Positions 1 to 64,000 of a stretch of DNA of 64,000 bases are shown piece after piece. The position numbers and the translations under genes are program-made. This DNA is from Bugulina stolonifera (lineage: Eukaryota > Bryozoa > Gymnolaemata > Cheilostomatida > Bugulidae). The stretch is from NCBI GenBank assembly GCA_935421135.1, contig OW285196.1, forward strand, positions 11,033,001-11,097,000, read 5' to 3'. Within the stretch, counting starts at the first letter, position 1. Each line of letters begins with the position of its first letter. Below the pieces are notes generated by a model, which saw only the letters and a list, made by a program, of their open reading frames with translations, ran no database searches and was not told where the DNA came from.

Positions 1-129
1 ATGTGTATATGACAAGAATTCTAAATATTCACTATGAATATGGCCGACTCTATTTATATGTAAAATTCTGCTCTCCGAAACATAAACAAAAATGTTTAGA
101 TCAACTAGAAATCATGCAATAAATAATAT

Positions 130-260
130 CTAGTAGGGGGGAGGGAAGACCGCCCATAAGCTATCTTCTTAACTGACTCTAATTGTGATCAACATCTTAT
201 TATCAAACAGTATCTAATAGGAATATCCATTTACTGGCCTACAGTCATACAGTTTGAAAA
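130..260 (+). repeat. Dispersed repeat, second copy near 28.7 kb
   Basis: About 100 bases here closely match 28715-28815 in the same orientation, including the shared run around CTAATAGGAATATCCATTTA. No reading frame is apparent. It is probably part of an interspersed element or of the segmental duplications that link the left end of the window to the 28-31 kb region. Confidence 0.6.
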
Positions 261-546
261 TACTACAATATTACAGTCATGTACATGTAAACAATTTTGA
301 AAATAGTAATAATAGTTGTATTCTATCTGCATGGCCAAACTTGTGATAGTAGTTGGAATAAAGCAAACCAAAATTTTAGATACCCTACTATTATAATTAC
401 ATGGCTGTATGTATACATGTTGGAGTGATGCCAAATGTTACTAGTTGTAAGGTCTAATTAGAGCAGCTCCAGAACCAGAGACAGACTGTTAGGTTTTGCA
501 CTTAACCAATCAGCACTCACTCTTCAATCAGGTTCTTCATATAACT

Positions 547-994
547 AAAGACGAAACGGTCTACGGTTAACAGTCTGCCATCCTCCAATCAGATCTGTGG
601 TCGAAAATTGGGACGATTCATATATGTTGCAATGCTGCCGGTCAGGATCTCGGCTCCGGGTGGCGCTAGGACCTTGAGATCGGGTCCCCAGGCATCGCTG
701 CCAGGGCGGGGCCGTAGCCTTAGGCCCTCAACCCTGACCAAGGACGGGTGGGTGCCCGACCCACCCCACCCGACTCATTGGTGTTGGAACTTGGGCTATG
801 GACTTAGAGTTGTCTTCTTAATGCAGGAGAGCGCAACTCCTTATGGAATCACTGTAACATGCCTGCGTCACCAGAGGTCATGCACATGCACATGCATGAC
901 CACAGCACATGAACACAAGCCATCATTACATGCGAGCGAAGCGAGCAACTAATGCTGTGAGACTTGCATCGCAGACCAAGCACGAAGTGCTTGT
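547..994 (+). repeat. GC-rich interspersed repeat, family R, copy 1
   Basis: This is a ~450-bp block, clearly richer in G+C than its surroundings, that recurs at 1908-2602 (same strand) and at 14213-14870 and 14877-15306 (opposite strand). One end carries AAAGACGAAACGGTCTACGG and the other a small palindrome, AAGCACGAAGTGCTT. It contains a short hairpin with GAGTTGTCT/AACTCC arms at 807-840. Reading frames in it are not conserved between copies, so it is probably a non-autonomous element. The class is unknown. Confidence 0.7.
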
Positions 995-1470
995 AGTTGA
1001 CAAATCCACAGATGTATGTTTTATAGTAGATAAATATAATACATTACATACATGTAGATGTACAGTGTATAACTAAAACAATACATATTTGGTTCACACC
1101 GAATATTGCATAAGTTCAAGAGCACACAACTTCAATAAAGCTCCTATTGAGTGATAAACATACATGTACATAGACTTGCACATTACAACGATTAAGAGTT
1201 GCCTTTTCATGGACCTTCAGTTTAACTGGATAAAGGAAAGAAAACTCCAATTTATGACTATTTTAAATTTTTACATACAGAATATAAGTGATGAATAATG
1301 AATTACCGAAAGTGATATGTACATGTATGTTGCTACAAATATTATAGAAGATATAAGATAGAGGCGTGTGCTACCTGTACAACTCTCTCTCTCTCTACCC
1401 CATCTGGTACATGGTTTCATATTAAGGTTAACAATGGATAGTGGGCTACTGGGGGAAAAGATAATATACT

Positions 1471-2003
1471 TTGTTATTATTATAATATTACATTGCACTT
1501 TATTTGTATAGCACAGAAGATGGACATTACATGTAAAAGCATGGGTCAGCTTGATGCTGAATGCATAATAGTTACTATGTTTTGAAAACTTGAATGCTGC
1601 ATCTACTTGTACATGTGATGATATTGTTTGTTCTGGAGGCTTATGTATGTGTAATTAGAAGTATTTCAAATTTTGTTTGCAAAAAATAACGAAGTTTGCT
1701 TTCCACTTTGTTATATTGGTTGTTGGGATTAGCATAGCATTGCATAAAGCTGCTGCCTGTTAGTATAATGAGAGTTGAATATGTTAAACATCCTATATAG
1801 ACATACATGTAATATAAGCTTAGACACCATTCAGTTTACTCAGCACTTTGTAGGAAAGAAGGGTCCCATAAAGCTATACCGCATATAAAGATAAATATTG
1901 TTGATCATGTAACAGTCTACGGTAAACGGTCTACGGTTAACGGTCTACGGTTAACGGCCTACAGTTTGCGGTCTGCCATTCTCCAACCAGATTTGGGGTC
2001 GAA
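1471..2003 (+). repeat. Arm of a large inverted duplication (partner 28987-30527)
   Basis: Read on the opposite strand, this segment matches 28987-29190 and then 30188-30527 at high identity. The partner is split by a 997-bp insertion. The duplicated block includes the edge of repeat R copy 2. No gene is visible in it. Confidence 0.75.
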
Positions 2004-2602
2004 AATTGCTACAGTTTATATATTATGTCGCAATGCTGCGGGTCAGGATCTCGGCTCCGGTTGGTGCTAAGACCTTGGGACCGGGTCCACCGACATTGCT
2101 GCCGGGGCAGGTTCCTAGCCTTACGCCCTTGGACCCGACCCATGGCGCGGAAGGTAGTCAACCCACCCCACTCGCCGGATTGATGTTGGAACTCGGGCTA
2201 TGTTAGAATTGATTATTCTACTGGACCCGTGATTAATATATGTTGCAATGCTGCCGGTGAGGATCTCGTCTCCGGGTGGTACTAGGACCTTGGGACCGAA
2301 TCCTCCCACATCGCTGCCGGGGTGAGTCTGTAGCTTTAGGCCTCCAACCACGACCCAGGGCGTGGTGAGTACCCGACCTACCTCACCCACTATATTGGTG
2401 TTGGAACTCAAGCTATGTACTTGGAGTTGTCTCCCTAATGCAAGGAAACAACTCCTCACGAGGTCACTGTAACATGTCTGCACCAACAAAGGTCATACAC
2501 ATGCATGACCCCAGTACATAAACACAAGCTATCATTTTATGCAGCAAAGCAAGCAAATTTTGCAGTGAAACTTGCGTAGCAGACCAAGCACAAAGTACTT
2601 GT
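1908..2602 (+). repeat. GC-rich interspersed repeat, family R, copy 2 (compound)
   Basis: It begins with several tandem copies of a 14-base motif, TCTACGGTTAACGG, and then holds two successive versions of the GC-rich core, so it is longer than copy 1. It ends in the AAGCAC...CTT palindrome near 2585-2602. A hairpin with GGAGTTGTCT/AACTCC arms lies at 2423-2455. Confidence 0.65.
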
Positions 2603-3540
2603 AAGAGGAAAACAATCACCTACTCAGTAAACATGAGTGTGTCAACTACCAGCTTTGATAAAAGTCATATAGAACATTTGAACATTGAGGCATATATACA
2701 TATAATGTAGGCTAACTACTGGCTACACTGTGCTAATACGTGATACACTGGTCAAATACATCATCAGTAATAAGTGTTGGTAATTTTACCACTGTGATGC
2801 CACGTTGTTCATTAACAGCTGAGTAAATTTCATGATTACTCATGAAAATATGGCATTTAAAGCCGTGAAATTCTACAAATTTGTGAGAACGTATTGCACG
2901 TGTATTTTGCTACAACCCTTCACTCAGGCAGCCTGTGATACATAAATTAATTATTTAATGTATCTCAGTTCATTGAACTGGCTGTAAAATTTAAACTCTT
3001 TGGTCAGAATTGTTACGTCTAATCAAACTAAATAATGTATTTTTGTATCATTGATCCTTGATCTTGTAATGTCTAGGGTCATAACATCCACTGTGTATGA
3101 GTGTGTTAGTTTAATGCTCACTTTACAAGTAGAGCTACATGTAACTCCAAAAAATTTGCACTTTATGTACATTACATGCATTGAATATTTTTCCAAAAAC
3201 CTTTATGAAATATATAAATCTGAGTTTTAAAATCTCTTCAAAATTAATAAGAAATATTTTTGATGTACATTTATGTGCAAGTTGAGGGGGGGGGGCAATT
3301 GACAACCCCAACCATGTTACTCTGTAATGATAATATACACGAGTAGTTTGTATTGACTACTGCAATCACTGGTATTAGTACCATGTATTTCATATCTTTA
3401 TATCATAGCATAACATTATATCATAGTGTATATCATAGGACAAAAATGTATATATGATAGTATATAAATATCAGAGTATAATATAGTATGGTGTCATATA
3501 TTATTATGGTGTACGGTATAGTATATTAGATAAGTATTAG
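2603..3540. other. No gene seen
   Basis: AT-rich sequence with short A/T runs, a G9 run near 3287 and TATA-rich degenerate repeats at 3400-3530. I see no coding exon or RNA gene. Confidence 0.5.
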
Positions 3541-3725
3541 CTGACCTTATCAGGTAACTACATGTAGGTAATAACATCTACAGATAGTGATATAACTACA
3601 TTATCTGATCACTACGCACGCAGACCTACACATAGTGATGTAACATACACGTTACCCTATACTGTGTAGTTTTATCAGCAGCAGGCATAAGTATTACTCA
3701 TCTCACATTAATACGTTCTCACACG
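3541..3725 (+). promoter_or_regulatory. Putative upstream region of deaminase gene A
   Basis: The ~180 bases before the exon 1 ATG closely resemble those before deaminase B exon 1 (16140-16282). Both contain a block around CTATACTGTGTAGTTT followed by ATCAGCAGCAGG. Conservation next to the shared first exon suggests a duplicated promoter and 5' UTR, but no transcription start can be read from the sequence alone. Confidence 0.4.
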
Positions 3726-5105
3726 ATGACTGGATATAGTCAACCCATACCTCTACCTTTAAGTAGCGATGTTTTACGTAAGTTTTTGAACTGTTCAATG
3801 CAGGCATACTTAGTGCTTGTTCTATTGTATATACACAAGTACAGGTAACAATTGCACATAAACTGAGTTTACTGCACATGGTAATTATTATTACTTTTTT
3901 CTGTTCCGGCATCATGACCAAACCTTTTTACATTTACAATTATAATCCTATCACAACGTTATGCTGTTTATCATAGTACAGTATAGCAACTTAAATTTGT
4001 AATGTTAAAGCTTAACATACAATGCAACATATTTATTGCAAAGAAGTTATTTGTGAGCAGTCCAGAGATTTTATTTTAAATACATGTGAAAATAATTCAT
4101 CGCTGACTTGAGGCTCTACAGCTACTAAACTCTTAGTATATGTATAACAGGCAGACCCCCATTAGTCAGACTTCTTTAGAGGGTGGCTAACCTGCCTGAC
4201 CACTATGCTCGGTGATTGGGTGCCGTAAGGTTGGTTTCAAGTGAATTAATCTAGATCCCAGTTAGAGATGGATTTTTATATACTGTGCTTGTAAACTACT
4301 CGTACATACACATAGCGTTGTACATGTATAGTATACATGCAACATTGTTTTCGTTTGTGTACATATACAATATACATGTGCGTGTAATAATAATATTTAT
4401 AGATGTGGTGTAGGCCTACACACTGCTAAAGCAAATTAATTGAAGACATATAATGCGATAGACATTATTACGCTATACATGCACATACACCATGTCAAAT
4501 TATTTTAGAGAGTGTTTGGGATGTATACCATAAGACAAATCGGCTAATAGATGGAATGTATCCAAAAAAACCACCCACCTACTGCTTAGTACATTGGCTA
4601 CCTCCACAAACAGGAAGTGCCCCCCCCAGTCTTGTTGTTTGAGAACATAAAATCCCATGCAGAGCAGAACCTGATCAATTATTTCGAGAACACACTATAT
4701 CCAGAGAGAAACACTCAGACACCATCACGGTCACTACAACCACAACCACTACAACTTGACATCTATCTTACTTTTGCACCATGTGGGAAATATACAAAGA
4801 AACGGGATAGCAACAAAAAGATGTCTGTAAAAGTAAAAGCTATGAACTGTGCTGGTAGTCTTGTTCAGTTCAGTGCTAAGGGTAATTACATACTAAACAT
4901 CAAAGCTGTGGGCTCTTATTTTGAGAATGAAGCTGAACTAAAGGCGCTGATGGCAGCTCCTAACATAACACTAAGTGCTTTTACTAAAGATGATTGGAAA
5001 ACGTTGGCTGAGCATCTTGGCAAGCAACTTGAGCCTGGTTGGGTTTACCCACCAGAATGGGAAACTCGAGATTTGGGAACAAGAATGGCATTTTTAGGCC
5101 TATAG
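3726..5105 (+). CDS. Deaminase A: AID/APOBEC-like zinc deaminase, type 1, frameshifted
   Basis: Two exons are predicted: 3726-3777 (17 codons plus one base, encoding YSQPIPLPL) and 4509-5105. The donor GTAAGT and the acceptor TTTTAG keep phase 1, exactly as in genes B and C. Exon 2 has the deaminase zinc motif: HAE (His codon at 4656), then APCG (Cys at 4782) and a second Cys at 4848. The two cysteines are 21 residues apart instead of the usual 2-4, an insertion shared in shorter form with gene C. A C-terminal W..LAEHL and W...EW.TRD follow. The frame is broken before the HAE motif at a run of eight C (4620-4627); seven C would restore it. That is either a real lesion (pseudogene) or a homopolymer error. 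Family knowledge: such enzymes deaminate cytosine in nucleic acid. The substrate here is unknown. Confidence 0.7.
4025..4290 (+). repeat. Dispersed repeat in intron 1 of deaminase A
   Basis: About 260 bases closely match 13640-13905 in the same orientation, with a shared core around GAGCAGTCCAGAGATTTTAT and a later GAGGGTGGCTAACCTGC. The end resembles the B-box-like half of other repeats here (...CCCCAATCAG). It is probably an interspersed element. Confidence 0.65.
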
Positions 5106-8100
5106 ACATGCTATAATACTATACATCCCATTGTTATTGAAAGCCACAGGACGCAGTTGCCACTTGCTACTAGCTACTAGCACATAATTCGCTTATGAAA
5201 TTAAGGTAGAATATTTCTAGAAAATTTACTTTCTCCATTTTTGCGACACATTATTATATTTTTATGATGATGAATTTGATTGTTCACTAGTATTAAACCT
5301 TTTATAATAATGAGAGTATACTGTTAACTTTTTATCACATAACTTTTACACTATATTTATATTATTATATTATATTGTTTTATGTTATACGTCTGCAGCT
5401 CAATTCTATTTTTCTTCTCAATTACTATTTTTGTTGTATTCACAATTGTTCTTTCACAATACAATGAAGGCTTAGCTAGATCTCAGTTCATAGCTTACTT
5501 GATTTAGCTGTTTAGGTGTGCAAGTGATAAAGTTAGTTATCCAAACACAGTCTTATAGAGTGTGTGGCAATTTCAATGGGTTCCCAACAAATCGAAAAGC
5601 AACGCTCACAGTTAGTGTTTGTTTCAAATTAATTTTCTTCAACTTGAAACATGTTGTGGTACAGCTTGACACATTAGACAGCAGCTTGGCAACTAAAATT
5701 CCAACATTATACCCGTCACATATAGTATTAATATTCTAAGTGACATCAAGTTATATACATATTGACCCAACTATCCAACCAATGGGGAGTAAACTATTTC
5801 ACTATTGCTGTTTCAATATGCTGTTTCAATATATTATGATGTTATTTTCAAATTGTCAATTGAGCAGTCAGGGACCCGATTTGACTTTCATGAAAATATC
5901 CATCCCTGATTGGTGTTTGAACCTGTGTAAATAATATATGCATGTAAAAGCTGTTATTTACTAAGTAATAGCAGCACCCATGAATCCTCTTTGTCTATCA
6001 AACACTTGTGCATGAACTACTATTATCTACAACTACTGTGTATCTCCCTTATTCCATCATATACATGTATAATATGTAATATTTTAGCTGCCCCACTAGA
6101 CATAATACCTTAACTGACCACCATTAACTGACTACTTTGACTGTTTCAAAAAATAAAGGACCTGATTTAGTCAGTTATTTGGCCAATAGATGAAGAAGCA
6201 TTGAGCTGCACATAATTATGCTCAGTTAATAACTACAAGGATGCATTTGTACATGTATCTGCTAGAGGTCAATGGAGGGAGACAGATTCCAAAATCCCAA
6301 TTAAGAATTTTTCAATGCAATCATTTCCTTCTACTGATCAAGTATAGCATGTTGAGTGAAGTGAATAAAGTGATGATTCTACTCATTTGAATTACATACT
6401 GGGACTTGAGTTCTGTATAGTAAGAGCAGATAACTCCAAACAGGTTTTACTAGCGTTGTTATTGACTGGTAATCTCTACTGCAGCGATTTCTCTAGGTTA
6501 TCATCTTATGAATAATGCACGAGTAAGGAAAGACAACTCATTTGGAGTGTGGTAGTTTGTTGTGAGGATAGGAAACCGTTCTTGGTTTTGAAGTTTATGG
6601 AATGTAATAATAAATTAATTGTACATTAAATTAATAATAAAATAATATTATAATTTTTATAGGTTATAAGAGAGATGGAAAATATAACAGAATTTACTGT
6701 AGCTTGGGAAATAAATGCTAATGTACCTAGCTATAAGAATGAACTTAATTTCATCTTTATATAAAATAAAGTGGGATTTATGTACGTATGTTGTATTGGC
6801 ATCAGTAAATGATTATGTGCTTTTACTGTGCTTACTTCTACTGATGCTGTTTGTTACCGCACTTATGCGTCATACTAGTTTATTCCTTTATAAACTGTCC
6901 TCTTTGATTCATATGCAACAGTGCTTTCTTATACTCCGATCCGAGACCATTTTGTCATTTGGACCCTTTTTGATCTGAGACCGACCATAATGTACTTATT
7001 GACCTTGTGACCTCGGTCTGAACTAATTTTCATACACAAGGAGCACAAGTTTGCATTCTTACTTCAGTTGCTTGTAGACTGTTGCTCAATAAAGTACCCT
7101 CACTGTTTACTGCTAACAGTAGAGTATCTCCCCTGGCTTTAGGTTTTCCCAGGTACGGTCTCATGACTGCTATCAAGACCCGGTACTCCAACCCCTTTCT
7201 ACAGCTGTAGGTACCACTCCTGCTAATCAGCCTAGCTATAGGAGCCGTGCCCACATGACCAGGTCGTTCTTGACTCCGACTTGTGCTGTGCTGTTTGATT
7301 GAACTTGCCCCCTAGCTTCGGCTTGGTCAGCCTGTTCTGACCCTCTTCATTGTTACTCTGGCCTGTATGTTGTACGGCTCTACCTCGACGTTCGCAAATT
7401 TGAACATCTGTACATCCAATAGAGCTATTGGACGGGGGGGGGGGGGGGGGGGAGGGGGAGGAGATGGTGCCTGTAAGTGAAAGGATGTTGGTACCTAAAA
7501 CAGGTGCATGTTAGAATAACGAGATTCAAGACATTATTGTCAAAGTTGTGTTAGTGTGAGCAAATTTGTTTGCGTTGATGAAAAAATATTGGAAGCTTTA
7601 CATAGCTTATGATGAAGACACTATTCCTGTTACTACTATACCATGTAAATGGTGTTATGTACATGTATGCACAATGTACAGTATATATACTAGTACACAC
7701 TGTACTATGAAGTACATGTAGTTATAAAACACATAACAGTATGAAATATAAAGGTATAGACACCTAGCATGTACTTTTGTATTACAGTAAAGTATAGACT
7801 AAATTAATTGTGAAAAATTATATATCCTGGTTTGCATAGATATAGTCATCTACACAATACTGACCAGTACTATTACTTGTATATTATGACTATTACATGG
7901 GAAATATGATCATTCCACTGTTCATCATCTACAATGTAAGTATGAGTCAGCAACTCTGTAGATATCAAAGGCATCATGGTACTATCTGGTATATACATAC
8001 ATGTAGTACTGCACGGTGTTTCGGTTTCAAACGATGTCTATGGTGTAAAACCTGCCGGTGTTTGACATCGTCATTTTTTACTTGTACCGAATCGTATCGG

Positions 8101-9900
8101 CATCGTGCTCAAACGATATACTGATGGTTTGGTGTAGTTCGATGTTATCGAACCGGATCGCTATGCCAGTAGTCATTCAATATTCATGCGGTCTAATATC
8201 ACATGGTCTTGTTTACCTCACTTCAAACTAGGTTGCATACTTTTGCGTTTCCGTTTTCACTGACTGTGCTTGACAGTGATCATGGCTGTGATTGATAGGC
8301 CGTTGTTGAAGTAATAATTGTAATAAGTTGTGTTATTTAGCAAATTGTGTATCATTCCATATCACCTGAAGTACATCATGTTATATTCTATCGTTTGTAT
8401 ATGATTGCTTTGTTCATGAACAGCGAACTAGAATAGAATAGTGGCATGAACTAACATAATTACAATTAAATTTGCACATAACATTCCATTGGATTAATTA
8501 TATTTACATGTGTATTATTATAATTAATCTACTAATGTAATGTTTAAATTTGATTGTAATCATCGCTTGTAGTTGTAGCTAAGAATAGGTACAATGCTTA
8601 CAATGATCAATTATTGCCTATATTTAATATGCGTTATATTTATATTAATTTAATTAAATATAGTGCATATTAAAATAACTCTTAATTAATCGTGAATTAT
8701 TATGGTTCTTCAATTTAAATCGTTGTGTAGTTGTGCTTTTGGTAAGCAACAGCTTTTTATTTAAAATAAGCCAATGTTCAATCAACATTTTGTAAGTAGA
8801 ATTCATTGAACTAAGCCGTCGTAATCACACTGACCAACTAGGACGCATAATGAGTCCACAGACACATTTTAGAGAAACAATTGCTAGTTGGACACATGAC
8901 GCATATTGACTCACTTTGTGGAAGCTGGACTCATTTATTTGCTACAGTGAGCTGTGCTTTTAATCCAGCCAATAAATAGCCTATTTGGCTTAGCTTAGGC
9001 CTCCAAGCATTGTCTACATTTCTAGGGCGTTGTCATCTTTCATGTCTCCAATATTTTAGTAGACTTCATTCAGCTAAATATTATATGAAAGTTGGTCTGA
9101 CAATGTAATAGAATACAATATGCATATAGAAATTCAGGATCCTTTTCATCAATCTAGTCAAATTAGGCCTGGTAGTTCAACTAGAGCTAATAATGATAAA
9201 AATACTATGATGCATCCTACTATTTAAAACATAAAATTATATGCATCTTGATACAAGAGTGCAGAAAATTTTTCACCATGTCATTTGTACAGACATTTTT
9301 CAGCAAAAATTCTGAAAAATTTTCCTTGAACATGTTGGACTCATTTTTAAATTTTTCCGACTCATTTTTACAAATCTTGGTTGGTCACCCTGGTCGTGAT
9401 ATCCAGTCAGGAGACAAATCTGGTAGATTCAATCGGTGGACACACTGAATTATCCCAATCCAGCAATCGAGAAAGCTTGCAAGAAAGATTTCCTACATTA
9501 TCATTACATCAATGCAACTATGCTAGCGTTTATTGCTTCTCTTGTGGTGATATGAAGTTAGCTCATGTAATTTACATTTATTATCTTTTTGTGTCAATGG
9601 TATGAGTGTTGGGAACAAGGTTTCTGTTTTTCTTCTGTATTTTGGTCACTATCAGTAATAAATCTAATAAATTATACCTAGTGGTTGGGTGTGTGCTCAG
9701 CCTCATGTTTTTATATTTAATATAATATTAAATATAAAATAGGTGAAGTAAGACCCAATAAAACTTTGACTCTCACTAGACTACATGGGCAAATGCAAAA
9801 TCTTGGAGTAGGAGTAAGCACTGATTACTTTTATTAACCCAGTTACCACATAAATAAAATTAGTATACATGTACTATATTTTTATGAAGCCCTGTCCGTC
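5106..9900. other. Gene-poor stretch downstream of deaminase A
   Basis: The first ~300 bases match the 3' flank of deaminase C (27850-28100), so they belong to the duplicated gene unit. Beyond that I see AT-rich sequence, a GC-richer island at 6960-7430 with a CAATAAAGT signal near 7087 that could be LTR debris, a G19 run, and an island at 8010-8165 with CGGTG/CGATG motifs. No convincing exon was found. Confidence 0.5.
7434..7452 (+). repeat. Homopolymer of 19 G
   Basis: Nineteen consecutive G, followed by A and further G runs (AGGGGGAGGAG). It could form a G-quadruplex and is prone to length error in sequencing. Confidence 0.9.
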
Positions 9901-10200
9901 AGCCATATCTGAAAATAGAATAAAATAGACAGAATGGTCGGCATGAAATTATGTTGTCAGACAATGTTGAGAAGTTTTGTTCCCTTGTATTGACCGATGG
10001 GACAACTGATAGGCAAACCAGCTCCTGAACTGGCTCGATCCGGTATTTCGAACCAAAGTTGACACCTGCTAACACCGCTTGAGACCAGGACCAAGGGATG
10101 CGGTGCGGTTCGGTATATCGATCTAAATTCAGCATCGTTTGACCCCGAAGCAGACCAGGGCCAAGGGACCTGGTGTCAACCGGTGTTTGATTAAATTCCC

Positions 10201-10261
10201 CCAGAAAACCGAATAACAGTGGGGAGGCAAGTTGCCTCCCCACTGTTATTCGGTTTTCTGG
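10201..10261. repeat. Near-perfect 61-bp palindrome
   Basis: Two 30-bp arms (10201-10230 and 10232-10261) are perfect reverse complements around a single central G. The left arm starts CCAGAAAACCGAATAACAGT. It lies in an island (9970-10260) with repeated GACCAGG.CCAAGGGA motifs that looks transposon-derived. Confidence 0.95.
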
Positions 10262-10611
10262 AGCAACACCGTGCAGCACTATATACAAGTATACATCTAC
10301 ATGTATATACTTACCCAGCAATGTTACTACAGCTTAACGATAATAGATAGTGGATACAAACCAAGAGTTATATTACAGATAATATACTAAAAAGTCATAT
10401 ACTAACAGATAATATACTTCAGGTCACCTTTATATGTTAATAGATTCTAACGCAGGAGTCAATGGCTAACTTAGGGAATTTATATGCAATATATTAGGTA
10501 AGTACTATTAATTTGGGTGTTACTTATCCGACAGAGGAGGTTGCCCTGGTTATTACAGTTCATTCTTTTATTATTTGAGGGGGAGAGAAATTTCACTAAA
10601 TGATATGGTTA

Positions 10612-11480
10612 TAGGTATGAACTGTAGAAATGTAGAAACGATTGGATTAAAGACTGAGATACTAATTAGATAGTTAAAAACTTAGGCTATAAATTTCCAG
10701 TACAAAACACATTAGCTGCTCCAGGTATGTCAATGAAAATTTTAACTACAAAGACGACTCGAGAGATCCCGATAGTTCTATTCTGCTCTTTTCTGCGATT
10801 TATTACTAATTTGCACCATATTAACATAATTATTACTTAATATTATTTATTGCTTACCATTATTTAGCATTGCAAGTATCTTCGCGGTAGGCTGAAACTG
10901 TGTGACAAAGTATATTTTACTGTTATAATACGAAATGATAATTTATTTATTATTTACTTAATATGATTTATTTATTGTCAATTTAATATCATAATATATT
11001 TATTATCGATTTATTATGATGTATGAGTACTACATGCATATATTATAGTTTCACATTTTTTATTGATTATCCTGTGATTCTGTAATTTTGGGCTATATTG
11101 TTTATCTGCGCTTTGTACTTGTAATTCACCAATAAATCAATTCCTGCAATGCACCCAATAGTGTTGCTATTTTACCTTGCTGTGAGATAGTTATTTCCCA
11201 TGCATTTTATGTTACCATTAATTTGTTTGCTATATTTGAGAGATTGTGAGACCATATAGTATGGCAAGGATGCACAGAATTCAAAATAGTGTTTTAACTT
11301 GGGCCGTTTTGCTTTGCTAACAATTGTGACAGTCTCTTCCTGTCTTGAACGTAGTAAAGTTATACATTATTAATACATGTCATATTACAATCAGATGATT
11401 TTTATCAGAGCCTGGATGAATGTTAGCAGAGTCTCTACAGAATCTGTCTGCAGGAAAACGTCACAAATGCGGATATTGGG
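10612..11480 (+). other. Orphan 3' flank of a lost type 2 deaminase gene
   Basis: The sequence from 10612 follows the 3' untranslated and flanking sequence of deaminase B (from 19202) for ~770 bases, including the polyadenylation-signal area (AATAAATCAATTCC near 11130). It then continues in the homologue of 21060-21180. The match starts at about the position just after gene B's stop codon, yet no deaminase exon lies upstream. I read it as the remnant of a duplicated gene unit whose coding part was deleted. Confidence 0.6.
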
Positions 11481-11639
11481 GTGGGTAAAGTTTGTTGATA
11501 TAGAAATTTCCAGCATGCATTAGCATTAGCATGCATGCATTAGGATCTCACTCGTCCACAAGAGAGTTCAATGTCAGTTGCATGCAATGGGACATACTGT
11601 AATGATCTGAGCACACTAAGAGGTGTGTCGAAGGGAAGA

Positions 11640-12175
11640 GAGTGGTCTAATTGTCTCTAACTCCTGCCAGTAGCTATACTTGTAATATAACAGAACAGAG
11701 TGAATGCAACTTCCGGTGTATATAATAGATGATAGTATAGAGAGAGTATAACTCCTGTTAGTAGCTATACATGCAATATAACAGTACAGAGTGAATACAA
11801 CTCGTTCCAGTAGATATAATATGATAGTATAGAGATAGTATAACTCCTGCCAGTAGCTATAGATGTAATATAACAGTACAGAGTGAATGCAACTCCTTCC
11901 AGTAGATATAATATGATAGTATAGAGAGAGTATAACTCTTTCCAGTAGATATAATATGTTAGTATAGAGAGAACATAACTCCTGTCAATAGATATAATGT
12001 CATACTACAGAGAGAACTTAGTACATTGTAACTCCTTTCAGTAGGTAATATTATAGTGCAGAGAGAACATAACTTCTGTCAGTAGATATAATATGACAAT
12101 ACAGAGAGAAGATAGCTCCTTCCAGGCGGTATTAAAATGATGGTATAGAGAGAACAAAACTCCTGACAGCTAATG
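11640..12175 (+). repeat. Degenerate tandem array, AACTCC/TATAGAGAG family
   Basis: About eight to nine diverged units of ~55-65 bases, each with AACTCCTGYCAGTAGATATA and then ATGATAGTATAGAGAGA. Related units occur at 21190-21280, and on the opposite strand at 53440-53600 and 58190-58780. Confidence 0.8.
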
Positions 12176-13639
12176 TGCTTGCAGATAACTTGCGTCATTG
12201 CTGCAAGATCAGAGTGACTAGTGCTAGACCACTTGGCCACAAACAGTGCTGTGGATACATTTACATGTACATGTATACTAGTAGTTTAACAGTTGCTCTT
12301 TAGACTCTTCACCAACTGCTCCTATTCGGCTGATGAACCTGATACCTAGGCTAAGTTATACCTACATGCACATGTATGTAGATTGCTGCTATCAGAAGAT
12401 ATAAACTGCTATTTATATATTTACTATTCAGTTATGTGTATCTACTACTAATACACTGATACATACGACGTACACCCCAAATGTCTGTATTTATATACAT
12501 ATTAGATGTACTTGGTGTAAGTGTACGTATATATGTGTGTGTGTGCATAATTAGAAATTTGATGATGTCATTACTATAATAATGCTATGCATCTCATAGA
12601 TTTAGGAGGGTTGAGAGTTTATTTGATTGTGTGTTGTGTGGCTGTCACTGTTCATTAAATAATGTGTCTATTCCTCGTTGTGGGTGGATATGGTGGTGTG
12701 TCATTACCAAAGGGCGCAGGACCGTTCCAGTAAATTAATTTGATACATCTATTCTAATTGTACCATATTTTGGTGTGTTCCTTGGTATAAGCAGTCGGTT
12801 ATTTGCAGCATTGAGTAGATAGTGCTTTGTCTCATGTGGCTATCTAGCTGTAATGTGTGTTCATTTTCAAACACTTGTTGCAACCAGCCCAGCCCGGAGT
12901 AAAACAAGGAAAAATTTTATTTAAGCTCGTCTCGACCAAGTGGTATTTTTTTCCACGATTCGGGTGGGGAGGGGGCACTTGCTACGTAAGTGCTGCTGCA
13001 TCCATATGGCGCAGTTTCACTTTTCGAATTTTTGAGAAGCACTGTTTTGAATCTCGTCTCGAATTCGAAAATGCTGTTTTCTTCCACCTCTAACAAATAT
13101 GCAAAGAACTGTTATCATATGATAATAATGGAAGTGTCTATTTTTGTCAACCTAGGCTTATGTAATATTATTGTTTGCTGATATCGGAGTGAATTCTTTG
13201 AATATATAACCTTTATTTGTTTTCTCTAATCTGTATTTTTAGGCTCATGTTCACCTTAGTGTTAACGTGAGGCTTATATTTTTACAAAATATAATATCAT
13301 CTATACTATTCAGTAAAAGGAAGAGACTGTGAAACTATACAATTACTGTAAATATTAGTCTAGCCTGTGTCAGATTATCAGCATTAAAACTCTGTAATCA
13401 GTTACCTCCCCCCATTGTAAGTATGAAGGATAAGATATCCCCTGGTACAAGATAAGATAATAGTGTACATGTATGTTATACAGATTTGTATTACAATAGT
13501 GGGGAGTGAGTGTTTTTCATTAGACACCCTGTATCAAACCTCATAAAATACATAATACTAATTAGCCTCTCATATTCTATTTAAAGTATATTCTCAGTAT
13601 AATTGGAACAATACAGCGACCCATATTGCAACGTAGTGA
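12176..13639. other. No gene seen; repeat debris
   Basis: 12260-12360 matches 21775-21870, continuing the duplication that starts at 10612/19202. 12880-13090 holds an island with CGTCTCGA motifs resembling the element at 17438-18104. No supported exon. Confidence 0.5.
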
Positions 13640-13905
13640 AATTATATGCAACATATTTATTCCAAAGAACTTATTTGTGAGCAGTCCAGAGATTTTATTT
13701 TAAATCTGTGAAAACAATTCATCACTGGCTTGAGACTCTACAGCTACTAAACACCTCGTACATGCATAACAGACACACCCCCATTAGTCAGGCTTCTTTA
13801 GAGGGTGGCTAACCTGCTTGACCACTATGCTCGGTGATTTGGTGCCACAAGGTTCAGTTTCATGGGATTTCATCTAAACCCCAATCAGGAATGGACTATT
13901 ATAAT
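13640..13905 (+). repeat. Dispersed repeat, copy of 4025-4290
   Basis: Direct copy of the ~260-bp repeat found in intron 1 of deaminase A, diverged by scattered substitutions. Confidence 0.65.
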
Positions 13906-14212
13906 ATATACAGCATAAATAATGTATTTTGCTATGTTCAACTATTTTTATGAAATACATGTGTGCAGCGTTGTGCATGTACATGTACATGTACATGTAT
14001 GACGTCAACGTCGATGAAGTTTTTCATTTTTGTATTTTTGATGATAGTATACAACAATTTCATTCAGCATTGATTATATACAATGTATTTTACTGTGCTT
14101 TTTATTCAGACAGTGCTTTATAACATTTTACATGTACATTGTATGCATCTGCGAGCTGTCTCCAATTGAGAAATTGACCTATTATATTGCTTTGTAATAA
14201 GAATTCCAATGT

Positions 14213-14870
14213 ACAAGCACTTCATGCTTGGTCTGCAACGCAAGTTCCATTGTAAAATTTGCTCGCTTCACTCGCACGAAGTGATGGCTTGTGTTCATGT
14301 ACCTGTTGTCATGCATGTGTATGACCTCTGTTGGTGCAGATATGTTACAGTGACCTCATGAGGAGTTGTGTTTCCTTGCATTAAGTAGACAACTCCAAGC
14401 ACATAGCTCAAATTCCAACACCAATATAGTGGGTGGGGTGGGTCGAGTACCCGCCCCAACCTGGATCGTGGATGAGGGCCCAAGGCTACGGATTCACCCC
14501 GGCAGCGATGTCAGAGGACCCGGTTCCAAGGTCTTAGCACCACCCGGAGACGAGATCCTCACCGGCAGCATTGCAACATATTATATGATTCACAGGTCCA
14601 GGAGACTAGTCAATGCCGGCATAGCCCGAGTTCCAACACCCATCCGGCAGGTGGAGTGAATTGAGTACCCTCCCTACCCTGGGTCGGGTCCGAGGACCAA
14701 AAGCTAGGGACCAGCCCCGCAGAGATGTCGGTGGACCCGGTCCTAAAGGTCCTAGCACCACCCGGGGCCGAGATCCTAACCGGCAGCATAGCAACATATA
14801 TGAGTCGTCCCAATTTTCAACCCCAAATCTGATTGGAGGATGTCAGACCGTAGACCGTTTCGTCTTTTGT
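14213..14870 (-). repeat. GC-rich interspersed repeat, family R, copy 3 (compound)
   Basis: Reverse-oriented copy of the repeat at 547-994, with two versions of the GC-rich core as in copy 2. It ends with the ACCGTTTCGTCTTT edge and has the hairpin with GGAGTTGT/ACAACTCC arms at 14362-14396. Confidence 0.7.
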
Positions 14871-14876
14871 TCTATG

Positions 14877-15306
14877 ACAAGCACTTCGTGCTTGGTCTGC
14901 GATGCAAGTTTCACTGCAAAATTTGCTCGCTTCGCTCGCATGAAATGATGGCTTGTGTTCACGCACTGTGGTCACGCATGAGCATGAAACCTGGCGGCTC
15001 AGGCATTTTGCAGGGATTGCATGGGGAGTTGTGTTTCCTAGCATTAGGGAGACAACTCCAAATCTATAGCCCAAGTTCCAACACTAATAAACGACGCCTG
15101 GGTGGAGTCGAGGGCCTAAGGCTACGGACCCGCCCCGGCAGCGATGGCTGGGGAGCCGGTCCCAAGGTCCTAGCACCACCCAGAGCCTACACTGTAGATG
15201 CGGACTGGCAGCATTGAAACATATTTAATTTGTCTCGATTTTCGACCCCGAATCTGATTGGAGGACGGCAGACCGCAGACTACAGACCGCAGACCGTTTC
15301 GTCTTT
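14877..15306 (-). repeat. GC-rich interspersed repeat, family R, copy 4
   Basis: Reverse-oriented single-core copy starting a few bases after copy 3 ends. It opens with ACAAGCACTTCGTGCTTGG and closes with ACCGTTTCGTCTTT, and has a GGAGTTGT/ACAACTCC hairpin at 15025-15059. Confidence 0.7.
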
Positions 15307-15769
15307 AGTTACTGTAATATACAATGTACGAGTAGTTTGTATTGGTTACTGCAATGCCTACATGATTGTACTATTAGCATGTCATACCTCCTTATAATTA
15401 TAGTACACATACTTGTCAAATACACAGAAATCAAACCTGGAGATTTTGATCAGTACACTATTTATCAGAGGCTCTCAAGGGTCGGCCTTCAAGATCACTA
15501 AATATGATTTGACTAGTTCGAAATTACGCCAAACTTACAATATTCCAATGCATTACCTCAACTTGAATTGCTATCAAATGCACTTCAATATCGAGCTTCA
15601 CATCTAAGACATGTATACATGCAATGTTCAAAGTAGAACAAATGAGGTGGGTACACGGCGCATGCAGTTTTACAGTTTAGTATCGTATAGCTATCCACTC
15701 AATCTTATAATAGCTAAGAAATTAGTAAGCTACTAAAATGAAAAATAATGTCATGCTTTGATGAGATTC

Positions 15770-15830
15770 ACTCCTTGTCCCTCTGAATGATAATCAAGCA
15801 CTCTACCACTACACTAGCAGGACCACAGTG
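15770..15830 (-). repeat. tRNA-like fragment, probable SINE remnant
   Basis: On the minus strand the sequence reads TAGTGTAGTGGTAGAGTGCT, a good A-box region of a tRNA, followed by a poor B-box. There is no paired acceptor stem, so this is more likely tRNA-derived repeat debris than a tRNA gene. Confidence 0.35.
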
Positions 15831-16139
15831 ACTGTATGGGGAAAACTAGTTATTAAAATGAGGGTTCACGCCTGCTGGCCGTATAACCACTAAAATTGAG
15901 GTGGGTACACACCGTATGCTCCGGTATAACTACACTTCGAACACTGTATACATATATAGACAAAGTCGCATGACTGGGATGATACTTCTGGTTTCCATCA
16001 AAATAGTTTTGGAACTGTCTTATTTTGTAAAGCCTGAAGGGAAAAAGGAGATTGAAGGGTGCTTCAGAGATGCCCTTAAAACTTAAAGTTGACAGGTATG
16101 ATTAGCATATATCATGGTATAAATTACGAATACGTATGC

Positions 16140-16282
16140 AACTGGCATCAGTTAACCTTATCTGATCACCACTGAGCAGACCTACACATAGTGATATAGC
16201 ATACACATTACTCTATACTGTGTAGTTTCATCAGCAGCAGGAATTGGTATTAGACACATTTGTCACGTTAATACAACCTCAC
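16140..16282 (+). promoter_or_regulatory. Putative upstream region of deaminase gene B
   Basis: Paralogous to 3541-3725 before deaminase A, with the same CTATACTGTGTAGTTT and ATCAGCAGCAGG blocks. Conservation next to exon 1 suggests shared transcriptional control, inferred from duplication only. Confidence 0.4.
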
Positions 16283-19201
16283 ATGATGGCTGGATATAGT
16301 CAACCCATACCTCTACCTTTAAGTAGCGATGTTTTACGTAAGTTTTTGAACTGTTCAATTCAGTCATGCAAGTACCTAGTGCTTGGTTTATGTTATACAA
16401 ACAAGTGCAGGTAACAATTGCACATTGCACTGAGTTTGCTACCCATGATAATAATAACTTTTCTGTCCCTGCGCTGTGACAAAACTTTTTTACACAGTGC
16501 ATATTACAATTATACCCCTATCACAACATTAAATGATTTATTATATCATTAGTGGAGATCCTGATGACCCAGATAGACTCGATAAGTATTCAAATAACAA
16601 TTATAATATAGTACTATAAAACCCAGTGTCTTACTAACAACCTAAAAAGCAAAACACTACATACAGTGTATATTATAATTACACTTATTACATAAAAACA
16701 TTGTATTAAAACTTGAAACATTCAACTGGATGGAATAGCAGAGATCAGATTTTTAGTGAATAAAACAATATTTACATGTATATGTTAAGTGTAGTCCATT
16801 GACTATATTATACGTTAATAAAAATAGCTCTAAAAGAAGCACTTTATTTATCTGCTTCCTATTATTTCATAACAGTGCTGTTATTGTTACCCTGTAGCCA
16901 GCCTAACTATCTGCTAGCATAAATAATTTCATGTTCCACTTCAGATGTAGATTCAAGTACATATCGGAAAAATGGTACTGACCAAGATTTCAAAAGCTAA
17001 AGGACAATATATTATTTTCTTCTTTCTGGCTGCTCAGAATAATTTCCGTGCTAGAAAACTATTACATTATAATAAGTAGGATCAAAACCCTTTTAGCACC
17101 TTCACCTTTTATATAACCAGGTTCAGCCTGGGTACGCCTTGGTTTCGCTTTTCCTCACAAAGTTGAGAGCATACAATATTATAACAATATTTTCTGCCTG
17201 CACCTTGTACCCACTTCATTTGTTCCACTTCGAACACTGGTTGAGAGTAATAGTAGTTACCTTATCAAACGCTCCCTCCTCGTTCTGTGTACATGGCCAA
17301 GCCATCTGAGACCTATCTCTGCAGTAATATCAGCCATTGGAGAATTTCTTCGTTGGTGACTTTAATATATTTCCATGTGAGAGTTTGGATTAATTTTATA
17401 GCATGATACGACACAGTCAAATATACGTATATATCCCGTATAGGTGGAACGAGACAGAATTTTTGAATTCAAGACGAAATTTGAGACGCTGCTTCATAAA
17501 AATTCAAGACGAGACCGGGTTTTAGGATTTAAGTGATTTTTTCTAAACATTTTGCAAAATTTTATATTGGCATGTTGGAATTCCAACTGTTTCGACCCCT
17601 ACTCTGTATATTCTTTATAATTCATGCATGCTTTATATCAGTAGGCATTTCAATAAAGGATGAACAGAAGACTAGGGGAATGCAATGCACATGTGTACAA
17701 GTACTTGGTATAACTGACAACTAGTAGGGAGTTACGTTTCCATCACTGAAATAATTTAATGAGCAGACAACTTTTAGTATGGATCACATTGCATTATGGG
17801 AGAGTCAACAGTTAATTGGAATGCAGTTAGTCGCCTTGCATGTAGTGATGGATGAGTAGCCCAGTGCTAACTGCAATTACTAGAAAATCAGTGCTGGGAA
17901 TGTAGGTAGTATATGATTAAGTAACTTAATAAATAATTTTCTTATATTATGGATTATTTCCTGCTTAGCAATGGATTATATAATAGTTATTAATAAAAAT
18001 TATTATGTGCTATTGATTTTCCAGTCTAGAACACTAATTGCCATCTCGAGACGACTTTCGAGACAAGTCAATTCAAGACGAGTCTCGTTCTACCTCTGAT
18101 ACCCTATAGTATAATATACGATACAGTACAATATACTATATACATGTACATGTAGTACAATATACTATATACATGTACATGTAGTACAGTATACTATATA
18201 CATGCACATGTAGTACAATATACTATATTATACAATATGTAGTACAATATACTATATACATGTACATGTAGTACAATATACTATATCATACAATATGTAG
18301 TACAATATACTATATACATGTACATGTAGTACAGTATACTATATACATGCACATGTAGTACAATATACTATATTATACAATATGTAGTACAATATACTAT
18401 ATTATACAATATGTAGTACAATATACTATATACATGTACATGTAGTACAATATACTATATCATACAATATGTAGTACAGTATACTATCATGTACATGTAG
18501 TACAATATACTTGTACACAACGTATGATACGGCGAGGTAAATGAAGTACATAGTGCAAATGCTAGAATTGCATGCAATATGTAGGCCCATTATAATGTTA
18601 TATAAACAGCGAATAATAAAAAAATCATTCACATAGCCTGAGATACAGGACAATAGTCTTGGAATCCCTTACCATTTAATAGTATGACTTACAGAACTAC
18701 ACCTGCACTACTTATAGATCTGATGCTAATGTTTCAGAGTCAGTGAAGCTTCACTACATGGATCTGAAAATTCCAGGAACTTGGTGGCCAAATTATACAT
18801 GCTGCTTGGCAAAGGTTGGGACAGATGAATGGTTTTTCAAGAACACAAGAGGTGGGCAGGCACACGCCGAACAGAACATGATGAACCATCTACAGGATCT
18901 TAAGAACACTCAGCTGGACTTGTACCAGAGTTATGCCCCATGTGATGACTGCACAAAAGAGCTGGTTGAATTTTGTAGAGCTAGAAATATTGATGTTACC
19001 ATTAGATTTGTGCATATTTATAGAGATAATTACGCTTTTTTTCAAACTGATGATATTGAGTGGAGACAATTTGATCGGGAATCTTGGGAAAAATTGGGTT
19101 TTGCTTTGGAACAAGAAAAAACTTGGGGAGATGAGTATTATTCTAGAGTAGACAGGGATAACCTAGTCCAAAAATACATTCAGGATCATTTGAATAACTA
19201 A
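16283..19201 (+). CDS. Deaminase B: AID/APOBEC-like zinc deaminase, type 2
   Basis: Predicted exons are 16283-16337 (18 codons plus one base; two ATGs in tandem) and 18738-19201, joined by GTAAGT...TTTCAG in phase 1, giving 172 residues. Zinc site: H61-A-E63, then P86-C87-x2-C90, with 22 residues between the Glu and the Pro. This matches the AID/APOBEC pattern of HxE...PCx2-4C, with Glu63 the expected proton shuttle. The context LDLYQSYAPCDDCTKELVEF resembles the core strand and helix of that family. A later SWE.LG and W...Y..RVDRD match the other paralogues. No signal peptide is seen, so it should act inside the cell. The intron is long (2.4 kb), carries a TIR element and a minisatellite, and holds a decayed alternative exon end at 16553-16583. 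A polyadenylation signal lies at 19791. The exon 1 assignment rests on phase and paralogy. Confidence 0.75.
17438..18104. mobile_element. Putative MITE-like element with terminal inverted repeats
   Basis: The left end (GTATAGGTGGAACGAGAC, 17438) and the right end (GTCTCGTTCTACCTCTGATA, 18084) are inverted copies with a small gap, and both are followed inward by AATTCAAGACGA-type sequence. There is no transposase frame inside. Target duplications are unclear. It lies in intron 1 of deaminase B. Confidence 0.5.
18110..18500. repeat. AT-rich minisatellite
   Basis: Tandem, partly higher-order array of GTACAATATACTATATACAT and ACATGTACATGTA modules (~39 bases) in intron 1 of deaminase B. Confidence 0.85.
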
Positions 19202-19960
19202 AAGGTATGTACTGTAGATATGTAGAGACCGTCAGCTAAAAGACTGAGGCTAAGATGGAAAATAGTTATCCTCTTTTCTCCATTTGTAAACATAGCCTGT
19301 AAATTTTCAGTAAAAAACACAGGAAGGTGGTATCATAATTGTAATTTAAACTACAAAGATCAATGATGCTGAGATCGTAGGAGCTACATGTTGTGTGTTT
19401 TACTCTTTTATATTATTTGTTATCAATTTGCACTATTGACATATTATTCAATATTTATTGTTTATGCCATTTATTTAGCATTGTAAGTATTAGCCGTAGG
19501 CTGGAACTGGAACTGTGTGATAGAATGTTTAAATTTTCGCCAGAATATATATTTATTATTAATAAAATATGATAATTTATTTATTATTGATTTATTGTTA
19601 TATAATGTATTTATTGTCACTTTGACATAATAATATGTTTATTATTAATTTATTAGAAAGTATTATACTCGTACATTATAATTTTATATGACTTATTTAT
19701 AATTCTGTGATTCTTTAATTTTGAACTACTATTGCTTATCTTCGCTTTGAATTTTGAATTTATTGCTAAATCAATTCCTATGATAAACAAAATAAAGTTG
19801 TTATATTACTTTGTTGTGAGATAGTTATTTTCCATACATTTTATACTATTATCTATTGTGAGACCATACAGTAGGATGAAGAGTGTTTTAACTTACCATT
19901 TTTGCTAACAAGTATGGCAGTTCCTTCTTGTACTAAACTAATTATTTTAGTATTACTTAA
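19202..19960 (+). other. 3' UTR and flank of deaminase B
   Basis: AT-rich sequence following the stop codon. AATAAA at 19791-19796 is the likely polyadenylation signal, giving a 3' UTR of ~600 bases. The whole block is paralogous to 10612-11400. Confidence 0.6.
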
Positions 19961-20514
19961 TACCTCTACAAACATATCTAAACTGTTCTAGTAGTAGCTA
20001 ATAGATGCTGAACTTCAAAAAAGTAGCCCCAAAATTTCAAAAATACCCATTGTGATGTCAGCATTAGGGGTTATCTCTACCTAGCTTTATGTCAATTTTC
20101 AAACTTCTTCTTTGATTATCCCAACTCTGACACACTATATAGCAGCACTATTGAGTTCGTTCACTAAAACAGATACTAGCAATTACAGTACTACATGCTA
20201 CATGTTCAACACACCAGTCTAGTAAGTGCATGTTATTCGTGAGATAAACAAGTAGCCTATATTGACCAATCAAAGTGCAAACTCAAAAGTCACTTGGTAA
20301 ATTTTTGCAACAAATTTTGTCTAGGAATATTAACTAGCATTTGTTCCACAAACCCATTTTTTCGTTTTATGATTTTTCTAGTACAACGAGGATAAAAACT
20401 CAATTCAAATTTTCTGTTTATAATAACACAATCCGTGATCTGACATTGACTCCCCGCAATGATGTAATTCACTAGTTTTAACAGAGCTAAGACCCATGAT
20501 GATATCATGTATCT

Positions 20515-20915
20515 CAGCTGGTATCAAAGTCAGCCTTCAAGTCAACAAGTCAAGTCATTCCTAAAGTTTCGAGGCAAATCAAGTCCAAGTCAAGTCGGTG
20601 CCGCCTCAAGTCAAGTCAAGTCAGTCATCATACAAGTCACAGGTCAAGTTAAGTCGAAGTCGACCTGTCTACTTGCAAGTAGAAATACAAGTCAAGTGGA
20701 AGACAACTTCAAACATTTTACATTGGCTATACACTGTACAGCATTTTTATCTTCCACATTGACTTGGAAGAATCCAAGTCAAAGTGACAAGTCATTCATG
20801 TGTCCAAGTCAAGTCAAGTCACATTGATGTGCAAGTAAGTCAACATGTTAGGAAGTCCAAGTCAAGTTGACTTGTGACTTGACTTGACTTGGCAAGTCAA
20901 GTCGAATTCTATGAC
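20515..20915. repeat. Imperfect AAGTC pentanucleotide repeat
   Basis: Dense CAAGTCAAGTC repeats, in places inverted (GACTTGACTTG near 20877-20892). The open frame across it is a by-product of the repeat. Confidence 0.85.
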
Positions 20916-21059
20916 TTGGACCCAGCTCAGGCTGGTATTGTGCTAACTGGTACAGCTGCTACTAGGCTTTCTAATGGTGTATTCAGCTTATCACTTTAAA
21001 ATTTTGGTACAGTCCACCCTTAAGCTCTCTGTTCTCCTTGTACTTGGTCAAGTATTTAT

Positions 21060-21870
21060 ACATTTAATACATAGCATAGCATATTATAATCAGACGGTTT
21101 TTATCAGAGTCCGAATGTTAGGGGAGTCGGTAAAGAATTTGTCTGCAGGAAAGTGTCAGGAATTTTTATATATAGGTGACAATGGTAATTCCTGACAGTA
21201 AATATGATATTATGATAGTATAGAGTGCAGATAACTCCTGTCAGTTAATGTAATAATATAACATCAGATACATTATAATTGGGATGTGTTTCCAACCTTT
21301 TACTCAATGCTCTCAATTTTCTCCTAACTGTGACTGACCTACATTTTGACCAGCTCCTAGTCACTTACACATGTACATTATATGTTACAACGCAGCTGAA
21401 TTATGCATGTACATGTACATGTATTATCTAGATACAATGTACATCCATAGCGTACTAGGAAGCAATGAAGCAGTTGGGGTCCTAGCATGCATCACTCCTA
21501 TCACCAGTATCCAACAGGGAGATACATGTCGTCAAATAAACGAGCTGAAAAATATTGTCGTGTAGACTAACTTAGGCACTTAGGCATTAAACTTGTATTA
21601 CTACATGTATGTCTATGTCAGTGTTATAGTTAATCAAATAATTATACTGAATGATCTTCGTAGGTTGTCTGGTAATAAAACTTGCATAATATATATATGT
21701 TAATCATACCTAAATGTGAACCTACACTTTGTGTATTTTTCTAATAATATTGTTTTATACATACCCAGTACTGTTTATGCATGTATGCCAGTAGTTCAAC
21801 AGTTGCTCCTGAACCTTGTCACCAACTGCGCCAACACGGTTGATGAACCTGATGCCCAAGCTAAGTTATG
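21060..21870 (+). repeat. Distal part of the duplication paired with 11380-12360
   Basis: 21070-21180 matches 11385-11460, 21190-21280 holds units of the AACTCC/TATAGAGAG array, and 21775-21870 matches 12260-12360. With 19202-19960 this shows that ~1.7 kb downstream of a type 2 deaminase was duplicated, with ~1.1 kb present in this copy only (19960-21060). Confidence 0.6.
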
Positions 21871-22108
21871 CAGTGAGGGATTCTCAAATTGTATGTTAAA
21901 TTGGGGTTCAAAATCCAATTTAAATTTTGTTCTCTGATTTCGTTCAAAATTTGCATATGTAGAGAACATGAGGTCTACAACACTAAGAAAGCAACAGCAG
22001 AGCGTAATTATTATTAGTTACCTCACTAATTACTGTTACGGAGTTGATGTTATATATAAACAATAGACAAAATCTCCAGAATGTCAACTCCCTAACATAC
22101 CTAAATAC

Positions 22109-22714
22109 TGTAATGGTTTTTGGTATTTCGTGCGGTCGTCCTTGGACGACTACAGACCCAAAACTGAAGTGCCTATGAGTGGTGCTAGGCCTTCTCATTA
22201 CATGAAAGATTGAGCGGTCTCAGTAGTCCAAGTACTACCAGAGACGACCCATCTGGTCCCAAGTCTGACCTTCAGACTATACTTTGAAAGAGAGTGATCC
22301 GACCTAGTAGGTGGTTCGCTAATGCGAATGACCTGACAAAAGGAAGTGAAAGTCTCTGTATCAAGTATAGATGTGTCTTTATTGAAAGCCAAGCAAAGAC
22401 TGAGACAACAAACGATGAAACAGTGTCCTTTATATAGTATAAGAACTTCCGCCCGACGGCCGACCCAAAATAGGTCGGGTTATACAAAAGTTGCTTATAA
22501 TCATCCAATTCATGTACAAAATGAATATCAAGTGATTCTGAGAGGTCGCGCCTCTTTACATGGGTATAAAAGACACTAAAAGACTTAGTAATTATCAGAC
22601 AGCTATGTACAATGGCATATAGTTAAGCAATACAGAATGCAAGCAGGTATATACATGTAAGCACACATAATAATGAGTGTCAGGTGATAAGAGACGACTG
22701 TGCGTACCATTACA
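22109..22714 (-). mobile_element. Solo LTR, copy 1
   Basis: 606 bp bounded by TGTAATGG and CCATTACA, the TG...CA inverted ends typical of LTRs. On the minus strand there is a TATATAAAG box (22428-22436) and, ~45 bases further, AATAAA (22378-22383), the promoter and polyadenylation order expected of an LTR read on that strand. A second copy lies at 30528-31192. No gag or pol is next to it, so it is a solo LTR. Flanks ATAC and ATAA are an imperfect 4-bp target duplication. Confidence 0.75.
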
Positions 22715-24460
22715 ATAATTTTACAGTTTACACACCAATCTTTAAAAATTCAAAAATTTTTCTGTGCATGTTGCAAGTTTGTATGTCTGGCAACCCAAGA
22801 AAAAACAAATTCTATTCGCTAACTACCTATAAACTAGTAAATTGAGCAAAACCATTTGAGACTTTGTTTTGGAGTGGACATGTAACAGAGTGGACAAACA
22901 ATGACTATACACCAAATTTTTTCATTTTGACTGGACGTGAAAAGTAAGTAAAGTTACCATGATGTAAGCCCTCTGTTGAAAAGGAGTATGGATCAAAATC
23001 AAAGTTGTACGAAATCTATATTTTCGGCAAAATGATGTCACAGAGTTAAAAAACAAACAAGGCGCATTCACTTTTTGTTGAATTATCTAAAGATCATAGC
23101 CGACAACTGAAATTTTCTTTGATAATTTGGTGCAGGCAAAGATAATAGACGAATGTAACTGAAAAAGTAAACAGAGGTTGGCTTTAAACGCTCTATTCAT
23201 ACCATTTAGTTGTTACGGAGTTGACAACCAAAAATCTGTGACAGCACTTTGAACAAAGATAGTTTTGAACTGTCTACATGTATTCATGTTTACACTTAGT
23301 TCATTTCTCTAGGAGCAGAAAGAGTGGCTGTATAACCAGTATAACATAATGAGTGCAGCCAAAGCAGCCCAATCTAGGCTGCAAGTTCAGTACTCAGTTA
23401 TTGTGACGTTGAATTTTGAGCAATTTTCACCTTAAATCAACCTATCAATTAACTTTAAATGGATTATGAAGCTCTAACAAAGGCTAACACTAGTTGCCCT
23501 TGTCTATTTATACATTGTCTAAAGGTAACAACAATATTCAGGTATCATCAACCCATAACAGGGGAAATATTTCACTGTGGCAGAATTTTACGCATAATCT
23601 GAGAATCACCCAGTCTACGCATACTACCGCTGCCGTTATACCATTTTAATTGAAGTCGAAGAGCTCAGAACTAGCCGGCTATACTACATAGTCTGTGGTA
23701 GTAGTACTTTTTCGGTAGGTCCTGCTGTGAGCACTTTGATCGGATATGTCAGTAAACTGTGTGTCATAGATTTTGTTTCTGTGTTCTAAGATGTAGCGGA
23801 GTAGACTCTATTTTGTGACCTACAACGAGAATAGTACATATACTTGTAGTTTGGCATACATTATTGCTTCTTAGAGTAGTTACTTGGTAGCCTACAACTA
23901 TCTATGTTCCACTCACTATTGTATTTTAGTTTATTCTTGGTGTATTTATTTCAATGTTTTATTGCTTTGTTTTATTTTGCTTTCTGTTTGGTAGTTGTTT
24001 TTGTTCATTTTCTCATTTTCCGATAGCTTATATACACTGTAACATGTACACTTCGATATGCCCATATTATTATCTCCTCTTGTCACTGTGTAATTATATT
24101 TACATTGTATGTTGAATCTATTACTGCTATTCCTTGAACTGTTCTTTCTCTCTCAATGCTACACTCTCAGTCTATACTCTACTATCTCCTAGTCCACTAT
24201 CTGTACTGTCTCTTATTTGCAGCGTTACCAATCATATTACATGTACTCAGTATTACAGTGTTAGTGAAGCTGGTTAGGTGTTATGTCCTATCTACTACTA
24301 TTGTATAAGAGTAGCCAACTCCTACATACTAATCTGCTCAAATTTGTATGCAGCATGGATAGTCGACCTTGTAGGTGACACCAGTTGATATTACTTGGTC
24401 GGTATACAATATGACCTACACCTAGTATGATACACAGTACTCGATAACCTGTCTTTTTAG
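22715..24460. other. No gene seen
   Basis: Moderately AT-rich sequence without a recognisable exon, array or RNA gene. If deaminase C has further 5' exons they would lie here, but none could be recognised. Confidence 0.45.
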
Positions 24461-24540
24461 CAGCTGCAACTGATGAGCTTGAGACCAAGGAAGAAGACAA
24501 TTTTCTTTTACGTTTCAAAAAATCCCATGCAGCCAAATTA

Positions 24541-27500
24541 ATGCTTCCAAACCAACAAAATTATCATAACCCCATACGTCTACCTTTAGATGACGATACT
24601 GAAGACCCAGATAATTTAAGTAAGTATTCAAATAATAATCATAATGAAAAATGTTAGTGTTAGCTAGTAGTTTTATTATAAATAGCAATACAAAACGTAT
24701 TTTATTTTTGATTTTTTTCATAATAATTCAACACTCATCCTAGCATCATCATCAGAGGATAGATGAAGTTATGGAAATTAAGGGCTATTTTATATAATGG
24801 GTAATTACATCAAAGAGGAAAAGCTAAGGGAATGGATTAAGTTAAGAATAAAGCTCCGAAACTATTTACACAATAGAGTTACTAGATTTCCATAACTTCA
24901 TTTATCCTCTGATGATGATGCTCAGATGAGCATTGAAATATTAGGAAATAAATCAAAAATAAAAATGCCTCTTGCATTACTATTTATAATAATTGTAATA
25001 TGTTATACATGCTAACTTTCACTTGCAGCTAAAAAAGTAATAGGCATACACTGCACGCACTATTTATTACAATGTCAACTAATATCACATGTAAAAGTAT
25101 AGAAAAAAACATTTTTTCATCCCTTATGTAGCGAGGTAGCCATAGAGATGTGTCTCGTGGCAGTTAGTTTAGTACTAAACAGGCGCCACTCATTCGCTAA
25201 ATCTGCTAGAGATAAAACGAAACACAGTATCTATTTTCTCTGTATTACAATGTAATATACATGTATGTGACCCTCGCTAACAGAATCAGACTGTTGAAAG
25301 GACCAGAATCAGACATTCGAAAGGCTAGAAAAACTCCATAAGATTGAACTTTGACTAGCTACATTTATACTCAGAGATCATTCATGACTTACATAATGAT
25401 GTTTGTACAAGTATAACTCATAATTTATTATATCATGTTTATTATAGGCTATATATTCCAATTAGAATAAAACAGTCTTTGCTGCAATTTTATGGACCGC
25501 CTGATATTTGATTCCTTAAAACAACATATCATATTGCTTTTATTGTACATGAGGCAAAACATGGGCTGGTATGCTGTGCGTATTGAACTAGAGCCTATAT
25601 TGCACTTAACATACAGAAATAACATTTGCAAATATATGCATACCACATACATGTACATGTAGCTCTCATGTAACTTACAATACAATGTACGTGATGGTAC
25701 AATATAAATGTATGACACAGTGCAATATGATACAGTACTATATATTATAATACAATACAATATACGATACAGTACAATATACGATACAGTACAATATACG
25801 ATACAGTACAATATACGATACAATACAATATACGATATAGTACAATATATGATACAGTACAACATATGATACAGTACAATATTGTATGATACAATACAAT
25901 ATATGATACAGTACAATATATGATACAGTACAATATATTATGATACAGTACAATATTGTATGATACAGTACAATATATGATACAGTACAATATTGTATGA
26001 TACAGTACAATATATGATACAGTACAATATATGATACAATACAATATACGATACAGTACAATATACGATACAGTACCATATACGATACAGTACAATATAT
26101 GATACAGTACAATATATGATACAGTACAATATTGTATGATACAGTACAATATATGATACAGTACAATATATGATACAATACAATATACGATACAGTACAA
26201 TATACGATACAGTACAATATATGATACAGTACAATATTGTATGATACAGTACAATATATGATACAGTACAATATATGATACAGTACAATATATGATACAA
26301 TACAATATATGATACAGTACAATATACGATGCAGTACAATATATGATACAATACAATATATGATACAGTACAATATATGATACAATACAATATATGATAC
26401 AGTACAATATATGATACAGTACAATATATGATACAGTACAATATTGTATGATACAGTACAATATATGATACAGTACAATATATGATACAGTACAATATAT
26501 GATACAATACAATATATGATACAGTACAATATACGATGCAGTACAATATACGATATAGTACAATATATGATACAGTATAATATATGATACAGTACAATAT
26601 ATGATACAATACAATATATGATACAGTACAATATATGATACAGTACAATATATGATACAATGCAATATATGATACAGTACAAACAGAGCTGCACAGTGTC
26701 GTCTCCTCACTCACATTTGATTTTTCACCTCTGTGTAATCAAACAGCAGTCGACACCGACCTTATGGCCAGGAGTCGGTTCAGTGTCGAACGGAGTCATC
26801 TATGGTGTGATACACTGGAAAACTGTTTTTCTGAACAGTTGTTCCCTCTTTATATGGAAAGAAAGAATATAACTGCCACTTATGCATGTACATGTATATA
26901 CATGTATGTTGTATTACTTTAGAAAAGGCTTTGGAGGTATACTATAAGGCAAATCGGACAATAGATAGAAAGTATTCATCAGGCACACCCGTCTACTGCT
27001 TAGTACACTGGGAAGATCCTGACAAAAATCCACCCTCCAAGGAGTTGTTGTTTAAGGGCAAAGACTCACATGCAGAGCAGAACTTTATCAACTATTTCAA
27101 GAGTGAACTATATCCACAGAGAGACGCTAAAACACAACCACCACTACAACTCAACATCTATCTTACATTAGCGCCATGTGGAGAACCAAGAGGTGACACA
27201 AAAGAAGACAAACTACCACCTATGGACTGTGCAGGTAGTCTTAAAGATTTCAGTAAAGAGGGTAATTATGAATTAAACATCAAAGCTGTGGGTCCTTATC
27301 GTAAAAATGAAGATGAACTACGTGCGCTGATGACAACTTCTGGCATAGAACTAAGTGCCTTTGCTAAAGATGATTGGGGAAGGCTAGCTGAACATCTTGG
27401 CACGAAAGATGACTACAAAAAACTAGCTAAACTTAGCATGGAAGATGATTTCAGAAGGCTAGCTGAACATCTTAGCACGCAGTCTGATTGGGATTATCCA

Positions 27501-27590
27501 CAGGAGTGGAGAACTCGAGATCAAGAGACACAAGAAACATTTGACAGAATTAGGAACCAAGTCCAGCAGTCTCCGGCAACTGCTAAATAA
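24541..27590 (+). CDS. Deaminase C: AID/APOBEC-like zinc deaminase, type 1
   Basis: Predicted exons 24541-24619 (26 codons plus one base, with NPIRLPL matching PIPLPL of genes A and B) and 26923-27590, joined by GTAAGT...CTTTAG in phase 1; 248 residues. Zinc site: H76-A-E78, C112 (in APCG) and C129, so 16 residues separate the cysteines instead of 2-4. It is collinear with gene A, through YCLVHW, HAEQN.INYF, NIKAVG.Y and LSAF.KDDW. The C-terminus repeats a DD...LA.HL unit three times (27369-27482), where gene A has it once, and ends in DYPQEWRTRD plus a tail not present in A. The frame stays open upstream of the chosen ATG to an acceptor-like TTTTTAG at ~24460, so the N-terminus may be longer. 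Intron 1 holds a foldback element and a 1-kb satellite. AATAAA at 28212 may end the transcript. Confidence 0.8.
24645..25025. mobile_element. Foldback (hairpin) element in intron 1 of deaminase C
   Basis: The inner arms 24742-24778 and 24886-24922 are inverted copies (37 bp, about one mismatch; CATCATCATCAGAGGATAGA start). Outside them an imperfect inverted match continues to ~24645 and ~25025 (AATCAAAAATAAAA, CTATTTATAATAA). The central spacer is ~107 bp and has no frame. It looks like a MITE or foldback element; the class is uncertain. Confidence 0.65.
25690..26690. repeat. 1-kb satellite, 17-bp unit
   Basis: Tandem array of GTACAATATATGATACA variants (unit 17 bp; some units with CG for TG, some with an added TGT), roughly 55-60 copies. 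Long minus-strand frames through it are repeat artefacts. It fills much of intron 1 of deaminase C. Confidence 0.95.
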
Positions 27591-27677
27591 CCTACCTACA
27601 TGTATGATTAAGATATTATATTTCTGGAAATATTTTCCTCTCTAAATTATTTCCTCTAATATGATGATGAACTGTTA

Positions 27678-27865
27678 GTAATAATGAGTGCACAGTATGA
27701 TCGGAGAAGGTTGACTGAGCATTTGCATGTAAGTGGTCAACCTTCTTTTGCAAGTACATGTACATGTACATGTACATGTACTTGGATTTATCCACAAGAG
27801 TGGAGTGATACATGTAGAGGTGTTGCAACAGGAATAAGCTTTTTAAGCCTGTAATAATGTGCGTT
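27678..27865 (+). pseudogene. Decayed second copy of the deaminase C-terminal end
   Basis: Downstream of gene C's stop the sequence again resembles the type 1 C-terminus. AGGTTGACTGAGCATTTG matches the LAEHL-coding segment, and GGATTTATCCACAAGAGTGG matches the W-Y-P-x-E-W segment. It ends in TTTTTAAGCCTGTAAT, against TTTTTAGGCCTATAG at the end of gene A. A run of TGTACA repeats interrupts it. From here the 3' flank of gene A is collinear, so this is probably the ancestral end of the gene, displaced by duplication of the C-terminal segment. Confidence 0.55.
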
Positions 27866-28714
27866 TTCATTATTATTTGAAACCATAAGGCACGGCTACC
27901 ACTTGACATACATTCTCCTATATAATCATATGTTGTACATTTCTTGAAATCTTTTTTCCAAATTATTTAACTATTATATTTTTTATGAGGATGGATTTGA
28001 TTGTCCATTAGTATTACACTTTTTACAATGGAGATTGTATATTATTATTTTTTATTAGATTCTTTGTATACTACATGTATATCTATATCATAATTCATAA
28101 TTATATTGAATTTATAATTTATACTTAAATTGTTATATTTATATAATGCTTCTGTAGGTAAATTTTTTGTCTCTTCTTTCCAATTATTATTTATACTATA
28201 TAACTATTCAGTAATAAACTTCCCAATGTTATTTCATAACACCCTTAATGCTTAACATACAATGTATATGTAGAGAACATGGTAATTTCGATGCCCTAAA
28301 ATCTAAGAACAATACTCCATATCTAGTGCTTGTTCCAAATTTCTCAAGTTTAAAACTTACTGTAGCATGGACTATAGTTTGTCTCACAGTAAGACTGCTT
28401 AAATGGCAGCTTGACAGCAAAAAATATAATATTGTGTCGTCGCTTTGATGAATAGTGCCCAGTAGCTATATTATCTATCTACTGTTCAATAACCAATGGT
28501 TCAGTTATTATGTAACTATATGCAGAGCACATAACATACATCATACTCGCACTCGCACTCAATGTGGAACTGTTTAGATGTACATTGTATATGAAGAAAG
28601 CTACATTCTTTACCATGTTAGCATGAATCCATTGCCTACCAGGGCAATAAACACTTGTACAAATGTACATGTATATAATAAATTCCATTTATCTCCACCT
28701 ATCTACTGTGTTTC

Positions 28715-28815
28715 ATCCCCATATGCTATCTTCTTATCTTACTCTATGTGTGATCAATATCTTCTGATCAACCAGCATCTAATAGGAATATCCATTTACT
28801 GGCCTACAGTCATAA
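28715..28815 (+). repeat. Dispersed repeat, copy of 155-255
   Basis: Same-orientation partner of the repeat near the left end of the window, sharing CTAATAGGAATATCCATTTA and the following TGGCCTACAGTCATA. Confidence 0.6.
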
Positions 28816-28840
28816 ACTTGCCAATTTTGCTTATCAATTT

Positions 28841-28961
28841 TACTTCCCACTATTAATCCCAGGTAAGAAAGCAAGGATCTAAAGATATCTACATCTTTTC
28901 TAATTTGGGGTGGGGAAGGCACTTCACCAATGGCAAAGTTTATATGAGGCACAGGAGCAGT
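28841..28961 (-). mobile_element. SINE tail fragment
   Basis: On the minus strand this matches the tail of the tRNA-derived SINE at 35777-35970: GCCATTGG.GAAGTGCCTTC, then CACCCCAAA and GGGAAGTAAAAT, with ~45 extra bases inserted. The tRNA-like head is absent. Confidence 0.55.
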
Positions 28962-28986
28962 TGTGACATATACATAATATAAATCG

Positions 28987-30527
28987 TAGCAATATTTTCG
29001 ACCCCAAATCTGGTTGGAGGATGGCAAACCGTTAACCGTAGACCGTTTACCGTAGACTGTTATATGAACAACAATATTTATCTTTGTATGCGATATAGCT
29101 TTATGGGACCCTTCTTTCCTACAAAGTGCCGAGTGAACTGAATGGGCTTAATACCAGTTTCTAAGCTTATATTACATGTATGTCTACATATTGTGGTGAA
29201 ACAGCCTCAGTGGTAATGGCACCTAGGCCAGCCACACTGACAGTACTATTAACTGACATTTAATTACATTATCTTATCCATGCATTGTTATCCATATTCA
29301 TCTATGCATTCATTATTATCTTATATATACTGCGTGTCTTATATACATATGTACTAGCAATCAAGCCTTGGGATTACGTTCTATTGCAACTTGGTTTTTC
29401 CCACATTTATAGACTTATTTAGTAATTGTCTGTTATTACTTGATTGTGCATTATTAGAGTCTTTTTGCCATTTTATATAGTAACTTCATGGCTGACCTTA
29501 TAGATTTAGCTCATAATTATATACGACATGTTTCTCCTTATTGTAAGCACATTTTGTGCGAAGGCCGACCCTTTATGTGGCCAAGTCGGGCGGAACCAGA
29601 CATATATTGTTGCGTCAGTTCCGGAGCCGACCCCATGTCGGATAACCGACACCATGTCGGGCTCTTTTGGCCGGAAGTTTGTTATGTATACATGTATAAG
29701 GCAGTGCATTTTGTGTTGTGAATCAGTTGTTGATTGCGCTTGAATAAAGCAACATCTCCTAACTCAACCTACAGAGGCTTACTCTTTAGGCGGGTAACTC
29801 CACCTGAGAATCCTTTGGATTCAGTACGGCTCGAGTTCACCTCATCCTAGGCTAAGCATATCTCTATCCACCCTTTAGGCTTAGGCCGATCCCGAGTTCT
29901 AACGAACCTAGGGTCGGACTTAGGTTCTCAAGGTTAGACATTCTTTCTCTACACTCCCTCGGAGTATAAACTCTACATGACCTACATCGGTCCTGAGCTC
30001 CAATGAGTCTCGGCATCGGCTTACTTCTGATATAATCTACAATCTACACTATAAAGAGCACCCATAACTGTTCACTCTTTTATGTAATGAGCAGAAGGTA
30101 CACTTGGTCGGCCTCTACCACCTTCCAAGCCCTTCACATACTGGTAGCCCTTGGCTCTCACATGCAATAGTACTCAAAAACATTACAATATTACATGTAT
30201 GTCTATATAGTATGTTTAACATAATATTGAACTCTCATTATACCCGCAGGCAGCAGCTTTATAAAATGCTATGCTAATCCCAACAACCAATATAACAAAG
30301 TGGAAAGCAAACTTCATTATTTTTTGCAAACAAAATACCTTTTAATTACACATAGGCCTCCAGAACAAACATGTCACTGCATGTACAAGTAGATACAGCA
30401 TTCAAGTTTTAAGACATAGTAACTATTATGCATTTAGCATCAAGCTGACCCAGGCTTTTCCATGTAATGTCCATCTTCTATGCTATACAAATAAAGTGCA
30501 ATGTAATATAATAATAACAAATAATAT
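28987..30527 (-). repeat. Arm of a large inverted duplication (partner 1471-2003)
   Basis: 28987-29190 and 30188-30527 are the reverse complement of 2003-1790 and 1811-1471 respectively. The arm is interrupted by the insertion at 29191-30187 and ends exactly where the solo LTR at 30528 begins. Confidence 0.75.
29191..30187. mobile_element. 997-bp insertion flanked by 22-bp direct repeats
   Basis: The uninterrupted partner at 1790-1811 shows a single copy of the 22-base sequence found on both sides here (29169-29190 and 30188-30209, one mismatch). The insert starts TTGTGGTGAAACAG and ends ACATTACA, and has a TTTATATAG box near 29472, AATAAA at 29743-29748 and repeated ATGTCGG motifs. The ends look LTR-like, but a 22-bp target duplication does not. 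No long conserved frame. Class unresolved. Confidence 0.6.
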
Positions 30528-31192
30528 TGTAATGGTTTCTGTGATTTGGTGCGGTCGTCCTTGGACGACTATCGACCCAGAAATGAAGTGCCTATGAGTG
30601 GTGCTAGGACTTCGCATTACATGAAAGATCGAGCGGTCTCAGTAGCCCAATAACTACCAGAGACGACCCATCTGGTCCCAAGTCTGACCTTCAGACTATA
30701 CGTTGAAAGAGAGTGATCCGACCTAGTAGGCGGTTCGCTAAGCGAATGACCTGACAAAAGGAAGTGAAAGTCTCTGTATCAAGTATAGATGTGTCTTTAT
30801 TGAAAGCCAAGTGAAGACTGAGACAATGAACAGTAAAACAATGCCCTTTATATAGTATAAGGACTTCCGGCCGACGTAGTGTCGGGAAAAGACGACGCGT
30901 GGTCGTCCGGAAGTTGCGCAACAAGATGGCCGCCGGAAGCCCGACGGCCGACCCAAAATAGGTCGGGTTCTACAAAAGTTGCTTATAATGGTCCAATTCA
31001 TGTACAAAATAAATATCAATGGATTCTGAGAGGTCGGGCCTCTGTACATGGGTATAAAAGGCATTAAAAGACTTAGTAATAATCATGTAACCATATACAA
31101 TAGTATAGGAGTAAAGTACAAGCAGATATATACAATTATGTGCACACAAGAATGAGTGTCAGATGTAAGATACGATTTAGCGTACCATTACA
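30528..31192 (-). mobile_element. Solo LTR, copy 2, at the 5' edge of deaminase D
   Basis: 665 bp with the same TGTAATGG...CCATTACA ends and minus-strand TATATAAAG (30846-30854) and AATAAA (30796-30801) as copy 1. It is flanked by a perfect 4-bp duplication, ATAT. It has ~80 extra bases rich in CG (near 30875-30955) that copy 1 lacks. It separates the inverted-duplication arm from sequence that matches deaminase A only from the exon 1 donor onward. Confidence 0.8.
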
Positions 31193-31423
31193 ATATTTTA
31201 AGTAAGTAAAAGTTTTTTAACTGTTTAATGCAGGCATACTTAGTGCTTGTTCTATTGTATATACACAAGTACAGGTAACAATTGCACATAAACTGAGTTT
31301 ACTGCACATGGTAATTATTATTACTTTTTTCTGTTCCGGCATCATGACCAAACCTTTTTACATTATTTACAATTATAATCCTACCACAACGTTATTATAA
31401 TTTATTATGTCATAAGTCTTATA

Positions 31424-32062
31424 ATGCAAAAAGCAAAACTGATGCTGTTTTACATAAACTGCCGTGACATTGACACCTTTCTTATAGGAGATGTGAAGCA
31501 TCATTATATGGATATGTTTGTAAATGGACAGGTTTGGGCAGAGTTTAAAGATGCGTACTGTTTGGTGAGAGGGCAAGGAGTAGGAGGGGTAGCAGTAGGC
31601 CCCCTTCTCTTCAAGAACACAGGCTCGGGAGGAAATCACGCTGAAGTAAACATGATGGAATATCTGACAAACAACCCCTCACCTCTAGCTGGAGCTACCA
31701 CATTGGAGTTGTACCAGAATTACGCCCCTTGTGACAGTTGTACTCCCAAAATAGAAGATTTTTCTGAGGATAGAGGTGTGAAAATAAAGGTCACATTTGT
31801 GAATCTTTTTGGAGATAAAAAGATAGGAGATCATGCTGAATCTGTAAGATCGGGGAGTATCCCTATAAGACAGTTTAATTCACAGTCTTGGAATAGTTTG
31901 GGTAACATGCTGGGGGATGATGATAATTGGGGTAGTAACTACACAGAGAAAATGAAGAATCGAGATGAGAGAGTGAGGGCTAAGGTTGAGAATATTGATG
32001 GAGTTGATGGCTACGTAATGTATAAATTTTATCCAAAACCAAAACCAGAACCTGCACAGTAG
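31424..32062 (+). CDS. Deaminase D: AID/APOBEC-like zinc deaminase, type 2, first exon lost
   Basis: By paralogy with gene B the conserved coding part starts after the acceptor CTTATAG at 31487 (exon 31488-32062, ~190 codons, phase 1). Zinc site: HAE (His codon at 31637) and PCDSC (Cys codons 31730 and 31739), spacing as in AID/APOBEC proteins. Type 2 hallmarks are VK.HYMD, LELYQNYAPC, SWNSLG and W...Y...M..RDERV. The usual first exon is missing: sequence matching the intron of gene A starts at a donor (GTAAGT, 31202) directly after a solo LTR. The gene may therefore use the in-frame ATG at 31424, which adds a short hydrophobic N-terminus, use an ATG inside the exon, use an unseen exon, or be silent. 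The deaminase frame itself is intact. AATAAA lies at 32491. Confidence 0.7.
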   Translation: MQKAKLMLFYINCRDIDTFLIGDVKHHYMDMFVNGQVWAEFKDAYCLVRGQGVGGVAVGPLLFKNTGSGGNHAEVNMMEYLTNNPSPLAGATTLELYQNYAPCDSCTPKIEDFSEDRGVKIKVTFVNLFGDKKIGDHAESVRSGSIPIRQFNSQSWNSLGNMLGDDDNWGSNYTEKMKNRDERVRAKVENIDGVDGYVMYKFYPKPKPEPAQ

Positions 32063-32872
32063 CTACATCCATGGTAACTGTGATTGTACCATCGGCAGTC
32101 ATACAATCTGAATAATATATTATATATTTTATGTGCATGCAGATAATATAAGTAGTGATGACGTGTGTTCAGGATGTTGTGGGCTGATAATGCAGTCGAT
32201 AAGTGCTACAATTTTATCAAATTTTAGCTGTTGTTATGAAGTTATTTTTGACAGCACAGTATACGATATTTATTTAACAGTATAGTGTTGATTATTTATA
32301 TTTTTGTGTCCTTTATTCAGGCAACACGCTTTGAATAATTATTGACTCTCTATATTAATTTGCAGCAACCCGTGATAAACGTAAATATTTTACTATATAT
32401 TCAAGTTTATTTTGTATACAACTTTATTTTCTGATTCACGGTTTCAATTTTCTCACCAATAGTATCGTTTTATCTCAAAAATGCTGAATGAATAAAATAA
32501 TATGGACCTGCATGTACATTAGTCTGGTATATTGAATACAGATAATATATGTACATATTTTATGGTAACAGGACGGTGAGTTCTTTCATTTAAAGTTCGA
32601 TCAGCCTCAGTTTACAGGGTTTATTAGGTAGCATGCAGAAATGCGTGGCAGTGGGCCTTATTTAAAATGTACAAATAATAGAGATTGTACATGTGTGTTA
32701 CCACGTAAGCCTATGTAGTTATACAGTATGCTTACTTAACTTACTTCCCAGTTTTATTTCCCATAATTAAAGCAGCTGGAAATAGTGCAGAATATTATGT
32801 GTTTTTTCCTTCTGCTTCCAAGAAAAAGCATCGATGTATTAGTAAGAAACATTGTGAGACTGTGGCAAAACT

Positions 32873-32973
32873 AACCAGTAACCAGTAACCAGTAACCAGT
32901 AACCAGTAACCAGTAACCAGTAACCAGTAACCAGTAACCAGTAACCAGTAACCAGTAACCAGTAACCAGTAAC
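32873..32973. repeat. (AACCAGT)n microsatellite
   Basis: About 14 perfect copies of a 7-bp unit. It is internal, and the unit does not match the usual animal telomere repeat. Confidence 0.95.
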
Positions 32974-35776
32974 CACTTCTACCACACACCCAGCTAATCT
33001 GAGCAGCTTGATGAAATATAAATTATTATGATGTTGTTTGAAGTTGTCCCCTTTTTTCGAGAACTAAAACGCGAGGGGACAACCTCTTAATTAAAATGTT
33101 GTTCTTGTATTACAGGAGTTGTTTACCCTCGACGTACAGATGCTATAACCCAAAATCCAATGCTCGCCTTATAAGGGACGCCTTATATCCCCTATCTACC
33201 CCTTTGTATATCCCCAGTTCAGTCCAGTGACGTCTGTCAGCACAATTATAAGCAATTGTAAGCAAATTTCATTGCGGAAAGAGATCATATTGCAAGAACA
33301 AGGCTAAGGCGGTAATGAGACTGAATTTGATTTAAAAGTTTTCGTAACAACAACACAAAAGTGCATGGCATGCCTCTCTGATTGACCCTATGTTTTTAAT
33401 GATTTATCCCTTCGACTGACTTTTTTGTAAAGACCGTACATTTGGCATCTAAGGTGAATTTTTTGCTTAACAAGCTTTGTACTTTGCAATTACTAATAAA
33501 AAATAAGCGAATTAATTACAAAAACAAATGAAATTTATTTTTAAATTTAATATTATAATTACATTTACATTAAATAAAAATTTAGATAGTTGTATAGATA
33601 TAGTAATCAGCTCATTCATGATAGCGATAACCATCATAATGAATTATTGCTTATTTATTAACAATCTTAATCATAATAATGATTGATAATTATAAAATAT
33701 AAATAATAATAATAATAATTATTATTATATAAATAGTCATATCATAATCATTTATCATAATGTAATCAATTCACTGATATTCTATTGTAGTAACTAGTAA
33801 TAAATAATTAATTACTATACTAATACTTGTTACAATTACAAGGGACTGCCATAACTGGTTTGAATTAGGCCTGAGTTTGAAATGTAAGATCCCTTCATTT
33901 TGTACAATGACTTGGATGCCTACTGCTACTTGACAAATAATACTATAGACCTAATAATAAATGTGGTAGCACATGGATGCGCATGTAGATGTATGCATTA
34001 ACTTTCATATGCGTCAACTGTGAATGCAATAAAGGAAAGACAAGTTTTAACATGACAGCAATTGCAATGAGCCGGATTCAGCTAATAAATATAGTTGTTA
34101 CATTTAGTAATTTATTTATTGTTGTAGGCAACATGGCATTCAATTTGATTTAGATTTTTGTAGTAGGCTAATAACAATTCATCAATTCGACAACTTTAAC
34201 TTTACTCGTACTTGGTAATTCATACTTATAGGTCCCTACGTCATATAAATATCATGAAAGATTAGCTTATATTTTGTTATGTGCTACCAGGATGCCTGAC
34301 CAAAATTTGCAAAAATAAGTCAAAAATATTAAATTGAGTTGAATATGTTTTGGGAAGCAGGAAGTTGTCGCATAATCGGATTTGTAAAATTCAAAGCAAG
34401 TCAAATTTTGTAGAAATCTGTACAATATTCTGATGCCTCTTGCTAGCTAAGTGTCCTTATAGTCCCAACTCGATACGTAGAGGATGACCTCCGTGGTCAG
34501 TTTGCAAGTGCGAGAGAGTATATCCAACAATGCTGTGAGGGTCCGAGAATCTGATGCTTCAACAGGTATCAGGAGCGGCACCTGTTATAGTTTCAGTGTC
34601 AGTTCTGGAAATTCATAGGACTGCACTTTAAACCCAACTCCAGATAAGTGCTTGTATCGATACTTTTAGCCTAAATAGGAAAAAGACACCGTATAAGAGT
34701 TGGTCTCTCATTCTTGGCAACCTGCAAGCAACTGGGGCAATAGTGTGATAATATGTTGCTTATAGGTAGAAAAGATATATCCGGACTGAGGTCAATAAGT
34801 TAACAATACTAAAAATGGGAGCCTAACTTAGAAAGTTCAAGTTACATTAATTTAGCAAAACAGTCTCGGAACATAGAATTTAGTTTGCACAGTACATACA
34901 TGTAAATAGTTCCATCACAAAGAGATGTTACCAAGTATAATAGAATAGATGCACAATTATGCAGACAGACATTAATGTATGTAATATCAGAGATATAGGC
35001 CTACAAACTAGTATCAAGTTATCAGTACATTAGTAACATGCGTCATTTAATATCTATATAATGGAAAGACGTCTCGGCGTAGATACGAAGTTACAAACAC
35101 CTCAAGTCTTAGGGCATAACAACATGACACGTGATTCTTAAGTAATGATAGGACAATGCATGCATGAAACTTTAAACTCTTTGGCTACAACATGTCAGTG
35201 TATACGTGTAACACCAAATTTGTCCTCTAACTTTGCTTGGGAAGACTATTTAACCATAACTCAGACCATTGGTGTCCTATTTGCCATGAGGAGACAATAG
35301 GCATATTCTAGAGCATCTATCTAGTGAGAAGCATCTTACCAGGTGACTGGTTAGTGATTGAGCACACATTTGACCTTTTACCTTTCATAGCCAAGCCAAT
35401 GTATATAAGGGAAAACCCATTCATATTCGCCATTATTTTTTATTGGCTAACGGTGATTGAGGGGCAGTAGCCTACACAGCAAATACACATGCAGCAGTAA
35501 TACAATAAAATCAACTGAATCTTTATAGAATGGATCTAATTGTTTACAGATTGAAATGAATCGATGAAAGTTGAACGCACATCGGTAAGATCTGGCGAGT
35601 CTGCTAAACAGATCTGCTTGTTATATTGCACCCGAGTTGCTGTTAAAAGGTTTTGAGACGAAACCCCATGTAGAACTTCTACTATGTATGCACATTAGTC
35701 TATTTCTAGACTAATCAATGTGCTACATGAACTCTACAGTCCTTGGTTCTCTATGTCCTTAGCGGTCAGCTTACTC
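32974..35776. other. No gene seen
   Basis: AT-rich sequence with a GGGGACAAC/GTTGTCCCC hairpin at 33043-33083 and simple A/T repeats at 33500-33830. 34430-34720 is less AT-rich but gives no recognisable exon. Confidence 0.5.
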
Positions 35777-35970
35777 AGGGAGCTGCCGTGGTCTAGTGGC
35801 AAGGGCTCTGGACTTTCATGTAAGAGTCCCAGGTTAGATTCCCATAAGGGTCATTGGTGGTGTTAGGAAGGGCATCCAACCTTTAAATGCTCCTGTGCTA
35901 CTGCAGCAACTTTGCCATTGGCGAAGTGCCTTCTCCACCCCAAAAATTAGATAGCGGGAAGTAAAATCGG
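35777..35970 (+). mobile_element. tRNA-derived SINE upstream of KIF4
   Basis: The head has a polymerase III A box (TGGTCTAGTGG, 35789-35799) and B box (GGTTAGATTCC, 35832-35842), then a non-tRNA tail (GGGCATCCAACC ... GGCGAAGTGCCTTC). The tail recurs on the minus strand at 28841-28961. The acceptor stem does not pair, so it is not a functional tRNA gene. It ends ~65 bases before the KIF4 start codon. Confidence 0.7.
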
Positions 35971-36034
35971 TAAGTTTTTTTTATATACTTTTACGTTCAT
36001 CTTACCCAGGTTAATGTGTTTATAGTCGTAGGAA

Positions 36035-39000
36035 ATGACTGCAAGGGTTCGTGTGGCGGTGAGGACCCGACCACTTGTTGACAAAGAGAGGTCAGAAGGA
36101 TGTGATACGTGTATCACAGTAATAGAGAACCAAGTTCTTTTAGGAAAGGTAATGTCAAGGTCTATCGACTTTACACAGTATTCTCTTCCCGTTCATTTTC
36201 TGTTTTAATTTACTGTTAGGCTACGGTTTCGTATACTAGCAGTTATATAATTTGTTTGTTTGTTTTGTACATTATATCATGTGCAGTGTAACCAGATGCC
36301 TGCTTTATATTAGGACTCCAAATGTTTGGTAAATAACTGGTGTGTTTCAGTATACCTATTGTACTGTACATACACCACATCATTGTATTATAATGTGTTA
36401 TACCACAGGAAAAGTACTTTACGTATGATTATGCTTTCGGCACTGATGTCACACAAGAAGATATATTTCAGAACTGCGGCTATCCCCTGGTGGAGGCCAT
36501 ATTTAAAGGTATGCTTAACAAGATTATTATCTAATAAACAAATAAAATGTTTTTACCTGCAGCGTCCAGCAGTGTTGCATGACTTTTCAATAGTGAGTTT
36601 TTGCTCATATTCACAGTAAATGTGATCTCAATCACTCCATAGTGTCACTGGTTCTAAACTGAGTGTCATGTCCTACTGATGCTGTGCTAATATATGAACA
36701 TCCATGAAAGTTTCTAATAAGTAATTTTGTCGTGATATTTGTCAGGATTTAATGCTACAATGTTAGCCTATGGCCAGACAGGCTCTGGCAAGACCTACAC
36801 TATGGGGACGGGGAAGATAGTGGAGGGATGCCCCGAGGAGAGCCTTGGCATTATTCCCCGGGTTGTAGAGACTTTATTCTCAACAATGAAGGACAAAGAA
36901 GATGAGATGACATTTGATACTAGAGTCTCGTTTCTTGAGGTTAGTGTATGACCTGTGATGTCATGTCCAGTGACGTCATGGGATTATTGTTGTATCATGG
37001 TTTATCTCCGAGTCTGGTTTTTTTCCAAAGTTGTGGAACCAAGATTTTTAATCTTCGCAAATTAATATTCTTGCAACGAAACTATGAGATATAAAAGGTG
37101 CGCTCAAACCCTCTCTCACATTGTCTGACCATTGTAGATATACAATGAGGAGATAAAGGATCTGCTGGACACTGGCGGACAGCCCCTCTCTATCAGAGAA
37201 GATAGTCACGGTGTTAAAGTAAGTCAATAAAAGAATTATCTCCCCTTCACTGCCTGTCATAGGCAGTGAAGGGGAGATAGACTGTCTGTAGCACAGACTT
37301 CCCATATGTAGATGACTTTTATGTGTAGTACCTTTCTAATGGCCTAAATTATCTTGTTTATTTCACCTACAGTTAACCTATGTAAAGGTTGTTGTTGAAT
37401 TGTGGGGCGAAAATCTCATGGAAATTGCGCTGTTGTTCTCTTTACCACATCACATTAGTTTTCTACAAGTCCAAGGTTTCTCTACTCTTGCAATGATCCA
37501 TGAGTAGGAACATTCTACTACTATGTTGTATCTGTACATGTTTACTTCATACCCACAATGTACTTTGTTCTACTGTAACTGCTTTGTAAGAGTATATACT
37601 ATACATGAACACATTAACTGTACTTGGTGCAGGTCGCTGGACTAACTGAGCAGACGGTGACAGCGCCGACTGAGGCTCTCAATCTACTGTGTAAGGGAGG
37701 CGACTCCCGTGCTGTCGGCTCTACTAAGATGAACGAGACATCAAGCAGAAGTCATGCTATATTTACTATACACATCAACAGACAGAGCAAACTAGATCCG
37801 TGAGTTCATTCATTTCTTCGATATGACGACATGTACTGTTATAGGCTACTGAATAGGTGTGTGACTAATGACTTGTTATACTGTCAACTGAGGTGATGCT
37901 AGTATGAATGGTACATGGGCCCTTTTAACACTTGAGTTCGCATTTTCTCAGGGCGATTCACTGGGAATTTTATTCTGATGAAGTTTCCAGCACTGTGCTA
38001 CAGCTAACAACTTGATCACCTGATTGCTACGCCCTATATTGTCATCCATATTCTCTGATAGGATTTGTGTTCCCTTGTCTGACATTTCCAAAGTATGCTG
38101 TACATCGTAATGCTGAGTCATCTCCTATAGGGAAGACTCTTGGAGCGCTAAGTTCCACCTGGTAGATCTTGCCGGATCAGAACGGATCAAGAAGACGGGT
38201 GCTGAGGGAGACAGGCGCAAGGAAGGAATCAATATTAACCTTGGTCTACTTGCCCTCGGCAACGTAGTGTCAGCCCTCGGAGATGAGAAGAGGAAAAAGA
38301 ATGCGTCACACATTCCCTACAGAGATAGCAAGCTTACTAGACTGTTACAAGGTAACTGCAAATCATGTTATATGATTATATAGGCTACATAACTACTTTC
38401 TCTTCGAATTCGTAGCCTGTGTTCCAAGCACTCAGTATGATGAGGTAGTAAGTAGCGAATGAACAAATTCCCAGTCTAAGTTGTACTATTAGTCATCACT
38501 GGTTCAGAACCCAGGCTAGTCGTATTCCTAGGGGTTAGCATCTCTATCGATGTAGCAGCAGCAATTTATAATAATATTCAAATTTGCCCATATTCTCTGC
38601 CTCCACTAATACGATGAAACTACATTGTATATATTTTATGAATAATAATTATTTGCCTCCAAATGTGTGTTGTCATTTCCATTTCTTGTTCTATGCATGG
38701 CATTCAACACTCTCATCACTGTATATCCATTTCATTGTGTGCTGTAGACTCTCTTGGGGGTAATTCGTACACCCTAATGATGGCGTGTATATGTACATGT
38801 ATATCCATGTATATATGCATGTATATCCATTTCACTGTGTGCTGTAGACTCTCTTGGAGGTAATTCGTACACACTAATGATGGCGTGTATCAGTCCAGCC
38901 GATTCCAATATGGAGGAAACTCTCAACACTCTACGATACGCCGACAGGGCGCGCCGTATCAAGAACAAGCCGATAGTCAACAGAGACCCTCATGTGGCTG

Positions 39001-42000
39001 AAATACTAAGGCTAAAGAATCTGGTTGCTCAGCTACAGAGTGATGCAGTCACAGGTCAGCTGACCCCGGAGGATCCCGTCAGGTGGGTGTCAGGTGCTTG
39101 GTTTAGGCAGTGGGACATTGAGTCGTCTCCTTCAGTGTTTGGTAATGAATCAAGTTTACCTTAGCAATAGCATAGCAGTGAGAGTTTGTTTCCTATAGCA
39201 CCTTCAACTTAATCGTAGAGATGCAATTCCTTTCATTAGGTTAGTATGCAGTATTGGAGCTCGAAGAACGTTCCTTCGTGAAGTAAACATGTATATTTAA
39301 TCAATTATAGTTGTGTAGTAATAATATTACAGGATATATATTTGGCCAATCATATTGTAGCTCTCTGGAGTACAGGAAGCTCAAAGAGAAAACAGAACTG
39401 CTGGAGCAGCAAAATGACTGTCTCACCAGAGAACTGACAAATGCCATCGACCACAGCAATGAGCTCTGCGAGAAGATAGTCTTGGTGGAGATGTCAAGGG
39501 ATAAACTACGGGCTAAGCTAAATAAGATCACCATAGATACCGGGTAAACAGGATATGCTGTGTAGACCAGTAAACGTACTCTGTATGTACAGAATGTGTT
39601 TAGGCCTCATAAAGCCACATACATACATGTTACAAGAATTGGAATAGTGCGCTTTTGTAAATAAGGGAGTCATTTAGTATCAGCATCACTTACAAGTGTG
39701 ATTGAACTGGAGTTTCATTATGATTTTTACTAGACTTTTATATTGAACTATTTTTATGCGAAAAACTTTATTGACAGACAAGCGTGCTATTTTGTTGATA
39801 CTACAGGACCAATTTGTTGGTTTAGTTAGCACTGTGACCACTACCTCTACTTTCCGTAAATGGTTTAGTAAGCGTAATATTAGTTGTTGATCATAGGACA
39901 GTGAAGTTCTTGTTTGCACTTGCTAGCATAGCATAATCATTAGCTGACGGAATTATTCATTTTAGTGAAAGTAACTGAACTTATGCACAACAATTTATTG
40001 ATGGACAAGTGTGCTATTTTGTTGATGCTATAGGACCAATAGAATTAGTTGGATAGTTATTGTTATTCCATGCCTCAGTAGGTACAGTCTTGATCGCTAT
40101 AAATCTTGTACTGGCTTACAGAATCAATCTAGAAGCTCTAGACAACTCATTGAAAGACGCAGACTTGAACCCCGAGGTGAGGGGTCAGCTTGAGAAAGCT
40201 AAGGCTATGCAGCAAGAGTTGTCCTGCCTTGAGAAAGACAAGGAGATACTCGAGTGTACACTCTCCGGTAAGGTTATGGAAACCATGTTTCATTGGTGGG
40301 GTTCGACTGAATCATTCCAGTACGGTGCAACTTTGTCAGCGAAATATTAAATTATGTTTCCGTCAGACATGACCTCTGATTTGATTCTGTCAAATACTAT
40401 TATGTATATGTCAAGTACTATTATAGTATGTTTATATTGGGTGCGTATGTTATTTTATTGTATTTCGGTCCACAACTGCTTTATCTGTCTATTTACCCTA
40501 AACCTGACCATTCACTGAGCAAGACACTCACGTGATATTCCTGGTTCACTGCTGTCATCTTACTAGAGGTTCCACCTGCATTATGTTTGGTTTGAATGTG
40601 TTGGTGTTTCAGAGCTTTAGTAGTTATAGTGTGTTACACTGTCTCTATAGTAACAGTGTGCTATTACTTTACTCCACTACAGATGTACATGAGTCAAGTC
40701 TGACTACTATAACAGAGTTATCAGAGGGGAGTACTGCTATGGAGATTGGTGATGGATATGGTACAGATAGTACAGGTCATACTAGTACTAGTACTCTAAC
40801 TCCAGCTAAGGTACAGTATACAGTAGTACTCTAACTCCAGCTAAGGTATAGTATACTAGTAGTACTCTAACTCCGGCTAACGTATAGTATACTAGTAGTA
40901 CTCTAACTTCAACTAAGGTATAGTATACTAGTAGTACTCTGACTTCAACTAAGGTATAGTATACTAGTAGTCTAAATTCAGCTACAGGCACTTTAATTTA
41001 CTGTATATGTGTAAAATTTCAGGCTAGTGAGTGGAATTAGGTACCCTGTAAAACGGAATTACTAAAATTATTGTTTCTTCTAGTTGCTAGTTATAGAGAA
41101 TCGACTAGTCACTCATCACTCTGTGAATTAGTCAGTCTGTTAATGAATTGGTTACTCAGTCAGTTAGTGATCCGATGAATCAGTCAGTTACTTAGTTATC
41201 AAGTCCGTCAGTGATTCAATCACTTAGTGAATTAGTTTTTGTACTTATTGCAGGCTGCAGCTTCAGAAGAGGCCGACAATGAAGTCTACACTAAGACTTA
41301 CACACTACACAGAGCTAAGATGAGCAGGCAGCTCAAAGAGCTGAATGACCTTCTCACTGCCAAGGAACAGATGATGAGCGAGTGTGTCACATCAGAACAG
41401 AAGCAGGAGAGTCTCAAGAAGCAACAGGCTTTAGAGAAGAAGGTATGTGATACTACACAGCAGAGCTGGTGAAAGTTTTATAAGTGGGCTATATATAAAA
41501 TTCACTTTATTCCGGTCCCAATTAAATGTTAGTTGGGGATAAAGTTAAGCTGTTGACATTGTTGAGACTTGCAACGTTTCACTACTTCAGCATTGATGTA
41601 TGTTGCCATGGATTTGGCAATAATGCGTGTCACAGGAAGTGAAGCTTCTGTTACTCTTCTTTGTACAGATGTAAGTCTGTGTATTAGACATCTTTGTCCC
41701 TCAAGTTCTGCGGTCAAAACGTTGATCTGTGCTTTCTCCTATCAGACCCTGCTGGAAAAGTCAGCTTGAAGCCATTACCATGCTTAGTATCAAAATATCT
41801 TTTTATATTGTTCTTCTTGATTGCTGCCACAGTCTCCTTGGAAATCAGATGCACGTAAATAACTATACTCCGTAGTATATTAATCATTGAATTGCCTCTT
41901 CCCAGTTTTTAGACACTGATGCTGCTAAGTTATTATAATTGTTCTCTCCTAACAATGTAGATGCACATTGACAAATGTGACAGTGACAAATGGCATTAAA

Positions 42001-45000
42001 GTACTGGTCTTTGATACTGCAAACTTTGGGACTTCCCTTTCGGTGTTTCCCAAGGAAAGACCAAAAGTTACATGTATTTCCCATTTTTGGAACCCTTTCA
42101 TTTATGCTGTATGGTGCAAAGTTCTATGATGCTTTAGACATAACAAGTGCCTGTTGTAAATCCAATTTGTATACTGCACTAAATGAAAATACTAAAAATG
42201 CCAATTTTTACAAAAAGCTAACGTGGCCCATCAAAAAGTGTCAGGTGGGCCTACAGCAGCCACAGGGTCTATACTGTAGTTATCCTGTACATATTGTAGT
42301 TAAGCACGTGTATTATATTGTACCAGATAAAGCTACTGGAAGAAGAAAGGGATAAGTTAACCCAACAGTTGACCACAAACAAAGCGTCGTCAGCTGCCAG
42401 TAAGATCAGTGAGCAGAGACGGCAGCGTCTGAAAGAACTGGAGCAGCAGATGTCTGAACTTCAGCGTAAGCTAAAGGAGCAGAGCCGTATCGCCAGGATG
42501 AAGGAACAGACAGACAAACAACTGGAGAAGCTCAACTCTCAGATCGTTCAGATGAAACAGCAGAGAGTTCGACTCATGAAGCAAATCAAGGAGGAGTCGG
42601 AGAGCTTCAGGAAATGGAAAATGGAGCAAGATAAGAAAATGATGCAGCTTAAAGCCAAGGATAGAAAGAGAGATGTGCGTATATATTAGTAGGCTACTGT
42701 AAATATAGGTCACATATATTAGTAGGCTACTGTAAATATAGGTCACATATATTAGTAGGCTACTGTAAATATAGGTCACATATATTAGTAGGCTACTGTA
42801 AATATAGGTCACATATATTAGTAGGCTACTGTAAATATAGGTCACATATATTAGTAGGCTACTGTAAATATAGGTCACATATATTAGTAGGCTACTGTAA
42901 ATATAGGTCACATATATTAGTAGGCTACTGTAAATATAGGTCACATATATTAGTAGGCTACTGTAAATATAGGTCACATATATTAATAGGCTACTGTAAA
43001 TATAGGTCACATATATTAGTAGGCTACTGTAAATATAGGTCACATATATTAATAGGCTACTGTAAATATAGGTCACATATATTAGTAGGCTACTGTAAAT
43101 ATAGGTCACATATATTAGTAGGCTACTGTAAATATAGGTCACATATATTAGTAGGCTACTGTAAATATAGGTCACATATATTAGTAGGCTACTGTAAATA
43201 TAGGTCACATATATTAGTAGGCTACTGTAAATATAGGTCACATATATTAGTAGGCTACTGTAAATATAGGTCACATATATTAGTAGACTACTGTAAATAT
43301 AGGTCACATATATTAGTAGGCTACTGTAAATATAGGTCACATATATTAGTAGGCTACTGTAAATATAGGTCACATATATTAGTAGGCTACTGTAAATATA
43401 GGTCACATATATGGTGTGTTTATTTGTTTACGATGGTTGCTATGATTTCAGTGTGAAATGGCCAAAATGGAGCGGCAACATAGCAAGTCTCAGGCTTTCT
43501 ATAAGAGGAAGGCAGAAGAGGCAGCTATGGTAGGTACATTGTCTGTGTATACAGTTGTTAGGTATTGTAGGTACATAGTCTGTGTATCCAAGTGGGATGT
43601 TTGGATTTGGTCGTACTATTAATTCTGTAGTATTTGGTTCCCCAACTCAAACCAAGCTGACGTAGTGTGTCTGTACACTGCGTTAGGTGGTTTGGTGACT
43701 TAGAGCCTCAGGTTCAATCCCCAGTCAGCGATTGGCTATTTTTGCAGTTGTGGAAACAATTCATTGACTGGTTACATATTAGTTCATTGTAATAAACAAT
43801 ATAACAGATATTAACTTAGAACTGCATGTAAAGTAACATAATATATACATGTATTATACTTATAATGTTCACCTTGGGTCGTCAATGTCAGTGATCATTG
43901 TCAAGTAGTTATTTGTAATTACCATTCTTCGGTACCCTGACTTCTGAGTAAATGCTACAAATGAACTGGGTTTACCAAATTGGATTTAATTCCAGTTCAC
44001 ATGTTTCAGCAATATCAAACAGGTTTGTTGTTCTCCAATTTCTATGGATGTGAGAACTCAACTGCTTTGTGATTTAGGCCAATAAAAGGCTCAAGGAGGT
44101 ACTGGACAGGCAGAAAGTGTCTCGAGACAGACATGATGCCAAAACAGCAGGAAAAGATCTATCTAATATCGGACCACGGGTTAAGTCTCTAGTCAACGAC
44201 GAAATAGACATCATGGTATGTAGTACACTAACTTCATACTTGGGTATTGCTAGTGTGTTCAGTGAGTAGATACTTGGGTAGCTTGTTTCGCACACCTGGC
44301 TACGCTGAATTAACCAGTAGTTTGTTATGTGGCTCTACTGCTGTACAATGTACTTTGGTCGAAGCGACCAAAACATTTCCAGCATATGTTATGGTGGTGC
44401 GCTGGTACTTATAGATATAAACAGGTGTAGCATTCTATTTGTATTATGTCTTCCTTGTCTTAGTATGTATAACTCAATGTGACAGTAGGTTTTATGGAGT
44501 TGCCCTTCCTCTCTGTCAGACAACTCCAATAATGTGTTTAGGCTACCATTGCAGTGTCTACATTATGTATGTGTATCGTCCCAGCTGGTCAGCTGATGTC
44601 AACTCATGATTATAATAAATAGGAGCTCTCTCCACCAACTATCAGGTCATATAAGGTGACCTTCATGCATATGTGTTTGAGTTGTATATGATATATTGTA
44701 CAGGTTAGCATAAAAGAGGCTGAAAGACATCTAGCTGAGCAGCAGGCTCAAAGAGCAGAGCTCACCCAGCAGTTAGAGGCCTTGCAGGGCGACCCTACTA
44801 TCCCTGCTCTTACGAAGGAAACTCGGGCTAAGATATGCCAGAGTCAACTAAGTCTATGGTTAGTGTTAGATGTCGAACTCCAACTTCCAACATGTGATAT
44901 ATTCTGCGTCTTACGTGTATCTCTCTGAGTTTGAATCTCTTTATAAATATCACACGCTATACATGTGACATGAGTAGTATATATAACACAATAAATCAAT

Positions 45001-48000
45001 ATTAGTTGAAATACTCTCTTATACTCACCAAGAGTGTGAAATTGCTTTCCATAATAAGCATGAAAGAGAAATCAAGGTTTGGCCAAAGTTTATTAGCCTT
45101 AGGACCATAGGGCCTACTCTCTCATCTACTACGGTGTTACAGTACGGCTGCCATCTCTGAGTTCAATCAGAAGTTACAGGATGCTAAGTCTAGCAAGTCT
45201 CAGCCCCTGAGTGAGAAACTGACATCTATGGTGGAAGCCAGGTGTGCTATCAGGCACCTGCTGGGCCTGTCAGTAAAGTATAAGGCAGAGAGTCTGGTGA
45301 CAGAGTCCAACTACAAGGAGACTAGCTGTACAGCTGACACCAACACCAGGAGGGTAGAGGAACTGCAGAGAGAGCTTACAGAGATGGAGGACTACCACTA
45401 TAATGAGTTGAAAGTAAGTACACAAGTGTAGATGAGTAAGAGGTAAGTACACAAGTGTAGATGAGTAAGAAGTAAGTACACAAGTGTAGATGAGTAAGAA
45501 GTAAGTACACAAGTGTAGATGAGTAAGAAGTAAGTACACAAGTGTAGATGAGTAAGAAGTAAGTACACAAGTGTAGATGAGTAAGAAGTAAGTACACAAG
45601 TGTAGATGAGTAAGAAGTAAGTACACAAGTGTAGATGAGTAAGAAGTAAGTATACCAGTATATATGAGTCAGAAGTAGTCATAATACTATTCTTACTCTC
45701 GTAGATATTGGCCAAGAATTATGACAGAAAACTGGCAGCAATGAAGTGTCAACTGGAGAAACAAGGAGGCAATGCATCTGCTCTAGACATCAATGTAAGT
45801 TGATCTGCAGTAAGTTGATCTGCAGTAAGTTGATCTGCAGTAAGTTGATCTGCAGTTAGTTGATCTGCAGTAAATTGATCTGCAGTAAGTTGATCTGCAG
45901 TATGTTGATCTGCAGTATGTTGATCTGCAGTATGTTGATCTGCAGTTAGTTGATCTGTAGTAAGTTGATCTGCAGTAAGTTAATCTGCAGTAAATTGATC
46001 TGCAGTAAATTGATCTGCAGTAAGTTGATCTGTAGTTAGTTGATCTGCAGTATGTTGATCTGCAGTTAGTTGTTCTGCAGTATGTTGATCTGCAGTAAGT
46101 TGATCTGCAGTATGTTGATCTGTAGTTACACAAAGAAATACAATGTATCTCAGAAGTGATCTAGTCGGCCTATGGTTATCACTACAGTTAATGTTCACAG
46201 AAGTAATATAACTGCTCACTCGTCTATTAATATTATTACAGTCAATACAATTAGATGTAACAGCACTCAATGACGAACTGGATGAGAAGAATAAGAGAAT
46301 TATCGAATTAGAAATGAAACTGTCCGAAGCTACAAAACTCTCCGCGCCGACACCTCTCAAATCATGTGAGTGTTGTTCAATAATGACAATTTACGGTCAT
46401 TTTAGTTCTTTGCAAATTGTGTTGGATTGCATTGTAATTCAAATATTAAATTTATCTCTCAGTCTAGCATCCCTGCAGGGCCGATGCTAAAAGTGTACAT
46501 ATCCATGTATGTGTTCAACATAATGTCTTAGTGAAAGGAGATTGGTAAACACATAATACATGTACATGTTAGTTTCTATTCCTATGTGTCTTTATATCTA
46601 GTATACATATTAAATGTTTGTGTACGTAGAATTTAAGTATAGACCAAGTACGTAGACACAGTACACTATTTACCTGTAGTACCTACATGTATTTACAGAT
46701 ACACCTAAGAGTGGCCTGCCTGGTGAGAGATTCCCTAGCTTAGGAATTGCTGCTTCTCCGTATCTAGACAAGGTTTCTGTATTCGCTAAGCACTCAGAGA
46801 ACAGTAAGGTCAAGGTTAGTGTCGTATGTATGACCTTAATATGACTTTGTTGCCTTTCAAAGTTGTTGCATTTCACCTAACTCATAATACATAAGACTTT
46901 TCGAAACTTCACCATCAAACAGGCTATCCAAAATAAGTGTGACTACTAAATCACATGACAACAGGAAGCTGCGCCTGTTGTCATGGAAACCAAGTACACA
47001 GAAGCTATAATGGACTATGCCCAGTACATATCTTGTAGACTGTTTATCTCCCACCTATGCTGTAGGTAAATACACAGGCAAGTAGGAAGAACAATAAACT
47101 GACTGTTACGTCCAAGATAAGAACAGTACCAGAAGACGAGTCCTTTGAAGATGTGTCTGACGGGGACTCCGATATTGAAAATGACGGTACGTTGCTATCA
47201 CCCACCCACTCTATAGTCATGTCATACAGGCACTCAGGCTAACTGCACTCACCTAATATCTACGTGTACTATGTTTTGTTATGTTAAGGTGTACGTTATC
47301 GTTCTCTTTGCAAGGAATTTATCATTGAGCGGTCAAGTACACAGTTCCACACCTATGTGAAAATATCCATTCATAACTGGGGTTTGAGCCAGGTGTCTTT
47401 ATGGTACCTAATTGCCTATCCCCTGGCACTTATTCAGCTCAGTACACATCTACTGCTTATTGATACTATACCAGTGGGTTGTCTCACACAAGTGAACTCG
47501 AGTTCCTGGCTGCTCGGTGATTAACTCCTTTATATTATGTTAGTTTAGTTAGTTAGAGTTTATAGAGAGATTAATTGATTGGCTAAGATGAAGCAAAGCA
47601 TACGATCTGATTGGTAGAGCTTCAACTGAGAATGAGGCTGTGATATGTACATACTTGATCGTACTATTATCTATGATGCGCTCTGAGCAAAGCTAAATTG
47701 ATTTGATGCAATTTTTCGGTCACCTTATGCATTATTTTTTATTGTTACGTTATGCCATATCACCTTGTTACAGACCCTGCAGATCTCAGCTGGCATGCGA
47801 CACCAGAGGTCCGTAGGATGCGTCGCATGTCCTCTTTCTCCCGATGCTCTTGTACAACCCAATGTCGGAGTAAGAGGTGCTCCTGCCGGATAAAGGGTCA
47901 GGCATGTGGTCCGCTGTGTGGCTGCACGCTCTCCCAGTGCCTTAATATCAAGGTATGTTATAGGTCATAGTACTATTACTGAGAGAGTTGTTATGTGCTA

Positions 48001-48825
48001 GTTTGTACGCTCTTTATGAGGGCCAGTGGTACTGTTTATGTCATATATTGGCAAAGTACATGTGTTTATATTATTTATACTCTTAAAATGGGATCCATCC
48101 TTTTTGGTTTCCCCTTAAAATGTTATGATTGGCAGATTTTATTACAATATGTGGATGCAGCTTTCTTTGATTATTGTACTCTAAACGCATCTATAAACCA
48201 GTTGCATATAAAACTTTGTAATTTATTTCTCTTGCTTGGCCTGGTTTCCAAAAGTTTACTGTTTGTTGCACTGAAGAATCTCAGATGACGCGAGAATAGC
48301 AATCGAAATATATTTCTACCGGATACAACATAGAATTACCACTTGCTGGGGACACAATTCTGTATTGGGTTGAGCCTCTTTTTGATACACTATTCTGCTG
48401 TAACAGAATCTCATCTGAAGACCTATAAATAGCATCAGGTGTACATACAGCCATTGCACTACTTATCTTCGTCTTAGGCTTCTATTCATTATTACATTAT
48501 ACTAGTTATGAGCGGGTAACTCCCACTTTTGTATGTTATGGAAACTCATTCCACAGTGTTGATAAGTGGGTGTGGTTTCTTATAGAACGGGGATAAAGTA
48601 GATGGTGATCCATCGCCCAGCGGAAATATACTCAACCGAACATTTGATACGAGCAAGTCGGACACCATATCCAGCTCTCTCAACACGACGTATGAGGTGG
48701 GGGATTCTGACAGCTCTAAGGTCACCAAGGTCAAACGTTCAGAGTTATCTGGTAACCAGTCCTTAGCTGGTAAGAGGAGAAAACTCCATTCAAATGAATC
48801 TGTATACTTTGGTTCACCCGTGTAA
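36035..48825 (+). CDS. KIF4: Kinesin-4 family chromokinesin (KIF4-like)
   Basis: 22 exons with consistent phases give 1205 residues, close to vertebrate KIF4 (~1230): 36035-36148, 36409-36508, 36746-36939, 37138-37218, 37633-37799, 38131-38351, 38848-39082, 39361-39543, 40122-40267, 40683-40810, 41254-41442, 42327-42674, 43452-43529, 44078-44215, 44704-44858, 45143-45413, 45705-45794, 46242-46365, 46699-46814, 47066-47186, 47774-47952, 48586-48825. The N-terminal motor (1-333) has P-loop GQTGSGKT (81-88), switch I NETSSRSH (197-204) and switch II VDLAGSE (230-236). Charged coiled coils follow. A CXC region with nine cysteines (1091-1122) matches the C-terminal cysteine-rich domain specific to KIF4, which in vertebrates binds an iron-sulphur cluster. 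Family role: plus-end motor on chromosomes and the central spindle that limits microtubule growth. The start ATG opens directly into the conserved [11 protein letters not shown] strand. All introns are GT-AG. Several exon edges carry tandem duplications. Confidence 0.95.
37238..37278. repeat. Perfect hairpin in KIF4 intron 4
   Basis: 18-bp arms (37238-37255 and 37261-37278; ATCTCCCCTTCACTGCCT and its reverse complement) around a 5-base loop, GTCAT. It lies ~20 bases after the intron 4 donor. Confidence 0.95.
38721..38790 (+). repeat. KIF4: Duplicated 3' splice site and start of KIF4 exon 7
   Basis: These 70 bases repeat at 38821-38890 with three mismatches. The block covers the acceptor GTGCTGTAG and the first 43 bases of exon 7. 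Splicing to this upstream copy would read into a TAA at 38861-38863, so the downstream copy is the productive one. Confidence 0.9.
39771..40040 (+). repeat. Direct repeat in KIF4 intron 8
   Basis: 39771-39812 and 39998-40039 are diverged copies sharing GTGCTATTTTGTTGAT and AGGACCAA. Confidence 0.7.
40786..40985 (+). repeat. KIF4: Tandem repeat spanning the KIF4 exon 10 donor
   Basis: Five to six units of ~36 bp. Each contains the exon 10 tail, CTCCAGCTAAG, followed by GTATAG or GTACAG. The first donor (40811) is used in the model because it keeps phase 0 into exon 11. Confidence 0.9.
42681..43412. repeat. KIF4: 33-bp minisatellite at the start of KIF4 intron 12
   Basis: About 22 nearly identical copies of a 33-bp unit (AGTAGGCTACTGTAAATATA then GGTCACATATATT), starting six bases inside the intron. 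Because 33 is a multiple of three, the minus strand stays open for ~310 codons; this is an artefact. Confidence 0.97.
45414..45675 (+). repeat. KIF4: 29-bp tandem repeat starting at the KIF4 exon 16 donor
   Basis: Eight good copies and one degenerate copy of GTAAGTACACAAGTGTAGAT plus GAGTAAGAA, the first beginning at the donor GT itself. Every unit carries a consensus GTAAGTA 5' splice site. Confidence 0.95.
45795..46132 (+). repeat. KIF4: 15-bp tandem repeat starting at the KIF4 exon 17 donor
   Basis: About 22 copies of GTAAGTTGATCTGCA, with GTATGT and GTTAGT variants. The first unit is the intron's 5' splice site, and each unit boundary reads CTGCAG|T, so it also looks acceptor-like. Confidence 0.95.
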
Positions 48826-48953
48826 CACTGTATATCATTGGTTCGTCTCTGTAACAGTGTACCTCACTGGTTCATATTTGTAACACTGTATCTCATTGGT
48901 TCATTTTTGTAACCCTGTATACCATTGGTTCATTTTGTACCAGTGTATCTTAT
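48809..48953 (+). repeat. KIF4: 29-bp tandem repeat across the KIF4 stop codon and 3' UTR
   Basis: Five units of TTGGTTCATTTTTGTAACAC followed by TGTATATCA. The first unit supplies the last codons and the TAA of KIF4. Confidence 0.85.
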
Positions 48954-50082
48954 TAGTTGATAGGCCTTTCTTTGAGGAACAACTGATTTGGTACCACATT
49001 GTGTTTTTATTGGTTCCTTCAAGACTGTCAAGGTATGATAGGAGGTTTGTTGATTTTATATTTTTATATAGACAGCACATAATCTTAGAATGCTTCAGAT
49101 ATTATGAATATATGTGTACACTTCCAATGATGTCTATCATAGTCTTAGTATAATATTTACTAAATTGTTATATGAACCTACATGTATTTATATTGATGAT
49201 TAGATTTTAATTGCCTTGTTTCTCACAAGCTGATGGCCGGCTTTTGTATTTGATAATTTTCATCTGTAGTTTTGAAATGACTAGTTCTGTTGGTGAAGTC
49301 TGGGCTTTATTTTCATCAACTTCCCCACTAATTGAATCTGGTAGGCTTATTGCTTACTGTCAGTACGTGATGCTATTGTTTACTATGAATTGAGATCACC
49401 TCATGTAATTGAGAGCACCTGCAGTTTTAGATTTTTATTGATATTTTAGTTTTTACACACCTGTATGTAGCAAGGCATATTTTGTTTCCTAACCAGGATT
49501 TTAGTAAATAAACCTGAGTAGGAGTTTTCTCCCATGTCTATTGTTTGGAAAGGCTACCGTTAGTAGAAACATGATTAGGTTTTTTATCTAAAAACAACCT
49601 GCTGTTAGTATATAATCCAGGAAGCAGTCTATCCTGGTTTCTAACTATGTAAATACGTTTTATCCAGATTGTCTGTCACACAGGAAGTTCTGATTTCAAA
49701 GGTTGCAGAACAGCTTTGCATGTGACTTCAAAGTTCTGAACAGCAATTCTGCATTTACCCAAGATAATGTTATATTCAGTAAGCTTTATTCGATTCAATG
49801 AAGTGTAGTTTTGGCAGCCATGAGCTGATTATGTCACTTTGTTTATAATGCAAGTATCTAGTACCAAAGAAATATGCAACTAGTTTGTGGTATTAGCCTT
49901 GGGTCTAGATCCGTTGTAAAACTTGGAGTTGAACTATTCCATATTATGGTTCATAAACAAACCGATTGTTTGTGAGCAAAGGCTAAGCTGTCACATTAAA
50001 TGGAATGGTACCTGGGAATACCTGATGGCTGATGCCATAGCTGCTTTGTCATTTGTGCTGCTGATACTTCAAGTATAGAAGG
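48954..50082. other. KIF4 downstream flank and intergenic DNA
   Basis: A possible KIF4 polyadenylation signal, AATAAA, lies at ~49506. No further exon, RNA gene or array was recognised before the dioxygenase gene. Confidence 0.5.
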
Positions 50083-53044
50083 ATGGAGAATGAGAGTGAC
50101 ATAGGTGAGTACACACAGTTAATCTCGCAAATGTTATATAAGCAGGTAAAACAGAAATATGCAGGTAATGAGGGCTTACTTCTGTCTATCTCTCTTGATA
50201 CTTCTGTGTATTTTTTATCGAATTACAATAACTTAACAATAAATTAACAACTTTTGTAGTTGTGGACAGTGTGTTTGATGTAGACAGTGATGGTGGTTTC
50301 TACGCAACCCCAGAGGTAGTGGAGAGTTATAAGAAATATGGATATATACTGATAAGGTAAGATGAACTTCCCATGGAGCTCTAGAGTAACCTTTGGGTGA
50401 AGCTTGCATCCCAAATGTTGGAGGGAAATAATCAATCTGCAAGTCATCCTACAATTCATCACTATTGGATCATTATACTGTATAATTGATGTGTTGGAAC
50501 ATTTAAAGTACATGTATGCTTTTTAGAGGTCTATTGAACGAGGAGGAAATAAAGCTTATCGAGGAAGGCTGGAGCGTGGACCCATATATCCAACCTCGAA
50601 AATATCTTCAATCCGACAGTACGTTATGATATGCAAATAATTGTACTGTATATATGGGAGTCTGGACTTGTTTGCTAAATTAACACCTACAGTAGGATTT
50701 GTCCTCTCGTTCTCATCTTACAGCTAATAGTAAACACTAGGAATCTATCGTACCATATATTCAATACTTTCAAAACCAACTTTGGTAACTGCAGCATGGC
50801 CACTCGTGAACTGCTGTTTATAATAAACAGCCTCCTGTGTCTAGTCATTGCCTATGTATGGAGTTACCTACTCCTATTATGTATTGCATTATATTGGGTA
50901 TAGTATACAGCATATAAACTGACATAACTGCATTGTATAGTGTTGCATTACAGACATTGGTGATTTAATGACCATAGCCATGTGGGATGACCCTTCAATG
51001 GATGCAACTGGACTATTGGGCAGAAGTGAGAAGTTAGCTGGCACAGTGGAAAAGGTACTCGTGTCTACCAAGTACCTGTGTATGAGTGTCGTCTACCAAG
51101 CACTTGTTTTATTAGTCATAAATCAATTCCATAAAGTCAAGCAGGATATTTTTATATTGCATTATAACCCACTTTGTTTGTTGGTAGTATTATACATGTA
51201 TTATTATACATACATGTAATCTCTATTATAGTGATTATAGCGAGAAGTTGTCTTCTCTCAGTTACTTTTCATATTGAGAGAAGACAACTCCCCAGCAGTA
51301 TCAACAGTTTGTGCCCCAGACAAGCTTACAATGGTTATTGCCTGAGTGCATTATCATCTTATATATCACGTTATATAATATTATACTATGACTGTAGCTA
51401 CTTGGAGATGAGGTGTATCACTATCACAGTAAATACTTGTGCCCCAGACAAGCTTACAATGGTTATTGCCTGAGTGCATTATCATCTTATATATCACGTT
51501 ATATAATATTATACTATGACTGTAGCTACTTGGAGATGAGGTGTATCACTATCACAGTAAATACTTGTGCAAACCGCCACGGACTGGGGGCTCATTCATC
51601 TGGCACCAGGATTACGGGTGGGTATCTCAACCCACCTTACTAAAAAGACTAATTAGGTAATCAATTATTGGATGGTTATGTTGTCTATGTATTTGCAGAT
51701 ACTGGTATCATCATGGGACACATTTTCCTGACGACTTGTGTACAGCTTTCCTGGCAGTAGATGACATCAACCAGGATAATGGCTGCCTCAAGGTATCTTA
51801 GCATAGATAATTTGGGTTTCAAGTCCTTTTTGGTCTGCCAGTTTATTTGAAAAATTGAGTGGACCAGTATGAAGTTAAACATTATAGTACATGCCCATGT
51901 TCCCAGTCAGGACTGAATATTATTTTGACACAGCATTCCGAGAATGTAAAACATACTGTCTGAAAAACACAAGAATGTAAAAATATAAAACGGTGTCAGA
52001 ACACCCCCAATGTAAAAATGTTCAGCTCCAACACAGCTGTGACCTACAAACTACTTATCCAATCATGTGGCAGTGTTTGTGACATAATAATATAACACCA
52101 GATACTGAGGTCTTGTCTGCTAACTACAACTACATGTATATATTTTACAACAACCTTGTAGATTATTCCAGGTTCACACAAATGTGGAAGAATTGAACAT
52201 CTCAAGTACGATGACCAGATACAGGCTGACTTGGAGAGAGTAGAGTACTACAAGGAGAAGCTAGGTAATGATACTGTAGTGTGGAACTTACTGTATGTCT
52301 ACATACAGAATGTATGTGTATATAAGCCTTCTGGCATCCTGCCTACTGTGTAAAAAGATTGTTCATCACTTTGGAACGAAGCATTAATATACAATGTAGT
52401 ATCACATTGTGTTTACATCGAAGATCTTATATTGTATAATACAACTATATACATGTACACGTACATATATATATAATATGTACTGTGTCAGATAGGTGCA
52501 GCATGATCTAATGTTGTCTTATATAATATAATATACAATAATATAATAAGTTATGCATCAATATCACTAAACCATATTCAGGTATGAAGGAAGTCATACT
52601 GAACAGAGGAGATATGCTCATCTTCCACTCCAACATACTTCACAGAAGTGACAAGAATGATAGTGACAGGAGAAGGCTGGTGCTTGCAGTCGCTTATAAC
52701 ACAAAGAGAAACAACCCAACTAAAGTACACCACCATCCTTTCTATACAAAGATGGAAAAGGTACATACAATGCATGTGTCCAGTTGAATGTTTAGCTTAG
52801 ATTCCCTAAATAAGTTTGTGTTTCTGCATTACAATCTACAATTCAACAACCTATTACTGCATGTGTGTAATTTACAGGTTAGTAGTTAGTAGCTAGTGTC
52901 CTGTATAATTTCTTCTAACAGGTCAGTAATGATGCACTACTGAAATGGGGTGAGAAGAAGGAATGGGATAGCACTAAAGTATTCTATGACCCTAATGTGT
53001 CTAAAGTTCATATGAATATAGAGGTCAGGGCTGCAGAGAACTAG
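50083..53044 (+). CDS. Phytanoyl-CoA hydroxylase (PhyH) family dioxygenase
   Basis: Nine phase-consistent exons give 300 residues: 50083-50104, 50260-50356, 50527-50618, 50954-51054, 51526-51617, 51699-51792, 52162-52264, 52582-52760, 52922-53044. Fe(II) ligands are H131 and D133 in the WHQDYGYWY motif and H221 in [14 protein letters not shown]; one of R230-R232 should bind 2-oxoglutarate. [13 protein letters not shown] and [18 protein letters not shown] are also typical of the PhyH fold. Family reaction: hydroxylation of a small substrate using O2 and 2-oxoglutarate, releasing succinate and CO2. The C-terminus (AAEN) is not a peroxisomal SKL-type signal and no N-terminal PTS2 is evident, so a cytosolic enzyme, such as a hydroxylase of an amino acid or other small acid, is as likely as a true phytanoyl-CoA enzyme. 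A 128-bp tandem duplication covers the exon 5 acceptor. AATAAA is at 53292-53297. Confidence 0.92.
51246..51289. repeat. Hairpin with AGTTGTCTTCTCTCA arms
   Basis: 15-bp perfect arms (51246-51260, 51275-51289) with a 14-base spacer, in intron 4 of the dioxygenase gene. The arm core GTTGTCT/AGACAAC recurs in hairpins elsewhere in the window. Confidence 0.9.
51309..51570 (+). repeat. 128-bp tandem duplication over the exon 5 acceptor of the dioxygenase
   Basis: 51309-51442 and 51437-51570 are identical apart from the first base, with a 128-bp period. Each copy holds the acceptor ACTGTAG and the first 45 bases of exon 5; only the second continues into the rest of the exon. The identity implies a very recent event or an assembly artefact. 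Confidence 0.93.
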
Positions 53045-53439
53045 GTTGATTGGATTGAACAAGCTTAGCATATAAAGAGGGGAAGGAGGCTAAACTAATA
53101 TTCTGCATGGCCTGCTCAAACAGTCTTAAAATTTTTTTGGCAGACAGCTGTTATCACCATTATCAGACAAGTGGTTATGATTTGGATAGTTACCAATATG
53201 AGTACACATTTTCATATGGAATACCTACATGCAAGCTCTAAATAGGGAGTAACGGCTAATAACTGCTTGCTAGTAGTGTAGCATGAATGTCAATAAAATT
53301 AAAAGGATTGAAGGATGTTGTTTTTGAGTTAGAGTCATTCATTGCCATTATTCTATATGCTGGCAGGAGTTATCCACTCTCCTTCTCTTCTAGCATCTCA
53401 TACCTGATCTACTATTTCCTATGATTTTATGTCTAATTG

Positions 53440-53597
53440 ACTGACAGTTATACTCTCTCTCTCTATAATACTCTCACACCCTGTAGGAGTTATGCTCTCT
53501 GTACACTATCACATCTTATAGGAGTTATACTCTCTGTACACTATCACATCTTGTAGGGGTTATCCTCTCTGTACACTATCACTCTCTTTTTTTAGCT
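53440..53597 (-). repeat. Degenerate tandem array, AACTCC/TATAGAGAG family
   Basis: Units such as AGGAGTTATACTCTCTGTAC then ACTATCACATCTTAT, the reverse complement of the units at 11640-12175. Confidence 0.75.
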
Positions 53598-54159
53598 GAT
53601 AGGGTACAGTGTGTTAAGTATAATGGCTCTCTTTCAGATTATAGCTCCATTTTAGTAGGCACCCCACAGGGCACAAAATTAGGCCCAATTTTGTGGCTCA
53701 TTTACTCAAACGCTTTTAACATTGACGGTTTTAGTAACGTACAATATGCAGACGATACCACTATTTACAAGCCTGTGAGATGTTTACAAGATAATGTCTC
53801 CTCAGGTATCACGCAAGCCATGGACTGGTCAATAGCCAATAATATGCTATTAAATGATGATAAAACAGTAATTTTAAATGTCGCTTTTTCTGATAAAGAT
53901 GGTTTTGACCATGACATATCTTTTTTCTAACCATACCATAGCGCCATCTCAAAGTGCCAAATTTTTAGGTGTTACTGTAGATTCTAAACTGACTTTTTCT
54001 ACTCATGTCAGCGATGTTATAAGAAAGTGCAGCAGACACATATTTTTAATGAAACACCTCAAACAAACGGGGATGAATTCTGATGGTCTTTTAACCTTTT
54101 ACAAAACCAACCTCAAACCTACTATTCTACATTTAGTAGTCCTCCCAAGGGGAGAATAG
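53598..54159 (+). mobile_element. Broken reverse transcriptase fragment of a non-LTR retrotransposon
   Basis: The translation shows the RT motifs GTPQG (near 53665) and YADDT (near 53750), followed by a thumb-like region with FLGVTVDSKLTFSTHV in another frame. A frameshift lies in the T-rich stretch around 53920-53930, and an in-frame stop follows. The 5' RT motifs, endonuclease and tail are missing. This is a dead, 5'-truncated LINE-type copy. Confidence 0.85.
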
Positions 54160-57100
54160 TACACAACTTGAGCCAAGTTAGCTGACAACAATTGAAGTTG
54201 GACCTGTTAGATTGATGTTAAAAATGCTGAAACATAGGGTTGACCAGTTACATTATCAAAGTTGGTATCACAGTTCACTAAAAACAGACCTTGCACAGAT
54301 TACATATTGAGTATTATAGCCATAGCAGTTGACAGCATAACAATAATTCAAATACATTGTACACTGTATCAACAAAAAACAAACACAAAAACACGTAGAA
54401 TATGCAGGATCGTCACGTAAAACTGCCCCAGAGAAGAGGCTTTGGATTTAATATCACACTTGCCTTTTGTATTTCATTATTATGCTGATGTACACTTACA
54501 TGTACATGCACCATTTGAATGGAAAGCAGTGTTTTTGAGAATTCACCAAAATAAAGTAAGAAACATGGAGGTCAGCATTTGATAAAAGTTTTGTCACTCT
54601 GATAATTTACTTGTTGCTTTTGGTGCCTCTCTTCGCTGCTCATTTTGTTCACGGCTGAGAACACAAGAATAATTTTAACGCATTTGTATTTGATGAGTTT
54701 GTAAATTTATGTTGCTTTCTTCTTGAACAAAAACTTTCTGTGTTATTGTTGCAAGCTTGCCTATGTTGGTAAAGTCACACAAGTACTGTTTAACGGTACT
54801 GGTAGGTACTTATACTTGCAGCATAGTTATACATGTTTGTACTGTATACTTACAGCGTAGTTATACATGTTTGTACTGTATACATGTACTTACAGCATAG
54901 TTATACATGTTTATACTGTATACTTACAGCGTAGTTATACATGTTTCTCATAGCGAATTCCATCTGGAATAGATCTATTTTTGTCTATAAAGTGAATCAG
55001 AAATTGTAGAGAATTAAATTGCACAGCAGATTCTATATGATGCATGATTATAAGATATGTCAGTTACTGTAGATTGAGCACACTTTTATTTATCATAAAG
55101 TCTATACGAAACCAGGTCAGATATTTGTCAAATGGTGCCGTTTCACATTCATACATATTTCTCATACACATGCGTTAATCATGGAACACCCAACAAGAGA
55201 GGTCTTCAAAGGAAGCTTTTTAAGGATAGAGTTCTGTGGAGTCTCCAATAACACTAGGCCACATGACACAAAAGTCATGACACACAAATTTATGGTGTAT
55301 CTAATAGAATTACCCATCATACATAGGCCTATTAATATGACTTGTTCAGTTTTATCAGAATAGCAATTAAAACAATTAGTAAATAAATTTTTTAGAGCAT
55401 CATGTTGGACATGTTTAACGGTTGGCTGGTTTGTGTCAGCGAATCTCTTATCCTTTACTGGCCTATTCACCACACTTATCATTCTATATGATTTCACTAT
55501 AAAAAGCTTTTAGACACAATACTCATACATACATGTATCTCTCCCATCACAGATTTGTCTACTTGCATAGTACAGGTTGACTGCTGACTCTACATATTGT
55601 ATACTATATTTCACAAGTTTAAAATTACATAACATTGTACATTTGTACCTGTATATGAACATGCTCTATTGATAAAACCCTAAACATACTATGTAATATA
55701 ATATATGTTTTGAACCAATAATTTCTCGACTATGCGTTGTAATAATAATGGTGTGACTTTTATAACTGTAGCTTCATACAATAAAAACTACATGTACACT
55801 TGGTTATATAGGTATAACGAGGACTGCATGCATATGTACATGTATATTAAAGTACGCTAATCTAGACTCACCAGTGACTCTAGGCACGTTGAGTGTTGTA
55901 AAGTAATATAGGGTTTGTACTCCATTGTACTTTTTCTCGACTGGACTTTCACCTTTGACTTTATCAATATTTCTATTTCTACAAAATTATAATGGAGTCA
56001 CCAGACATCTTACCAAAAATACCAGTAGGTAAAAAGTTAGAGAGGTTTAACAGCTTTGTTTGCAATTGTACATACATGTATAATTAGGGGAATACAGTGA
56101 TAATATGCAAGCAGTTGCACAACAGGTAGAATAATAAAACCGTGTACGAAATCCTACATATGTATTTAGTAATATATTGACTACTTACAGTTGAATCACT
56201 TAGTCACAATATTTCTGTCTATGTCTAATTCAGAGCGGAAGCAAAAGGGACTTTGCTTTGGACAATGCAAAGAATATGAAGACTGAATACTACCATGTAC
56301 CACGTTTGTTGTTTTATGTTGGTACATCAGCATTTAGATGACATTCTCTTCTCTTGGGTACTATCTTATTTTCCGCAATTACTGGTTCAAATAAAATTGT
56401 AACAGCCTGAAAATTACATGTGACTATGCCTCTATTGCATGTAGCACATTCATAAACAATTTTAAATAATAATATGACCAAATGTGAGGGTTGGGTTTTT
56501 AATAAAAGGATGGGCTTTTATTAAGCTCAAGCTAATTATGTAGTTCTGTTGGAAATAAAATGGCAAGTCATGCATGTTCTAACCGTAGATATAAAATGTT
56601 ACCTGTGTTTCCAACCTTCCATTATCAGCATCTCCGGCAATCTTGTTTCTGTTGGAAATTTTTTTCGCTTTCCTTTTTTATTTTCTCTGCAAGTTTCTCA
56701 GTTGCAAAAAATTACTGATATTACCGATTGAGATTATTGAGCTAACAATAAATCCTGCCATCAACTTATAATCTAAAGTAACACTTGATAAGAAAGGCTT
56801 GCTTCACCTTTAGTGGGAGGGGTTAATGCAAGCTGTTATTGAAGATTCAGCAGCCAGAAATTTCAACCAGTTACGACCTTGACAATCTAGGCAGGGTGTC
56901 GGACTGACGTTGGTCGAAGTTGGACTAAACAATTGTCCACCTATTTAATAGAGAGCATGTTGGCTTGGATTGGTTCCCACAGCTCATCCAAACCATGTCT
57001 GGCCAATATTTTGCTTATTGTGAGCAAATATCAGCCGAATCAGGCTAGATATTTGAATTCTCCATTGTATAGTTTGCAGTACCATCTACACACCCTCTGC

Positions 57101-58189
57101 CCCCACCCACACAGATAGTACCATCTACACTACACACAAACTCCATGTTCGATTGATGAAACACTTTTTACAATTTACTTTTTATTGGCCCACGGAATGC
57201 TTCAATTTTTCTGACGGTCCACAGATGAATATAGCACTCAATGAAACTGCATATATCTGCGATCACTCATCTGATCAACTCTGAGCTTCCCCAACTACTT
57301 AGTGCATGTGCACTCTTTGGTTATTGACATGGTGGGCTTGAATTTCTTATTTCCACAATTTGACGAAACCAACTTTTTTTAAAATTTCTATTAACTGAAA
57401 TGACAACATTTATTGTCTCACTCACTTGGCTATCGGCTGTCAAAGCTTTGCTGAACCGGTTATTGGTTTTGTTCACACCTCCTTACAAAGGAAGAAAGAT
57501 ATTTTGTTAAAGATTTTGCCAGTCTTCTGTGAAAGTCACAAACAAAAATGTGACCTACATGTAGTTCTTCAAAGCACGCTCATTTGAATTACTCCTCTAT
57601 GTTTAGCATCATGCAATTAGTCGTGTTGCATAAGAGGCTGCCTGTTTGTGCAAGTGCAAGTATAAGCATCTATGTGAATTTCAAGTATGTTGATGCATGT
57701 AAGAGAGGGTAACTTCCCAACTTTGCTTTAAAATTATAGTCCTAACATTAAGGTGAACCTGTCTCAAGTTTTCTCCCCTGACTCGCATATACTGAATGGT
57801 GATGAACGTCTCGGGAAAGAGACTTCGTATGGCCCGTCAGAAGATTCTTACTCCATGGTGTTGTGTTGAGACCTTCTCTATACTTAAATATATTTTTGTA
57901 TATCTAACTAAATTATCATAAAGTCACAGCCTGGTCGAGGGCCCATCCATAAGGTACATGTAGGTAAGCCAAGAGGTTGCACAACCTATATGGGTCAGAG
58001 AAGAAAACTCTGTATCAGACATTTACAGAATGGGCAACTCCAGATTAAAATATAAATAGTATACCTACTTCATGTAAATCTAAGTAAACATTTTTAATGT
58101 TTTTCGTTCAGCCATCTGAGGCCATAAGTAATAATATGTATACTTTTAGAGCTGGATAACTGGCAAGACTTTCTATACCCTCTTCATTT
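54160..58189. other. Gene-poor stretch
   Basis: AT-rich DNA. 54808-54955 holds about four copies of a ~38-45-bp unit (ACTTACAGCATAGTTATACA, TGTTTGTACTGTAT). I recognise no exon, RNA gene or further mobile element. Confidence 0.5.
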
Positions 58190-58780
58190 ATGCTGTCATA
58201 CTACATTACAATATATACGTACTGTAAACTGATAGTAATAATACTCTCTATCTAGACTGTCATATATCATATCTACATTGTACAGACAGTTATACTCTCT
58301 CTATACTATCATATTACATCTACTAATAGGAGTTATACTCTCTATATTATTATCATTATTACAATGTACATCTGCTAACAGGTGTTATGTTCTCTCTACA
58401 CTATCATATAATATTTACTAATAGGAGTTATGCTCCCTCTACACTATCACACCATTATCTACCGATAGGAGTTATACTCTCTCTAATGCTATCATATTAT
58501 ATCTACTGATTCGAGTTCTGCTCTCTCTATACTATCACACTACATCCTCTCACCAGAGTTATGCTCTCTCCATACTACTGTGTTATTTATCTGCCAGAAG
58601 TTGTGTTCTCCATGTTAATTCATGACATTATATCCCTTGACAGGAGTTGTGCTCCCATGCTATACTGATGGTACATATTATACACTTTAACAAGAGTTAT
58701 GCTCTCCATGTTGCATCACATTATATTTACTGACAGGAATTATATTCTTTCTCTCTCACCTAATACATGTACATGTAAAT
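58190..58780 (-). repeat. Degenerate tandem array, AACTCC/TATAGAGAG family
   Basis: About ten diverged ~60-bp units with AGGAGTTATACTCTCTCTA and CTATCATATTA.ATCTACT, the reverse complement of the array at 11640-12175. Confidence 0.8.
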
Positions 58781-58970
58781 TACTATGTGGCCGTATTTCC
58801 AATATTCTCTTATTCAAATAATCTACAGTAATTATGCCACTATACCAATGGTTATATTTTCAAACAGAAGGGACACACTGCAGATATGCATGGTATTTAC
58901 ATGTATGTAAGGCTGTTTAAATATTGGAGCAGAGGCTAAAGATGAAGATTATGAACATGCAAAGCATGAG

Positions 58971-58978
58971 TATAAAAG
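58971..58978 (+). promoter_or_regulatory. TATA box of the propeller gene
   Basis: TATAAAAG, a canonical core promoter element, 75 bases upstream of the start codon at 59046. With a transcription start ~30 bases further on, this leaves a 5' UTR of ~45 bases. Confidence 0.65.
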
Positions 58979-59045
58979 GAGATGACATATAATAGGTAGT
59001 GTCAGTACCAGCAGCCTATCCAGAGAAGCAGGAAAACTGATAATA

Positions 59046-60779
59046 ATGTGGAAGTATTTATCAGTGAGTAGATTTCTATATTATTTTTATCACTTTTTGG
59101 CTCTATTATAAGATCACCACCATATATGGTTTCACTATACGGTTTATCATAATATTATATGTTCATCTATTCATTATAATTATATACATGTACAATGTAC
59201 ATGTAAATATGCATTGGGTACATAACGCATGAAAATTTTTATATTTCCTCAATGTTTAAGGTAATCAAATTCATCAAAGGCATCCTGTAGCCTTGGTAGT
59301 TTCGTGTATATGTAGACAAAAAGTAGGCATTTATCCGAGGGTTGCTGTATGAACTATAGATCTAATATTCTGCTGCGCTTCTTTATCTATACTGTGACAT
59401 TTACTGTAGAATACCTGATCTATAGCTACTACAAATGTAATGATGACTTTACATGTAGAATTTAGATAGAATGTTTTCTTCTGTTTAGATTTTATTCGTT
59501 GTCATGGCAGCAATATCAAGTGTGCCAGCGAGTGTGTCTATGATTGCGCAATTGGAGGAGACCGCTGCACCAAGGTAAGATAATTACTACCTAGTCGCTT
59601 AAAAGATTCAAGTTGTAGGAATATTTTGTTGTCATTAGTCATGTACATGTAATAAATTTGCTTGCCTGGCACAGGGAGTGCATGGGAATAATTATAGCAA
59701 TAAGCAAAGTTCTACACTGTTACAAGCACGATGTACAACTGAAGAAAATTGTGATAGCTTTTTCCTGAGTATTGAACAAAAAAAAGACGATGCACTAGCA
59801 TGGACTTTTTTGTGGTGAAGGAATTTGCATTTGTTAAAAAACTTATTAAACCTCATTACTCAAGCCACTGTACATATTATATTTTTATAGTGTGTCCTTC
59901 AGCACCCCAGAGCGGTTTCTTTCCACCTCTATGACAGTCTTTCACATGGAGCAAGACCTGTTCAAGAATGATGGCAGCATTCTCTTTAGTAACGGCAGCT
60001 CTCTTTTAACCACTGATGGGAACACCAATGCAACTACAGCTCTTCTGACTCTCAGTTCATGGTTCATTAACAGCTTCAAACAACTCAACTCCACTCACAT
60101 TGTCATCATTGACCCCCTCCAGCATTGCTTACGTTTATTTAACAGACTAAATGTAGGTGATGGAGATCCACCACAACTTGCAGGAATCTGTGGTAGCTCA
60201 GGAAATATCGATGGAGGCAAAGGCATTGGAAAATTAGATTGGCCACTTAGTGTTGAAAAAGATTTAAGGAATGAGGGCATACTGCTAGTCACAGAGCGCG
60301 GGAAAAATGCATTGAGATATGTCAACCTTCTGACTGGAGATTTGGGCACTCTCGTCAATTATGGGTTCTCCAGTCCCAGGAAAGTCTCATCCATTGGCAA
60401 CCGAACTTACGTCAGCAATGCTCATTACCTCTCGGAAATCAACTGGCCCAGTAACGGAACTGTTACTAACACTCGTATTACTGGGTCTAGCGCTGTACCT
60501 GGTGCAAGAACGGGAAGTTTCAGCGAGGTCACATTCAACGTTGTTGATTCGCTAGCAGGATTAAGCCAAAGCCTTGTGATAATGGCAGACTTCTGGGACC
60601 TCCGTCTACTAGATATGGAGAATAGAAAAGTTTACCCTGTCTGTGTCAAGGGAGAGACTCCGTGTAATCGATCTAGCCAATTAGGGCGACAAATGTCATC
60701 TTTATTGGTTCTACAGAACGAGTTGTATCTTGCAAGATTCGGAGGTATTGACAAGTTGGTTTGGTCATGGACACAATAG
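59046..60779 (+). CDS. Secreted NHL-type beta-propeller protein
   Basis: Three exons, 59046-59063, 59489-59574 and 59891-60779, with GTGAGT and GTAAGA donors and consistent phases, give 330 residues. The first exon encodes only MWKYLS. Joined to exon 2 it makes a classic signal peptide (hydrophobic ILFVVMAAI at 7-15, small residues before ~23). The mature part has NHL-like blades: an AGICGSSGNIDGGKGIGKLD block followed by ILLVTERGKNALRYVNLLTG, and a second ITGSSAVPGARTGSFSEVTF block. Several N-glycosylation sequons are present. Secretion is well supported; the partner or ligand is unknown. No transmembrane segment is seen after the signal. A TATA box lies upstream and an AATAAA at 61114. Confidence 0.8.
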
Positions 60780-60889
60780 AGCGTTCATTTCTTATAACGT
60801 GTGTTTCTGCTATCCCAATATACAATGAAATTACCCATAAATAATAACTAATTCTCTATTATAAATCAATAGAAATAGGTTCATTATCT

Positions 60890-63545
60890 GCTAGTTATTT
60901 CTTGCCTCATGGAAGTAATATTATTATTGTTCGAGTGATTTCAGACTTTTTAATTTTGCATAATTTTATGAACACAGAATAATTGATTTATGATGTTCAA
61001 TTTTGATACAATGATTATGGTCAGTTTTTTTTTGTACTAATAGCAATGCTTACCTTAGCGGTGAATCAAAATTTTCAATGAGGTCACATTCACCTCTGTT
61101 GACACGTAGTGTGAATAAAAATGACACATTCATTGTTAGATCATGTGGCAATAACTGGGACAGGACAAACTAGAACAATCTGTTACCATGGTTACTCCTA
61201 CAGACAGTTTATAGTCTCTTGATACTTTCATGGGACAGCTGTTGGTAATAGCGTAATCTGCACTCTAACCAAACACATCACATTGTTCACGATTCATACT
61301 AAACAATGCACTTAAAATTATTAGAAGTTATAATATATTGGTGAATATGTTTGGTGTAGTCACAGTGTGACTGGATATAAATCATTTGCAAAAGTCACAA
61401 CTGTTGTGCAAAACGGTAATTTCCCACACTCTATAAAAAATAAGAGAAAAACAAAAAAATTTTGACCATATTTGCATCGCAGTTATAGTTTTATGGCCGA
61501 TTACTGTGCCGACCTTGTTTGTATTTAGCAGTATGGAATCACACGTAATGTGCGTATAACATTACAATGTAAATTTTTATTTGTGGAGTTGTTTATTAAA
61601 TATATTGGAATCTGTCTCAGAGTAAAATAGAAAAGTTCATAAAAGATAAAAACAAGTCATAAGACAATATTATATACCACATGTACATTTTTCTGAAGGC
61701 ATGGCAAACGAACCACAACTTAAAGCAATTAAATATATAAGCTTATGATAGCATCTTCACAAGATGAACAAAGGCGTTTAAATTTTATCAAAGAAAAAAA
61801 TTGTTTATATAGTTCAATTAAAAGACTCTCAGTTGAAACGCTCAGAATATTAGCTTAGTGATTTGAAATTTAAGAATGAAAGTCCAGTTTTACAACAGAT
61901 AGAGTGGTCATGACAGTAGCCTATATAATAATGATGCACTAAAATAAACCAATAATGCATGTAGTAGTTATAATATGCTAGTTGTTTCTTGGTTCATAGA
62001 AGTACTTGTTGTTTGTGCGAACTTTCAGGCTAACAATTTCTATTACATTTTCAGCACAGAATAGTCTGGTAGCCATGTTCTATTCTAATGTAATCCAAAG
62101 ATAGCCTACAAGTATATTATATCTCACTTGCAAAAAGTTATGATAGGTAGTTTTGTTGGCATTAATAGCAAGCTTACCACAGAGTTCGATTTTTCCTTAT
62201 GTGAATAAAAAATGACCTGTCCATTGGTGGATTATGTGGCATTAACTGGAACAGTATAAACTAGAACAATCTGTTACCATGGTTACTCACACAGACAGCT
62301 TAATATAGTCTCATAATACTTCCATGGAGCAGCTGCTGGTATTAGTACCAACTTATAGTTTGAAGAAAATTACTCTAGGCTTTGGTATTTTGCGTTCTCT
62401 AAAAATGAGAATGGCAGATTTTATACTTTATTGTCCTCTTTAGTCAATCAGTCACTCAGAGCATGTGTGGAGAAGTCGTCTTATCTCAAACAGAAATGGC
62501 AGGATTTATTTTTATCTTTTTGATCACAACACGTGTGAGTCAAGCAAACAAATGACACAAAAAATCTATGTTAAACTACAACATTTTAAGGAATGTGTGA
62601 GATTACCATGGTATCACATTGAGGGTGGACTGACAGTCTAACCCCAAATCAATGTAAGGATTGAAGCCTGAGATTTACCAAACACACTCTCTTGATCCCA
62701 TACTAAGTAATTCATCCAAAGTAGGGCTTTAGTAACGATTAGCCAGATTTCTACATGTATTGTATTCAGAGTACTACATGGAAGTCCCTTAATAAAGTCA
62801 AATAGCCCACCTAGATTTAGATAAGAACACACCACCTAGATTTAGATAAGAACACAGGCAACATCATTTTCTGATCTGCCCTGCATCATGTTATTTGGAG
62901 GAAACAAGCTAATATGTTTTGACACTGCTTTAGTGTTTCTACATAATGATAATTTGTATATTCGGATTAATTTCTTAGTTGATAATTTCCCTGAACATGA
63001 TATTACAATTATTATTTCCCCATTATTAGTGAAACATTCTAATAAATGCATTTGGCGTCATGACAGTGTGCTGGATATATTTCTTAAGCCGGTTGCAAAA
63101 GTCACCATTGTTATGAAAATCGGCAATTTCACACATATTGCAAATAGAAAAAAAAGACAAAATGATGGTTAGCAAAAATACTGAAACAATCATAATGTTG
63201 ACACGATTAGTCATGATGACTTGACCGGCATTACAATGTATTGTTTACCTTTAGTTGGTTGTTGAGGGAAACCAAGCTTTTACCAGAAAGGTTTCGACCA
63301 TGTTCAGGTTGCAGTTTTGGCTGCATTGCCAATTACTGTGCCAAACTTGTTTGTGTTTGGCAGCATAAAATCACATGTAGGTGCGTATAGCATTACATGA
63401 TTTCTATAAATGTGTAGATATCACACCCACTGACATTATTAAATATATTGAAATCTGTCTCAGAATAAATAGGTAAAGTTGATAACAAATAAAATGGAAA
63501 ATAAACCCAATGGTCATAAGACAATTATTTACCACATGTATATTG
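60890..63545 (+). repeat. Diverged tandem duplication downstream of the propeller gene
   Basis: Unit 1 (60890-61710) and unit 2 (61975-63545) share ordered blocks: CTAGTT.TTTCTTG; AGAACAATCTGTTACCATGG; CAGTGTG.CTGGATATA followed by TTGCAAAAGTCAC; ATTACTGTGCC; and ATTAAATATATTG.AATCTG. Unit 2 is longer because of insertions. No coding exon is visible in either unit. Confidence 0.7.
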
Positions 63546-64000
63546 TAATGTTTTTCTGTGCATACACTTGCTGTGTACTCTGGAGGGGACGAGAGTGATC
63601 TATCTACCCTCCTATCACATGCATTGAGTAGAAGTTGGAAGCTTGACTAGCACTGACTACTTGCTCTTATTCTGCTGAGCCTGTAAGTTGGAGTGTTCTG
63701 ATCTAGTGTCCTGTATTCGTGGGTATTAGCCTTACCTACATGTAGTTGCTCCAGTTTTCAGTTCCTGTGGGAGCTTAGGCTGAGAGACTACTTACTAAAA
63801 AAGCACCAGGTAATTTGTATATACAGGTAGATAAATGGATGTCTTCTTTGAAGCACCTTTTATTAGACCTCTGGTTCTACATGTACAAGACGTGCTATAA
63901 ATTCCCACTTCTTTAATGTGCTTCACTGTTCTACAAGTTATCAAGAGACAAAGAGACAGGCGTAGATCATGGTGTGTTCTCTATTGCCAGTTGACTTTCA
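63546..64000. other. No gene seen
   Basis: Less AT-rich than the preceding kilobases, but no exon or repeat could be supported before the window ends. Confidence 0.4.

Follow-up and report, generated by a model that had tools for sequence, protein, structure and literature searches.

A tandem cluster of AID/APOBEC-like zinc deaminase genes in the genome of the bryozoan Bugulina stolonifera

Vertebrate AID/APOBEC enzymes mutate viral and antibody DNA, and four genes encoding AID/APOBEC-like zinc deaminases, here called A, B, C and D, lie as open frames on the + strand at positions 3726-32062 of the window, i.e., the 64,000 nucleotides of Bugulina stolonifera contig OW285196.1 that were analysed. 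They raise the question of whether an invertebrate maintains a changing array of such enzymes or merely the remains of one. AID/APOBEC-like genes have already been reported in invertebrates, so the kind is not new, and the cluster is probably of a sort known from other invertebrates. Judging by the sequence of the locus, B and C look intact, whereas the frame of A is broken and D has lost exon 1. In our view this is likely a tandem cluster of polynucleotide cytidine deaminases of AID/APOBEC-like descent that changes by duplication, module copying and decay, and whose most likely task would be the restriction of viruses or retroelements.

Gene models, motifs and family assignment

In the splice models of A, B and C (Table 1), exon 1 joins exon 2 in phase 1 behind a GTAAG donor, and the spliced models of B and C contain no stop through the whole reading frame. 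The exon 1 frame of gene C stays open farther 5′, so that this exon may be longer, or internal. Gene D offers a 190-codon open frame that keeps all motifs; an in-frame ATG at 31424 is a possible alternative start.

Table 1. Positions of genes, exons and neighbouring features in the window.
Feature	Position	Strand	Description or basis
Gene A exon 1	3726..3777	+	17 codons + 1 base, phase 1, GTAAGT donor; splice model
Gene A exon 2, type 1	4509..5105	+	frame broken at C8 run 4620-4627; HAE, PC-x21-C 3′ of break
Open frame A	4590-5105	+	
Gene B exon 1	16286..16337	+	splice model
Open frame B	18683-19201	+	
Gene B exon 2, type 2	18738..19201	+	HAE, PCDDC
Gene C exon 1	24541..24619	+	26 codons + 1 base, phase 1; splice model
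Open frame C	26835-27590	+	
Gene C exon 2, type 1	26923..27590	+	HAE, PC-x16-C
C-terminal repeats of gene C	27366-27479	+	sequence repeats
Apparent relic of another type-1 3′ end, following gene C	27697..28092	+	local DNA matches to A
Young LTR-like repeat adjoining gene D	30528..31192	.	665 bp, TG...CA ends, ATAT 4-bp target duplication
Orphan flank	31210..31395	+	copy of A intron-1 start 3780-3962, 97% identity, without exon 1
Open frame D	31379-32062	+	
Gene D exon 2, type 2	31488..32062	+	HAE, PCDSC; phase-1 acceptor at 31488

The HxE and PC...C zinc motif is present in all four genes and in the C5 paralogue, where HxE reads HTE. It takes the form HAE-x38-PC-x21-C in A, HAE-x22-PC-x2-C in B, HAE-x32-PC-x16-C in C and HAE-x27-PC-x2-C in D, i.e., the zinc cysteines are separated by 16 (C) or 21 (A) residues in type 1 and by 2 in type 2 (B and D). 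In AID/APOBEC proteins this spacing is usually short, about PC-x2 to x6-C; B and D (x2) and the C5 paralogue (x6) fall inside this range, whereas C (x16) and A (x21) fall outside. A hidden intron behind the long spacing of A and C was rejected, by eye only: the one GT...AG stretch in A that approaches 60 bases would delete the first cysteine, and the GT...AG stretches of gene C are all shorter than this. Of 200 bootstraps, 96% grouped A with C and 100% grouped B with D.

The Pfam profiles were read against cut-offs of 27 bits for SNAD4 and NAD1, 25 for APOBEC_N and dCMP_cyt_deam_1, and 27.2 for APOBEC4. SNAD4 was the top model, followed by NAD1, for B (36.3 bits, with NAD1 at 33.8 and APOBEC_N at 33), D (30.3), C (27.1 for 26919-27587 and 26.8 for the whole open frame) and the C5 paralogue (31.8), and E-values as low as 6.7e-9 indicate that the family match is not due to chance. 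Gene A stayed under every Pfam cut-off, its best score being 17.9 with APOBEC_N, and reached 16.7 with SNAD4. Furthermore, AID/APOBEC structures were the best Foldseek matches of the predicted models of B (E 2.8e-8 against APOBEC structures) and C (3.5e-6), which were each built on four sequences and have moderate confidence, and in which the predicted core has five strands, the fourth and fifth being separated by a helix. The remaining four models of gene B were far poorer (pLDDT 49.5-55.0).

A first-pass annotation, made from the sequence alone, had described four + strand paralogues with HAE and PC...C motifs, which the open frames and the motif spacing bear out, and a phase-1 two-exon plan for A to C, which fits the splice models with their GTAAG donors; its alternation of types 1, 2, 1, 2 agrees with the bootstrap groups. 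The AID/APOBEC-like identity that it proposed, with a five-strand core as a check, holds as well: B and D score above and C at the Pfam cut-off, the core is found in both models, and these are nearest to AID/APOBEC structures. The family call for the cluster is right.

Turnover of the cluster

Exon 1 of B is identical to that of A at 51 of 52 bases and its flank (16155-16531) has 80% identity to the A flank; exon 1 and its upstream DNA are thus common to type 1 (A) and type 2 (B). A dispersed transposon was rejected as the origin of this flank, which had three matches in a genome search where the tool skipped very common words, all of them within the cluster. No matching first exon was found adjoining D. 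Direct removal of D exon 1 by insertion of the LTR-like repeat was rejected too; the exon seems to have been lost separately, since the 4-bp target duplication is intact and another repeat lies beyond the LTR. The repeat at 30188-30528 has 88% identity to 1463-1815, inverted. Behind gene C, the relic is C-terminal-like coding sequence until about 27856 and 3′ flank after this point, and matches A at 4990-5015 (85%) and 5252-5374 (76%).

The frameshift, exon loss, C-terminal repeats and orphan flank read by the first-pass annotation were all recovered, in A, D, C and beside D, respectively, and its view of a tandem cluster undergoing birth and death is supported by the frame break, the exon loss, the relic and the two types. 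By contrast, its idea that an ancestral pair was duplicated once is not supported: dS is 0.48 (0.32-0.76) between A and C and saturated between B and D, with a lower bound of 1.32, and the exon-1 module crosses types. The cluster probably changes through tandem duplication, through the spread of a copied module of upstream DNA and exon 1 across types, and through decay.

With apparent damage in two of its four genes, the cluster may be disappearing, and it could be argued that these genes are AID/APOBEC-like by descent and largely functionless now, the intact frames being recent survivors. The frame break of A, the missing first exon of D, the relic-like 3′ end, the crowding of the interval by repeats and the upper bound of A-C dN/dS, 0.98, are in line with this. 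However, B and C read through with every catalytic motif, D keeps its open frame with all motifs, and the break of A falls within the C8 run, where it might reflect a mistake in the assembly. Moreover, the A-C dN/dS interval is entirely below 1 (0.60, 0.36-0.98; 0.63 or 0.74 by two methods in a separate estimate), which indicates average constraint and not positive selection. We consider a functionless cluster unlikely and prefer the reading of an array under continuing turnover. It is a doubtful further idea that type 1 represents a distinct active branch tolerating a long, variable insert between the cysteines, and that the cluster diversifies via an upstream-plus-first-exon cassette passed between two unlike deaminase types; new catalytic bodies would then be brought under one control and one N-terminus. 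In any case, with its two kinds of protein, a first exon common to both and clear signs of decay, the locus is a good natural system for array turnover, and the type 1 insert poses a concrete structural question.

Possible role

Each protein would bind one zinc via the histidine of HxE and the two cysteines, and the glutamate of HxE would serve in the deamination of cytosine in single-stranded DNA or RNA. No obvious signal peptide is seen in the models of B and C, so that they may act inside the cell: the highest hydropathy over 11 residues is 0.93 and -0.22 for the N-termini of the B and C models, respectively, and 2.95 for the signal-like C7 protein. The first-pass annotation inferred a diversifying defence or editing locus, which is a candidate role. 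Family and locus turnover point to restriction of viruses or retroelements as the most likely role, and such innate mutator enzymes of an invertebrate would show AID/APOBEC roles before antibodies and APOBEC3.

Footprints of hypermutation were sought in the young LTR-like repeat, which has 44 matches in the genome, 30 of which were retrieved. Sixteen sequences were compared, namely 15 + strand copies and a divergent copy at L058 situated near the one retrieved there, and substitution counts revealed no clear hypermutated copy among these 16 sequences of one repeat family. The most lopsided were L060 (C-to-T 6.5 vs T-to-C 1.7 per comparison) and L065 (G-to-A 6.6 vs A-to-G 3.5), and L058 differed across all substitution classes. 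A reverse-transcriptase repeat had seven matches, query included. The AID/APOBEC family has RNA editors among its members, and an RNA editing or developmental role instead of defence would agree with this and with the lack of a clear hypermutation signal in the one repeat family compared; fast turnover is, however, more usual in defence genes, and we regard such a role as rather improbable.

Relatives and known systems

That another class of zinc deaminase (free cytidine or dCMP deaminase, or tRNA adenosine deaminase) was mistaken for AID/APOBEC is highly improbable: HxE and PC..C are common to all, and B matches dCMP_cyt_deam_1 (21.6 vs 25) and TIGR01355 (18.2 vs 275) weakly, as D does dCMP_cyt_deam_1 (15.3), but no cytidine or dCMP deaminase profile exceeded its cut-off, AID/APOBEC profiles score higher, with B well above cut-off, the models match AID/APOBEC first with the helix between strands 4 and 5, and the apparent ADAT2 of this genome is a separate gene. 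The latter, on C2 and recognized by eye, has a weak SNAD4 match (22.1 vs 27) and was rejected as a cluster relative. Placement in another zinc deaminase clade, the contrary outcome named in the first-pass annotation, occurred neither in the profiles nor in the folds. NCBIfam searches with B, C, D and the C5 paralogue gave no score near any cut-off, and PADLOC with B and C and Rfam with the whole window gave no matches. In prokaryote genome contigs 12 stretches fitted the pattern of B relatives and in viral contigs 26 stretches were found with a five-sequence alignment, none of which was confirmed.

APOBEC3H, other vertebrate APOBEC3 proteins, AID, APOBEC1 and APOBEC2 are alike in predicted fold and zinc motif and are the best PDB matches by profile and fold, with 11-24% identity to B and C across the structural alignments. 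Primate APOBEC3 genes form a tandem array as well. The cluster differs from the vertebrate genes in the 16-21 residues between the zinc cysteines of type 1 and in the whole catalytic domain lying, according to the splice models, in one exon. Among the AID/APOBEC-like clades, SNAD4 and NAD1 (PF18750, PF18778) are the best two Pfam models; the SNAD4 cut-off of 27 was exceeded only slightly (27.1-36.3, with the whole C frame at 26.8), and SNAD4 is named for secreted proteins, whereas no hydrophobic signal-like stretch is seen at the N-termini of the B and C models. Two further relatives lie elsewhere in the genome, one of them signal-like and without HxE. B (28.5 bits) and the C5 paralogue (28.6) also pass the APOBEC4 cut-off of 27.2 yet score higher with SNAD4, whereas C and A are far under it (11.9 and 12.1); the PC-x6-C of the C5 paralogue resembles the APOBEC4 spacing.

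Gene models and zinc sites

The splice models of genes A, B and C agree in a phase-1 intron with a GTAAG donor, in line with the shared two-exon plan proposed in the first-pass annotation, and in all four genes of the AID/APOBEC-like cluster the whole catalytic domain sits in exon 2. The predicted N-termini of B (MAGYSQPIPLPLSSDVL) and C (MLPNQQNYHNPIRLPLDDD) are similar around PI-x-LPL. The frameshift claimed for the cluster was located in A, which loses frame at a run of eight C (4620-4627), possibly through an assembly error, and the claimed exon loss in D, which has an open frame and a phase-1 acceptor, yet no first exon of the A-C kind was found upstream; translation might instead start at an in-frame ATG at 31424. 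Since the frame of C exon 1 is open upstream (24450-24540) to an acceptor-like AG, the N-terminus of C may extend further than modelled, or an internal exon may lie there. Within intron 1 of B, 51 bp (16557-16607) are 80% identical to the end and donor region of C exon 1 (24595-24645); the donor GT is not retained, and the stretch is a possible exon relic.

Features of the cluster and its relatives (window positions unless a contig is named; x-number, residues between motif parts)
Feature	Position	Strand	Description	Zinc motif
Gene A	3726-3777 + 4509-5105	+	Splice model, intron 731 bases	HAE-x38-PC-x21-C
Gene B	16286-16337 + 18738-19201	+	Splice model, intron 2400 bases	HAE-x22-PC-x2-C
Gene C	24541-24619 + 26923-27590	+	Splice model, intron 2303 bases	HAE-x32-PC-x16-C
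Gene D	Acceptor 31488, open frame to 32062	+	Phase-1 acceptor	HAE-x27-PC-x2-C
C5 paralogue	C5:10606368-10606877		Over SNAD4, NAD1, APOBEC4 cut-offs	HTE-x30-PC-x6-C
C7 relative (sixth gene, L020)	C7:1784846-1785559	minus	238 residues	PC-x2-C
LTR-like repeat	30528-31192		665 bp, TG...CA ends, 4-bp target duplication, adjoins D

As first annotated, HAE and PC...C are present in all four paralogues. The measured spacing between the zinc cysteines, far wider in A and C than in B and D, means that type 1 (A and C) has an insert there; because the cysteines of ADAR-type deaminases are likewise widely apart, type 1 activity despite this insert is plausible.

Two types and their history

When the exon-2 proteins of A-D and the C5 paralogue were placed in a tree, A+C and B+D were recovered in 96% and 100% of 200 bootstraps, with the C5 paralogue between them, and the division into type 1 and type 2 (B and D) thus stands. 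The proposal that an ancestral pair was duplicated once is not supported: a single pair duplication would give similar dS values, whereas dS was 0.48 (bootstrap 0.32-0.76) for A-C over 148 codons and saturated for B-D (153 codons; lower bound by bootstrap 1.32, other estimate 2.29). Unless conversion homogenised the type-1 genes, the types came to alternate through a history that is longer or more mixed. For the same A-C codons dN/dS was 0.60 (0.36-0.98; two further estimates, 0.63 and 0.74), while the B-D ratio is unreliable because of the saturation.

The stretch of A that runs from upstream DNA through exon 1 into the start of the intron (3598-3961) is 80% identical to B (16155-16531), and despite near-identical first exons (51/52 bases) the exon-2 proteins share just 30% identity. 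Beside D, where no exon 1 was found, the orphan flank noted earlier (31210-31395) is 97% identical to the intron start of A and only 74% to that of B, the gene of D's own type. The only three genome-wide matches reported for the exon-1 module are those of A, B and D, and copying between loci is the simplest reading of its sharing. The stop of C is followed (about 27697-27856) by a second 3' end of type 1 that looks like a relic, and the DNA after it, to 28092, matches the 3' flank of A (local matches of relic and flank to A, 85% and 76%).

The repeat adjoining D looks young and common: with 40 of 2826 first-look candidates scored, it has at least 44 matches. Among those listed, identity to the window copy is 96-100% for 40, 95% for one and 75-90% for three, which are pieces. 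A 4-bp target duplication was present in 15/15 copies with both ends located; L058 was the one sequence among the 16 in the comparison whose ends were not located.

Relatives and putative function

Searches of the genome with the B, C, D and C5 proteins and the families SNAD4, NAD1 and APOBEC_N, whose counts are lower bounds, listed beyond the cluster and the C5 and C7 genes only an ADAT2-like gene (contig C2) and, with NAD1, a fragment of 38 residues on C8 (17.9 bits). None of 14 control genomes gave a match over cut-off to these families; weak matches occurred in 8 (SNAD4), 1 (NAD1) and 1 (APOBEC_N). The C7 protein, from a single gene, has a hydrophobic N-terminus and looks secreted, lacks HxE at the expected place and scores 23.8 bits with NAD1 (cut-off 27); it may be an inactive secreted AID/APOBEC relative.

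AID/APOBEC-like genes are known across invertebrates, with lineage-specific expansions, and are reportedly the subject of work by Krishnan and colleagues and by Liu and colleagues, both in PNAS in 2018. The Pfam models called NAD and SNAD agree with this, and we rate the cluster as an already known kind of invertebrate gene; the type-1 zinc loop and the exon-1 cassette common to A and B deserve further attention. The catalytic motifs and the predicted fold, together with constraint on average, point to B and C being active polynucleotide cytidine deaminases, and their modelled N-termini, in which no signal-like stretch was seen, suggest that they act within the cell. A role in defence may be inferred from family membership and locus turnover. 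Among 16 sequences of the 665-bp repeat (30 loci fetched), a purely descriptive comparison showed no clear excess of G-to-A or C-to-T with a strand bias, a result in one repeat family that is compatible with action on other elements or viruses.

Genomic setting

The window covers bases 11033001-11097000 of C10 (16.1 Mb) in a genome of 234.95 Mb and 27 contigs. Kinesin exons downstream of the cluster at 38781 (best PDB match, KIF4) and 42300, and the presence of introns, fit an animal chromosome as its setting. A nearly perfect 33-bp tandem array (42681-43412; 22 copies, 99% match) adjoins a kinesin exon. The mitochondrial COX1 on C27 has 11 TGA read as tryptophan, ATA compatible with methionine and eight AGR codons, several at positions where serine is expected in COX1 (NNM-S-FWLL, VE-S-GAGT), and fits the invertebrate mitochondrial code of protostomes. 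Provided that C27 comes from the animal that yielded the window, that animal would be a protostome. Further COX1 frames with internal TGA lie at C26:34375-36051 and C12:7199-8926; the former, the only one of these two read, presumably resembles a ciliate mitochondrial gene, which suggests symbiont or contaminant DNA within the assembly.
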